Below, one piece after another: positions 1 through 47,054 of a DNA stretch of 47,054 nt. Both the position numbers and the translations under genes were made by a program. The notes below the pieces were generated by a model. The model was not told where the DNA came from, searched no databases, and was given only the letters and a program-made list of their open reading frames with translations. The stretch comes from a bacterium (GTDB lineage Bacteria > Zhuqueibacterota > QNDG01), in NCBI GenBank assembly GCA_021158245.1, contig JAGGVB010000201.1, forward strand, positions 1 through 47,054. The letters are read 5' to 3'. Numbering within the stretch: the stretch's first letter is position 1; every line of letters starts with the position of its first letter.

Positions 1-2
1 AA

Positions 3-848
3 TGGGGCGATACTGATATCTGTTGCGCCTTGTCTGATTTCAATATCGATGCCAAAATGAACGGGGCGTACATTGCCATGGGTCTGCTGTACGGCGAAGG
101 CGATTTTAAGAAATCCATGGAAATCAGCACGCGCTGCGGAGGCGACTCTGACTGCAATCCATCAAACTGTTCGGGAGTGATGGGAATTATCCTCGGCTAT
201 GACCGTATTCCGGCTGAGTGGACCCGGTATATTGATGACATCTCGGATTCGACTTTTATCTATACCGATTACTCATTCAATAAAGCAGTAGAGAGAACCC
301 TGCACTATGCGAAAGAATTGATTATTAAAAACGGCGGCAGAATTGAAGACGGGAACTGTTATATCAAGATTCAGAAACCCAAAGCAGCAAAGTATGAGAA
401 ATCCTTCCCCAATATGAAGCCCAAATTTAAAGTGACCATTGAAGATGAAAACTGCTGGAAATGGAAGGGAAACTGGAAGGTAATCAAAGAGCCCATTGAG
501 TGGGGTTATAAAGAACCGCAGATGCAGGCCTCGGAGAAAGGTTCTGAAGTAGATTTTACATTTGAAGGTACCGGTGCGGTGATTATGGGGAGGTTTGATA
601 AAGACTGCGGTAAAGCTGATGTGTATGTGGACGGTGAATTCGCGAGAACTATTGACAACTACTATTATGTGATGAAATGGGGTGCGGGAGACGGCTGGCT
701 TAACGGCGCACATCTCTTTCATGTAATTAATCTGGATCACGGTTCCCATACGATCAAAATGATCATTAATGGAGAAAAGAACGAAAAATCTTCAGGCACG
801 AAACTGAAAATCGCGAGGGCAATTGTTTATGATCAAATAAATAAATGA
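3..848 (+). CDS. ADP-ribosylglycohydrolase-fold protein, 5'-truncated by window
   Basis: The reading frame is open to the left edge, so only the C-terminal part (about 281 codons) is visible. Its first half carries the C-terminal metal-binding region of the ADP-ribosylglycohydrolase (ARH/DraG) fold: DAKMNGAYIAMGLLYG followed by RCGGDSDCNPS, where classical members have GGDTDTN. The neighbour at 1157 has the same motif (RCGQDSDCNPS), so the two are paralogues. The last ~90 residues (GTGAVIMGRFDKDCGKADVY onward) look like a small beta-sandwich of the kind appended to secreted glycan-active enzymes; this is inferred from pattern only. Such proteins hydrolyse N- or O-glycosidic bonds to ribose-like sugars using Mg2+, but the substrate here is unknown. 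A secreted location is inferred from the paralogue, because the N-terminus is outside the window. Confidence 0.75.
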   Translation, partial: WGDTDICCALSDFNIDAKMNGAYIAMGLLYGEGDFKKSMEISTRCGGDSDCNPSNCSGVMGIILGYDRIPAEWTRYIDDISDSTFIYTDYSFNKAVERTLHYAKELIIKNGGRIEDGNCYIKIQKPKAAKYEKSFPNMKPKFKVTIEDENCWKWKGNWKVIKEPIEWGYKEPQMQASEKGSEVDFTFEGTGAVIMGRFDKDCGKADVYVDGEFARTIDNYYYVMKWGAGDGWLNGAHLFHVINLDHGSHTIKMIINGEKNEKSSGTKLKIARAIVYDQINK

Positions 849-856
849 GATGTAAA

Positions 857-1068
857 ATGGAAATAAGATACATGTGATTTTGTTTTTACTGGTTCCTTCC
901 ATATTTGCGCAGGACAGGGAAAAAGTAATTCTGTATTGTGATTTGGGAGATGATATAGATGAAAGTAAAAAACCCAACAGCAGTATTGGTATGTATATAA
1001 ATGAAGATGAATTTATAAAAAGAATTATGAAAAGGTATTTGAATCAGAATTTTTATCGAAATAATTGA
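857..1068 (+). pseudogene. Nucleoside-hydrolase-like remnant
   Basis: A GTG-initiated frame at 874 encodes 64 residues: a hydrophobic segment ending in FAQ (signal-peptide-like), then EKVILYCDLGDDIDE. This resembles the N-terminal metal-binding DxDxGxDD strand of inosine-uridine nucleoside hydrolases, normally about 300 residues long. It then passes directly into a short charged tail. An ATG at 857 encodes MEIRYM followed by a stop, one frame away. Joining the two frames would restore a typical signal peptide, so a frameshift plus a large internal deletion is the simplest reading. It may still be expressed as a small secreted peptide. The family assignment rests on one short motif and is tentative. 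Confidence 0.4.
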
Positions 1069-1156
1069 TTAGAATGCACTGGATTTATTACTGCCAGGGG
1101 CCCTTATCTTTGAAAGTAAATAGCGGATGTAATAAAATAAAAAACAGGAGACTATT

Positions 1157-3175
1157 ATGAAGAATCAACATAATTTGAGATTCAGAAGTACGTTTCATAT
1201 GAATTATAGTTTTTTGTTTCAATTTTGGCAAAAAGTGCTGTTTGTTTTCATTCTGCTGTTTGTGGCAGTAACATCAGTGTCTAATGTCCAAGCGCAAAAT
1301 TCTGTTGTTAAGGAGCGGCGTTTAAAGGTTAGTGATTACCGTAACAAGATGATGGCCGGCTGGCTCGGCCAGATGGCAGGTGTTGGCTGGGGGGCTCCCA
1401 CAGAGTTTCGTTATCAAAGCCGTATTATTCCGGAAGGTGAGGTACCTGCGTGGCAGCCCAAAATGGTAAATGTGTGGGACCAGGACGACCTTTATGTTGA
1501 AATGACATTCCTGTGTTCCCTTGAAATGTATGGTTTTGATGTATCAATGCGCCAGGCTGGTATTGACTTTGCCAACAGTAAGTATCAACTATGGCATGCA
1601 AATAATGCCGGCCGTATTAATTTACGTAACGGCATTGCACCGCCCGATTGCGGCCATCCGGAATTCAATAAACATGCGGATGACATTGATTATCAGATTG
1701 AAGCCGATTATTCAGGCTTGATCGCACCGGGACTGCCCAACACTGTTATAGCTCTTGGTGAGAAGTTTGGGCGTTTGATGAATTACGGAGACGGACTGTA
1801 TGGCGGCCAGTTTGTGGGAGGGATGTATGCCGAAGCTTTTTTCGAGAATGATCCCTTAAAAATAGTTAAAGCAGGGCTTAAATGTATTCCATCAGGCAGT
1901 CAATATGCAGAGGCGGTTAGAGATGTGATAAACTGGCACCAGAAGAATCCTGATGACTGGCAGAAAACCTGGCAGCTTATTAATGAAAAATATCACGATA
2001 ATCCGGACTATCGGCGATTTTCCTGCGCAGGGAAGGAGAGTAAATTTGATATTGATGCCAAACTCAACGGAGCATATGTTGTTATGGGATTGCTTTATGG
2101 AAATTGCGATCTTGATCAAACTACCATTATATCGATGAGATGTGGTCAGGATTCCGACTGTAATCCCTCAAGCGCTGCCGGCGTAATTTTTACTACCGTT
2201 GGTTATGATAAACTTCCGAAGCGTTTTATATCAGGGTTGGAACGGGATAAGAAGTTCAGTTATACGGAATATAATTTCCCCATGTTAATTGATGTTTGTG
2301 AGAAACTGGCCAGAGAGACTGTATTACGGGCCGGTGGACGTATTGAGAAGAATGATGATGGAGAAGAAATATTCGTCATTCCGGTTATGGAGGTCAAACC
2401 CGGCAGCCTTGAACAGTGTTGGGAACCCGGCCCAATTGCAGGCACACGTTTTACCAGTAAAGAACTCCCTCAGTTACAATGGAGATGGTTTTTCAGACTG
2501 GCTTTGTGGCTGTTACTTGTTCTGGCCGTATTCGCATTAAAGGAAAACCGTAACCTGAAGGCTTTTTGGATTGTTGTTCCACTGATAACAGTGTTGGTTT
2601 TGAGAGCAATTTTTAGTCAACTCATACCGTCCGACTTTTTTAAAGAGGGTATTGATCCGGTTCTAATCGTTAGCTTTTCAATAGGAATAGGTCTGTTGTT
2701 TTTACTTGGAGAAAAAATTGCACGATTCAAATGGATTGTTCCTTTTGGCTTGGCTATTGTGGTTTTTGCTGCAGCGGGACTCATTGGGACAATGGACACT
2801 TGTAAAGGTTTTTATGATGGAGCAGCAAAGACATTTTTTGCAACTTATTTTTCCTGGGCAGCGACACTGCTGTTGGGGGTAACATTCACATCTTTTCTTT
2901 GCCGTAAACGGTATAGTAATAAACGTTTTCTTCTTTTTATGCTGATGTGGACCATAATCTTAAAAATCATTTTAGATACAGCCGTTGCCGCCAGTACATG
3001 GGGTTTTGCTATTTTATCTGCATATTTTATTTGGATACTTATTCTTAGTTTTGTGATGGGTATTGTACAGTATCTGTTTATGCTGCCTTTCTGGATACTG
3101 GCATTCAAAAATAAGATTTATAATCAACGATTTCGAAATTATCTCAAGTTGCCGGAAGATAATCAGTCAAAATAA
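1157..3175 (+). CDS. ADP-ribosylglycohydrolase-fold enzyme with C-terminal multi-pass membrane domain
   Basis: The protein has 672 residues. The ATG at 1157 follows an AGGAG six bases upstream. Residues ~25-47 are a hydrophobic export signal ending VQAQ. Residues ~55-430 are an ARH-fold catalytic domain: an N-terminal acidic metal site (VWDQDDLYVEMTFL, canonical WxDDT-like) and a C-terminal site (RCGQDSDCNPS). From ~440 to ~655 there are about seven or eight strongly hydrophobic segments. The enzyme is therefore probably tethered to the inner membrane with its catalytic domain in the periplasm. ARH-fold proteins cleave ADP-ribosyl or related ribosidic bonds; the substrate here is not shown by the sequence. 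A substrate yielding a ribose-like pentose would fit the ribokinase and BMC genes downstream, which is inference. The membrane extension is atypical for the family. Confidence 0.75.
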   Translation: MKNQHNLRFRSTFHMNYSFLFQFWQKVLFVFILLFVAVTSVSNVQAQNSVVKERRLKVSDYRNKMMAGWLGQMAGVGWGAPTEFRYQSRIIPEGEVPAWQPKMVNVWDQDDLYVEMTFLCSLEMYGFDVSMRQAGIDFANSKYQLWHANNAGRINLRNGIAPPDCGHPEFNKHADDIDYQIEADYSGLIAPGLPNTVIALGEKFGRLMNYGDGLYGGQFVGGMYAEAFFENDPLKIVKAGLKCIPSGSQYAEAVRDVINWHQKNPDDWQKTWQLINEKYHDNPDYRRFSCAGKESKFDIDAKLNGAYVVMGLLYGNCDLDQTTIISMRCGQDSDCNPSSAAGVIFTTVGYDKLPKRFISGLERDKKFSYTEYNFPMLIDVCEKLARETVLRAGGRIEKNDDGEEIFVIPVMEVKPGSLEQCWEPGPIAGTRFTSKELPQLQWRWFFRLALWLLLVLAVFALKENRNLKAFWIVVPLITVLVLRAIFSQLIPSDFFKEGIDPVLIVSFSIGIGLLFLLGEKIARFKWIVPFGLAIVVFAAAGLIGTMDTCKGFYDGAAKTFFATYFSWAATLLLGVTFTSFLCRKRYSNKRFLLFMLMWTIILKIILDTAVAASTWGFAILSAYFIWILILSFVMGIVQYLFMLPFWILAFKNKIYNQRFRNYLKLPEDNQSK

Positions 3176-3228
3176 TATGTTTTTTTGAGTATTATTAATG
3201 GAGCTTTTTTTAGACCGGAGAAATTAAA

Positions 3229-5463
3229 ATGAATAATAAGTTATATCTGGTTTGTTTAGGAATTTTAATAGGAATACACACCCTTTCATTCGGTGCTGAT
3301 GTGAGAATTAAGGCAATCCCCAATGAATCGACACCCAGAACAATTATACTTGAAAATGATAGTTTGTCCATGACCATTTCACTGGATTGGAAGCTGAGTG
3401 TTAAGTCCTTAAAATTCAAAAAGAAAAATATTGAACTGATACAATCAAATACGCCCATGCCTCTTATTGGTATTGAAAACCAATGGACTCTTTTTAATGT
3501 AGGATTTGGTATACGGAACGTTTCAATTCAACGAAATAAAGAGTTTTCTACTGTACTTATTCATGCATACTCCAATTATCTGGAAAATCCCTTCCACATT
3601 TTCGTACAACTCAGCATTGGTGAGACTCCGGAGATCAAAGCGAAGATATGGTTGGTGGATCATTTTAAAAAGGGCTTTTCAGACATTTACAGAGGTGGTA
3701 AAACAACTGTTGTTCCTGGAATTCCGTGGCTGTCTTTTATCTCGCCTAATCCTGGCGGAGTAAGGAGAATATTATACCCGACAGGAGATGGGTATTTACT
3801 CACAAGTGTGTCTGAAAAGCTGATGGGAAATTATCACCCTGTGCATGAATGGGAGCGTCCTCCGGAGCCCGGGCCTGTGAGGTTGCACTTTATTGAAGGA
3901 GGACCTGAGATACCAACGACTGTTGAATTCCCCAAACTTGATATGGGTGTTTTTGTCTATCGAGAGAAATCGGATATTCCATGGCACTTTGGCTCTATAG
4001 AAAAAGCTCTCTGGCCGTCACACATAATGCAAGTAGCCAAAGGCGATACAATACATATATTTGAAGGTATTCTTGGAATTTTTGAAGGTGATTGGCATAA
4101 ATCATATACCTGGCTAAAAAACCGCATTAGAAATAAATTTGATTTTACATATTACAAAAGGCCAGGTTACAAGAAATTCCGAAAGGATTTTCTGGCATAT
4201 TTCTCGTTTGCCTATAATCATATGATTTATGATCCTTGGGAAAACCGTTTTACACCTGAAAGATTCCTGAATAAAGCAAAGCGTGAATTCGGCGGAATTG
4301 ATCAATACTGGTTCTGGCATTCCTACCCGAGAGTCGGCGTAGATCCAAGAGATCAATTTGACCTTTATTATGATCTGCCGGGAGGTATAAAAGGATTTAA
4401 AAATTTTGTTGCCACTTTCCATTCAATGGGGACCCATGTATTTTTACCTTACAACCCATGGGATGTAATTCGGAAACGAAAAGATATGTATAAAAAACAG
4501 GCTGAAATCCTGGGCGCTGTTGATGCTGATGGGCTGCATTTGGATACTATGGATAAAGCGAGTCTTTCTCTTCGCACCGAGATTGATAAGTACAACCCTG
4601 AAGCACAGTTTGTCACTGAGGGCAGGCCGTCCATTGAAGGTTTGCAATTTACAACAGAAAGTTTTGACCATCCGGGCCATTCCCGCACTATGCCTGTTGT
4701 AGATCTTTTACGGTTTATTATTCCTGAACATCAGGTATTTAAGATTGTGAGGTGGGACCGCAACCGCAGGCCGCTGATTTATAACGCCCTATTCAATGCC
4801 ACCGGATATGCGGTATGGGAAGATGTTTTTGGAGAGATGAATTTACCGCCGTGGGACGAAAATATTTTGATCAGCCGATACAATCGCATTATGCACGATT
4901 TTGTCCGTGCAGTCACCTCGAATAATGTAATGCCCCTCATTCCAACTTTGCGAAAGGATCTTTTTGTAAATGGATTTTTTACTAATGAAATGTACCTTTA
5001 CACACTGTATCAAACACAACGTGACAGCGTATCTCATTTCTTTGATAACCGTATGATTGGTCCTTTGTTTTGCGTAAACTTACCTGACGATTGGCATATT
5101 GTTGATGTGTGGAACAAACGGCCTGTTGAAATTCGAAAGATCAAAGGGAAAAAATGTGCTTTTTTACCACAGGAAATGCCTGAAGAAGCAGGTTGCTTTG
5201 TGGCAATGCCCAAGAGGATACAGGTATCGCAAAAGAATGGAAAATGGATTGCCCAAATACCAGGAGGTACATCAGGTACACTTGAATTAATCGGCATTGA
5301 TATTACAAAAAGAAACATTAAAGGTCCTGAAGTAACTGCCGATAGTCTGCTTATATTTGATCTGAATAGTGTTAAAAAAAGTACTGATGGGTATGTAATG
5401 ATCCAATATCGCAATGACAATAAGGAGGTGAAGGATGTTGCGCTGGTCAAAGTTGGTTATTAA
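3229..5463 (+). CDS. Secreted TIM-barrel glycosidase candidate (copy A)
   Basis: The protein has 744 residues and starts with a signal peptide (residues 1-23, ending SFGA). The N-terminal ~250 residues look like a beta-sandwich. The central part reads like an (alpha/beta)8 barrel of the GH31/GH36/DUF6259 kind, with strand motifs WHSYPRVGVDPRDQFDL, LPYNPWD and DADGLHLDTM. By analogy D439 (in LHLDTM) would be the nucleophile and E464 (in FVTEGRP) the acid/base; both are conserved in the paralogue at 27071 as D456 and E481. A small C-terminal beta domain follows. I cannot assign a GH family or substrate from the sequence alone. The start at 3229 has an upstream GGAG. The 3' end overlaps the next gene by 29 bp, suggesting translational coupling. 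Confidence 0.7.
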   Translation: MNNKLYLVCLGILIGIHTLSFGADVRIKAIPNESTPRTIILENDSLSMTISLDWKLSVKSLKFKKKNIELIQSNTPMPLIGIENQWTLFNVGFGIRNVSIQRNKEFSTVLIHAYSNYLENPFHIFVQLSIGETPEIKAKIWLVDHFKKGFSDIYRGGKTTVVPGIPWLSFISPNPGGVRRILYPTGDGYLLTSVSEKLMGNYHPVHEWERPPEPGPVRLHFIEGGPEIPTTVEFPKLDMGVFVYREKSDIPWHFGSIEKALWPSHIMQVAKGDTIHIFEGILGIFEGDWHKSYTWLKNRIRNKFDFTYYKRPGYKKFRKDFLAYFSFAYNHMIYDPWENRFTPERFLNKAKREFGGIDQYWFWHSYPRVGVDPRDQFDLYYDLPGGIKGFKNFVATFHSMGTHVFLPYNPWDVIRKRKDMYKKQAEILGAVDADGLHLDTMDKASLSLRTEIDKYNPEAQFVTEGRPSIEGLQFTTESFDHPGHSRTMPVVDLLRFIIPEHQVFKIVRWDRNRRPLIYNALFNATGYAVWEDVFGEMNLPPWDENILISRYNRIMHDFVRAVTSNNVMPLIPTLRKDLFVNGFFTNEMYLYTLYQTQRDSVSHFFDNRMIGPLFCVNLPDDWHIVDVWNKRPVEIRKIKGKKCAFLPQEMPEEAGCFVAMPKRIQVSQKNGKWIAQIPGGTSGTLELIGIDITKRNIKGPEVTADSLLIFDLNSVKKSTDGYVMIQYRNDNKEVKDVALVKVGY

Positions 5464-6313
5464 TAGCAATCTTTTGATTGCCCTTTTGTTTTTCTACACT
5501 CTCCCGTTAAAGAGCCAGAATGCACCAAAAGAGATGGTGCTTGTACCAAGAACAAAATTTCATTTTATTCAGGTCAATCGATGGCGTGAGGGGCTGCAAT
5601 TATTACCTTATAAAGAAGGCCCTATTGGTGATGCCTATGTTGACGAATATGAAATTCAAATTGATTCATTTTATATTGATAAATATGAAGTGACAAATAA
5701 AGAATACAAAGAATTTCTTGATAAGTCAGGTTACAAACCAAAATGGCCGATGAATTTTCTTAAACATTGGAAAAATGGTAAAATTCCGAAAGGAAAAGAA
5801 AATTATCCAGTTGTTTATGTTGACTATTGGGATGCAGAGGCTTACGCAAAATGGGCGGGCAAAGACCTTCCCACTGAAGCACAATGGCAATATGCTGCTC
5901 AGGGTACAGATGGGCGCATTTTCCCATGGGGGGATAAATGGAATCCGAAAAAGGCCAACGTGAATTCGAATGGTACGAAACCCGTTGGTTCCTATCCAAA
6001 AGGAGCAAGTCCGTTTGGTGTGTTGGATATGGCAGGTAATGTGGCGGAGATGACTGATAGTTTCCAAGATGATGGCTGGCACTGGTTTTCTTATATTCGG
6101 GGAGGCAGTTGGTTTCAATCATTCGGAAGCTTATGGTACATGGAAAATGGCGTTGTGACCAACCGGCAGCGATTAAAATTTTGGTGGTTAAATCCTGGAT
6201 TTAACCGTTCATCAGCTATTGGATTTCGTTGTGTTAAAAAAATGAGATAATATCTAAGGCTAAATCCAGGTAATAAATGTTATAGTTAGTGAAAAAGGAT
6301 TAATTGTATTATA
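5371..6313 (+). repeat. Direct repeat, copy A (end of glycosidase gene + SUMF1 gene + 3' flank)
   Basis: This segment pairs with 29264-30206 at a constant offset of 23,893 bp. Positions 5371-5473 are identical over 103 nt to 29264-29366, and 5727-5820 are identical over 94 nt to 29620-29713. The 3' noncoding flank is nearly identical to 6313, beyond which the copies are unrelated. Between the identical tracts the genes are clearly diverged, a mosaic typical of gene conversion. Confidence 0.9.
5435..6250 (+). CDS. Secreted SUMF1/FGE-fold protein lacking FGE cysteines (copy A)
   Basis: The protein has 271 residues. It has an N-terminal hydrophobic signal, then the C-type-lectin-like fold of the formylglycine-generating-enzyme/sulfatase-modifying-factor family: MVLVP start, DKYEVTNKEYKEFL, LPTEAQWQYAAQG, GVLDMAGNVAEM, IRGGSW, and a GFRCVKK end. 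In true FGE a redox cysteine pair lies just after RGGS; here that stretch (RGGSWFQSFGSLW) has no cysteine, so sulfatase activation is unlikely, and no sulfatase gene is in the window. A binding or accessory role beside the overlapping glycosidase is inferred from the duplicated pairing. The ATG at 5435 sits after GGAGGTGA inside the end of the upstream gene, which explains the overlap. Confidence 0.85.
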   Translation: MLRWSKLVINSNLLIALLFFYTLPLKSQNAPKEMVLVPRTKFHFIQVNRWREGLQLLPYKEGPIGDAYVDEYEIQIDSFYIDKYEVTNKEYKEFLDKSGYKPKWPMNFLKHWKNGKIPKGKENYPVVYVDYWDAEAYAKWAGKDLPTEAQWQYAAQGTDGRIFPWGDKWNPKKANVNSNGTKPVGSYPKGASPFGVLDMAGNVAEMTDSFQDDGWHWFSYIRGGSWFQSFGSLWYMENGVVTNRQRLKFWWLNPGFNRSSAIGFRCVKKMR

Positions 6314-6400
6314 TCTCCCGTCTTTATGGTTACATCTATTATAAGGCAACGACTAATTTATGAAAAAGTTCAATTCCTCTAAAGTTACTTTATTTATGAG

Positions 6401-6418
6401 TCAATGCGCTCAATGCGC
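6401..6418 (+). repeat. Tandem 9-bp repeat upstream of the regulator promoter
   Basis: TCAATGCGC occurs twice head to tail, followed by a GC-rich run, in an otherwise AT-rich gap. It lies 25 bp upstream of the -35 box at 6444. It could be an operator half-site array; no function is shown. Confidence 0.4.
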
Positions 6419-6443
6419 GGGGGCCGGAATATTAATTTTTTGC

Positions 6444-6472
6444 TTGACAAATGGAAAAGTATTTTTTATATT
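6444..6472 (+). promoter_or_regulatory. Sigma70-type promoter for the SorC-family regulator
   Basis: A consensus -35 TTGACA (6444-6449), a 17-bp spacer and a -10 TATATT (6467-6472). The start codon is about 47 nt past the expected transcription start. No clear Shine-Dalgarno precedes the ATG at 6527. Confidence 0.75.
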
Positions 6473-6526
6473 ATTCCTGTTGTGAACAGAATTTCAACTT
6501 ACAAGAACAAATGATCGCTAATAAAA

Positions 6527-7483
6527 ATGCCATACGTAACAAAAGAAGATGAAGAACTAATAGAAATCTCCCGACTTTATTATGATCACAATTTTAGTCA
6601 GTTAGAGATTGCAAAAAAGTTGGGTATTTCACGGCCAGCTGTTTCTCGTTTGTTGCAAAAAGCCCGAGACAAAGGAATAGTTAAAATAAAAATATGCGAT
6701 CCATCTGATCATGGGACAAAACTTGAAAATAGAATTAAGGATAAATTCAAATTAAGAAAAGTAATTATAGTGCCTAATGAAGGTGTGGACACAAAAGTGA
6801 TTAAGCGGCGTTTAGGTGAAGCAGCAGCAAAATATTTGGATTCTTTATTAACTGAAAATATTATTCTTGGAGTGTCATGGGGTACAACCATGAGAGAAGT
6901 TATTAAGTATTTGAAACCGCGGCCAATAAAAGGAATGATTGTTGTCCAATTGAACGGAGGTGTTGCAAAAGCAGTATATGATACTCATTCCAGTGAGATT
7001 GCAATGAAGATTGGGGAGAACTACCATGCAATACCTTTTCTGATGACATTGCCTGCAATATTTGATGATAGTTCTCTAAAAAAGGCTATTATGAATGATA
7101 AAAATATTTCTCACCAATTGAAGTTGGCTAGTCAAGTTTCGGTAGCGATGTTTACAGTGGGTGCTTTTAATCGTGAATCCGTTTTAGTGTTGGCAGATTA
7201 TTTTGAACCTAATGAAGTTAATTATTTGCTAAAAAAAAGAGCAGTTGGTGATATCTGTTCTAGGATTATTGATGAAAATGGAAAAATTTGTTGGAAAGAG
7301 TTAAATGACAGAACCATTGGAATTGAAATCGAAGAGTTACGAAAAAAAGAATTTTCTATTGCAGTTGCTGGAGGTAAGGAAAAATTAAAGGCCATTTATG
7401 CAGCGTTACTTGGAAAATATTTTAATGTGCTAATCACAGATGAATGGGTTGCTACTGAAATATTAAAATTATCGAGCAATTAA
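6527..7483 (+). CDS. SorC/DeoR(Bsu)-family transcriptional regulator
   Basis: The protein has 318 residues, the usual length for this family. Residues ~18-55 form a helix-turn-helix (LEIAKKLGISRPAVSRLLQK). The rest is the SorC sugar-phosphate-binding domain, with GVSWGTTMREV and VQLNGGVAKAV typical of its sugar-isomerase-like fold. Family members bind phosphorylated sugars; Bacillus subtilis DeoR, a SorC-family protein, responds to deoxyribose-5-phosphate. This fits the DeoC-containing operon that starts 195 bp downstream on the same strand. The likely role is local control of the BMC operon. GAACAAATG-type repeats occur before this gene and before the operon and may be its sites. Family confidence is high; the effector is inferred. 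Confidence 0.9.
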   Translation: MPYVTKEDEELIEISRLYYDHNFSQLEIAKKLGISRPAVSRLLQKARDKGIVKIKICDPSDHGTKLENRIKDKFKLRKVIIVPNEGVDTKVIKRRLGEAAAKYLDSLLTENIILGVSWGTTMREVIKYLKPRPIKGMIVVQLNGGVAKAVYDTHSSEIAMKIGENYHAIPFLMTLPAIFDDSSLKKAIMNDKNISHQLKLASQVSVAMFTVGAFNRESVLVLADYFEPNEVNYLLKKRAVGDICSRIIDENGKICWKELNDRTIGIEIEELRKKEFSIAVAGGKEKLKAIYAALLGKYFNVLITDEWVATEILKLSSN

Positions 7484-7576
7484 TAAATATTCTTAGTCAC
7501 AGGAGAAATATAAATAAGAGGTTATTGTTTATTTGTTAAATTAAAAGAAAAAGGTATAATTTTTTTTAAATTAGAA

Positions 7577-7608
7577 TGAACAAATGTTTTTGAGTGCTGA
7601 ACATATGT
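7577..7608 (+). promoter_or_regulatory. Paired 11-bp repeats, candidate SorC-family operator
   Basis: TGAACAAATGT (7577-7587) and TGAACATATGT (7598-7608) differ at one base and start 21 bp apart, two helical turns. A related GAACAAATG is at 6505-6513, just before the regulator gene, and AACATATGT recurs at 13414-13422 inside another promoter spacer. Confidence 0.5.
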
Positions 7609-7620
7609 AATGGATATAAT
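7590..7620 (+). promoter_or_regulatory. Suboptimal sigma70-type promoter for the GH116-BMC operon
   Basis: TTGAGT (7590-7595) and a perfect TATAAT (7615-7620) are separated by 19 bp, longer than optimal. The second candidate operator repeat lies in the spacer, which suggests a controlled promoter. Confidence 0.45.
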
Positions 7621-7677
7621 TTTGAAATTGTAAAATTAATTTAAGAATCGAGATTTATTGTTCGTGAGGTGGCCAAG

Positions 7678-10419
7678 ATGAAAAAGTTAGTATTAATAAT
7701 TTCAGCTATTTCTATTATAACTAATTCATTAAATGCTGTACAGAAAAAAGATAGAAGCAATTTATTTAGTTCTGATAAGATACGGTCATTTACTGGAAAA
7801 GATCTACAAACAATTGCATTTCCTATTGGTGGAGTAGCAACTGGGAATATTCTATTAGGTGGCAGAGGCGACATTCATGGACTTGAAATTTTCAATAAAC
7901 CGGCTAAGAGTTCGACCACCGGATTCGGAAATTTTTTCTCCATATGGGTTAAGAAAAAGGGAGAGAAGCCTGTAGCAAAAATATTAGAACGACAATTACT
8001 CCCTCCTTATACGGGTTGGATGGGAGTCCCAAGGAATCAATTTGGCGGAGTTTCCAGATTTAAAGAAGTTATATTTAAGGGGGAATATCCTTTTGCATAT
8101 CTTACTTACAAAGATGAGACCATTCCTATAAAAATAAATCTTGAAGCTTATAATCCATTTATCCCTCTTTCTCCGAAGAGAAGTGGTATTCCTGCTGCAA
8201 TATTTAACTGGAAACTCAAAAATCCAACAAATTCTTCTATAAAGGTTTCAATCGCGTTTACTATGCAGAATCCAATACAATCGGGGAATAAGAAAGATTT
8301 TGATTTTTACAATAATTTAGACATTGGAGACGACATAAATGAATATATCGATGATGGGGTAAATAGAGGAATATACATGTATTCTAACAGTAACAAAGAA
8401 AAGGATCTGGAATTTGGGAGCCTTGCTTTTGCTACAACTAATGAAGATGTTGATGTTCAAACAAGGTGGTATAGGGGTATCTGGTTTGATAAGGCACATA
8501 TTTTCTGGGGTGATTTCACAGACGATGGACGTATCAGGAATTATACTGAAAAGGCCAGCTCAAAAAATAATAACACATTCTATTGGAATCCAAAATCTGA
8601 TGTCGCAACTGTTTTAGTATCAATTGAATTAAGGCCGAATGAAGAAAAAACAGTTCCTTTCTATTTTAGTTGGTTTTTTCCGAATAGAAAAGAAATCTAT
8701 TCTATTGGTGCAACAGAATCATCAATATTTAGAAATTACTATACTACCCAATTTAAGGATGCGTGGGATGTTCTTAGATATCTAACTCAAAATATTAAAA
8801 ATTTATATAAGGATACTAAAACTTTTCATGATATTCTTTTTAGTTCTTCCTATCCATCGTATGTGATTGATGCTATAACTTCTCAAATGTCATCACTTAA
8901 AACGAATCTTGTAACGCGTGATGAAAAGGGACAATTTTATGGATGGGAAGGGTTGACAGATAACGCAGGGTGTTGTTTTGGGAGCTGTACACACGTATGG
9001 AATTATGCACAAACTTTAGCTTATCTATTCCCTTCTCTCGAAAGAAGTATGCATGAGATAACATTACTCCATGATACATTTAATAATGGTTATCAACCGT
9101 ATCGTACTATATTCCCGCCTGAAAATAGGTGGTTTCATTTTCGTCCTGCAGCTGACGGGCAAATGGGAAATATTATCACAACATATAGAGAATGGAAACT
9201 TTCGGGTGATACTGATTGGCTAAAAAGTATTTGGCAAAAGGTTAAAGCCTCACTTGAGTATGCATGGAAAGGTGTTGGAAAGGTTGAGGAGAATTTGGAA
9301 TGGCAGAAAAATGGTGCTGCATTGCCATGGGACCCAAACAAAGATGGTGTTATGGAGGGGCAGCAGCATAATACGTATGATGTCGATTTTTATGGACCAA
9401 ATACCATGGTTGGTGCAACTTACTTAGGTGCATTAAAAGCAGCTTCGGAGATGGCAAAAGCTGTGGGTGAAGATGATAAGTCAAAGGAATACATCAAGCT
9501 TTTCCAAAAAGGTTCTAAAAAATATGATAGACTTCTGTGGAATGGGGAATATTATTCTCAGAAGGTTGATGTTCTTGATGGACTTAAGGTCCCAAAGGAG
9601 TGGCAAACTCCTAATACGGATGGAGAGATTATACCAAAGTATCAATATGAAAAGGGTTGCTTATCGGATCAGTTAATGGGCCAGTACCTGGCTTTTACGA
9701 CTGGCCTTGGTTATTTATTCAATAAAGCCCATGTTGATCAAGCTATGGAATCGATTTTTAAATACAATTTTCGAACTGATTTTAATAATTTCTCAAATGT
9801 TCAACGCATATATGCTCTGAATGATGAGAAAGGACTTCTTCTTTGCACATGGCCTAAAGGTAACCGACCTGTACTTCCTTTTATCTATTCTGACGAAGTT
9901 TGGACCGGTATAGAGTATCAGGTAGCGAGTTCGTTGATTTACACGGGGCATATCGAGGATGGATTGACAATAATTAAGGCCGCTCGTGACAGATATAGTG
10001 GTTTTAATAGAAATCCATGGGATGAAATAGAATGTGGACACAATTATGCGAGAGCAATGTCGAGCTGGGCGATAATGCTTGCTCTTTCAGGTTATCAATA
10101 TGATGGTGTTAATCACGTTATTTCATTCTCACCTAAAGTCAATAAAAATGATTTCAAGACATTCTGGTCATCAGGTAAGGGTTGGGGTGGTTTCACCATT
10201 AAAGACCACACTGTTACTGTAAAAGTGGAGTATGGAAGCCTAAAAATATTGAAATTGGGAATTTCAAAGGATTATAATTTCAAATCAATAACAAGTGTTA
10301 ATGGAATATCCAAAAATGTGCGAATAAGTTTAAAAAAGAAAAATTGTCTATTATATGTCTCTTTTGAAAATCTTGTAGAACTGAAAAGGGGCGATCATTT
10401 ATCAATTGTGTTTAAATAA
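7678..10419 (+). CDS. GH116-family glycosidase (GBA2-like), exported
   Basis: The start is set at ATG 7678, six bases after GAGGTGG; a GTG nine bases upstream is also in frame. The 913-residue product has a signal peptide (~22 residues), an N-terminal beta-sandwich with IAFPIGGVATGNILLGGRGD (the GH116 signature region), and an (alpha/alpha)6 catalytic domain. Numbering from the GTG, E427 in GWEGLTDNAGCC fits the nucleophile position and D571 or D573 in HNTYDVDFYGPNTM fits the acid/base region. GH116 enzymes act on beta-glucosides, beta-xylosides or beta-N-acetylglucosaminides; which one applies here cannot be read from sequence. It lies 35 bp before the RpiB-DeoC gene, so it is probably the first gene of the BMC operon. 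It likely acts in the periplasm or at the surface. Confidence 0.9.
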   Translation: MKKLVLIISAISIITNSLNAVQKKDRSNLFSSDKIRSFTGKDLQTIAFPIGGVATGNILLGGRGDIHGLEIFNKPAKSSTTGFGNFFSIWVKKKGEKPVAKILERQLLPPYTGWMGVPRNQFGGVSRFKEVIFKGEYPFAYLTYKDETIPIKINLEAYNPFIPLSPKRSGIPAAIFNWKLKNPTNSSIKVSIAFTMQNPIQSGNKKDFDFYNNLDIGDDINEYIDDGVNRGIYMYSNSNKEKDLEFGSLAFATTNEDVDVQTRWYRGIWFDKAHIFWGDFTDDGRIRNYTEKASSKNNNTFYWNPKSDVATVLVSIELRPNEEKTVPFYFSWFFPNRKEIYSIGATESSIFRNYYTTQFKDAWDVLRYLTQNIKNLYKDTKTFHDILFSSSYPSYVIDAITSQMSSLKTNLVTRDEKGQFYGWEGLTDNAGCCFGSCTHVWNYAQTLAYLFPSLERSMHEITLLHDTFNNGYQPYRTIFPPENRWFHFRPAADGQMGNIITTYREWKLSGDTDWLKSIWQKVKASLEYAWKGVGKVEENLEWQKNGAALPWDPNKDGVMEGQQHNTYDVDFYGPNTMVGATYLGALKAASEMAKAVGEDDKSKEYIKLFQKGSKKYDRLLWNGEYYSQKVDVLDGLKVPKEWQTPNTDGEIIPKYQYEKGCLSDQLMGQYLAFTTGLGYLFNKAHVDQAMESIFKYNFRTDFNNFSNVQRIYALNDEKGLLLCTWPKGNRPVLPFIYSDEVWTGIEYQVASSLIYTGHIEDGLTIIKAARDRYSGFNRNPWDEIECGHNYARAMSSWAIMLALSGYQYDGVNHVISFSPKVNKNDFKTFWSSGKGWGGFTIKDHTVTVKVEYGSLKILKLGISKDYNFKSITSVNGISKNVRISLKKKNCLLYVSFENLVELKRGDHLSIVFK

Positions 10420-10454
10420 TACTCAATTAATGCTGATGAATAGGTTCAAGGAAT

Positions 10455-11843
10455 ATGTCTGAAAAAACAACATTATCAATTGCCATCGGATCGGATCATG
10501 CAGGCTTCTCATTAAAGGAAGTGCTGAAATCATATCTTATAGCGAATGGCTATGAGTTATTTGATTGTGGTACTTATAATAAAGATTCCGTCGATTATCC
10601 AAAATATGCATATGCTGTTGCTAAAAGGATATCCGATGGTAAGGCTCAATTTGGAATTATTGTTGATGGATCCGGTATTGGATCTGCTGTGGTAGCAAAT
10701 AAAGTACACGGTATTCGTGCTGCGATGTGTTATGATCTTTCCACTGCAAAGAGTGCGCGTGAGCACAATGATGCGAATGTATTAACATTAGGTGCAGGAT
10801 TGATCAGCTCAACATTGGCTAAACAAATTGTTGATGTTTTTTTGTCAAGCAAATGTACTGTTGAACGCTATTTGAGTAGAGTGAAGATGGTAGATGATTT
10901 AAACGCATGCATTAAACAGAATTGTAATTTTGAGGACACTGTAAGTCTTCAAAAAAAGGAGACAAATTCATTGGATTTAACAGATCAAGATATTGAGCGC
11001 GTTGCGGATAAAATTAAAGATTTTTTAGAGGCTCAGAAAATTAGTCTATACAATAGCGCAAATGTTGCTTTTAAGCAAAGTGTAGATAATGACCATGATA
11101 CTGTACGCAAATTTATTAACTTGGGTGTTGAGAGGATATCAAATAGTCCTGGGATAACAAATATTCCACGAGACATTGCTAAGTATATTGATCATACTTT
11201 ACTAAACCCTGATGCAACGATTGATGATATTTTGAAATTATGTTCAGAAGCAAAGGAATTTGAATTTGCTTCGGTTTGTATAAATCCAACATATGTCCCA
11301 CTGGCTGCAAAGGAATTGGCAGGAACACATGTCCATGTATGTGCAGTTGTTGGGTTTCCGCATGGAAATCATATGCCTGAGATAAAAGCTCATGAGACAC
11401 GTCGAGCTATTCGTGATGGTGCTAAAGAAATTGATATGGTTATTAATATTGGAGCATTAAAGAATGGTAATGAAGAATTATTATACAAAGATATCAGGAT
11501 GGTTGCTGAAGCTTGTGAAGATGGAGGTGCTTTGAGCAAAGTTATTATCGAAGCAGCATTGCTGACTGACGAAGAAAAAATAATTGCTTGTAAAGTAGCT
11601 AAACGTGCGCGAGCAAATTTTGTAAAGACTTCTACTGGATTTGGCCCGGGAGGTGCGACTAAGCATGATGTAGAATTAATGAGCCGAGTTGTCCGTGATT
11701 CAGGGATGGGAGTTAAAGCTGCTGGGGGAATTAAAACTATTGAAGATTTTAATGAAATGATTACAGCAGGTGCTACAAGAATAGGTGCGAGTGCGGGTGT
11801 TCAAATTCTTGAGCAAGCAAAAAATATTACAGTTTCTGAGTGA
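10455..11843 (+). CDS. deoC: RpiB-DeoC fusion: BMC sugar-phosphate isomerase/aldolase
   Basis: The protein has 462 residues. Residues 7-150 are an RpiB-type sugar-phosphate isomerase ([32 protein letters not shown]). The usual catalytic cysteine (CGTGIG) is replaced by D71 (VDGSGIG). Residues ~235-460 are a deoxyribose-5-phosphate aldolase: D327 (EIDMVIN), Schiff-base K391 (FVKTSTGF) and K421 (GVKAAGG) are all present. The linker holds an amphipathic helix at residues 173-194 ([18 protein letters not shown]) that resembles the N-terminal helix of the aldehyde dehydrogenase and is probably an encapsulation peptide. DeoC splits a 2-deoxy sugar phosphate to acetaldehyde plus glyceraldehyde-3-phosphate; the true substrate of this fusion is unproven. 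It acts inside the microcompartment. The upstream Shine-Dalgarno (AAGGA) is short. Confidence 0.93.
10971..11036 (+). other. Predicted internal encapsulation-peptide helix in the RpiB-DeoC linker
   Basis: Encodes residues 173-194 of the fusion, an 18-20-residue amphipathic helix flanked by low-complexity linker. It aligns without gaps to the N-terminal helix of the aldehyde dehydrogenase (LTEKQVDTVARRVLERLL): L-T-D/E, aliphatics at i/i+3/i+4, R/K at matching faces. Confidence 0.6.
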
Positions 11844-11876
11844 GTTTGTATAATAAAATTAAAGGGAGGTTATGTT

Positions 11877-12500
11877 TTGGTTGATCTACGTGCTTATATT
11901 TTTTTAGATAGCATCCAACCCCAATATGCAGCATTTTTAGGAACTATTGTGAAAGGATTTTTACCAATTGCCGGAATGGCTTCACTTTATGTTGAAATTT
12001 CTCCCGGGATTGAGATTAATCGTGTAACTGATATTGCATTAAAATCAACAGATGTTACACCAGGAATGCAGATTGTTGAAAGGCTTTACGGATTATTAGA
12101 GGTTCATTCATCCTCCCAAGCAGACGTTCGTCAAGCAGGTAATGCTATTTTGGAGGCATTGGAATTAAAAGAAGAGGAACGGTGGAAACCGAAAATATAT
12201 TCCAGTCAAGTGATTCGTTCTATTGATGATTACCAGACACAGCTGATTAATCGAATGCGCCATGGGAATATGATTGTTCCAGGAGAAACTCTTTTTGTAA
12301 TGGAGGTTCAACCTGCAGCTTATGCAGCTTTGGCTGCTAATGAAGCTGAGAAAGCTGCAGATATCAATATTTTAGAAGTAAGGGCATATGGTAGTTTTGG
12401 AAGGATTTATCTTGGTGGGAAAGAACGGGATATTGATGTCGGCTATCGGGCTGCTATTAAGGCGATTGAGGATGTCTCTGGAAAAGAAATGAAAAATTAA
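11877..12500 (+). CDS. BMC-T shell protein (stacking, gated-pore type)
   Basis: The protein has 207 residues with two tandem BMC domains. The first (residues ~3-100) has [19 protein letters not shown] and [20 protein letters not shown]. The second (~108-205) has IPVGE-like [34 protein letters not shown] and [11 protein letters not shown]. These features match the Haliangium-type trimeric BMC-T class whose trimers can stack face to face with gated central pores, proposed to pass bulky substrates or cofactors. The start is TTG at 11877, seven bases after GGGAGG; the nearby ATG at 11872 is out of frame. It follows RpiB-DeoC by 33 bp, so the two are co-transcribed. Confidence 0.93.
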
Positions 12501-12552
12501 TAAAGAGAATTTTTGTCCAAATTTAAGAGAGACAAGGAAAAGAAGGATTCCT

Positions 12553-12625
12553 CCCGATTAAAATCGGGACGGGAATAACATGAGGGAGGGGTGTCATTCC
12601 TGAAATTTTCAATCAGGAATCCAGG
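12553..12625 (+). repeat. Two REP-like palindromic elements between BMC-T and BMC-H
   Basis: CCCGATT/AATCGGG (12553-12568) is a 7-bp stem with a 2-base gap. ATTCCTGA/TCAGGAAT is an 8-bp stem within GTCATTCC...GGAATCCAGG (12593-12625), a frame widely seen in dispersed bacterial intergenic palindromes. It lies in a 253-bp gap that otherwise holds only the BMC-H ribosome site. It may be a mobile REP-like insertion or an mRNA-stability or processing hairpin. Confidence 0.6.
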
Positions 12626-12753
12626 ATTGGGCTAAGTGTCTATTCCTAAATAAATTTGATTAAATGTGGTTGTGATTTATGAATAATGCAGGTTAGTAAA
12701 GATGGAAAATTTATTTTTTTGAAGAGAACAACAAATAATTTGGAGGTAATGAA

Positions 12754-13065
12754 ATGGCTGAAGCATTAGGTATGATTGAAACCCGGAGTTTTCCTGCAGT
12801 AGTCGAAGCAGCAGATGCAATGGTAAAAGCAGCAAAAGTAGAATTGGTTGGTTATGAAAAGACAGGAGGCGGTTATGTTTCTGCAATCATTCGGGGTGAT
12901 GTTGCTGCTGTGAAAGCCGCATGCGATGCAGGTAGGGCAGGTGCCTCAAAAGTTGGTGAGATCGTTGCAATCCATGTAATTGCTCGCCTTCATGCGAACG
13001 TTGATATTGTTATGCCACTTGGCCGCATGGAGAAAAAGGAGAAAACAACTATAAAGCGGTCTTAG
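12754..13065 (+). CDS. BMC-H hexameric shell protein
   Basis: The protein has 103 residues with a single canonical BMC (Pfam00936) domain: [53 protein letters not shown], and a short Lys-rich tail. The pore loop reads KTGGG (residues 36-40), where PduA has KIGSG, so the central pore is lined by glycines and may be comparatively open. A strong GGAGGT lies six bases before the ATG. This is the only BMC-H gene in the window, so it should form most of the shell facets. Confidence 0.97.
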
Positions 13066-13099
13066 TTTATATGCAATAAATAAAACCATAGGAAAAACG

Positions 13100-13399
13100 A
13101 TGATTTTAGCAAAGGTAGCGGGTACTGTTGTTGCAACTCAAAAAGAGCCGAGTATGGAAGGACTGAAGTTTCTTTTATTACGTCAGATAGATTTAGATGG
13201 TAAAAAAACAGGTGGTTTTGTAGTAGCAGTAGATGCTGTGGGGGCTGGCATTGAAGAAATTGTACTCTATGCCAGTGGGAGTTCTGCAAGACAAACTATC
13301 ATGACAGAAAAACGTCCATGTGATGCTGTAATCATGGCTATTGTTGATAACTGGGAGGTTGAAGGCCAGTTGAAATATAAAAAGGGTGTTGATGACTAA
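13100..13399 (+). CDS. BMC-P pentameric vertex protein 1 (EutN/CcmL family)
   Basis: The protein has 99 residues and is the full family length: [58 protein letters not shown], and AIVDNWEV at the end. These pentamers cap the vertices of the polyhedral shell. It follows BMC-H by 34 bp with an AGGA before the ATG. Two further BMC-P genes lie at 15557 and 15838; three paralogues with different loop sequences is the arrangement of Haliangium-type shells. Confidence 0.95.
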
Positions 13400-13404
13400 A
13401 TGTA

Positions 13405-13433
13405 TTGACACTTAACATATGTCAGATTATAAT
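13405..13433 (+). promoter_or_regulatory. Perfect-consensus sigma70 promoter inside the BMC operon
   Basis: TTGACA (13405-13410), exactly 17 bp, TATAAT (13428-13433). The spacer holds AACATATGT (13414-13422), shared with the candidate operator at 7598, and an inverted TGACA/TGTCA pair. It should drive the aldehyde dehydrogenase and the genes after it. Confidence 0.8.
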
Positions 13434-13492
13434 ATTTAATTATTCAATATGATGCTGAATAAACATTTTTGATGATTATGAGGAATGTTGAT

Positions 13493-14947
13493 ATGTCTTC
13501 CTTGACGGAAAAGCAGGTTGATACTGTAGCCCGACGTGTACTCGAAAGGTTACTATATACCAGTCCTGATGATAGATTAAATTTGCCTAATAAGAAAGAT
13601 CTTTCTCAAAAATATTCGTCCTTATCAGGCATATTTTCGAAAATAAACGAGGCAGTAGCTGCAGCCGGACAAGCTCAACGCCAGTTAATGCAACTTTCAT
13701 TGGCAAAACGAAATGAGATAATCAAGAATATCCGGCTTAAAATGTCTGAACATGCAGAAGAATTAGCTCGGAAAGCGCATGAAGAGACAGGTCTTGGACG
13801 TGTTGAAGATAAGATTTTAAAGAATAAACTTGTTATTGAGAAAACTCCAGGAACCGAAATATTGACAACTCAGGCGTATTCGGGTGATCGCGGTTTGATG
13901 TTGATGGAATTGGCGCCATATGGTATTATCGGTGCTATAACACCTGTAACGAATCCTACTTCAACGATTATTTGTAATACGATTGGTATGATTGCGGCTG
14001 GGAATGCTGTTGTCTTCAACGTACATCCATCTGCAAAAAATGTAAGTATTGAAAATATTATTCTAATTAATGAAGCGATTTCTGAAGCAGGGGGGCCATG
14101 CAATTTAGTCACGGCAATTTCTGAACCGACAATTGAAAGTGCACAGGAATTGATGAAACATTCAGATGTTCGTTTACTTGTTATAACAGGTGGTGCAAGT
14201 GTTGTAAAAGCAGCCATGACAAGTGGAAAGAGAGCAATCTGTGCAGGGCCTGGGAACCCTCCTATTGTTGTGGATGAGAGTGCGGACATAAAGCAGGCAT
14301 CCAAAGATATATTACTGGGTGCATCTTTGGATAACAATATTATCTGTGTCAGTGGAAAAATTTTGTTCGTAGTAGAAAGTATTGCAGATAAACTTATTTC
14401 AGCACTTAAAAATCAGGGTGCTGTCCAACTAAGTAAAGAACAGTTTACGCATCTTGAGAAGATTATTTTTGCGGAAAACCATGGACCTCGAATGCATGCG
14501 GTTATGGAAAAAACACTTATTGGAAAAGATGTTCAGGTTATATTATCGAAAATTGGAATTAATGTAGATCAGGATGTGCGGTTAGCTATTGTGGAAGTCC
14601 CGTATGAGCATCCATTGGTTTGGACCGAACAGATGATGCCAATTCTTCCGATTGTGAGGGCGGAAAGTGCCGATCAAGCCATTGATATGGCCAAGGAAGC
14701 TGAGGGTGGATTACGCCATACAGCCGTGATGCACTCCAAGAATCTTGACAATTTGAGCCGTATGGCACGGGAAATGGACAGCAGTATTTTTGTGAAGAAT
14801 GGACCTGCAGTTGCCGGTTTGGGTTATGGGGGCGAGGGGTATTGCTCATTTTCAATAGCTAGTCCTACGGGAGAAGGGTTGACAAATCCAAGAAGTTTCG
14901 CTCGTGAACGTCGTTGTGTATTAGTAGACCATTTTAGGATAATATAA
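13493..14947 (+). CDS. BMC CoA-acylating aldehyde dehydrogenase (PduP/EutE-like)
   Basis: The protein has 484 residues from the ATG at 13493, chosen because GAGGA lies eight bases upstream; in-frame TTG 13469, ATG 13472 and ATG 13478 lack a good site. This start puts the helix LTEKQVDTVARRVLERLL at residues 4-21, a typical N-terminal encapsulation peptide, followed by a flexible linker. The enzyme domain has the PduP-type cofactor segment GIIGAITPVTNPTSTIICNT and the catalytic cysteine C285 in NNIICVSGK. It oxidises the aldehyde made by the aldolase to acyl-CoA with NAD+ inside the shell. Its stop overlaps the next start (TAATG), indicating translational coupling. Confidence 0.95.
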   Translation: MSSLTEKQVDTVARRVLERLLYTSPDDRLNLPNKKDLSQKYSSLSGIFSKINEAVAAAGQAQRQLMQLSLAKRNEIIKNIRLKMSEHAEELARKAHEETGLGRVEDKILKNKLVIEKTPGTEILTTQAYSGDRGLMLMELAPYGIIGAITPVTNPTSTIICNTIGMIAAGNAVVFNVHPSAKNVSIENIILINEAISEAGGPCNLVTAISEPTIESAQELMKHSDVRLLVITGGASVVKAAMTSGKRAICAGPGNPPIVVDESADIKQASKDILLGASLDNNIICVSGKILFVVESIADKLISALKNQGAVQLSKEQFTHLEKIIFAENHGPRMHAVMEKTLIGKDVQVILSKIGINVDQDVRLAIVEVPYEHPLVWTEQMMPILPIVRAESADQAIDMAKEAEGGLRHTAVMHSKNLDNLSRMAREMDSSIFVKNGPAVAGLGYGGEGYCSFSIASPTGEGLTNPRSFARERRCVLVDHFRII

Positions 14948-15594
14948 TGAAAGTATACCCTGCAATAGCATTAATCGAATATTCAGATATTCCTATGGGA
15001 ATTCTATGCAGTGATGCAATGGTTAAACACTCTCCAATTTCAATGATTAAGACTGGTACTGTATCTCGGGGTAAATTTTTGATTTTGATTGGGGGCAGTG
15101 TTGCTTCTGTGGAAGAAGCGTACGAAGAAGGTGTAAATAGAGGAAAATCTTTCCTTTTGGATTCTCTATTTCTGCCTGATGTGCATAGACAAGTCTATGA
15201 TGCGTTGTTAGGGAACCGCACTGGATGTATTGGGGATGGCATAGCTGTTTTTGAGACGAAAACAGTGGCAACAGTGATTCGTTCATCAGACGCAGCTGTT
15301 AAAAGTGCAGATGTAGACATTATTGAAACCCGAATGGCTGATTCTTTGGGTGGTCAAGCATTTACAATATTTACGGGGAAAGTAGGGGATCTTGAATCAG
15401 CTATTCGGATTGCTCAAAGATCAGCTGAAGAATTTAATGCTTTGTGTAGCTATTCGATTATCCCCAAATTGCATCCAGAGATCGCTAAGCAAATTGATGT
15501 ATCAACACGATTTTCAAAAATTGAAAGTTTATTTATTAAAGATGGAGAGATAAATAATGTTATTGGGAAGGGTGATAGGAACTCTGACACCTAG
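14947..15594 (+). CDS. BMC-T shell protein (second, Haliangium T1-like)
   Basis: The protein has 215 residues with two BMC domains: residues ~4-95 (PAIALIEYSDIPMGILCSDA, GKFLILIGGSVASVEEAYEE) and ~100-185 (GIAVFETKTVATVIRSSDAA, GGQAFTIFTGKVGDLESAIR). It differs from the first BMC-T: each half is closer to a plain BMC-H domain, as in single-layer trimers. A C-terminal extension of about 30 residues overlaps the next gene by 38 bp. The start overlaps the aldehyde dehydrogenase stop. Confidence 0.92.
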   Translation: MKVYPAIALIEYSDIPMGILCSDAMVKHSPISMIKTGTVSRGKFLILIGGSVASVEEAYEEGVNRGKSFLLDSLFLPDVHRQVYDALLGNRTGCIGDGIAVFETKTVATVIRSSDAAVKSADVDIIETRMADSLGGQAFTIFTGKVGDLESAIRIAQRSAEEFNALCSYSIIPKLHPEIAKQIDVSTRFSKIESLFIKDGEINNVIGKGDRNSDT

Positions 15595-15841
15595 TGAAGT
15601 TTATAAAGGATTAAAAGGAGTTCCTATGCTCATAGTTCAACCATTAGATAAACAGCAGAAATCTGCCGGGTCACCTTTGGTTGCAGCTGATTCAACAAGA
15701 ATGGCCGGACATGGTGAGCTGATTTATTATGAAGGTGGACGAGAAGCAGCGTTAGCACTGGATCCGTGGTTTGTTCCTGTTGACCATACGATTATTGGAA
15801 TTGTAGATGATGTGCACTTGTTAAATTTGGAGGATACATGA
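15557..15841 (+). CDS. BMC-P pentameric vertex protein 2
   Basis: The protein has 94 residues of the EutN/CcmL family: MLLGRVIGTLTPSEVYKGLK, MLIVQPLDKQQKSAG, LVAADSTRMAGHGELIYYEG, and GIVDDVHLL. The central GAG/GxGE loop is AGHGE, and the GSSAR-type motif is replaced by GGREA, so it differs from vertex proteins 1 and 3 at the positions lining the pentamer mouth. The start lies inside the end of the BMC-T gene with GGAGAG upstream. Its stop overlaps the next start (ATGA). Confidence 0.93.
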   Translation: MLLGRVIGTLTPSEVYKGLKGVPMLIVQPLDKQQKSAGSPLVAADSTRMAGHGELIYYEGGREAALALDPWFVPVDHTIIGIVDDVHLLNLEDT

Positions 15842-16119
15842 TCCTGGGACAGGCCTGCGGGGTTATATACTCTACAATTAACCATCCTTTTTATGACACT
15901 AGGCGGCTTCTCATTGTTGATCGTTTAGATCCAAAAGGCCGACCAACCGGCAAATATTTAATTGCCGTGGACACTGTAGATGCTGGTAATGGGGAAATTG
16001 TATTAGTTATCGATGAGGGAAATTCAGCCCGTCAGATTGTAGATGATTCCAATGCACCAATTCGTTCTATAATCGTTGGAATTGTTGATCATATAAGTAT
16101 AGATATAGATAAAGTATGA
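15838..16119 (+). CDS. BMC-P pentameric vertex protein 3
   Basis: The protein has 93 residues of the EutN/CcmL family: MILGQACGVIYSTINHPFYD, LLIVDRLDPKGRPTGKYLIA, VDTVDAGNGEIVLVIDEGNS, and ARQIV with a GIVDHIS end. It is the last shell gene. The 4-bp ATGA overlap with vertex protein 2 shows tight coupling. The 215-bp gap that follows is AT-rich and has no strong terminator, so read-through into the TonB receptor gene is possible. Confidence 0.94.
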   Translation: MILGQACGVIYSTINHPFYDTRRLLIVDRLDPKGRPTGKYLIAVDTVDAGNGEIVLVIDEGNSARQIVDDSNAPIRSIIVGIVDHISIDIDKV

Positions 16120-16334
16120 AAAAGTTGATTTGTGTTATTAACTATTTGACTTTTTTATTAAAGGAATATTTATGTATAAATAAATAAAGAATAAAATAAT
16201 TTCATATCAGAAAAGTTAATTTAGGAAATAATTGACAATTAGTTGTAAGAAAAGAAAGGAGGTACCAATTGTGCTTTGAATGCATTTTTTAAAATTTGGA
16301 AAATGTATCTAAAAAACAAAAGGAGGAGGAACAA

Positions 16335-19292
16335 ATGAGGAAGAATAGTATTTTTAGGATGGAGATTATTTTTTTGACAATAATTTTTCTTATTATTATA
16401 TCCTCGAGCTTGTATGCTGCAACGACAGGTAAGATATTTGGAAAAGTGACAGATAAGGGAACAGGAGAGCCTCTTATAGGGGCTAATGTGCTAATTGTTG
16501 GTACATCCTTGGGAGCAACCACTGATAAAAATGGAGAATATTTTATTATTAATATTCCTCCTGGTATTTTTTCGGTTAGATGCTCTTATATGGGTTATAA
16601 CCAGGTTACTCAAACAGAAGTAAAAATTTATGTGAGTAGAACAACTTATTTGAATTATGAATTATCTCAATCAGTTGTGAAAGGTCAAAGTGTGACTATC
16701 ACAGCTAAACGACCAATTGTTGTAAAGGATCTTACAGCCAGTGAACAGGTTATAACAACAAATGATATAGATAAAACCTGGGCAAGATCATTTGATGAAG
16801 TGATATCAACGCAGACAGGTGTATTTGGCGGCCACTTTCGTGGCGGATCGAAAGTTGAAACTTCTTATTTATTGGATAATGTAAGTTTGAACAGCGGACT
16901 TTTATCTGATAATTATCAAGGTTTAAATACAACTGCTCTGCAAGAAATTGCTGTCCAAACGGGTGGATATAATGCTGAATTTGGGAATGCCCAATCTGGA
17001 GTTGTCACTATGGTGTCTAAATCATCAGAGAAGGGGATTCACGGTACATTCCTTAGTCGTATGCGTCCTGCAGGAAAGTATCACTGGGGGCGTAATATCT
17101 ACAGCCATGAAAATTATGATTGGGCAGGCCATGGCCTTGATTTTTGGACTGAAGAATCTCTTAATCCTCAGAGTCAATATTTCGGTCAGAATCCTAATAA
17201 TCTACTTGCTCAATGGCAAACTCAAATGACTCCAGACCCAATTCAGGGAAAATATGCAGAGCGTCCTGAATATGAGACGGAATTTACAATTTACGGTGCT
17301 GCAAATTCTAAAATAAGTTTTTTGTTATCCGGGCGATACAAACGGGGGGTCAATATTTTTCCACAAATGACAGCATATAATCCGGAATATAACTTTCAGG
17401 GGAACTTGGAATATAAGCTCAATAAAAATATGAAATTGAAATTTAGTGGAATATACGGTGGTTATGAAACTTGTTCAAATTCACTTTCAAACTATAATAC
17501 TTTGGAAAATTCACAAGAAATTGCTTGGTTACCATTTCCACAAGCAACCGATCCTTACCACTGGTTTAAAATTAATATGCCCGGTGCCTGGCATTTCTGG
17601 CCGGAATTGAGAAAAACACAGAGTTATTCTTTGAAGTGGACACATGTACTTAATCCAAAAACTTTTTACGAAATCAATTTCAACTATCTGCATGATAATA
17701 TGGATAAAACTGACAGAGATAACCTTTTCCCATGGTCTATCAGGACAGCAGATAATAAATGGGATTTTGATGATGAAAAATTCGGTATGCTTGGTATATA
17801 CGAATTAGAAGGCTATATCCATTTTAATGTGTGGTTTGATAGTAAAGTTTATAGTATCAAAGGTGATCTTACAAGTCAAGTTAATAAAAACAATTTGATT
17901 AAGACGGGTTTTGAAGCCAAGAGTTATGATTTTGCTTATGATCATGCAATGTCGTCCTATGAAGGCGGTAGCCGCTGGAACTTGATGAATATTTTCAATG
18001 GTAAACCCTATGAAGGTACATATTACGTTCAGGACAAACTTGAATTTGCAGGAATGATTATTAATGCAGGTATTCGAATGGATTTTTTCAATCAGAAACG
18101 TAATGCACCTAAAAACATGTTTGATCCTCTGGCTTACGAGTCGACAACTCCTGGTAACATTACTCCATGGTATCCTGGGGAACCGGAAAGGGAAAAGACA
18201 AAAACACAATTTGCTGTAGCTCCCCGTTTAGGGATTTCTCATCCTATCAGTGAAAATACGGTGTTACACTTTAATTATGGCCATTTTTATCAAAGGCCTT
18301 CATGGAACAAAATGTTTGGATTTCCATATATCAGTTATACAGAGGATAATGAAGTTCTGCGAAATCCTTATGATCCCAATACTATAGCTTTTATGGATCA
18401 ATGGCAGGGTTTTCTAGGTAATCCCAAAATGGGATATGAGAAAACAATTCAATATGAGATTGGAGTGGATCAGAATATTGCCAATTTATTAAGGCTGGAT
18501 ATAACAGGTTATTATAAAGATGCCAGTGATCAAACAGTATTTAGGGAAGGTACTTATTACGATCCATACTACGGGGATCTAAATACTTGGACAACAGTTT
18601 ACAACGCTTTGAACCAATATAATATCCCACTTATGGTCTCTAACTGTGCCTATGCTGATATCCGCGGATTAGAAGTTAAAATGGATACTCGTTTTAAGTT
18701 TCCCCTCAATTTTAACTTTAGTTATGATTTAAATTACACAACAGGAGGAGTTGTAGGATATGCTACCCTTTATGAATTAAATTCAGGCGTAAATTCACCT
18801 CAGGGTTTTGCAGGGCGGAAAAAACCGTGGAACAGCAATAACAAATTCAAGGGTATAGCCAATTTGTATTTTCCATCTGGATTCGGACCATCCATTGCAG
18901 GATTTAAGCCGTTGAGTAATTTTAATGTAAATTTATATTTCGAATACTGGAATGGTCAGCAGTATACTTATCATGGACCGGGAGATGCATCAACGGAGCC
19001 AAATAACATGCGCTGGTTTGCTCATTACAGAACGAATTTGAAAGTAGCAAAAAGAATCCAGATTCTGGGCATTCAAACCGAATTGAGTATGGATATCCGA
19101 AATCTTCTTAATAACAAAGATCTGAATTTGCTGTTTGGTAATGATATGACATTTTATCAAGAGAATCCAGATCTTTCACTTGAAGAAAGGCTACCAAAGA
19201 ATTGGTGGTCAGGTGAACCAAATAAGTGGGTTTGGTATAGTTGGGCAAATCTGCCACGACAAATTTACTTCCAATTGAAAGTCGATTTTTAA
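16335..19292 (+). CDS. TonB-dependent outer-membrane receptor with CarboxypepD-reg-like domain
   Basis: The protein has 985 residues from the ATG at 16335, which has AGGAGGAGG five bases upstream; a TTG at 16296 is in frame but has no site. A signal peptide (to ~LYAA) is followed by a carboxypeptidase-regulatory-like beta domain (GKIFGKVTDKGTGEPLIGAN), a plug domain (DEVISTQTGV, VQTGGYNAEFGNAQSGVV) and a large beta-barrel that ends in phenylalanine (LKVDF), as outer-membrane barrels do. It resembles the oligosaccharide receptors of FCB bacteria but no SusD homologue follows. Its place between the shell genes and the permease suggests uptake of the substrate of the BMC pathway. Confidence 0.9.
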   Translation: MRKNSIFRMEIIFLTIIFLIIISSSLYAATTGKIFGKVTDKGTGEPLIGANVLIVGTSLGATTDKNGEYFIINIPPGIFSVRCSYMGYNQVTQTEVKIYVSRTTYLNYELSQSVVKGQSVTITAKRPIVVKDLTASEQVITTNDIDKTWARSFDEVISTQTGVFGGHFRGGSKVETSYLLDNVSLNSGLLSDNYQGLNTTALQEIAVQTGGYNAEFGNAQSGVVTMVSKSSEKGIHGTFLSRMRPAGKYHWGRNIYSHENYDWAGHGLDFWTEESLNPQSQYFGQNPNNLLAQWQTQMTPDPIQGKYAERPEYETEFTIYGAANSKISFLLSGRYKRGVNIFPQMTAYNPEYNFQGNLEYKLNKNMKLKFSGIYGGYETCSNSLSNYNTLENSQEIAWLPFPQATDPYHWFKINMPGAWHFWPELRKTQSYSLKWTHVLNPKTFYEINFNYLHDNMDKTDRDNLFPWSIRTADNKWDFDDEKFGMLGIYELEGYIHFNVWFDSKVYSIKGDLTSQVNKNNLIKTGFEAKSYDFAYDHAMSSYEGGSRWNLMNIFNGKPYEGTYYVQDKLEFAGMIINAGIRMDFFNQKRNAPKNMFDPLAYESTTPGNITPWYPGEPEREKTKTQFAVAPRLGISHPISENTVLHFNYGHFYQRPSWNKMFGFPYISYTEDNEVLRNPYDPNTIAFMDQWQGFLGNPKMGYEKTIQYEIGVDQNIANLLRLDITGYYKDASDQTVFREGTYYDPYYGDLNTWTTVYNALNQYNIPLMVSNCAYADIRGLEVKMDTRFKFPLNFNFSYDLNYTTGGVVGYATLYELNSGVNSPQGFAGRKKPWNSNNKFKGIANLYFPSGFGPSIAGFKPLSNFNVNLYFEYWNGQQYTYHGPGDASTEPNNMRWFAHYRTNLKVAKRIQILGIQTELSMDIRNLLNNKDLNLLFGNDMTFYQENPDLSLEERLPKNWWSGEPNKWVWYSWANLPRQIYFQLKVDF

Positions 19293-19357
19293 CATTAAAA
19301 ATGGTTGTTAATAAATTGATAATATGACATTTAATTGTTAAGTAAAGGAGAATCAGC

Positions 19358-21355
19358 ATGAAAATGAACAAAAATAAATATAAAGGTTGCTGTAAGTACA
19401 GCTTCCTTTTACGGGTAAAAATTCTTTTCCTTATGTCTTGTCTGGTTAGTACTTCGTTTGCACAAGTAAATTGGGATAAGGCATCGCTAACACGAGGAAA
19501 AGTATGGCTAACTATTATGAATTCTTGTCAGTGGGGTAATCCTGTTAATCCACCTTCCAAGTTTTATTTATTAGATTATCCCGGATATAGTACAGGTGCT
19601 AATCTTTGGGACCATATGTCCTATGCCTGGTCTGGCGGGTACACGATTTATGGGGAGAGAAATGGAGCTGCAGCTGCCTATACAATTGGTACTGCTTTTT
19701 ATTCATCATCGCAGTATGTTTACCCAACAGTTGCATCATCTCTAACTAAAAATTATAATCTGGAAGATCCCGCAATACCTGCAGAAGAAGTTGCTTCAGG
19801 TGCATCACATGTGATCGATCTAAACGTGGATGTATCCCATAAAAGCATGGTATGGAGTTTTCCAAAATATGATGATTTTATCATCCATGAATATACAATC
19901 ACAAATACAGGTAATACACCATTGGACAATCTTTATTTTGGTGTGCGTGTTGCTTGCTGGCCCACTATGAAAGGGGACGGTGCTATTATTGGTAATGGTA
20001 ATTTTAGTTGGAATATTGATAATAAATACGGTTGGAATGAGAATTACGATTTTTACTATGTCTATGATGGCTGGTCTTTCCGGTGGGAAGATGAAGCGCC
20101 GCTTAATTTTACTTTTGGTCCCGGACCGGAAACTGGTGATATAGGTGATCCGGCTGATCTTTTTGATCCTAATGCACAAACTCACGAACTTCTTGCACCT
20201 GGATACACGGCTATCGTCTGTTTGGATTCTGCTGGGGCTAATGTTTATCAGAATATTGGACAATTTTTAGGTCAACAACCACCATTTGCAGGTCAGGTTG
20301 ACCCTGAAGATATTGTTCCTCGTCTCGGGACCAATACACCTTCTGAAATTCTGGAAAAAATTACACATCAACAGCCGCGTTTATCCTGGGATGATGCACA
20401 TGCACAGGGAGTAGAAGGCGGAAGTAAATATTTAAGAATGCCTGAAGTTATGATCACATGCGGGCCCTATAATGATATTCCCCCTGGTGGATCTGTAAAA
20501 GTTGTATTTGCTGAGGTTTTGGGTGAGATGGATAGAGCTAAGATTGTCCAAGGTGGGGTGGAGAATGTAAAACTTCTAGCAACAAAATCGAAAGCAGCTC
20601 TTTTTGAGAATGTGAAAAATTGTTTTGAATTGTATCACAACGGATATCAGATAGATGATCCACCACCGATGACACCAACGAACGGGGAAAATAGTCTTAC
20701 ACTAACTCCGATTGGCGGTGGTGTTAAAATTGCATGGCCACCTATTCCGGATACATATACAGATCCTGTTTCAGGAGTCAATGATTTAGAAGGATATAGA
20801 GTATATCGTTCAAATTATTTTGTAATCGGACCCTGGAAGCTTATTGCAGATATTAAGATTGAAGATGCAGCTGTTGAAGATGGAATGGTTTCTTATTCAG
20901 ATGAAGGTTTGTCATTGGGTGTTGGTAATTATTATACAGTAACGAGTTATGATACCAATGGGAATGAGAGCGGAAAGGTTAATGCTAACCGATATCCCGT
21001 TTATCCACTACGTCCGCCAAACCCAGACTTTCCTAAAAAGGTGTATGTGGTTCCAAATCCATTCCGCCAACACAGTGGATTAATTGGTTCAGGTGAAGAA
21101 TTGAGAATGGAATTTATTGGTATCCCGGCACAGTGCACGATTAGGATTTATACTTTAGCTGGTGAATTGGTAAGAAAAATCGAACATGATGATGGTAGCG
21201 GGTCCCAATCATGGGGTAGTATTCTTGAATTGGATTATCAAGTGAATAAGTGGATGATGTATGTAGCACCTGGGGTTTATGTTTATCATATAGAATCAAA
21301 TGTTCCAGAACATAAAGGTGAAACTTACATTGGTAAATTAGCAATTATTAAGTAA
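19358..21355 (+). CDS. Secreted surface protein with FnIII and type IX-like C-terminal domain
   Basis: The protein has 665 residues. The ATG at 19358 follows AAAGGAG. It has a hydrophobic signal segment (ending SFAQ), a large unassigned region, a fibronectin-III-like domain around residues 455-540 (LEGYRVYRSN, NYYTVTSYDTNGNESG) and a C-terminal Ig-like sorting domain (VYVVPNPF, IRIYTLAGELV, APGVYVYHIES, GKLAIIK), as in proteins exported by the type IX secretion system in FCB bacteria. It lies between the TonB receptor and a PorV-like gene, so it may be a surface glycan-binding partner of the receptor. The ligand is unknown. Confidence 0.8.
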   Translation: MKMNKNKYKGCCKYSFLLRVKILFLMSCLVSTSFAQVNWDKASLTRGKVWLTIMNSCQWGNPVNPPSKFYLLDYPGYSTGANLWDHMSYAWSGGYTIYGERNGAAAAYTIGTAFYSSSQYVYPTVASSLTKNYNLEDPAIPAEEVASGASHVIDLNVDVSHKSMVWSFPKYDDFIIHEYTITNTGNTPLDNLYFGVRVACWPTMKGDGAIIGNGNFSWNIDNKYGWNENYDFYYVYDGWSFRWEDEAPLNFTFGPGPETGDIGDPADLFDPNAQTHELLAPGYTAIVCLDSAGANVYQNIGQFLGQQPPFAGQVDPEDIVPRLGTNTPSEILEKITHQQPRLSWDDAHAQGVEGGSKYLRMPEVMITCGPYNDIPPGGSVKVVFAEVLGEMDRAKIVQGGVENVKLLATKSKAALFENVKNCFELYHNGYQIDDPPPMTPTNGENSLTLTPIGGGVKIAWPPIPDTYTDPVSGVNDLEGYRVYRSNYFVIGPWKLIADIKIEDAAVEDGMVSYSDEGLSLGVGNYYTVTSYDTNGNESGKVNANRYPVYPLRPPNPDFPKKVYVVPNPFRQHSGLIGSGEELRMEFIGIPAQCTIRIYTLAGELVRKIEHDDGSGSQSWGSILELDYQVNKWMMYVAPGVYVYHIESNVPEHKGETYIGKLAIIK

Positions 21356-21405
21356 TGGGACATTAATGATCAAAATACCAATTTTATCCCACAGGAGGAA
21401 CAAAG

Positions 21406-22428
21406 ATGCAATATAATAAAAAAACTATCATATTCATCAATGCTACCCTCGTCTTTCTTATGGCCATTTCAGGATTGTATGCACAAAGTGGTATTGATCC
21501 TTATAAGATTGAACGTGTTGGTTTGACAGGGTGGCAATTTTTAAAAATTCAAAATGATGCTAGATTCGCAGCAATGGGTGGAGCCTTTACTGCTGTTTCT
21601 CATGGTGATGCTGGATCAATATTCAGTAATCCGGCAGCTTTGACTGATGTTGATAATTTGGATTGTTTTATCAGCAATGTCAATTGGATTGCTGATATAG
21701 GATATAGAAATGCATCAATTGCTAAACGGTTAGGCAGGATAGGCGTGTTCGGGCTTAGCGTTGCCATAGTTGATATGGGAGATATTGATGAAACTATAAA
21801 CAGTCCTGTTATTGGAGAAAATAGAACTGAAGCTGTCGTTACTGGAAATACTTTTAGTGCAAGCGATTTTGCGGTTGGATTGTCTTATGCAAAAAAAATT
21901 ACTGACCGTCTTTCCATTGGTGGTAATGTAAGATGGATTCAGGAAAAGATTGCGGATGTTAGTATGCAAAATGTATCTGTCGATTTTGGTACAATCTTTC
22001 ATACTGGATTCAAGAGTTTGCGATTTGCTATGTTGGCACGTAATTTTGGACCCGATGCTCACTTAGTTGGATGGTCCGAAGAATACCAATCTGAGGCAGT
22101 TGATGTTCGTATGCCACTTGATTTTCGTTTAGGAATGGCTATGGACTTTTTTGATACTGAAGGTAGTAATCAGCTATTAACAATTTCCTTAGATGGCAGT
22201 CATCCTAATGATGGCCCAGAAAAGATAAATTTAGGCGGCGAATATACTCTTGCAGATATTCTTATCCTTCGAGCAGGTTATCGTTTTAATTATGATGAAG
22301 AAAATTTTTCTTTTGGTGGCGGACTACAGTACAAAATAGGTGAAGTATCAGCAAAGATCAATTATGCATTTGTTAACTTTAGCAGATTAAAGCAAGTTCA
22401 AATGTTCTCTTTAGGCTTTTCTTTCTAA
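21406..22428 (+). CDS. PorV/PorQ-family outer-membrane protein
   Basis: The protein has 340 residues: a signal peptide (ending YAQS), then the family hallmark FLKIQNDARFAAMGGAFTAV followed by SIFSNPAAL. The rest is alternating beta strands ending in a Phe-rich strand (FSLGFSF), consistent with a FadL/PorV-like barrel. PorV shuttles type IX secretion substrates at the outer membrane; with the sorting-domain protein just upstream, a dedicated export partner is likely (inference). The start has AGGAGG upstream. A hairpin at 22435-22474 follows. Confidence 0.88.
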   Translation: MQYNKKTIIFINATLVFLMAISGLYAQSGIDPYKIERVGLTGWQFLKIQNDARFAAMGGAFTAVSHGDAGSIFSNPAALTDVDNLDCFISNVNWIADIGYRNASIAKRLGRIGVFGLSVAIVDMGDIDETINSPVIGENRTEAVVTGNTFSASDFAVGLSYAKKITDRLSIGGNVRWIQEKIADVSMQNVSVDFGTIFHTGFKSLRFAMLARNFGPDAHLVGWSEEYQSEAVDVRMPLDFRLGMAMDFFDTEGSNQLLTISLDGSHPNDGPEKINLGGEYTLADILILRAGYRFNYDEENFSFGGGLQYKIGEVSAKINYAFVNFSRLKQVQMFSLGFSF

Positions 22429-22434
22429 ACTGGA

Positions 22435-22474
22435 AAAGAGGCCAGTGAGTGGTTTTTTCTTAGCTGGCCTCTTT
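22435..22474 (+). terminator. Strong hairpin after the PorV-like gene
   Basis: AAAGAGGCCAG (22435-22445) and CTGGCCTCTTT (22464-22474) form an 11-bp perfect stem with an 18-nt loop. The tail is only weakly T-rich, so it may be a terminator or an mRNA 3'-end stabiliser. It marks the likely end of the receptor transcript. Confidence 0.65.
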
Positions 22475-22539
22475 AATTAAAATGACCTTATCTATCTAAA
22501 TATAATTTAAAATATTGTGACAGGCGGAGAAAAAAATAC

Positions 22540-22599
22540 ATGAAAAGAAATATCATTTTATTTTTTATATTTGCCTGCTTTATTAGTGTTATTTTGTGA
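22540..22599 (+). CDS. Orphan 19-residue hydrophobic peptide
   Basis: An ATG with a GGCGGAG nine bases upstream encodes MKRNIILFFIFACFISVIL and stops. It has the form of a signal peptide without a mature protein. It may be the 5' remnant of a lost exported gene or a leader peptide before the permease gene 44 bp downstream. Function unknown. Confidence 0.3.
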   Translation: MKRNIILFFIFACFISVIL

Positions 22600-22643
22600 G
22601 TTCAAGGAGTAATTGCAACTGTTAGTAAAAAGAGAGGTTAATT

Positions 22644-23645
22644 ATGTTTGTATTACAAAGTTATCTACCAGCGGTAATTTTTTGTGTCATTACTATGTTT
22701 TGCTGGGGATCTTGGGCTAATACTCAGAAGCTGGCAAAAAAGGAATGGCGTTTTGAACTTTTTTATTGGGATTACACGATCGGTGTTTTATTATTATCCA
22801 TTGTTTCAGCGCTTACTTTAGGAAGTATGGGATCAGTCGGAAGAAGTTTTTTCCAGGATATAGCTCAGGCTGATTTCAACAATATACTATCAGCAGCTAT
22901 TGGGGGAGCTGTGTTTAATGCTGCAAATATCCTTTTGGTTGCTGCTATTGCTATTGCAGGCATGTCTGTTGCCTTTCCCGTAGGGATAGGATTAGCCTTG
23001 GCATTGGGAGTTGTTATTAATTTTATTGCAACACCACTCGGGAATCCAATACTCCTTTTTGTAGGGGTGGCATTAGTAGTTGCAGCTATTTTTTTTGATG
23101 CTGCTGCCTATAAAAAAATACCTGGTCAATCTGGAAGTGTCTCAACTAAAGGTCTTGTTCTTTCTGTTTTATGCGGAATTCTGATGGGATTCTTTTATAG
23201 ATTCGTAGCGAGAGCTATGTCAACAGACTTTGTTAATTTGGAAGCAGGGAAACTGAGTCCTTATACAGCTGTGTTCTTTTTCTCTGTAGGAGTGGTTGTC
23301 AGTAATTTTGTATTTAATACCATAATTATGAAAAAACCATTTGTTGGTAAGCCGGTTCCATTTTCTGCTTATTTCAAAGGCGGATTTCGCATACATCTAA
23401 TTGGTATACTTGGTGGCATTATCTGGAATATTGGAATGTCCTTAAACATAATTGCATCAGGTCAGGCAGGTTTTGCGATTTCCTATGGACTGGGACAGGG
23501 AGCCACGTTGGTAGCGGCACTCTGGGGCGTATTCATTTGGAAGGAATTTAAAGCAGCGCCAAAATCAGCAAATAAACTCATAGCACTTATGTTCTTTTGT
23601 TTTGTTATCGGTTTAGGTCTTATTATAATTTCAAGGTTGGCTTAA
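22644..23645 (+). CDS. DMT-superfamily sugar/nucleoside permease (GRP/RhaT/ureide-permease-like)
   Basis: The protein has 333 residues with about ten transmembrane helices in two repeats. It starts with SYLPAVIFCVITMFCWGSWA, and GMSVAFPVGIGLALALGVVI and ISYGLGQGATLVAALWGVFI mark the pore regions of the GRP/RhaT/ureide-permease group. In Bacteroidetes related permeases sit beside ribokinase genes and import ribose or nucleosides; ribokinase is three genes downstream here. It should move the monomeric sugar or riboside across the inner membrane. The ATG at 22644 has AGAGAGG upstream. Confidence 0.85.
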   Translation: MFVLQSYLPAVIFCVITMFCWGSWANTQKLAKKEWRFELFYWDYTIGVLLLSIVSALTLGSMGSVGRSFFQDIAQADFNNILSAAIGGAVFNAANILLVAAIAIAGMSVAFPVGIGLALALGVVINFIATPLGNPILLFVGVALVVAAIFFDAAAYKKIPGQSGSVSTKGLVLSVLCGILMGFFYRFVARAMSTDFVNLEAGKLSPYTAVFFFSVGVVVSNFVFNTIIMKKPFVGKPVPFSAYFKGGFRIHLIGILGGIIWNIGMSLNIIASGQAGFAISYGLGQGATLVAALWGVFIWKEFKAAPKSANKLIALMFFCFVIGLGLIIISRLA

Positions 23646-23711
23646 TTTTTTATAAAAGAGCATATTGTTATAACATTTTAATCTTATCTATGATAAGTAT
23701 CAGGGAAGAAA

Positions 23712-24971
23712 GTGATACTGCAAAAAAGTTTGAGTTATTCAATAGTTGTTTTATTTGTGATTATTCTATGCAATTGCTCTGTGCAATCTTTAGATGAGGA
23801 TAATTCAAACTTAAATTATATACCACCAATTAGTGATACACGGGATGTCTTTGTACTATCCCGTGCTACTAAAATTTGTCAACTCGTAGGCGATTGGGAT
23901 CGAGAACGACAAGAGCCGACGCTCAATCAAACAGGGATTAGGTATAATCTAGATATGATAGACCTCGGCGTTCCATTTATACACAAAGGTCTGACGTATA
24001 TTCTTTTTGGTGAAACATGGATAGGTGCTTACGATGCTATAGCCTATACGAATGATACTACTCCGGAGGATGGTCTCCAATTGGATTTCATCCAAAATGA
24101 AGATGGACATTTCAGACCCGTAAGTATTCCTGGTGTAAGTCTGGGGGCTTTTGAAGCGCTATTGGAAGGGGTGAGTATAGGGGGGCGTATGTACATCTAT
24201 GTAAGTACAGATAATTATAAGTATGGTGTAGGGCCTGGTTATGAGTATTCGCGTTCGGTCTTGGCGGTATCTGATGATAACGGATATACTTTTACTTATT
24301 TATACGACTTATCAACATTTCCAAATGGGCATTTCATCAATGTTTCAATTGTAAAAGTGGAAGTATCAGCATGGGAAGGTTTTCCGGATTCGACGGGTGT
24401 CGGCTTGGTTCTATTTGGCTCTGGAAAGCCCGCACAGAGCAATGTTTTTCTTGCTTTTCAACCTGCAGAGCTGATTGAAGACCCATCGAGTATATGGTAT
24501 TTTGCAGGTTTGACTGATTCTGGTGAACCAACCTGGAGCAGCCAAGAACAAGATGCTAAACCGCTCTTTCTTCAACCATGTGTGGCATCAATATCAGTTA
24601 CATACAATCGTTTTATTCATAAATGGATAATGCTCTACCCCTGCCTTTTCCCAGAAAGACCCGATTATCTGCGAGGTATCAATATGCGAACCGCGGATTA
24701 TCCATGGGGTCCTTGGTCACTTCCGACAATCATTTTCCATCCATGGGAGGATAACGCATTAGGTAGCTACATGCATGTGAGTTGGGAGTATGCTGTGATG
24801 GATTCTGTGCATGATCCTGGCAGGGAATACGAATGGGGTATTGAATACGGTTCCTACCAATATGGGATGTTCGCGACTGGAGATTCCGCTACGACAACAA
24901 TCTATTTTAATATGTCCACTTGGAATCCGTATACTGTTGTATTGATGAAGACTATTTTACAAAAGTTGTGA
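23712..24971 (+). CDS. DUF4185 secreted beta-propeller hydrolase, probable lipoprotein
   Basis: The protein has 419 residues from GTG 23712, with AGGGAAGAAA upstream. A hydrophobic segment ends IILCNCS, a possible though non-canonical lipobox. The mature protein has the DUF4185 pattern: KICQLVGDWDRERQEPTLNQ, then DLGVPFIHKGLTYILFGETW, and the repeated propeller motifs SVTYNRFIHKWIMLY and PWGPWS. From memory, DUF4185 contains the GH183 endo-D-arabinofuranosidases that cut mycobacterial arabinan. A pentofuranosidase would suit a pentose pathway, but the substrate here is not established. Confidence 0.75.
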   Translation: MILQKSLSYSIVVLFVIILCNCSVQSLDEDNSNLNYIPPISDTRDVFVLSRATKICQLVGDWDRERQEPTLNQTGIRYNLDMIDLGVPFIHKGLTYILFGETWIGAYDAIAYTNDTTPEDGLQLDFIQNEDGHFRPVSIPGVSLGAFEALLEGVSIGGRMYIYVSTDNYKYGVGPGYEYSRSVLAVSDDNGYTFTYLYDLSTFPNGHFINVSIVKVEVSAWEGFPDSTGVGLVLFGSGKPAQSNVFLAFQPAELIEDPSSIWYFAGLTDSGEPTWSSQEQDAKPLFLQPCVASISVTYNRFIHKWIMLYPCLFPERPDYLRGINMRTADYPWGPWSLPTIIFHPWEDNALGSYMHVSWEYAVMDSVHDPGREYEWGIEYGSYQYGMFATGDSATTTIYFNMSTWNPYTVVLMKTILQKL

Positions 24972-25034
24972 ACTAACCCAATTTTAGTTATTATTTTCTG
25001 ATTGTTTAAAAAGAAGGGTGAAAGGAGTTGTGAA

Positions 25035-26033
25035 ATGCGAAAGAAATTGTTAATTTTTATAGTAGTATTATTCATTTTTTTATTAATTCAGCCTATGCAA
25101 GCACAACAGGTCAAGATGGAGAAAATAAATTACGGAGGCTGGCCAAATTGCATTCAATTGAGTAATAATGAAGTCGAACTTGTAATAACTACAGATGTCG
25201 GCCCTCGTGTTATCAGATATGGTTTTGTCGGTAAACAAAATCTTTTCAAAGAGTATGCAGATCAAATGGGCAAAACAGGTGGTAATGAGTGGCGTATTTA
25301 TGGTGGACATCGTCTTTGGCATGCACCAGAATCAAAACCACGTTCATATGCACCAGACAATGAATCAATTAAATATGTCTGGGATGGTACAACATTGATT
25401 TTAATACAGCCCGTCGAACATTCAACCGGGTTTATCAAAGAAATAGCGATTACACTTGACTCAAAAGGAACTCATGTTAAAGTTGAACATACTCTTATCA
25501 ATAAAAATCTTTGGACGATCGAGACAGCACCCTGGGCAATGTCTACAATGGCAGAAAATGGTCGGGCCATTTTCCCTCAGGAGCCACTGTATCCCTATCC
25601 GGAATATCTGCCTCCGGCGAGACCAATGGTTTTATGGCATTACTCTGATATGGGTGATCCAAGATGGACATGGGGTAAAAAATATATTCAATTACAACAG
25701 GATCCCAAAGCAACCGGACAAGTTAAGATTGGATTAGGCAATACTCTTGGATGGGCAGCTTATTGTCTTAATGGCCAGGTTTTCATAAAACGTTTTCCTT
25801 ATGTTACTGGAGCAATTTATCCTGATTTTGGAAGCTGTAACAATGAGACATTTACTAATCAAAGTATGTTGGAAATAGAGACTTTGGGTCCTATTGTGAA
25901 AATATTGCCAGGGGGTAAAACAACTCACATAGAACATTGGTTTCTATTTAATGCAAAGATCAGGAAAAGTGAAGATTCAATTGATAAGAATTTACTCCCT
26001 TTAGTTGAACAAACAAAAAAATATATAAATTGA
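25035..26033 (+). CDS. DUF4380 secreted protein (mutarotase-like fold)
   Basis: The protein has 332 residues from the ATG at 25035, nine bases after AAAGGAG; an in-frame TTG at 25002 lacks a site. A signal peptide (to ~QAQQ) precedes a beta-sandwich resembling galactose mutarotases: NNEVELVITTDVGPRVIRYG, WRIYGGHRLWHAPE, and LPGGKTTHIEHWFLF. The family (DUF4380) has no firm function; aldose-1-epimerase-like or sugar-binding activity is the fair guess. It lies between the DUF4185 gene and ribokinase. Confidence 0.75.
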   Translation: MRKKLLIFIVVLFIFLLIQPMQAQQVKMEKINYGGWPNCIQLSNNEVELVITTDVGPRVIRYGFVGKQNLFKEYADQMGKTGGNEWRIYGGHRLWHAPESKPRSYAPDNESIKYVWDGTTLILIQPVEHSTGFIKEIAITLDSKGTHVKVEHTLINKNLWTIETAPWAMSTMAENGRAIFPQEPLYPYPEYLPPARPMVLWHYSDMGDPRWTWGKKYIQLQQDPKATGQVKIGLGNTLGWAAYCLNGQVFIKRFPYVTGAIYPDFGSCNNETFTNQSMLEIETLGPIVKILPGGKTTHIEHWFLFNAKIRKSEDSIDKNLLPLVEQTKKYIN

Positions 26034-26087
26034 TGGGTCAGAGTTATTATTTATTTAGTTTTGATTTTTTAAAAGGAGATGTTAAAA

Positions 26088-27008
26088 ATGAATAAATCGA
26101 AAATTATTGTAATAGGAAGTGCAGGTGTTGATTTAACAGTTAAACTTGAAAGACTGCCCAAACCAGGTGAGACTATTGTGGGTGGTACTTTTAGTAAAGC
26201 ATATGGTGCTAAAGGTGCAAATCAAGCTGTTGCTGCTGCGCGACTTGGAGGGAATGTCACATTTGTTGCAAACATGGGTGCTGATGATTACAGGAAAGAA
26301 TCCATAATAAATTTTCAAAATGAAGGGATGAACACAGAATTTATCACCGCTGATAATGAATATCCTACAGCAGTCGCTTTTATTTTTGTTGATAAAAAAG
26401 GGGAGAACGCTATAGGAGTCGCTTCTGGTGCCAATATGAATTTATCAGTAAAAGATGTTGAAAAAGCAAAGGGCGTTATAGCAGATCATAATGTGATGCT
26501 TTTACAATTAGAAACTCCTGTTGAAACGAACAGGTATTCCGCACGTTTAGGCAAAGAATTCGGAATTATGGTCATATTAAATCCAGCTCCGGCATTTCCA
26601 TTAGATGAAGATTTATTGCGAATGATTGACGTATTGACACCCAATGAAACCGAAGCTGAGATTTTGACTGGTATTAAAGTCATAGATGAAAGTAGCGCTA
26701 AACAAGCTGCAGACATGTTAAGAAAAAAAGGTGCAGCCAATGTAATCATCACCATGGGAGCACAAGGGGCTTTTCTACTCACGGATGTACATTCGGGAAT
26801 GATATCGAGCATTAAAATTGATGCGGTAGATACCACAGCGGCTGGAGATGCATTTAACGGTGCCTTAGCCTTTGCGTTGTCAAATGGAGAATCTCTAAAG
26901 GATGCTGTTAAATTTGCAAATATGGCAGGGGCTTTTGCAGCCACTAAATTAGGAGCACAACCATCTATGTCGAATCGAGAAGAACTCCGTAAATTTGCAG
27001 GTGTTTGA
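26088..27008 (+). CDS. rbsK: Ribokinase (PfkB family)
   Basis: The protein has 306 residues from the ATG at 26088, nine bases after AAAGGAG (an ATG at 26079 overlaps that site). It has the PfkB signatures: GSAGVDLTVKLERLPKPGET, GGTFSKAYGAKGANQAVAAA (sugar binding) and DAVDTTAAGDAFNGALAFAL (anion hole and catalytic Asp). It phosphorylates ribose, or possibly deoxyribose, at O5 with ATP to give the sugar phosphate for RpiB-DeoC. It has no encapsulation-peptide-like tail, so it probably acts in the cytosol before the product enters the shell. Confidence 0.93.
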   Translation: MNKSKIIVIGSAGVDLTVKLERLPKPGETIVGGTFSKAYGAKGANQAVAAARLGGNVTFVANMGADDYRKESIINFQNEGMNTEFITADNEYPTAVAFIFVDKKGENAIGVASGANMNLSVKDVEKAKGVIADHNVMLLQLETPVETNRYSARLGKEFGIMVILNPAPAFPLDEDLLRMIDVLTPNETEAEILTGIKVIDESSAKQAADMLRKKGAANVIITMGAQGAFLLTDVHSGMISSIKIDAVDTTAAGDAFNGALAFALSNGESLKDAVKFANMAGAFAATKLGAQPSMSNREELRKFAGV

Positions 27009-27070
27009 TATTTTAAGTTATATCGTATTGATAGAATGTAAAATAATGGTTTGAGAAAAGGGAGATTACA

Positions 27071-29356
27071 ATGGAATCTAAAAGTAGGAATATTTTCACT
27101 CGCTTCAATTATTTTATAATTTTTAACATTATACTCACTATATTCGTAATCCCTTGCTTTTCCACGGTGAAAGTTCAAGCAATCCCAAGTGAAAATATTC
27201 CAAATGAGATAATAATTGAAAATGATAGTTTGTATATTCATATAAGCTTAGACTGGAAACTTTCAATAACATCATTTAAGTACAAACCAAGGGGTATAGA
27301 ATTAATTCAACCTGGTTATCCCATGCCGCTTGTTGGGATTGAAAATAATTGGTCTCTTTATAACTGTGGTTTTGGGATTCGAAATGCTAAAATAACCAAA
27401 ACTAAAGAAAAAGTTGATGTACTTATTCATGCCTTTTCCAATTATTTGGAAAATCCATTCCATCTTTTTATAAAACTTACAGTTCGAGAACTTTCACAGA
27501 TAGAGGTAAAAATATGGCTGGAGAATCGCCTGATAAAAGGTTTTCATGATTTATATCGCGAAACTGATGATTTGGTCCCGACAGGCATTGTTCCCGGTCT
27601 GCCGTGGTTGCCTTTTTTGTCACCAATTCCAGGCGGAGAAAGAAGGGTCTTGTATCCAGCACAATCAGGATATGTGCTGACCAAAGTGACAGAGAGAATG
27701 ATGGACAAGTATCATCCTGTATACGAGTGGGAACGATCATCCGATCCTGAATCAGTTAGAATGATGTTTAATGGGGCAAGGGCGGAACCTAGCGATCCGA
27801 TGATTCCGACTATTGTCGAATTCCCTGCGATAGATTTGGGTGTTTTTCTGTACAGGGAGAAATCAGATCTTAAATGGCGCTTTAATTCAATCGAAGAAGC
27901 TATGTGGCCGTCTCAATCTATGGGTATTAATAGAGGGGGCAGAATTAATATTTTTGAAGGTGTGCTTCGTGTTTTTGAGGGCGACTGGCATAAGGGATTT
28001 TATTGGTTTAAAAATCGTTTTCGAAGTCGTTTTGATTTTACAAATTATAAGAGACCAGGAAATGAAAAATTCAAGAATATGTTTCTTGGTTGCTGGTCTT
28101 TTATTTATAATCACAACATTTACAATCCTGTTAAAAACCAATTTACTATTGGTGAATACCTGAAAAAAGTTAAATATGAATTTGGCGGTTTCGATCAGTT
28201 TGTTTTTTGGCATTCTTATAACCGTGTTGGTGTGGATCCAAGAGATCAGTTTGATCTTCTTCAGGATTTACCAGGAGGAATTGATGGTGTGAAGAGGTTT
28301 GTAAATACAGCACATGCAATGGGAACAAAGGTTTATCTACCATTTAATCCTTGGGATAAAATTCGGAAACGAAAAAATATGTACAGGAGACAAGCTGAGG
28401 ATTTGGGGACTGTAGGTGCAGATGGACTATTCTTGGATACAATGGGTGGAGGAGATCAATCATTTAGAAAAGAAGTAAACAAATATAATCCGAGTGCTCA
28501 GTTTCTTTCTGAGTTTAGACCTTCATTTAAAGGGCTGCAATTTACAACATCTCATTACAATGAAAATTTTCAAATATGGCCGATGAATACCGTTGATCTG
28601 TTGCGTTTCGTATTACCAGAACATAAAATCTATAAAACAGAACGACTGCAACGAGACAGGAAATACCTGATATATAATGCGTTTTTCAATGCCACTGGTT
28701 ATGCGGTATGGGATGATGTGTTTGGTGAGATAAATGTTCAAACATGGGACGAGAAAATATTAATTAAAAGATATAATGAAACGATGCATAATTTCGCATA
28801 TGTATTTGAAGGAGATCGATCTATGCCTCTGGTACCTAGTTTGAAAAAGGGTCTCTATATAAACGGTTTCTTTAACGATGGAATTTACATTTATACTCTA
28901 TTGGTACCTGAGCGTAAAAATATTTCACGATGGCTGGATACTCGCATAATCGGACGCATTTTCCAGATTAATATCCCAGACAATTGGCATTTAGTAGATG
29001 TGTGGAATAAACGACCGGTTGAAGTTCGAATTGAGAAAAATAAAAAATATGTTTTTTTACCTCAAGAAATGCCCGATGTTGCAGGATGTATAGCAGCTAT
29101 GCCTAAACTAATTGATGTAACAAAGAAAAACGGAATTTGGACTGCTAAAATAACTGGTGACCTTGCAGGTACACTTGAACTTATTGGTTTTGATGGTACA
29201 TTGCAAGACAAAAAGAATTTAGAAGTTAAAGCAAGCGAATCTCTGACCTTTAATAGAGATTCAGTTAAAAAAAGTACTGATGGGTATGTAATGATCCAAT
29301 ATCGCAATGACAATAAGGAGGTGAAGGATGTTGCGCTGGTCAAAGTTGGTTATTAA
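27071..29356 (+). CDS. Secreted TIM-barrel glycosidase candidate (copy B)
   Basis: The protein has 761 residues and is a paralogue of the protein at 3229 over its full length. The hydrophobic export segment lies at residues ~15-35. Shared landmarks are NYLENPFH, WHSYNRVGVDPRDQFDL, LPFNPWD, ADGLFLDTM (D456) and FLSEFRPSFKG (E481), then NATGYAVWDDVFGE. D456 and E481 fit a nucleophile and acid/base pair. The genes are well diverged upstream but identical for the last 90 coding bases, which marks recombination with copy A. It follows ribokinase by 62 bp with GGGAG before the ATG, so it is probably in the same operon. Substrate unknown. Confidence 0.7.
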   Translation: MESKSRNIFTRFNYFIIFNIILTIFVIPCFSTVKVQAIPSENIPNEIIIENDSLYIHISLDWKLSITSFKYKPRGIELIQPGYPMPLVGIENNWSLYNCGFGIRNAKITKTKEKVDVLIHAFSNYLENPFHLFIKLTVRELSQIEVKIWLENRLIKGFHDLYRETDDLVPTGIVPGLPWLPFLSPIPGGERRVLYPAQSGYVLTKVTERMMDKYHPVYEWERSSDPESVRMMFNGARAEPSDPMIPTIVEFPAIDLGVFLYREKSDLKWRFNSIEEAMWPSQSMGINRGGRINIFEGVLRVFEGDWHKGFYWFKNRFRSRFDFTNYKRPGNEKFKNMFLGCWSFIYNHNIYNPVKNQFTIGEYLKKVKYEFGGFDQFVFWHSYNRVGVDPRDQFDLLQDLPGGIDGVKRFVNTAHAMGTKVYLPFNPWDKIRKRKNMYRRQAEDLGTVGADGLFLDTMGGGDQSFRKEVNKYNPSAQFLSEFRPSFKGLQFTTSHYNENFQIWPMNTVDLLRFVLPEHKIYKTERLQRDRKYLIYNAFFNATGYAVWDDVFGEINVQTWDEKILIKRYNETMHNFAYVFEGDRSMPLVPSLKKGLYINGFFNDGIYIYTLLVPERKNISRWLDTRIIGRIFQINIPDNWHLVDVWNKRPVEVRIEKNKKYVFLPQEMPDVAGCIAAMPKLIDVTKKNGIWTAKITGDLAGTLELIGFDGTLQDKKNLEVKASESLTFNRDSVKKSTDGYVMIQYRNDNKEVKDVALVKVGY

Positions 29357-30206
29357 TAGCAATCTTCTGATTGTTTTTTTGTTATGCTGCATTCTCCCTT
29401 TGAAAAGTCAGGATGCTCCAAAAGGAATGGTACTTGTGCCCGGAACTAAATTTCATTTTATTCAGGTCAATCGATGGCGTGAGGGGCTGCAATTACTACC
29501 TTATAAAGAGGGACCTATTGGTGACGCCTATGTTGAAGATTCCTGGGTAGATTTGGATAGTTTTTACATTGACATTCATGAAGTAACGAACAAACAGTAC
29601 AAAGAGTTTTTGGACGCTACAGGTTACAAACCAAAATGGCCGATGAATTTTCTTAAACATTGGAAAAATGGTAAAATTCCGAAAGGAAAAGAAAATTATC
29701 CAGTTGTTTATGTAGACTTCCGGGATGCACAAAAATATGCTGAGTGGGCAGGTAAAGCATTGCCGACTGAAGCACAATGGCAATATGCTGCTCAGGGTAC
29801 AGATGGGCGGATTTTCCCATGGGGGAATAAATGGGATCCGAAAAAGGCCAACGTGAATTCGAATGGTACGAAACCCGTTGGTTCCTATCCGGAAGGAGCA
29901 AGTCCGTTTGGTGTGCTGGATATGGTAGGGAATGTGGCAGAAATGACTGATAGTTTTCAAGATGATGGCTGGCACTGGTTTTCTTATATTCGTGGAGGCA
30001 GTTGGTTTCAGTCATTTGGTAGTCTTTGGTACGTGGCGAATGGCATTGTGACCAATCAGCAAAGAGTGAAATTCTGGTGGTTAAATCCTGGATTTAACCG
30101 TTCATCAGCTATTGGATTTCGTTGTGTTAAAAAAATGAGATAATATCTAAGGCTAAATCCAGGTAATAAATGTTATAGTTAGTGAAAAAGGATTAATTGT
30201 GTTATA
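29264..30206 (+). repeat. Direct repeat, copy B
   Basis: Partner of 5371-6313 at offset 23,893 bp. Identical tracts are 29264-29366 and 29620-29713. The 3' flank matches with one mismatch up to 30206, then the copies diverge abruptly. Both copies are on the + strand. Confidence 0.9.
29328..30143 (+). CDS. Secreted SUMF1/FGE-fold protein lacking FGE cysteines (copy B)
   Basis: The protein has 271 residues, the same length as copy A at 5435 and very close to it in the second half. It has a signal segment, DIHEVTNKQYKEFL, LPTEAQWQYAAQG, GVLDMVGNVAEM and IRGGSW. Again there is no cysteine pair after RGGS (RGGSWFQSFGSLW), so formylglycine formation is not expected. It overlaps the end of the copy B glycosidase by 29 bp, exactly as in copy A, which points to a conserved two-gene unit. 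Confidence 0.85.
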   Translation: MLRWSKLVINSNLLIVFLLCCILPLKSQDAPKGMVLVPGTKFHFIQVNRWREGLQLLPYKEGPIGDAYVEDSWVDLDSFYIDIHEVTNKQYKEFLDATGYKPKWPMNFLKHWKNGKIPKGKENYPVVYVDFRDAQKYAEWAGKALPTEAQWQYAAQGTDGRIFPWGNKWDPKKANVNSNGTKPVGSYPEGASPFGVLDMVGNVAEMTDSFQDDGWHWFSYIRGGSWFQSFGSLWYVANGIVTNQQRVKFWWLNPGFNRSSAIGFRCVKKMR

Positions 30207-30288
30207 CTAAAAATTAACCTGTAAGCTAACTTAGTGTTGTTTGCAATTTCGGGATTTCCTAAATTGAGCCTTAAAAGGAGTAAATCTT

Positions 30289-30324
30289 ATGGTTTTTCAC
30301 AAGAAAACGCCATTTGACTGGTAA
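30289..30324 (+). CDS. 11-codon ORF with strong ribosome site
   Basis: AAAAGGAG lies eight bases before an ATG that encodes MVFHKKTPFDW and a stop, 40 bp before the next large gene. It may be a leader peptide for that gene or the broken start of a lost one. The rest of the 221-bp gap (30144-30364) holds only the duplicated 3' flank. Confidence 0.25.
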   Translation: MVFHKKTPFDW

Positions 30325-30364
30325 GACAATATTTTCCAGGCATAAATAGGGATATATCAATATC

Positions 30365-33300
30365 ATGAAGAAGTTCAAACATTATCATTATATAAGAACA
30401 TCTCATCAAACTTTGAGCAGCAGAGTAAACGGTTTAAATTTTCTGAAGCCCTCTATTTTTTTAGGGATCATTATCACGGTGTTATTTTTTATTTCCGGCC
30501 TGACAGGTCTTATCTATGAAGTAACCTGGACAAGAATGTTTACTTCGATTTTCGGGAATACCACGTATGCTGTTAGTGCAGTGCTTGCCGCGTATATGGG
30601 TGGTTTAGCTCTTGGAAGTTATGTCATAGGGCGGTCCATTGATAAAAGGCAGAAGTTATTAAAGATTTATTCCCTCCTGGAGCTGGGGATTGGTGGCATG
30701 GCATTATTGATGCCATGCCTCTTAAAAGGATTGAATGATGTCTATGCTCTTCTGTTCCAGAATTTTAATCCCCCGGCCGCATTATTGTTAATCATTAAAA
30801 TAATCTTCTCGTTTGCCGTTTTATTAATACCCACATTTTTAATGGGAGGCACCCTTCCTCTTCTAAGTAAATATTTTGTGAGGCAAAAAGAAGAAATCGG
30901 TAAAAAGGTAGGTCTGTTATATGCTGTAAATACTCTGGGAGCCATGTGCGGTTGTTTTTTAACAGGATTTTTACTTCTTGAAATTTTTGGAATAAATAAA
31001 ACTATACAAATCGCAGCGTTGGTGAATATTTTTCTGGGTGTTATATTTTTCTTGCTGAGCATGCATTTTGACTCCAAGGGAGATTCTATTGGATACCGGA
31101 AAGAACCGGAATTAATCAAGACAGAGCAGGTTAATTATAAAATTATTGGTTTATTAATTGTCGGATTTGGACTGTCTGGCTTTATTTCTCTTTCCTTTGA
31201 GGTTTTGTGGAGCCGTCTTCTCGTGTTCAAACTCCATACAACAGTCTATGCTTTTTCAATCATGCTGACGACATTTTTAGCAGGCCTGGGCTTGGGAAGT
31301 CTTTTATTTACACTCCTTGAAAGAACCGGAATTATTAAGAACCATTTCAAAGTTTTTGGATTTATTGAGGCGGCAATTGGTATTTTGGGGCTTTCATCCA
31401 TTTTCCTTTTCGGCAGATTTGAATCCATCTCCAATCTTTGGGAAGCCCTTACGTGGCGTGACCAGATATTCAAACAGATGTTTTTATCGGGTTTGATTAT
31501 GATCGGCCCGACAATTCTTATGGGTATGACTCTGCCCCTTGTTACCAGAATCTATACAAGGAGCATAAACCATGTAGGGGCATCTCTTGGAAAACTTTAT
31601 TCAGTGAATACCCTGGGAGGTATTTTCGGCTCCTTGATAACCGGGTTTTTTCTGGTTGAATGGCTGGGGACACAAACATGCATAGTCGTGATTTCTGTGG
31701 TGGCAGTATTGCTGGGATCAATAATTATTGCAGTTATTCCATGGCGTCGACATGAAAAGAAAGGGTTATTTAAAAAAGAGTTGATTCTCCCTGCAATGCT
31801 CTGGATCCTGGTTATTATTATGTTATTAATTTTGCCGGCAAATATACTTTTTCAGTACTATAATATCGGAGAAAAACAGGTTGACAGCCAGGTCAAGATT
31901 CTCTATGCTAATGAGGGAGTGGAGTGTATCACAACCGTTCACCGTTATCCTGATGGTAACAGGGTTATTTCCACAGGGTCAATGAATGTTGCTGGTACGG
32001 ATTTTACGTTAAGGACTACCCAGAAACTGCAGGCTCATATTCCCATGCTGCTACATCCAAATCCTAAAGATGTTCTGCAGGTTGGTTTTGGGAGCGGAGA
32101 GACCAGTCATATCCTGACGACCTATGAAACAGAACATGTCGATATCGTTGAAATTTCAAAAGGTGTTCTCGAGACATCAGCTCATTATTTTGCTGATATT
32201 AATCAGGATGTGATTCATAATCCTAAGTTCAGAGCGATTATCATGGATGGTGCAAATTATGTGGCATTAACAGATCAAAAATATGATCTGATTTTAAACG
32301 ATTCAATCTGGCCTTTTTACTCAGGAAATTCAGGACTTTATACCAGAGAATATTTTGAAAATGGCAGAAAGCATCTGAAAAAAGGGGGAATCATGACCAG
32401 CTGGCTCCCTGTAGAGATGCCGGAAGAGAGTTTTAAATCATTGCTTTATACGTTTCATTCAGTATTCCCGCATGTTTCAATTTGGATGGCAGTCACACAT
32501 TACAATAAACATGCTCTCATAGTCGGTTCCGAATACCCGCTGCATATTGACATGGCTGTCTTTTTAAAGAGGTTTAGACAATTTGCTCAAGATGATCTGA
32601 AATTGGTAAATTTAAATGACCCGGTTTACTTTTTAGATGCGTTTAAGATGGATGAAAGAGGATTAAATGATATAGTAAAAAAAGCGGATCTCCACACCCT
32701 AGACAGACCTGTCCTGGAATTCGCGCCCCGGTTTAAAAATCCCGGAAAGGACAGGGCGAGATCATATGAGTTAATCATGAGAAATACCACTTCACTTCTT
32801 CCCTATATTAAAAATAATCAATCGTCTGCTAAACAGGCAACAAAAATGTTAAAAGAATTAAAAATAGTAAACGAAGCCACAAAACACCTTATGGCGGGTC
32901 TTGTGATGAGAGATCGTGGTGAAGGAAATTTTCTTAATGAATTTCAGAAGGCGAAACAATTAGTCCCTTCTCACCCTGGTGTTAAATATTTAATGAATGA
33001 ATTAATGAATTTTAGAAATGTTGATGTGTCCAACATTGAAAAAAGCGATTTTAATACTCTTATTCGGCAAGGAAAAGTATTACTTGAAAACAGGATTTAC
33101 GATAAAGCAGCAGTTGTGTTTGAAAAAGCTGAAATGTTAAATCCTAAATCTTCCATTGTACATTATAATTTAGGTGTTGTCTATTATCATCAAGGTCTGT
33201 TTTCCAAGGCTCTTTCTCAGTTGAATGATGCTTTACATGTCCGTTCTGATCATGCGTCATCTTATAATATGCGTGGGCTTGTTTTCTTTGCAAAAAATCA

Positions 33301-33811
33301 GAGAAAACGTGCTATATCTGATTTTTCAATGGCATTATCGCTTGATAACGATTACTGGCTTGCTTTGAATAACCGTGGTATTGCTCATGCTTCTGAGGGA
33401 GAGTTTGAAATGGCCTTGAAAGATTTCAGCAGAGCAATCAAGCTTAAAGAGGATTATGCAGAAGCATATTTTAATCGAGGTTTGCTTTATCAAACAAGAG
33501 CAAATAGATCTGACAATTTAAAGGAAGCTGAATTTAAAAAAGTGATATCAGATTACACTAAAGCTATCACTTTAGATCCTGATTATGATAAAGCCTACAG
33601 TAACCGTGGAATGATATATGCTATGGAGGGACAATTTGCTTTAGCAATATCTGATTTTGATAAAGTTATTGAACTTACTCCGGATCAGGCAGATGCCTAT
33701 TATAATAGAGGGTTGGCTTATTATTTATCAAAAGATACCTTAAAAGCCAGAAGAGATTTCAATCGTGCGATTCAACTTGATTCTGAATATAAAAAGAAGA
33801 TGCCGTATTAA
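30365..33811 (+). CDS. Fused membrane transporter-like/spermidine-synthase-like/TPR protein
   Basis: The protein has 1148 residues in three parts. Residues ~35-500 are about a dozen transmembrane helices in two repeats, each opening with a GL/SGFxSLxxEVxW motif (SGLTGLIYEVTWTRMF; SGFISLSFEVLWSRLL) typical of the membrane half of fused spermidine-synthase proteins. Residues ~535-760 are an aminopropyltransferase-like Rossmann domain (LQVGFGSGETSH, HVDIVEISKGVLE, YDLILNDSIWPF, GLYTREYF). Residues ~870-1148 are six or seven TPR repeats (YNLGVVYYHQGLFSKALSQL and similar). Such fusions are common in uncultured FCB-group genomes; the substrate is unknown and polyamine synthesis is not assured. The Shine-Dalgarno is weak. 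Confidence 0.85.
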   Translation: MKKFKHYHYIRTSHQTLSSRVNGLNFLKPSIFLGIIITVLFFISGLTGLIYEVTWTRMFTSIFGNTTYAVSAVLAAYMGGLALGSYVIGRSIDKRQKLLKIYSLLELGIGGMALLMPCLLKGLNDVYALLFQNFNPPAALLLIIKIIFSFAVLLIPTFLMGGTLPLLSKYFVRQKEEIGKKVGLLYAVNTLGAMCGCFLTGFLLLEIFGINKTIQIAALVNIFLGVIFFLLSMHFDSKGDSIGYRKEPELIKTEQVNYKIIGLLIVGFGLSGFISLSFEVLWSRLLVFKLHTTVYAFSIMLTTFLAGLGLGSLLFTLLERTGIIKNHFKVFGFIEAAIGILGLSSIFLFGRFESISNLWEALTWRDQIFKQMFLSGLIMIGPTILMGMTLPLVTRIYTRSINHVGASLGKLYSVNTLGGIFGSLITGFFLVEWLGTQTCIVVISVVAVLLGSIIIAVIPWRRHEKKGLFKKELILPAMLWILVIIMLLILPANILFQYYNIGEKQVDSQVKILYANEGVECITTVHRYPDGNRVISTGSMNVAGTDFTLRTTQKLQAHIPMLLHPNPKDVLQVGFGSGETSHILTTYETEHVDIVEISKGVLETSAHYFADINQDVIHNPKFRAIIMDGANYVALTDQKYDLILNDSIWPFYSGNSGLYTREYFENGRKHLKKGGIMTSWLPVEMPEESFKSLLYTFHSVFPHVSIWMAVTHYNKHALIVGSEYPLHIDMAVFLKRFRQFAQDDLKLVNLNDPVYFLDAFKMDERGLNDIVKKADLHTLDRPVLEFAPRFKNPGKDRARSYELIMRNTTSLLPYIKNNQSSAKQATKMLKELKIVNEATKHLMAGLVMRDRGEGNFLNEFQKAKQLVPSHPGVKYLMNELMNFRNVDVSNIEKSDFNTLIRQGKVLLENRIYDKAAVVFEKAEMLNPKSSIVHYNLGVVYYHQGLFSKALSQLNDALHVRSDHASSYNMRGLVFFAKNQRKRAISDFSMALSLDNDYWLALNNRGIAHASEGEFEMALKDFSRAIKLKEDYAEAYFNRGLLYQTRANRSDNLKEAEFKKVISDYTKAITLDPDYDKAYSNRGMIYAMEGQFALAISDFDKVIELTPDQADAYYNRGLAYYLSKDTLKARRDFNRAIQLDSEYKKKMPY

Positions 33812-33856
33812 ATATTTGATTAATTATTATGGACTATTAAGTATGTCAAAAAATAC

Positions 33857-33935
<79 letters not shown>

Positions 33936-33941
33936 CAAATG

Positions 33942-33966
33942 AAACCCCGCAGAGAATGTGGGGTTT
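33942..33966 (+). terminator. Rho-independent terminator after the tRNA
   Basis: AACCCCGCA and TGTGGGGTT form a 9-bp stem (one G-U) with a GAGAA loop, followed by a T run. It ends the tRNA transcript. The 277 bp from here to the next gene hold only the promoter candidate at 34065. Confidence 0.9.
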
Positions 33967-34064
33967 TTTAATGGGGGAATGAAGGAATAAGTTGTCGGGC
34001 TAAAATTCAGCAAACTTATACCCTTATATCATTGTATTTCTATTCTCGATTTTTTATATTTTAC

Positions 34065-34093
34065 TTGCTTTAATATAAACATCTTACTATATT
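34065..34093 (+). promoter_or_regulatory. Candidate sigma70 promoter for the signalling cluster
   Basis: TTGCTT, 17 bp, TATATT, in an AT-rich stretch 150 bp before the first kinase gene. The boxes are moderate matches and the spacing is ideal. Confidence 0.4.
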
Positions 34094-34243
34094 TATATAG
34101 AAACACATTCCAAAAGAATATCAAAAGTCTATGTTAAATGCAGATTACAGTGGAATCAGAGGATTTTTAAAAGGGTTATCTTGGCAAATGCTCATACCCG
34201 GATAGTAAAGGAAATATCTTGATCCCGGAAAAGGAGTAAAATT

Positions 34244-36670
34244 ATGGACCCAAAACCTGTAATACTTGTTGTTGAAGATGAGCGGGTTGTAGCTGAAGAT
34301 ATTCAGAGAAGCCTTGAGCAAATGGGATATAGTGTACCTGCAGTATCAGCTTCCGGTGAAGATGCTATTAAAAAGGTCGAACAGTATCATCCAAATCTGA
34401 TCCTTATGGATATTGTCATTCGCGGTGATATGAACGGTATTGAAACTGCTGAGAAAATAGTCAGCAAGTATGATGTCCCCATAGTATATTTAACAGCATA
34501 TGCCGATAAAAAAACTCTTGAGGAAGCAAAACAGACAGGGCCATTCGGGTATATTCTTAAGCCGTTTAATAGCAGGGAATTGAAAAGTACCATTGAAATG
34601 GCAATATACAAGCATGGCATGGATCAGAAATTACGCGAGAATGAAGCCTGGCTTTCAACAACTCTCCGCAGTATAGGAGATGGAGTAATTGCAACTGATG
34701 CAGATGGTAAAATCCGATTTATAAATAAGATCGCTCTTGAGATGCTTGGATATAAGAACGAAGAAGTGGTTTCCAGAAAAATTAACGAAGTTTTTAAATT
34801 TATTGATAAAAATAACGGCAATACTCTAAATAGTTTTACAGCCGAGAGTTTGAATTCGGGGAAGATATATTTTTTAAAAAGCGGAGCAATGCTGTTAAAA
34901 AGAGATGGCTCTACAGTGCCTATTGATGGGAATTCTTCTCCTATATTGGATGAAAGAGGAAACATCATAGGAGCGGTTAAAGTTTTCCGTGATATATCTG
35001 CACGTCTTCAGGCAGAAGAAGCGATACGCCTTTCAGAAGAAAAATACAGAACACTTTTTGAAACAATTGCTCAGGGGGTACTCTATTATAATAGAGATGG
35101 GAAAATAATTTCAGGCAACCCTGCAGCAGAAAAGATACTTGAGGTCGATGTAAACAACATATATGGAAAGAGTTTATGGTCAGCCGGATTTACTCTGATC
35201 AAGGAGGATGGGACTGTTTACGATGAGTCTCATGATCCAATTGCAGTAAGTATTAAAGAACATTATACAGTGCTTAATAAGGTTGTTGGGCTGGTGAAAG
35301 ACGGTTCCATTATAAGATGGCTGCTGGTTGATGTAACTCCTCAGTTTGACCACTCAGGAAACAGGCTGGTATCTGTTGTAATGAGTTTCTCAGATATAAC
35401 AAAACGTCGTGAGGCTGAACTTGCCCTTCACAATAAAAATATTCAATTAAGTTCTCTTGTACATCTTGCTCATGAGATATCAACAACACTTGATATTGAA
35501 TCAATATTAAAGAAAACACTTGATGTACTTATTGAAAAAACAGAATTTACTTCCGGTTCGATATTTATTCTGAATAAGGACAGGACAGACATTGATGTGG
35601 AAACCCATAGCAGCGCATCTCCCAAAGCACAGAATAGAATAAGGGAGCTTTTTCTTGATAAAAATTCATTTTATCGCAGATCTCTTCTGCATGGGCATAC
35701 CAAAATTTATCCCCTGAGGCAGCTTATTGCCAAAGATCCGCAATATTCTGAGGATGAATCGCTTAAGAAAAGATTTAATCAATGCCTTGTTATACCTATT
35801 CAGATAGACTCATATATTGAAGGCTCAATAAACCTGATAGGAAAAGTCAAAAATCTGCCCATTGATTTGTCAGATGATTTTTTCTCAAGTACAGGACTGC
35901 ACCTCGGGCTCTCCTTAAAGAATGCAAAGCTGTATGAGGAGATAAAAATAACCTTAAAACAGTTAAAAGAGACTCAGAACAAATTAATACAGTCCGAAAA
36001 ACTGGCCGGCCTTGGCGCTTTGGCAAGTAATATTGTACACGAGATAGGCAATCCTCTTGCTGCAATTGATAATTCCATACAGGTTCTGCAGAGAAAACTT
36101 CAGCTTGAGGGAAAGCTTAATGAATTAATGAATATTATATCATGGGAGACTGAAAGATTAATCAGAACTATCAATGAGCTAAGGGAATTCAGTAAACCAA
36201 AGAGATTAAACTTTGCCAAAAGTGACTTGCGGCAGGTGATTAAAAAAGCAATATTTGTATTAAATCAGGATGTTGAGTTGATTTTCGGCAAGAAGATTAT
36301 TTATAGCCCTCCAAAGGAACTGCCTGATATCCATATTGATCCTGATGCGATTGAACAAGTTGCAATTAATTTAATAAAGAACGGATTGCAGGCAGTAAAA
36401 GAGGGAGGTGTAGTAAAGGTTTTTCTTAATAAAAATGGTAAAGTGAAAGATCCGTGTGTGATCTTAAAAGTTGAGGATGACGGAGAGGGTATTGCTGTAG
36501 AAAATTTTGAAAATATTTTCGAACCATATTTTTCTACAAAGGCGAGGGGGATGGGATTGGGAATGCATATTGTAAAAACAAACGTTGAACTTCATGGAGG
36601 TTCTATAAAGATTGACAGTAAACAGGGCCAGGGTACTGCTGTTACAGTATCAATTCCTGTTAAGAGGTAA
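34244..36670 (+). CDS. Receiver-PAS-PAS-GAF histidine kinase
   Basis: The protein has 808 residues. Residues 5-122 are a receiver (ILVVEDERVVAEDI, LILMDIVIRGDMNG phospho-Asp, YILKPF). PAS domains lie at ~134-255 (GDGVIATDADGKIRFINKIA) and ~265-390. A GAF domain lies at ~410-565. H599 in the dimerisation helix (NIVHEIGNPLAAI) is the phospho-accepting histidine, and the ATPase domain follows (NLIKNGLQA, DDGEGI, GMGLGMHIV). It lacks transmembrane segments, so it is a soluble sensor. It ends 5 bp before an NtrC-type regulator, its likely partner. The ATG follows AAAAGGAG. Confidence 0.93.
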   Translation: MDPKPVILVVEDERVVAEDIQRSLEQMGYSVPAVSASGEDAIKKVEQYHPNLILMDIVIRGDMNGIETAEKIVSKYDVPIVYLTAYADKKTLEEAKQTGPFGYILKPFNSRELKSTIEMAIYKHGMDQKLRENEAWLSTTLRSIGDGVIATDADGKIRFINKIALEMLGYKNEEVVSRKINEVFKFIDKNNGNTLNSFTAESLNSGKIYFLKSGAMLLKRDGSTVPIDGNSSPILDERGNIIGAVKVFRDISARLQAEEAIRLSEEKYRTLFETIAQGVLYYNRDGKIISGNPAAEKILEVDVNNIYGKSLWSAGFTLIKEDGTVYDESHDPIAVSIKEHYTVLNKVVGLVKDGSIIRWLLVDVTPQFDHSGNRLVSVVMSFSDITKRREAELALHNKNIQLSSLVHLAHEISTTLDIESILKKTLDVLIEKTEFTSGSIFILNKDRTDIDVETHSSASPKAQNRIRELFLDKNSFYRRSLLHGHTKIYPLRQLIAKDPQYSEDESLKKRFNQCLVIPIQIDSYIEGSINLIGKVKNLPIDLSDDFFSSTGLHLGLSLKNAKLYEEIKITLKQLKETQNKLIQSEKLAGLGALASNIVHEIGNPLAAIDNSIQVLQRKLQLEGKLNELMNIISWETERLIRTINELREFSKPKRLNFAKSDLRQVIKKAIFVLNQDVELIFGKKIIYSPPKELPDIHIDPDAIEQVAINLIKNGLQAVKEGGVVKVFLNKNGKVKDPCVILKVEDDGEGIAVENFENIFEPYFSTKARGMGLGMHIVKTNVELHGGSIKIDSKQGQGTAVTVSIPVKR

Positions 36671-36675
36671 AAAGT

Positions 36676-38022
36676 ATGGCCTACATTTTAATAGTTGATG
36701 ATGAACGAAATATAAGAAGGTCTTTACGTGTGGCGATTGAGGACTGGGGCCACAAAGTAGATGATACAGGAGCGCCAAAAGAGGCTGTTGAGAAAATTCA
36801 GGAAAATGATATTGATGTTGTTATTACTGATCTTATTATGGGTGATGTTGACGGCATTGAACTTTTAAATAAAATAAAACAGATCAGCCCTACAACAGAA
36901 GTTATTTTGATGAGCGCTCATGGCACAATATCAAGAGCAGTTGAAGCAATAAGGCTCGGTGCAATGGATTTTATTGAAAAACCATTTTCAATTGACAGGC
37001 TGGAGATGGTTCTTGAGAAAACCCTCGCTAATATGGAATTGAAAAAAACCGTGCGTCTTCTTCAAAAAGTTCTTTCCGATACCTATCCTTTTGAAGATAT
37101 AGTGGCAGCCAGCCCCTTGATGAAGAATGTTATGCATCAGGTCGCAATGGTATCAAAATGGGATGTACCGGTTTTAATCCGCGGTGAAAGCGGTGTTGGC
37201 AAGGAATTGGTCGCTCTCGCAGTACACCACTTGAGTGAACGTTCAGGGAAGCCATTTGTTCCGGTCAATTGCGGCGCTTTTCCTGATACGCTTCTTGATA
37301 GTGAATTGTTCGGCCATGCAAAGGGGGCATTTACAGGTGCTTCGGTCAACAAGAGAGGATTGATTGAAGAAGCTAATACAGGAACACTTTTTCTCGATGA
37401 GATTGGTGAGGCTCCTGCTGCATTCCAGGTAAGGCTTCTTCGTTTTCTTGATAACGGATTTTTCCGAAGAGTAGGGGAAGTTACTGAACGAAACAGCAAT
37501 GCACGGATTATTGCAGCCACAAATCGGAATATTGAGGATTTAATTAAAGAGAAGCTCTTTAGAGAAGACCTTTATTTCCGGCTTTCTGTTGCAGTTATTG
37601 AAATTCCTCCGCTGAGGGAGAGGCGTGAAGATATCCCTGTACTTTGCAAAAGATTCCTTGAGAGTTATGGGGAAAAAATGGATAAACAAGGCGTTACAAT
37701 TCATCCTTCTGTTTATGCCCTGTTTGCTGAATATGGGTGGCCTGGTAATGTCAGAGAGCTGGAGAATACAATTGAACATTCCATGATTGTTGCACGGCAG
37801 AGCAAGATAACTATTGATGACCTACCTCAAAAACTTGTAAGGCTTGTTAAACAAAATTCAGGTATAAATATTAATGGAGATCTTGAATTGAAAGAGGTTG
37901 AAAGAAGATATATAATATCAATTCTTGAAAAGACCGGAGGCAATAAAAAGAAGGCAGCTGATATACTCAATATATCAAGGACCACCTTGATATCAAGGCT
38001 AAAATCTTACGGAATTACATAA
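36676..38022 (+). CDS. Sigma54-dependent response regulator (NtrC family)
   Basis: The protein has 448 residues: a receiver (residues 3-118, VVITDLIMGDVDG), an AAA+ domain (~140-370; Walker A GESGVGKE, sigma54-contact GAFTGA, GTLFLDEIGEA) and a Fis-type helix-turn-helix (NKKKAADILNISRTTLISRL). The intact GAFTGA motif means it can activate sigma54 promoters. It follows the kinase at 34244 by 5 bp. Targets are unknown; a -24/-12-like site is at 41473. Confidence 0.95.
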   Translation: MAYILIVDDERNIRRSLRVAIEDWGHKVDDTGAPKEAVEKIQENDIDVVITDLIMGDVDGIELLNKIKQISPTTEVILMSAHGTISRAVEAIRLGAMDFIEKPFSIDRLEMVLEKTLANMELKKTVRLLQKVLSDTYPFEDIVAASPLMKNVMHQVAMVSKWDVPVLIRGESGVGKELVALAVHHLSERSGKPFVPVNCGAFPDTLLDSELFGHAKGAFTGASVNKRGLIEEANTGTLFLDEIGEAPAAFQVRLLRFLDNGFFRRVGEVTERNSNARIIAATNRNIEDLIKEKLFREDLYFRLSVAVIEIPPLRERREDIPVLCKRFLESYGEKMDKQGVTIHPSVYALFAEYGWPGNVRELENTIEHSMIVARQSKITIDDLPQKLVRLVKQNSGININGDLELKEVERRYIISILEKTGGNKKKAADILNISRTTLISRLKSYGIT

Positions 38023-38141
38023 ACTCCTGAAATTCTGCTGTTATTTCCATTTATAACGATTGTTATTGTAATATAATTGTTATATCCTATCAAAGTAAAA
38101 TGATTTACATGTTTCTGCAATAGTATCCTGTATTAAACTTT

Positions 38142-38192
38142 AAACACTTATCTCGCTGTTTTGTCGTAATTTGAACACTTGTTGTAAGTGTT
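38142..38192 (+). promoter_or_regulatory. Operator-like repeats in the gap after the NtrC-type gene
   Basis: AACACTT/AAGTGTT (38174-38192) is a 7-bp inverted repeat with a 5-bp centre, and a further AAACACTT occurs at 38142. Together they form spaced half-sites in the 308-bp gap between the regulator and the receiver gene. The rest of that gap has only a poor -24/-12-like match (TGGCA at 38272, TTGA at 38283). Confidence 0.35.
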
Positions 38193-38330
38193 GATTATTA
38201 ACAATTACGCTATATAGAAAAACCCTCATTGAAACAGGCATATATTGTTTGAAGTTTTCCGGTTTTATCTCTGGCATAAAAATTGATATATATTTTACAC
38301 TACTATTTCCAAATAGAGGGAGATCTGCCT

Positions 38331-38696
38331 GTGAATCATATATTAATTGTTGATGATGATGTAAATTTTAGAAGGTCGCTGATAATACAACTTGAGTTTG
38401 AAGGTTTTGAAGTTAAAGGATATGAAAGCTGCCAGCAAGCTTTTTCTTTTCTAAATCAGAATAAAAATAAGACACATTTCCCTGATGTAATTATTACTGA
38501 TATAAGAATGCCTGATATGAGGGGTGATGAATTTGTTTTGAAGATGCAAAATGAATATCCTTCAATACCTCTAATCATGATATCAGCTTTTGATCCGCCT
38601 GATCCTGTGAGAAATTTTCCATTCCTGCACAAGCCCTTTAAAATTATGGAAATGGTAGATTTGATCGCAAATGTAGGGCAAAATGAAAACCGCTAA
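38331..38696 (+). CDS. Single-domain response regulator
   Basis: The start is GTG 38331 with GAGGGAGA upstream; an earlier in-frame start at 38283 would add an odd 16-residue extension without a site. The 121-residue product is a receiver only: HILIVDDDVNFRRS, phospho-Asp in VIITDIRMPDMRG, and the conserved Lys in LHKPF. It has no output domain, so it probably passes phosphate or acts by binding a partner. It is followed 42 bp later by a second stand-alone receiver and then a hybrid kinase. Confidence 0.88.
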   Translation: MNHILIVDDDVNFRRSLIIQLEFEGFEVKGYESCQQAFSFLNQNKNKTHFPDVIITDIRMPDMRGDEFVLKMQNEYPSIPLIMISAFDPPDPVRNFPFLHKPFKIMEMVDLIANVGQNENR

Positions 38697-38738
38697 CCTG
38701 AACAATGCGGGGGAAAATCTGTCAGAAAGGAGAGAAAA

Positions 38739-39104
38739 GTGAAAAGAGTGCTGCTCGTTGATGATAGTGAAAATTTCCGCCGGTCACTTTCAATTGGGCT
38801 CGAAGACATGGGGTACACTGTATATGAAGCTAATAACGGAATGGAGGCACTTCAATTCTTAAAAGAACGGCAAGTGGGCGGCGATATAATCGGAAATGTT
38901 ATTGTTGATGCGAGAATGCCCGGACTTGACGGTTTTTTACTTTATGATCAAATTTCTGCAATGGACCCATCTGTTAATGTTGTGATATTGTCAGCACATT
39001 CATATCCCAGGCAGGAAAGTAAATATAATATTTTAACTAAACCTATTGCAATCAACGATCTGATTGAAGTAATGGAGCAAAATGTTTTTGTAAATCACGG
39101 ATAA
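38739..39104 (+). CDS. Single-domain response regulator
   Basis: The protein has 121 residues from GTG 38739, five bases after AAAGGAGAG. Receiver motifs are VLLVDDSENFRRSL, VIVDARMPGLDG (phospho-Asp), LSAHS and LTKPI. It shares the N-terminal DDxxNFRRSL pattern with the receiver just upstream, suggesting a tandem duplication. The hybrid kinase 40 bp downstream is the likely partner. Confidence 0.88.
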   Translation: MKRVLLVDDSENFRRSLSIGLEDMGYTVYEANNGMEALQFLKERQVGGDIIGNVIVDARMPGLDGFLLYDQISAMDPSVNVVILSAHSYPRQESKYNILTKPIAINDLIEVMEQNVFVNHG

Positions 39105-39143
39105 TCAGGATAATTATCCGGAGGTGTGTTCAGGAGGGAATTA

Positions 39144-41198
39144 ATGGGTAAATACGGGGAACAGAATAATAGTATAATGTTAAACGAAGAAACCAATATC
39201 TCGACAGATCCATTGATTGTCTTTGCCCGCAGGTATGAGGCATTTTTTAATTCTACTACGGACGGAATTGCAGTGTTTGCTCTGAGCGGCGAAATTCTCG
39301 ATGCAAATAAAAAAATTCTTAAATTAACGGAATATACTTACGATGGTATAGTATCGAAAAAAATTAAGTCTATTTTTACAGGCAGCAGCCTTAATAAAAT
39401 ACAAAAAAAGATAGGCCAATTAACTGAAAGCAATACTCTTGATTATCCTGTTGAACTTACACTCATAAGCCGTTCCGGCCGTGAATATATTGTTGAAGCG
39501 AATTTAAATTTACTGAAAGACCAGTATGGTTATGCAGAAACGGTCTTAATGCTTTTAAGGGATATAACAAGGCGCAAGAATGCAGAAAACGAGCTATTAG
39601 AAAGAGCGGAAGAACTCCAGAGAGTTTTTGATGCTGTGCCTACTATTCTTGTTGTACTTGATGAGCACAAAAGAATCAGAAGGATCAATAGTACAGGGAC
39701 AGAAGTCAGCGGGTTCCCTGAGAAATTTGCACTTGGCAAAAGAATAGGTGAAGTGCTTCAGTGTTCCAAACATTTTAAGTCCAAACGCGGATGCGGTATC
39801 GGGCCGTTATGCAGAAGATGTTTAATAAATGAAAGTATTAACCGAGCTCTCAAAGCAGGAGAGAGAGTCATAGGTATTGAGGAATCAATTGTAAAAGAAA
39901 CTTCGTTATCGTCAAGTTCTTATTATAGAATAAATGTAATCCCGCTTGAGAGTAATAACAAACGATGGGCTGTTTTATCACTGGAAGATATTACAAAGAG
40001 AAAGAATGCCGAAATTGAAGCTATAAGGCTGAATGACAGCATTACCCGGGCTAATATTGAATTAAAAGAGTCACTGGAAAAATTGTCAAGAAGCCAGTCA
40101 CAATTAGTAGAATCACAAAAACTTGAACAGATAGGGCTTTTGGCATCCGGCCTGGCTCACAATCTTAAAACACCTCTTGGTGGCATAAAAGGGTATGCGC
40201 AGTTGATGGCACTTGATAATGGCGAGACGCATGAAATAAAAATGATACTTGAAGAAGTAGATGTAATGGAAAGTATTATTGATAATTTAATGGTAAAAAG
40301 CAGGCATGATCATGATACTAAAGAAGAACGAATCAATCTTAATGAATTAATCAATATTGAACTGAAATTCCTTGAATCTAACATGTTTTTTAAGCATCAG
40401 GTTAAAAAGACAATAGAGCTTGATACCAGCCTCCCTGCAATATTCGGAATTTATACTCATTTCAGCCAGATACTTATGAATGTTATAGGCAACAGCCTTG
40501 ATGCAATGCATGACAGTGATGAAAGAAAGCTTTTTGTCAAAACCAGACATGATGATGAAAATATTTACATTGAAGTGTCGGATACAGGATGCGGGATTCC
40601 CGATGAGATAAAAGGGGATATTATTAAACCATTTTTTACAACAAAACCGTCTCCGACAGAAGCTGAGGAAGATGAACCCTTTGGAACAGGGCTTGGGCTC
40701 AGCAGTGTAAATTATTTTGTTCATCAATACGGCGGAAGTATTTCTATTGACAGCAGACTGGGAGAAGGGACAAAAGTTACAATACAATTCCCTTTTCACA
40801 AGGATCTTTCTTTAAGAGAAACTCCACGTATTTTAATTGTTGATGATTTAAGTTCACTGGTTGATATATTAGTACAGGTTTGTCAGAGTATGGGGCTGGA
40901 AGCTTACGGAGTATCGACCGGAGAAGAAGCTATAGAACTATACAAAAAAATTGAACCGGATATAGTTGTTTCAGATCTTTGCATCCCGGGAATGTCAGGG
41001 CCTCAGCTTGTAAAAGAGATTAGAACCTTAAATTCTAAGCAGCGGGTAATTTATGTTACTGGATATTATGACAATCCTGACTATAAAACATGGCTTTCAC
41101 ATGAGATGCAGATGCCGTCAATTAATGCTGTACTTAAGAAACCTTTCCCATTGGAATACTTTAAAGATATTGTTCAAAGAATGATTACCTGCGCCTGA
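39144..41198 (+). CDS. Hybrid histidine kinase: PAS-PAS(Cys)-HisKA-HATPase-receiver
   Basis: The protein has 684 residues from ATG 39144, which has AGGAGGG five bases upstream; a GTG at 39126 is in frame but lacks a site. The first PAS lies at ~20-145. The second, at ~160-290, carries a cysteine cluster C207-X9-C217-X5-C223-X2-C226, a possible metal or redox site. The phospho-accepting H339 lies in AHNLKTPLGG, with Asn where most kinases have Glu or Asp. ATPase motifs are NVIGNSLDA, DTGCGI and GTGLGLSS. A C-terminal receiver (VVSDLCIPGMSG) ends the protein. No transmembrane helix is seen, so it is cytoplasmic. Confidence 0.93.
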   Translation: MGKYGEQNNSIMLNEETNISTDPLIVFARRYEAFFNSTTDGIAVFALSGEILDANKKILKLTEYTYDGIVSKKIKSIFTGSSLNKIQKKIGQLTESNTLDYPVELTLISRSGREYIVEANLNLLKDQYGYAETVLMLLRDITRRKNAENELLERAEELQRVFDAVPTILVVLDEHKRIRRINSTGTEVSGFPEKFALGKRIGEVLQCSKHFKSKRGCGIGPLCRRCLINESINRALKAGERVIGIEESIVKETSLSSSSYYRINVIPLESNNKRWAVLSLEDITKRKNAEIEAIRLNDSITRANIELKESLEKLSRSQSQLVESQKLEQIGLLASGLAHNLKTPLGGIKGYAQLMALDNGETHEIKMILEEVDVMESIIDNLMVKSRHDHDTKEERINLNELINIELKFLESNMFFKHQVKKTIELDTSLPAIFGIYTHFSQILMNVIGNSLDAMHDSDERKLFVKTRHDDENIYIEVSDTGCGIPDEIKGDIIKPFFTTKPSPTEAEEDEPFGTGLGLSSVNYFVHQYGGSISIDSRLGEGTKVTIQFPFHKDLSLRETPRILIVDDLSSLVDILVQVCQSMGLEAYGVSTGEEAIELYKKIEPDIVVSDLCIPGMSGPQLVKEIRTLNSKQRVIYVTGYYDNPDYKTWLSHEMQMPSINAVLKKPFPLEYFKDIVQRMITCA

Positions 41199-41472
41199 TA
41201 TTTGTGAGTCTTTGAGGCGTACAGGTTTTTTAAAAGAGGGGGAAGTGTCTTTTGATGGGGGTAGGTAAAAAATAACCGGTACTGGTACATATTTTCTTTT
41301 TTATTTGTTGATTCGGTAGAATTAGATACTGTTTATTAATGTTTAAATTTCGAATGCGTACTTTAGTCTACTAATATGATTTATAAGGGGTTAAACAGTC
41401 TTATTTTATCTGCAGAATTGTAAGACAAAATTAATTGATTGAATAGTGCCTGATTTGTACGAGCAGTAAAAA

Positions 41473-41488
41473 TGGTTCTATTTTTGCT
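41473..41488 (+). promoter_or_regulatory. Candidate sigma54 (-24/-12) promoter before the HD-GYP operon
   Basis: TGG at -24 and TTGCT at -12 with the exact GG-N10-GC spacing (GG 41474-41475, GC 41486-41487). The -24 box lacks the usual CA after TGG. It lies 75 bp before the likely start codon. The rest of the 364-bp gap (41199-41562) shows nothing clear. Confidence 0.45.
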
Positions 41489-41562
41489 TTAAGAAATATG
41501 TGTTTTGTATATTTTAACCGGCAAGTATTGCAGAGGAATTGGTAAGGAGGATAGAGAGAGAG

Positions 41563-42762
41563 TTGAGACAGTACCTTGTAAAAAAGTTAAAACCCGGAAT
41601 GATCTTAGGCCAGCATCTTTACAGCTATTTTGGCGGAAAAAGAACCTTGCTTCTGGGAAGCGGAATTGAAATTTCCAGACAGGTAATTACAAAGCTTAAA
41701 CAAATGGGATATAAATCAATATATATCAGCGAAAAGGGTACAGAACACATTATTCCTGAAAATCTGCTTGCAGACGAGACAAGGGATATGGCGATGTCTG
41801 CTATATCACTTTTTTATGATGATATGAGAGAGGCTGTGTCCCACCTTACTAATAAAAACCAGATTCCCATACATAAGATGAGGGATGACCAAATCAGGAT
41901 AAACCCCTCATCTCCTGCGCTGTTGAAAAGAGTTATCCATGATATGATTCACGACATTTATCTTTTTGGCAAAAATGCTGATTATGAACCTATTATAGGG
42001 ATTCCTCAAAGCAATGCTTTGCACAATCATGTGCTTAATGTAGCATTAATATCTATATTAATCGGAGGCCAATACGAATTTTTTGAGAACGAACTTGTTG
42101 AGCTTGCAATGGGAGCTATACTTCATGATGTCGGAAAAGCAGCAATGCCTCAAATCTATAGTAAACAGTACTGGCAGTTGGGCGTAGAGGAGATTGCACT
42201 TTACAAGCTTCATCCTGTCCTTGGAGACAGGCTCTTAAACAAAAGCCGGTCATTTACTGAAGTTGAGCGGCAAATGATTATGCAGCATCATGAAAGGCAG
42301 GACGGAAACGGGTTCCCAATGCAGTTGAAAGGGAAAAATAAACCTCCGATTCGCGAGAAATTTATTCTGCCCAATACAATTTTCAGGTTTGCAGAGATAA
42401 TCGCAGTTGCTGATACATTTGAAAATTTAATTTCAGGCAATTTTTATAAAAAATGGTTCTCTCCTGCAGAAGCACTTGCAGAATTGTCGAGAGAATCAGG
42501 AACCGGGCTGAATTCGTCAATTGTTGATACACTATACAAAGTAGTAACCAGATTCCCTGTAGGGTCAAATGTGAGAATAATAAGACATCCTGATTCTAAA
42601 ATAACAGGGTATTATGGTGTTGTTGCAGTACCGGACAGCAGTAAATCCGGAAATGTAGAAGTTATACTGATTGCGGATTCGTATTTAAAACCGATTTCTC
42701 CGAAGCCGGTGTCTGTGGATACCTCTAAAAATGGCAAAGGGGAACTGCAATTTATCTATTAA
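41563..42762 (+). CDS. HD-GYP domain protein, probable c-di-GMP phosphodiesterase
   Basis: The protein has 399 residues if it starts at TTG 41563 after AAGGAGG; a TTG at 41539 is the alternative. The N-terminal ~110 residues (LVKKLKPGMILGQHLY) resemble the DUF3391-type module often before HD-GYP. The HD-GYP domain follows: H188-D189 (ILHDVGKAAMP), HHERQDGNGFP (residues 242-252) and ADTFENLISG. The GYP tyrosine is F251, a known tolerated change in some members. All metal-binding His/Asp residues I can identify are present, so it probably hydrolyses c-di-GMP. It starts an operon of regulators. Confidence 0.88.
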   Translation: MRQYLVKKLKPGMILGQHLYSYFGGKRTLLLGSGIEISRQVITKLKQMGYKSIYISEKGTEHIIPENLLADETRDMAMSAISLFYDDMREAVSHLTNKNQIPIHKMRDDQIRINPSSPALLKRVIHDMIHDIYLFGKNADYEPIIGIPQSNALHNHVLNVALISILIGGQYEFFENELVELAMGAILHDVGKAAMPQIYSKQYWQLGVEEIALYKLHPVLGDRLLNKSRSFTEVERQMIMQHHERQDGNGFPMQLKGKNKPPIREKFILPNTIFRFAEIIAVADTFENLISGNFYKKWFSPAEALAELSRESGTGLNSSIVDTLYKVVTRFPVGSNVRIIRHPDSKITGYYGVVAVPDSSKSGNVEVILIADSYLKPISPKPVSVDTSKNGKGELQFIY

Positions 42763-43622
42763 TGATTTCGAAGGATAATATGGTAATGGAATCTTTAAGA
42801 GAAAAAGAGGAATTTTTTAACAAGGCCAGGATCATTCCGTATTCAATTGTACTTGACAGCTTAAAATCGATGCTCCGTTCAATTTCTGTTGAGTATGGCG
42901 ATGAAAATATTTTCCCGGATAATATTGTTATATCTTTATCTACTGTTGATAGAAAATCAAGGGCAAAGGTGGAAGATGTTTTTATTGAGGAATTAACAAG
43001 GGATGTTATCCGATATATCAAAGTTGATTTTTCTGTTGATGTGACAAAAATTCAGCTTCAAATTAAAAGCGATAACAGACTGCTGCCGTTCCATTTCAGG
43101 CTTCAGGGGTACAGCGGAGATAAACTTCTTTACAGCAGAACACGCGAAGAGGAAGATATCGAAGTAAAAGATGAAAAAAGTGAATGGGATGCGAGTGATA
43201 TATACAATGATGATAATGATTCGGGAAGAAGTATTCTGGTAGTGGATGACGAACCTGTCCTTTGTGCTATTCTTGACAAGATGCTTTCACGCTTGGGATA
43301 CCATGTTGTAAGTGCTCATAATGGTATTGAAGCTATGAAAATTTTAGGAAGAATGAATATTGACCTTGTGATATCAGATCTGCGTATGCCTCAGATGGAC
43401 GGCTGGATGCTTATGAAGCATTCAAAGGAGAAGTATCCTGATATACCATTTGTACTGATCACAGGGTATCATTCAATCCATACGGAAAACAGAGCCTCCC
43501 ACAGCTCGGCTGACGGATATTTATCAAAACCGTTTTCACTGCATCAGATCAAATCTTTACTTGAAAATGTTTTAAGCAGAAAAGATGATACAAACACTAC
43601 AGTGACTTATATACCCGGATAA
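42762..43622 (+). CDS. Response regulator with novel N-terminal domain
   Basis: The protein has 286 residues. Residues ~1-145 are an unrecognised mixed alpha/beta region with no known motif. Residues ~155-280 are a receiver (ILVVDDEPVLCAILDKML, phospho-Asp in LVISDLRMPQMDG, LSKPFS). The ATG at 42762 overlaps the previous stop (TAATG); an ATG at 42780, five bases after AAGGA, is an alternative start. The receiver at the C-terminus, with a non-standard domain in front, is an unusual order for a response regulator. Confidence 0.82.
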   Translation: MISKDNMVMESLREKEEFFNKARIIPYSIVLDSLKSMLRSISVEYGDENIFPDNIVISLSTVDRKSRAKVEDVFIEELTRDVIRYIKVDFSVDVTKIQLQIKSDNRLLPFHFRLQGYSGDKLLYSRTREEEDIEVKDEKSEWDASDIYNDDNDSGRSILVVDDEPVLCAILDKMLSRLGYHVVSAHNGIEAMKILGRMNIDLVISDLRMPQMDGWMLMKHSKEKYPDIPFVLITGYHSIHTENRASHSSADGYLSKPFSLHQIKSLLENVLSRKDDTNTTVTYIPG

Positions 43623-43634
43623 AGGGGAAATATT

Positions 43635-43952
43635 ATGGGAAATATACTTAAAAATACCGAGAAAGTTCAGGGGGACAAAACTGTACAGAATGTAAAAAAA
43701 TGGGATGTAATATCAAAGAATAGAGAGAATGATGAGGGAGGCCCATTTGTAAGAAGAAGAAAAATTATTAAAGCACGTGAGGCAGTATATTCTTCTCTTA
43801 AGAAACAGCTGCCAAGCCTGCATCAAAAGAGTAATGAACCGATTGTTTCTTTAATAAGAGATGGTGATGAAGTAAAGGGGCTTGAAATAGTCTGTACCTG
43901 CGGAGAAAAAATTGTTGTAGATTTTACTTTTGATGATCATAACAATGGCTGA
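43635..43952 (+). CDS. Small protein with CxC motif, function unknown
   Basis: The protein has 105 residues, is highly charged in the first half (DEGGPFVRRRKIIKAREAVY) and ends in a short beta-rich segment with CTCGEKIVVDF. The two-cysteine turn resembles half of a zinc ribbon. It lies 12 bp after the receiver protein and overlaps the next gene by 8 bp, so it belongs to the operon. I do not recognise a family. Confidence 0.7.
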   Translation: MGNILKNTEKVQGDKTVQNVKKWDVISKNRENDEGGPFVRRRKIIKAREAVYSSLKKQLPSLHQKSNEPIVSLIRDGDEVKGLEIVCTCGEKIVVDFTFDDHNNG

Positions 43953-44619
43953 TAAACAGAAATATGACAATATTAAGATCCCGCTGCTTGTGGTGGATGA
44001 TGATCCGTTTCTGCGGGATGTTTTAAAAAGATTCCTGTCCCGAAAGGGATATGTTGTTGCCGTGGCAGAGGATGCGGATGAAGCCATAAGTTATTCGAGA
44101 GAGATACCGTTCAGAATCGCAGTTATTGATATTTTTATTCACGGTATGGATGGAATCAAGCTCGCAGAAGAACTAAAAAAAGCCATTCCGTCGTTAATCA
44201 TTATTATCATGACGGGCCATCCGAGCCTTGATACTGCACTTACTGCTTTAAAACAGGGCGTTCAGGATTATCTGATAAAACCTTTTGCACTTGAGCAGAT
44301 CGAAGAGAGTATTACGAGGTGTCTCAGAGAAAAAAAGATTGTTGAAGAAAATAATCAATTGAAAGAAAGAATTGAAGTCTTGGCCGGAAAAGTTGAAGAA
44401 TATGAGAAAATATTACATCAGACACATGTAATTCATTCTCATCCGGTTGCTGATTTACAAAAACAGAAAGTACGGGGAGATGCTGTTTACCGTGATCAGA
44501 GTGTACAGAGCATACAGGAAAGATTAAAGAAACTTCTGCTTTTAAAAGAAGAAGGAATAATCCCGGAAGAAGAATACCAGCTAAGAAGATCTCAGCTTTT
44601 AAAAATGAGTGAGAAATAG
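43945..44619 (+). CDS. Response regulator with coiled coil and SHOCT-like tail
   Basis: The protein has 224 residues from ATG 43945; ATG 43933 and TTG 43930 are in frame. Residues ~12-130 are a receiver (LLVVDDDPFLRDVLKRFL, AVIDIFIHGMDG, LIKPF). Residues ~132-165 form a coiled coil. Residues ~193-222 (ERLKKLLLLKEEGIIPEEEY) match the short SHOCT oligomerisation motif. There is no DNA-binding domain, so it probably acts through assembly or protein contact. It ends 2 bp before the kinase at 44622. Confidence 0.85.
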   Translation: MADKQKYDNIKIPLLVVDDDPFLRDVLKRFLSRKGYVVAVAEDADEAISYSREIPFRIAVIDIFIHGMDGIKLAEELKKAIPSLIIIIMTGHPSLDTALTALKQGVQDYLIKPFALEQIEESITRCLREKKIVEENNQLKERIEVLAGKVEEYEKILHQTHVIHSHPVADLQKQKVRGDAVYRDQSVQSIQERLKKLLLLKEEGIIPEEEYQLRRSQLLKMSEK

Positions 44620-44621
44620 GC

Positions 44622-45866
44622 ATGGGACAGAAACAAAAAACAAGTAGTAAAAATTCTCTTGCAAACGCATTCGATTCCTTTAATATGCGTGTCTCTGATC
44701 TCGGAGATTCCTACAGGGAGTTAACAAACAAAATTGAGAAGCTCAATCTTGAGATATCAAAGAAAAATAGGCAGCTCGAAGATAATTTTTATGAAGTGAA
44801 TAAACTGCGGCTCTTTTTTGATTCCATACTTAACAGTATGATTGATGGTGTTATTGTTGTTGATACTTCCGGTACTGTAGTACTTTTCAACAGAGGTGCT
44901 GAAATCCTTACCGGAGTTTCAGGTAAACAGACAATAGGCAAACACTACAATAAACTGTTTGACAAAAGTGTAAGCAACAGATTTTCACCTCTCTATACTT
45001 TAAGCAGCGGAAAAGCTCTGTTACTTGAAGAAAAAGAGATGCACATAAGTAACGGGAAAATACTTCCTGTAAGGTACAGCACCTCTCTTGTGCAGGACAG
45101 TAGTAATAATATTCTCGGGGCAGTGGAAGTCTTCAGTGATCTTACGAGAATAAAGCATCTTGAAGATGAGATGCAGCAGGTTCGTACTCAGACAGCCCTG
45201 AACCAGATGGCTGTTCTTGTATCACATGAAATAAGGAATCCGCTTGGAGGTATAAGAGGATATGTGGATCTTATAGCAGAATCTCTCGACAAAGATGATC
45301 CTATACGGAATATGATTGATCATGTGATTTCATCTGTAACTCTTCTTGATGAGATTGTATCAAAATTCCAGATTTATACAAGGCCGGTAAAACCGCACTT
45401 TGATGATGTTGAGTTTACAGAATTCGTTAAAGATGTTACTGAATTCTTTACCGAGAAAAAGGAATTTGTGAAGAGGAATATACGCGTAATTATTAAAAAT
45501 GGAATAAAGAAGCCTGTAAATGTAAGGCTTGACCCGATTCTGTTTGAGCAGGTTATTATTTCAATCCTGGATAACAGTTTCAAAGCTATGAAGAATGGCG
45601 GGACTTTAAGAATCAATATTTCAAAGAACAATACCAGGCTCGCAGGGAATAGTGCGGTTTCCCTTACTATTTCCGATTCGGGCAGTGGCATGGAATCAGA
45701 AATTAGTAAAAAAGCATTTGTACCGTTTTTTACAACAAGGGAAAAAGGGCTTGGCCTCGGGCTTGCACTGGCAAAAAATTTTGTCAGTTTACACCGCGGG
45801 CAAATCTGTTTGGAAAGTGAGAAAAATATAGGAACTACTGTAAAAATATTTTTACCGATGGAGTGA
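44622..45866 (+). CDS. PAS histidine kinase (NtrB/FlrB-like)
   Basis: The protein has 414 residues. Residues ~20-65 form a coiled coil, then a PAS domain (~70-185, IDGVIVVDTSGTVVLFNRGA), HisKA with H202 (VLVSHEIRNPLGGIRGYVD) and the ATPase domain (ISILDNSFKAM, DSGSGM, GLGLGLALAKNFV). It has no membrane segments. The order resembles soluble NtrB/FlrB kinases that pair with sigma54-dependent regulators; such a regulator begins 10 bp downstream. Confidence 0.93.
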   Translation: MGQKQKTSSKNSLANAFDSFNMRVSDLGDSYRELTNKIEKLNLEISKKNRQLEDNFYEVNKLRLFFDSILNSMIDGVIVVDTSGTVVLFNRGAEILTGVSGKQTIGKHYNKLFDKSVSNRFSPLYTLSSGKALLLEEKEMHISNGKILPVRYSTSLVQDSSNNILGAVEVFSDLTRIKHLEDEMQQVRTQTALNQMAVLVSHEIRNPLGGIRGYVDLIAESLDKDDPIRNMIDHVISSVTLLDEIVSKFQIYTRPVKPHFDDVEFTEFVKDVTEFFTEKKEFVKRNIRVIIKNGIKKPVNVRLDPILFEQVIISILDNSFKAMKNGGTLRINISKNNTRLAGNSAVSLTISDSGSGMESEISKKAFVPFFTTREKGLGLGLALAKNFVSLHRGQICLESEKNIGTTVKIFLPME

Positions 45867-45876
45867 GGAGAATAAC

Positions 45877-47054
45877 ATGCTTGACAGGAAGATTTTAGTT
45901 GTTGAAGATGATCCTATTTTGAGACGTTTTGTTAGTGATGTTCTTACAAGAAAGGGTTTTGAAGTAACATCAGCTGAAAATGGCATGAAGGCAATGGAAA
46001 AAATTCAAAAAAGTTCATTTCATCTCGTAATAAGTGATTTAAAGATGGAAGAGATGGACGGGCTCAGGCTTCTCGAAAATATAAAAAAGACCGTACCATC
46101 TACAGAAGTAGTTATTATTACTGCATACGGATCCGTATCAACAGCAGTGGAGGCTATGAAAAAAGGAGCTTTTGACTATATCACCAAACCAGTTGAATTG
46201 GAAGAACTTGATATTGTGATTGAGAGAGTTTTTCAGCATCAGAATCTGCTTTCTGAGAATAAATATCTGAAGGAACAACTTGTAAAAAGCGAAGTTTCAA
46301 GTAATATTATCGGAAGATGCGCGGCTACCCAAAAAGTTAAAAGTATGATTGAAATGGTAGGCCCCCTGGATTCTACGGTACTTATTCAGGGTGAAACAGG
46401 TGTAGGCAAAGAAGTTGTTGCCAATGCAATTCATAAAATGAGCACCAGGGCAAATAAACCGTTTATTAAGGTGAACTGTGCTGCTCTCCCGGAGACTCTG
46501 CTTGAGAGTGAACTTTTCGGACATGAAAGAGGAGCTTTTACAGGTGCAGTACAAAGATCAAAAGGAAGATTTGAACTTGCAGACGGCGGCACACTACTTC
46601 TTGATGAAATAGGTGAACTGGGATTCCAGGTGCAGGCCAAGCTTTTAAGGGCACTTCAGTATCAGGAATTTGAAAGAGTAGGAAGCGGGAAAAGTGTAAG
46701 TGTGGATGTGCGTGTTATTGCGACTACTAACAGAAACCTTAAGGAAGAAGTGAAAAAAGGGACGTTCAGAAAGGATCTTTTTTTTAGATTGAATGTGGTA
46801 CCGGTTACACTTGTGCCGCTTAGAAACCGTAAAGAAGATATTCCGTTTTTTGTGGAGCAGTTTTTACAGCAGTTTAATGCCAAATATAATCGAGATAAAA
46901 AGATATCTGATTCAGCAATGGATCTTTTAATACAGTATGACTGGCCCGGCAATGTAAGGGAGCTTGAGAACAGCATTGAAACTGCAGTAATAATGAATCA
47001 CGAAAATTTGCTGAAACCCGATAATTTTATGTTTCTTGAAGATCACAGAGACCT
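45877..47054 (+). CDS. Sigma54-dependent response regulator, 3'-truncated by window
   Basis: The frame runs off the right edge (392 codons visible). The ATG at 45877 follows TGAGGAG. Residues 3-120 are a receiver (KILVVEDDPILRRFVSDVL, LVISDLKMEEMDG, YITKPV). The AAA+ domain has GETGVGKE, ELFGHERGAFTGA and LLDEIGELG, and the arginine-finger region DWPGNVRELENSI. The DNA-binding domain lies beyond the window. It is the partner of the kinase at 44622. The GAFTGA motif is intact, so sigma54 activation is expected. Confidence 0.94.
   Translation, partial: MLDRKILVVEDDPILRRFVSDVLTRKGFEVTSAENGMKAMEKIQKSSFHLVISDLKMEEMDGLRLLENIKKTVPSTEVVIITAYGSVSTAVEAMKKGAFDYITKPVELEELDIVIERVFQHQNLLSENKYLKEQLVKSEVSSNIIGRCAATQKVKSMIEMVGPLDSTVLIQGETGVGKEVVANAIHKMSTRANKPFIKVNCAALPETLLESELFGHERGAFTGAVQRSKGRFELADGGTLLLDEIGELGFQVQAKLLRALQYQEFERVGSGKSVSVDVRVIATTNRNLKEEVKKGTFRKDLFFRLNVVPVTLVPLRNRKEDIPFFVEQFLQQFNAKYNRDKKISDSAMDLLIQYDWPGNVRELENSIETAVIMNHENLLKPDNFMFLEDHRD

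Follow-up and report, generated by a model that had tools for sequence, protein, structure and literature searches.

The sugar phosphate-utilizing (SPU) class of bacterial microcompartments (BMCs) is widespread, with >280 loci across 26 phyla (PMC8217296), and its substrate in the literature is a prediction, not a demonstration (PMC4207490, PMC8217296). The closest described counterpart of the locus analyzed here is the Marinimicrobia SPU BMC with a fused RpiB-DeoC (Axen 2014, PMC4207490; Sutter 2021, PMC8217296): both have the fused isomerase-aldolase and the CoA-acylating aldehyde dehydrogenase (AldDH), together with a BMC-H, BMC-T, and BMC-P shell set that includes three BMC-P and a CcmP-like BMC-T, and neither has PduL. 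Unlike that system, our locus carries a GH116 gene within the operon and an appended module running from a TonB-dependent receptor to a ribokinase; the main text of Sutter 2021 makes no mention of TonB, glycoside hydrolase, or ribokinase genes (PMC8217296).

Precedent for the catabolism of polysaccharide-derived sugars in a BMC comes from the fucoidan-fed PVM BMC and the GRM5 BMC of Clostridium phytofermentans, which differ from the present island in having other signature aldolases and other sugars (6-deoxyhexoses) (PMC8217296, PMC3557285). GH183 (DUF4185) and GH116, in turn, comprise endo- and exo-enzymes of D-arabinan degradation, and the D-arabinan loci of Microbacterium arabinogalactanolyticum and Dysgonomonas gadei, like our island, group both families with genes for transport and for a sugar kinase (PMC10509167, PMC10115798). 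Compared with these loci, the island shows no isomerase-plus-kinase route to ribulose-5-phosphate, its GH116 appears to be secreted, and its downstream enzymes are those of a BMC; GH172 gave no match in a genome search whose control gave no match either.

Organization of the island

The window is a stretch of 47,054 nucleotides of DNA from a bacterium of candidate phylum KSB1. All island genes named in the original prediction are confirmed, co-directional on the plus strand from 6527 to 27008, and domain matches bear out its shell count of one BMC-H, two BMC-T, and three BMC-P. The positions and identities stand, with the exception of two weakly supported labels, "PorV-like" (a match below cut-off) and "type IX-type" (a 665-aa protein without a Pfam match). 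The features are as follows.

5371..5968, +, direct repeat, left copy (3' end of a 744-aa gene plus a SUMF1/FGE-like gene)
6527..7483, +, SorC-family regulator (PF04198, 1.7e-71), closest NCBIfam model Bacillus-type DeoR
7669..10419, +, GH116 glycosidase of exo-beta-D-arabinofuranosidase type (PDB 8ic6 match), signal-peptide-like N terminus
10455..11843, +, RpiB-DeoC fusion, the SPU signature enzymes (PF02502, 1.4e-50; PF01791, 2.4e-23)
10977..11015, +, encapsulation-peptide-like helix in the fusion linker, residues 175-187 (13 protein letters)
11877..12500, +, BMC-T, CcmP-like, double-disc class (NF053796 CcmP, 334.6 bits)
12754..13065, +, BMC-H shell protein (PF00936, 4.3e-28)
13100..13399, +, BMC-P shell vertex protein (PF03319, 1.9e-29)
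13469..14947, +, CoA-acylating AldDH (NF011927, 656 bits)
14947..15594, +, BMC-T, PduT-like, two BMC domains (PF00936 twice; TIGR02526, 88 bits, under cut-off)
15557..15841, +, BMC-P shell vertex protein (PF03319, 9.2e-18)
15838..16119, +, BMC-P shell vertex protein (PF03319, 1.7e-22)
16296..19292, +, TonB-dependent receptor with an N-terminal carboxypeptidase-regulatory-like domain (PF13715, 2.3e-17; PF07715, 3.9e-5)
19358..21355, +, secreted 665-aa protein, no family match
21406..22428, +, PorV-like outer-membrane protein, weak match (PF19572, 2.4e-5)
22644..23645, +, inner-membrane permease, ureide-permease/RhaT-like (PF07168, 1.4e-20; TIGR00776, 39.5 bits, far under cut-off)
23712..24971, +, GH183 (DUF4185) putative lipoprotein, endo-D-arabinanase family (PF13810, 91.3 bits; cut-off, 39.5)
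25002..26033, +, DUF4380 protein, mutarotase-related, signal-peptide-like N terminus
26079..27008, +, ribokinase with ribose-type lid (TIGR02152, 345.5 bits, above the cut-off of 299.65)
29264..29861, +, direct repeat, right copy

The direct repeats (86-91% identity, 23893 nucleotides apart) bracket an island of ~24 kb, in which intergenic distances of 176 and 215 bp could mark breaks between transcription units. Two ADP-ribosylglycohydrolase-domain genes lie just upstream, outside the repeat-bracketed island. For the 761/744-aa pair of flanking proteins a PDB sequence search gave no significant match, and an AlphaFold2 model of the 761-aa protein, built from two sequences, was unusable (pLDDT 37).

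Microcompartment core

The core consists, in order, of the DeoR-like regulator, RpiB-DeoC, BMC-T, BMC-H, BMC-P, AldDH, BMC-T, BMC-P, and BMC-P. Because the same core gene order recurs at dozens of independent loci in many phyla, the arrangement is not due to chance. Judged by gene order and domain content, the core is a Marinimicrobia-type SPU microcompartment, an already known kind, as originally predicted. In line with the published SPU definition, we observe a pfam01791 DeoC-type aldolase and a pfam02502 RpiB-type isomerase in one fused protein, genes for hexamer, trimer, and pentamer shell proteins, a CoA-acylating AldDH, and, at the motif level, putative encapsulation peptides in the fusion linker and at the AldDH N terminus. 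The CcmP-like BMC-T shares 67-85% identity with its counterparts at other SPU loci, and the BMC-domain genes found in a genome search are those of the island only, the divergent BMC-T being detectable by protein scan only. A carboxysome was rejected, since the CcmP and CcmL matches concern shell proteins and fall below those models' cut-offs, and the SPU signature enzymes are present. The regulator scores 364.8 bits against NF053881 (DeoR), below the cut-off of 420, with the next model at 147 bits, and its orthologue directly precedes the fusion gene at loci of Neomarinimicrobiota and KSB1.

All of the deoxyribose-phosphate aldolase residues (Schiff-base Lys, second Lys, and catalytic Asp) are present in the DeoC domain (TIGR00126, 285 bits; cut-off, 117), with Asp327, Lys391, and Lys421 invariant in an alignment of fusions (62/62). 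The RpiB catalytic Cys (Cys66 of the CGTG motif in Escherichia coli) corresponds to Asp71 in the window's fusion; the fusion RpiB domains have Asp at this position in 60 of 62 cases and Asn in 2, solved RpiB structures carry CGTG, and the other RpiB of the same genome has Cys. This class-wide replacement provides a concrete ground to question ordinary ribose-5-phosphate isomerase activity of the SPU domains. A non-Cys base is possible, as in Mycobacterium tuberculosis RpiB.

Cys293 of the AldDH is conserved in 39/39 sequences, and residues 12-24 at its N terminus form an encapsulation-peptide-like motif. Scored with a looser pattern and a shuffle control, the shared targeting motif is found in 46 of 61 fusion linkers and in 36 of 36 AldDH N termini and is absent elsewhere in those proteins (~0.2 expected in shuffles); among 24 window proteins compared, it occurs in the RpiB-DeoC fusion and the AldDH only.

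Glycoside hydrolases and uptake genes

GH116 sits inside the operon, between the regulator and the fusion and 35 bp before the latter, whereas in relatives the regulator adjoins the fusion. Its match to PDB 8ic6 (E = 9.9e-150) is far stronger than that to the best beta-glucosidase (3e-25), so a beta-glucosidase assignment was dropped; by E-value it is closer to ExoMA2 than to beta-glucosidases by >100 orders of magnitude. E427, H442, R479, and D571 match Glu431, His446, Arg483, and Asp557 of ExoMA2, giving the nucleophile (E427), the acid/base (D571), and the His/Arg pair (H442/R479) that in subfamily 4 replaces the Asp/His of beta-glucosidases (PMC10509167). The enzyme is a candidate for activity on beta-D-arabinofuranosides. 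Because KSB1 relatives also keep the four residues, they mark the subfamily and not the exact substrate.

The core is followed on the same strand by the TonB receptor, two secreted proteins, the permease, GH183, the DUF4380 protein, and the ribokinase. Besides its DUF4185 domain (91.3 bits), GH183 matches the endo-alpha-D-arabinanase 8hhv in the PDB (1.4e-5). Of the two catalytic aspartates, the nucleophile Asp84 is kept, but the acid/base position is Glu101; ten other KSB1 GH183 members, including this genome's own second copy, carry Asp there. The DUF4380 protein matches the TTE1925 mutarotase model over its full length (NF052227, 329 bits; below the cut-off of 550), with no significant match in a PDB sequence search, and the ribokinase lid residues Ala100, Ile102, and Ile112 are of the ribose type (PMC9604405).

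The outer-membrane components are less readily classified. The TonB receptor has only a partial SusC/RagA match, and there is no SusD match among the cluster proteins, as a SusC/SusD-type locus would have. The PorV-like protein scores 24.5 bits against PF19572 (Pfam cut-off, 27), and a single-sequence AlphaFold2 model of the 665-aa protein was unusable (mean pLDDT 29). Two other KSB1 loci (G044:C26 and G022:C6) likewise have homologues of these two proteins side by side, the homologue of the 665-aa protein also neighboring GH183 there.

The genes surrounding the core look like a route for capturing and importing furanosides, and the earlier notion of polymer capture gains real content because GH183 and GH116 are known as D-arabinan endo- and exo-enzymes. 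Measured against a D-arabinan locus, GH183 and GH116 are present and the kinase is ribose-like; a FucI-type (PF07881) isomerase was not found in a search whose controls did give matches.

Conservation of the coupling

None of the other fusion loci examined has the feeder module (outer-membrane, glycoside hydrolase, and DUF genes) in the flanking sequence that was available, an outcome that the original prediction had itself named as refuting it. Because of this, its coupling to the SPU core is, as far as the compared sequences indicate, private to this genome among those examined. The predicted contiguous path from polymer capture to encapsulated cleavage therefore fails as a conserved system, and the island was dropped as a conserved gene cluster. 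The commonest SPU neighbors at other loci are nucleoside genes (pyrimidine nucleoside phosphorylase [PyNP] and phosphopentomutase), and the two closest KSB1 relatives also keep nucleoside genes next to the core; unlike these SPU loci, the window has no nucleoside phosphorylase and no phosphopentomutase. The same genome encodes DeoC and PyNP on another contig.

Proposed pathway and its substrate

We read the island as an SPU BMC operon that has exchanged its usual feeder, nucleoside salvage, for one that supplies pentofuranosides, with a probability of roughly 0.55 and with gene functions inferred from sequence throughout. The TonB receptor would take up the glycan, from which GH183 (surface or periplasmic) and the secreted GH116 would release a D-pentofuranose, D-arabinofuranose by family and possibly D-ribofuranose. 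The DUF4380 protein would equilibrate anomers, the permease would carry the free pentose to the cytosol, and the ribokinase would convert it to a pentose 5-phosphate. Inside the shell, in steps taken over from the published SPU model, the RpiB-like and DeoC domains would yield glyceraldehyde-3-phosphate and a two-carbon aldehyde (acetaldehyde from a 2-deoxy sugar, conceivably glycolaldehyde otherwise), which the AldDH would trap as acyl-CoA. In favor of this pentofuranoside-feeder reading are the core order shared with dozens of loci, the place of GH116 within the operon and its closeness to ExoMA2, the endo/exo pairing of GH183 and GH116 known from D-arabinan loci, the ribokinase score, the targeting motif, and the lack of nucleoside phosphorylase and phosphopentomutase genes in the window while DeoC and PyNP are encoded on another contig. 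Against it, the coupling is not conserved at the other fusion loci examined, the substrate signals conflict, Glu replaces the family's catalytic Asp in GH183, no FucI-type isomerase was found, nor GH172 in the search whose control gave no match either, the two intergenic gaps may divide the cluster, and the GH116 residues do not specify an exact substrate.

The enzymes look suited to releasing five-carbon furanoses, probably D-arabinose or D-ribose, from external glycans and supplying them to the compartment. The original prediction left several substrates in play, and several still are, in a set that is now narrower and in conflict: D-arabinofuranosides are suggested by the GH116 and GH183 families, D-ribose by the lid of the ribokinase, and deoxyribose-5-phosphate by the regulator and aldolase.

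Tentatively, the module may instead scavenge D-ribose or ribofuranosides derived from glycan, nucleosides, or ADP-ribose, with RbsK supplying ribose-5-phosphate to the RpiB-like domain and GH183/GH116 shifted from arabino- to ribofuranosides. The model here is the Bacteroides ribose-utilization (rus) systems, which scavenge D-ribose and ribofuranosides and whose loci combine a TonB receptor, a permease, and a ribokinase and are not known to include a BMC. The ribokinase, above the equivalog cut-off and with all three ribose-selective lid residues (PMC9604405), fits this version, as do the ureide-permease-like transporter and the Asp-to-Glu change in GH183, but the Arg and His with which ExoMA2 contacts O2 of D-arabinofuranose are both present in GH116, and DeoC would be left with no obvious substrate from ribose alone. 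The upstream ADP-ribosylglycohydrolase-domain genes also favor ribose, tempered by their position beyond the repeat.

It is unlikely that a plain nucleoside/DNA-type SPU BMC (deoxyribose-5-phosphate to acetaldehyde to acetyl-CoA) stands by chance beside an unrelated glycan-uptake cluster. The DeoR-like regulator, the invariant DERA residues, the nucleoside genes that accompany many other SPU cores, and the nonconserved coupling are all consistent with it, and the genome's PyNP could supply deoxyribose-1-phosphate; however, GH116 lies within the operon and not alongside it, all genes from 6527 to 27008 are co-directional, the cluster ends with a sugar kinase for a 5-phosphate entry point, and the nucleoside genes of the two nearest relatives' loci are missing here. 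Least probable is that GH116, the TonB receptor, and GH183 serve another glycan with no pentose link, the ribokinase being for general salvage: homologues of both hydrolases do occur in KSB1 loci of mixed content (GH38, GH31, and ABC transporters) and both are uncharacterized members, but GH116 is far nearer to the D-arabinofuranosidase than to beta-glucosidases, and the characterized GH183 proteins cited are all D-arabinanases (PMC10115798).

A microcompartment for D-arabinofuranoside (D-arabinan) catabolism is a long shot, in which the Asp-type RpiB would isomerize arabinose/ribose-5-phosphate, DeoC would give glyceraldehyde-3-phosphate and glycolaldehyde, and the AldDH would form glycolyl-CoA; if true, both the substrate and the encapsulated reaction would be new for the SPU shell. 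Should the coupling be real, the island is a natural rewiring experiment, with the same shell and core fed by a furanoside-cutting module via a ribokinase, and because that ribokinase would feed the same core, the SPU entry substrate, a pentose-5-phosphate, would become directly testable.

Gene content of the island

All of the genes from which the original prediction had built an island joining a bacterial microcompartment (BMC) to glycan uptake are present in the ORF calls and Pfam scans, and every called gene between 6527 and 27008 lies on the forward strand. The window is one entire contig of a 3.2-Mb genome in 233 contigs, most likely that of a bacterium of candidate phylum KSB1. Throughout, we infer the functions of the island genes from sequence.

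6527-27008, + strand, in order: regulator, GH116, RpiB-DeoC fusion, BMC-T, BMC-H, BMC-P, CoA-acylating aldehyde dehydrogenase (AldDH), BMC-T, BMC-P, BMC-P, TonB receptor, 665-aa secreted protein, PorV-like protein, permease, DUF4185 (GH183), DUF4380, ribokinase

A perfect sigma-70-type consensus (12/12) is found at 13405-13433, directly ahead of the AldDH gene, and an 11/12 match at 6444-6472 ahead of the regulator, the total number of such sites being not above that in shuffles.

A sugar-phosphate utilization core with a nucleoside background

Judged by its genes, the core is a known sugar-phosphate utilization (SPU) BMC of the Marinimicrobia type, as had been predicted, in agreement with the published description and with a recurrent gene order. 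SPU BMCs contain DeoC and RpiB, which in Marinimicrobia are fused, without PduL (Axen 2014, PMC4207490); more than 280 SPU loci have been reported and proposed to metabolize DNA degradation products (Sutter 2021, PMC8217296). In our genome scan, relatives of the fusion occur in many phyla, with the order fusion, BMC-T, BMC-H, BMC-P, AldDH, BMC-T, BMC-P, BMC-P unchanged from locus to locus and a regulator directly upstream of the fusion in Neomarinimicrobiota and some KSB1 (Zhuqueibacterota) loci. A short motif is shared by the AldDH N terminus (36/36) and the linker within the fusion (46/61), is absent elsewhere in these proteins (about 0.2 occurrences in shuffles) and is carried by only the fusion and AldDH among the 24 window proteins compared, which fits encapsulation peptides on precisely the two core enzymes.

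The 130 same-strand neighbors of fusion loci belong most often to the Pfam families phosphopentomutase-type Metalloenzyme (6) and PGM/PMM (5), followed by PNP/UDP phosphorylase, pyrimidine nucleoside phosphorylase and class II aldolase (4 each) and triosephosphate isomerase (3). In NCBIfam, two neighbors score over the cut-off, one of them with the DeoB model and the other with that for pyrimidine-nucleoside phosphorylase; the PGM/PMM member scores as archaeal-type GlmM, which leaves its role uncertain. At least 15 of the 63 fusion loci, many of which are ended by contig edges, have a gene for a nucleoside phosphorylase, DeoB or PGM/PMM in their vicinity. PyNP and PGM/PMM adjoin the regulator in the two closest KSB1 relatives, G015 and G019 (fusions 62 to 66% identical to that of the window), and the window regulator is nearest to the Bacillus DeoR model (365 bits, cut-off 420). 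For SPU cores at large, these neighbors and the regulator support the nucleoside/deoxyribose interpretation already published. The window itself holds none of these nucleoside genes; DeoC and PyNP are encoded on another contig of the host genome.

Several KSB1 loci have a gene for a class II aldolase after those for the SPU shell (G044:C1, L121; G072:C585, L125; G075:C238, L127), which suggests a second BMC-linked aldolase reaction.

A putative pentofuranoside feeder

What appears to be new is the extension: in place of the nucleoside feeder there would be a feeder for D-pentofuranosides whose last gene is ribokinase. We slightly favor D-arabinofuranoside as its substrate, with a probability of about 0.4. 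GH116, placed between the regulator and the fusion and 35 bp ahead of the latter, matches the exo-beta-D-arabinofuranosidase ExoMA2 (PDB 8ic6) at 1e-149, versus 3e-25 or worse for beta-glucosidases (phmmer). Aligned with ExoMA2, its E427 takes the place of the nucleophile and D571 that of the acid/base, and H442 and R479 match the His and Arg that recognize O2 of arabinofuranose; all four are common to its KSB1 relatives and so mark the subfamily without proving the substrate. DUF4185 is GH183, the endo-D-arabinanase family (PMC10115798); in the window protein the Asp that serves as nucleophile is retained, and the acid/base position is occupied by Glu101 (24012-24014), where the other ten of 11 aligned KSB1 sequences have Asp. 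The DUF4380 protein is related to the TTE1925 mutarotase model, with a score under the cut-off.

D-Ribofuranoside or ribose is almost as likely a substrate: two equivalog models identify the kinase as a ribokinase, and it has all three lid residues that in the Escherichia coli enzyme favor ribose and disfavor D-arabinose. Deoxyribose or an unrelated substrate is less likely here. Upstream of the island, two ADP-ribosylglycohydrolase-domain proteins are encoded at 30-848 and 1157-3175, the latter with a long hydrophobic stretch at its C terminus; they may have a connection with ribose release.

Conservation and borders of the island

The proposed contiguous path from polymer capture to the BMC did not hold up as a conserved system. 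When all window proteins were compared with the flanks of the 63 fusion loci and longer KSB1 stretches, no homologue of GH116, the receptor, the 665-aa protein, the PorV-like protein, the permease, GH183, DUF4380 or ribokinase was fusion-linked; the upstream flank was 3 kb or longer at 44 loci and the downstream flank 6 kb or longer at 31, and GH183 and ribokinase, 12 to 14 kb downstream in the window, fall outside the 10-kb flanks of most loci, with those of G044 and G075 reaching further. GH183 gave a single match, to a second copy on a different contig of the host genome, and the receptor gave one weak match in G019, at a distance of over 40 kb from the fusion. Of 82 KSB1 genomes, 22 encode GH183 and 26 encode GH116. 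In G044 the TonB/665-aa/PorV-like set again lies near GH183, and G022 has part of this set; the neighbors there include GH38, GH31 or ABC transporters but no BMC. With its parts recurring in this way, the feeder module looks assembled from pieces circulating in the phylum. The fusion, GH116 and GH183 are all missing from the one same-genus genome compared, which is 80% complete.

The 24-kb island is bracketed by two direct repeats, each about 0.6 kb long (5371-5968 and 29264-29861; 86 to 91% identical, 23.9 kb apart), in which two paralogous gene pairs end. Each pair encodes a protein of 744 or 761 aa together with a SUMF1/FGE-like protein. Recombination between them would allow gain or loss of the island, of which no empty site was seen; such repeats can also mislead metagenome assembly. 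The paralogous secreted proteins (3229-5463 and 27071-29356) are 58% identical, have no Pfam or PDB match, are each followed by an FGE-sulfatase-domain gene and have homologues in 11 of 82 KSB1 genomes. Further downstream are a large protein with a spermine/spermidine-synthase domain and a long TPR array (30365-33811) and a probably spurious tRNA (33857-33936; anticodon undetermined by ARAGORN).

The RpiB domain lacks its catalytic cysteine

Across 62 aligned SPU fusions, the position of the catalytic Cys of solved RpiBs is occupied by Asp in 60 and Asn in 2 (Asp71 in the window, codon 10665-10667), and by Asp likewise in the three unfused SPU RpiBs checked (3/3); the host genome's separate RpiB retains Cys, and the DeoC residues of the fusions are invariant. 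We saw no mention of the replacement in the SPU accounts of Axen 2014 (PMC4207490) and Sutter 2021 (PMC8217296). Together, these patterns leave three alternatives: the RpiB half would isomerize by means of a carboxylate, act specifically on another sugar phosphate, or have no isomerase activity. The replacement is a signature of the SPU class and casts doubt on the isomerase role of its RpiB.

Follow-up and report, generated by a model that had tools for sequence, protein, structure and literature searches.

A microcompartment (BMC) operon in the window, by which we mean the whole stretch of 47,054 nucleotides analyzed here, contains a perfect TTGACA-N17-TATAAT sequence ahead of its aldehyde dehydrogenase gene. 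Is this sequence a working promoter, and is it controlled by the regulator encoded upstream? An earlier note on this DNA had taken the sequence for a promoter and had suggested that one SorC-family regulator sits between the -35 and -10 boxes of this promoter and of a weaker one at 7590, so that both parts of the operon are repressed but the second can be expressed much more strongly. The genes concerned are as follows.

6527-7483, plus strand: DeoR-type regulator of the SorC family (winged helix plus sugar-phosphate-binding domain), by homology to Bacillus subtilis DeoR
7669-10419, plus strand: GH116 (DUF608) glycosidase gene, between the regulator and the BMC genes
10455-11843, plus strand: RpiB-DeoC fusion enzyme (PF02502, PF01791), signature of sugar-phosphate BMC loci
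11877-12500, plus strand: shell protein, BMC-T type
12754-13065, plus strand: shell protein, BMC-H
13100-13399, plus strand: shell vertex protein, EutN/CcmL
13493-14947, plus strand: aldehyde dehydrogenase gene (the ORF opens at 13469; the ATG at 13493 is the likely start, judged by the N terminus of relatives)
14947-15594, plus strand: shell protein, tandem-BMC type
15557-15841, plus strand: shell vertex protein, EutN/CcmL
15838-16119, plus strand: shell vertex protein, EutN/CcmL

The segment 10455-16119 combines a PF01791 aldolase, a PF02502 isomerase, an aldehyde dehydrogenase, and shell genes, as in the definition of SPU-type (sugar phosphate utilization) BMC loci (PMC8217296). The RpiB-DeoC fusion is known from Marinimicrobia (PMC4207490), and the locus shares with SPU loci (PMC4207490, PMC8217296) RpiB and DeoC (fused here), the aldehyde dehydrogenase, BMC-H, BMC-T, and three vertex proteins. 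Compared with the SPU loci of the relatives examined, the GH116 gene and the internal perfect-consensus promoter are found in this genome only. SPU-type relatives have RpiB-DeoC immediately after the regulator gene, whereas here the GH116 gene intervenes and the good operator lies before it.

The sequence under study reads as follows.

13405-13433, plus strand: internal promoter TTGACA-N17-TATAAT, perfect consensus (12 of 12 hexamer matches and a 17-nt spacing)

The letters are exactly those given in the earlier note: TTGACA occupies 13405-13410 and TATAAT 13428-13433, with CTTAACATATGTCAGAT as the 17-nt spacer. Upstream, the EutN gene stops at 13399, 6 bp before the site begins; downstream, some 60 bp separate the end of the site from the likely ATG of the aldehyde dehydrogenase gene (13493). 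Both hexamers and their distance are as expected of a sigma-70-type promoter (16 to 18 bp); the site has TTGACA-N17-TATAAT in common with sigma-70 consensus promoters, whereas for the host lineage the promoter type is read from spacing enrichment only. This enrichment was determined by pattern searches of the genome (3.21 Mb, 233 contigs). Perfect TTGACA/TATAAT pairs number 66 over all spacings from 6 to 36; 11 are at N17, whereas spacings outside 16 to 18 have a mean of 1.9 (Poisson P ~5e-6), an excess of the kind that promoter selection leaves. When up to one mismatch is allowed, there are 139 sites versus 50 for the reversed control. Six of the 11 perfect N17 pairs lie outside ORFs of at least 100 codons and the remaining 5 inside; as 16 of 20 off-spacing perfect pairs are inside ORFs, only about 0.4 intergenic N17 pairs are expected by chance, where 6 were observed. 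The N17 excess and the intergenic concentration thus indicate that 13405-13433 is probably a real promoter, in line with the note's claim of an internal promoter in the BMC operon, although background may account for about one in six of the perfect N17 pairs genome-wide.

The internal promoter is not conserved: in 17 related loci, the 260 bp preceding the aldehyde dehydrogenase gene never contained a TTGACA-like promoter, the upstream regions in genomes G015, G019, and G025 having been read directly. In one congener genome, neither the regulator nor the aldehyde dehydrogenase had a match. The promoter is thus probably private to this genome or lineage and, on its own, an ordinary, lineage-specific feature. 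This lack of conservation would also fit an accidental consensus in AT-rich intergenic DNA that is not used, the operon being read from promoters at 7533-7560 (and 6444-6472), and so would the spacing-independent background of 1.9 such pairs per genome and the lack of a good plus-strand intrinsic terminator in the operon before 13405. However, an accident does not predict a sixfold excess at exactly N17 that is concentrated in intergenic DNA, and the estimated background chance of an intergenic perfect site is only ~6%; we therefore regard this explanation as unlikely. Between the BMC-T and BMC-H genes, the gap 12501-12753 (about 250 bp) is longer than in most relatives; it contains two hairpin-like inverted repeats, CCCGATTAAAATCGGG and ATTCCTGA...TCAGGAAT, and no good plus-strand terminator was found in it. 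Since a 35-bp piece of the gap is unique in the genome, there is no support for the idea that insertion of a genome-wide repeat at 12545 created the need for an internal promoter.

The candidate regulator aligns end to end with B. subtilis DeoR (8r7y; E=1e-74) and more weakly with other SorC-family members. It has a winged helix and a Sugar-bind domain and is closest to B. subtilis DeoR, and its recognition helix (SRPxVSRLL) is near-identical to that of DeoR, so that it can be classified as DeoR type. A difference concerns the motif VVQLKGG of Firmicutes DeoR, which reads VVQLNGG in the window regulator and its SPU-type relatives. We take the lysine of this motif to be B. subtilis Lys141, the covalent attachment point of deoxyribose-5-phosphate. 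At the aligned position, 9 of 10 Firmicutes sequences have Lys, a feature of the characterized member B. subtilis DeoR and not of the whole SorC family. In the literature, nothing usable was found on the DeoR lysine. Because Asn replaces the Firmicutes Lys, deoxyribose-5-phosphate is unproven as the inducer; it is plausible as the effector from the pathway, but the exchange suggests a different inducer or a different mode of binding it, with implications for what SPU organelles metabolize. In B. subtilis, the effector binds DeoR covalently, and tetramers occupy two half-operators, either of which alone is not bound in solution (PMC11229326). Among the sequences aligned, Asn is found in the SPU-type microcompartment regulators (L127-L149), and Leu or Val is found in four other non-Firmicutes regulators (L146, L150, L151, and L160).

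To define the operator, we compared homologues of the regulator in genomes of Neomarinimicrobiota, Calditrichota, and KSB1; an alignment query of the contigs retrieved them, and a single-sequence query of the genome contigs gave no matches. (i) In all 25 non-Firmicutes loci with upstream sequence, the pair TGAACAWATGTTAA-N7-TGAACAWATGTTCA lies directly before the regulator gene. Its halves are 14-bp near-palindromes with starts 21 bp apart, and the pairs have 1 to 6 mismatches of 28, versus 6 to 12 for the second-best pair in the same 500 bp. (ii) In most relatives, a TTGACA-N17-TAnnnT promoter ends where the first operator half begins, so that the -10 box abuts the operator; in these three groups, the operator is thus usually just downstream of the promoter and not between its boxes. 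(iii) In Firmicutes homologues, TGAACAWAATTTCA-N8-TTTACAWATGTTCA has a 22-bp spacing and usually follows the deoR gene closely; it matches the published DeoR operator (PMC11229326). In the Firmicutes DeoR loci (L153-L173), the right-half TTTACA is a likely -35 hexamer (TTTACA-N17-TATNAT), and the Firmicutes operator would therefore overlap its promoter differently from the type of the three other groups. Three loci of another microcompartment type (L045, L046, and L047, from G011, G003, and G006), with at least two BMC-H genes and without the RpiB-DeoC fusion, have the same type of regulator and the same 21-bp tandem operator as the SPU type.

In the window, the following regulatory elements correspond to this pattern or had been proposed previously.

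6444-6472, plus strand: promoter of the regulator gene, TTGACA-N17-TATATT, with position and sequence type as in relatives
6483-6517, plus strand: predicted degenerate tandem operator, TGAACAGAATTTCA-N7-AGAACAAATGATCG, 21-bp phase, behind the 6444-6472 promoter and before the regulator gene
7533-7560, plus strand: likely promoter of the GH116 and BMC operon, TTGTTA-N16-TATAAT, with the operator downstream of its -10 box as in relatives
7577-7611, plus strand: predicted tandem operator, TGAACAAATGTTTT-N7-TGAACATATGTAAT, 21-bp phase, conserved in relatives
7590-7620, plus strand: the weaker promoter of the earlier note, TTGAGT-N19-TATAAT, here not accepted as the promoter of the operon

At 7577-7611, two palindromic TGAACA/TGTTCA halves lie near a promoter at a distance of about two helix turns from each other, as expected of a DeoR-type operator, and the core tandem without mismatches has a single match in the 3.2-Mb genome, at 7577. 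Given the matching pairs in 25 of 25 related loci, the halves at 7577 and 7598 are predicted to be a genuine operator of the SorC-family regulator, which upholds the note's reading of the 21-bp phase as the mark of a regulator site. The promoter that this operator serves is another matter. The site at 7590 was rejected, as its -35 box has only 4 of 6 matches, its spacer is 19 nt, and relatives have no promoter there. Since the operator is downstream of the -10 box in relatives, the likely promoter is the one at 7533-7560, with its -10 box at 7555-7560 upstream of the motif; it is the better candidate, its own weak points being a -35 box that reads only TTGTTA and a 16-nt spacer. The pair at 6483 and 6504 is the second-best tandem of the window (PWM score, 14.5, or 17.0 with a different pseudocount). 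Shuffled sequence reaches similar values at its upper end (17.8 in the best of 12 shuffles); the pair stands out by its position, where relatives carry theirs, and not by its score.

The proposal of a shared regulator had been based on the 9-mer AACATATGT, said to lie in the spacers of both promoters. Exact copies are indeed present at 13414-13422, within the spacer of the internal promoter, and at 7600-7608, but the latter belongs to the tandem operator 7577-7611, and the promoter at 7590 in whose spacer it was placed is probably not that of the operon. The near copy AACAAATGT at 7579 is exactly 21 bp from the copy at 7600, as had been stated. A third exact copy, absent from the earlier note, is at 11288 inside the deoC coding sequence; within 11286-11335 it is accompanied by a second operator-like 9-mer, AACACATGT, 36 bp away, and both sites (11288 and 11324) are taken as codon coincidences. 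Against an expectation of 0.71, three copies in the window are only mildly unusual, a count that 5 of 100 shuffles also attain. Genome-wide, there are 22 strand-matches versus 44 for the reversed control, which is at or below chance, and a regulon defined by the 9-mer alone was rejected on these counts. The genome-wide motif search that had been suggested as a check therefore had two outcomes: the 9-mer occurs at the chance frequency that was to speak against a shared regulator, and the full tandem is unique in the genome.

There remains the resemblance to an operator within the internal promoter.

13412-13425, plus strand: TTAACATATGTCAG, a lone sequence partly resembling one operator half, without a good 21-bp partner

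This site differs from one operator half at 4 positions, and 6 further mismatches at the 21-bp partner position bring the tandem total to 10, which is at noise level; two palindromic halves are thus not found there. Its plus-strand tandem PWM score is -7.5, versus at least 20 for relatives in a leave-one-out comparison, and relatives carry no consistent operator-like site at the corresponding place. From these scores and the non-conservation, the copy of AACATATGT in the spacer is most likely a chance half-match, and the internal promoter is therefore probably not under direct control of the regulator. The earlier model, in which the same DeoR/SorC-type repressor occupies the spacers of the 7590 and 13405 promoters and represses both operon halves, the second promoter being the stronger, can draw on the exact 9-mer common to both sites, on a precedent for the spacer position (the right operator half in Firmicutes overlaps the -35 box and spacer [PMC11229326]), and on scores of the 13405 region that are somewhat above those of random stretches. 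The single-half score of 5.5 is the second highest of 30 promoter-like sites and is reached by 5% of random stretches, and the minus-strand tandem score of 3.1 is reached by 0.7% of random 129-bp window stretches (uncorrected). However, only one half is present at 13412, where a tandem would have 10 mismatches, both this site and the 13405 promoter are absent from relatives, single halves are not bound by B. subtilis DeoR in solution (PMC11229326), and the operator at 7577 belongs to the class located downstream of the -10 box and not to the spacer class. The placement of the regulator between the two boxes at both promoters is thus unsupported, and we give the shared-repressor model little probability. 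Real control of the internal promoter by the DeoR-type regulator in any form likewise seems doubtful. One such form, a weak reversed tandem operator over 13412-13446 acting as a second, internal DeoR-type control point on the perfect-consensus promoter, appears improbable; if true, the aldehyde dehydrogenase and the late shell genes would have an induction of their own, stronger than that of the aldolase half. Control by another regulator through the inverted repeat TGACA-N9-TGTCA, which is visible at 13406-13424 and overlaps the -35 box and spacer, is very improbable, since arms of five bases easily arise by chance and neither a regulator nor a second site is linked to the repeat.

We therefore favor, and as a whole consider probable, a private internal promoter of the housekeeping type combined with a regulator that acts at paired operators elsewhere. 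The sigma-70-like promoter at 13405-13433 would give a transcription start near 13440 and would serve the second half of the operon, namely, the aldehyde dehydrogenase, the tandem-BMC shell protein, and two vertex proteins. The regulator would bind, presumably as a tetramer, to pairs of 14-bp palindromes in a 21-bp phase: at 7577-7611, between the -10 box at 7555-7560 and the GH116 and BMC genes, and more weakly at 6483-6517, resulting in autoregulation. Bound regulator would block initiation until a sugar-phosphate effector binds; both the repression and the effector are deduced here.

The closest known system is B. subtilis DeoR with its dra-nupC-pdp operator. The two regulators are full-length homologues with near-identical recognition helices, and in both operators, two palindromic halves of the TGAACA/TGTTCA type are spaced by about two helix turns, next to a deoxyribose-phosphate aldolase gene. 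In contrast to B. subtilis, the window halves are 21 and not 22 bp apart and both near-palindromic, the operator is downstream of the -10 box instead of at -60 to -21, and the regulator, with its Asn for Lys in VVQLKGG, serves a microcompartment operon. The CggR operator of the B. subtilis gapA operon, a tandem of two halves downstream of the transcription start that is bound by a tetramer (PMC11229326), shares the tandem shape and the place; however, its half-site sequence (CGGGAC...TGTC) and DNA-binding domain differ, and the window protein matches CggR weakly. The comparison provides a precise, testable operator for SPU microcompartment regulators in Neomarinimicrobiota, Calditrichota, and KSB1, where few promoters have been studied experimentally; literature searches yielded nothing usable on the operator of SPU regulators or on KSB1 promoters. 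The predicted operator comprises two 14-bp palindromes in a 21-bp phase just downstream of the -10 box; it is a DeoR operator in common with Firmicutes, yet it lies over the start instead of upstream of it, with 21 versus 22 bp between the halves. Elsewhere in the window, two ADP-ribosylglycohydrolase-family genes follow each other (30-848 and 1157-3175), and the product of the second has a C-terminal stretch of likely membrane helices.
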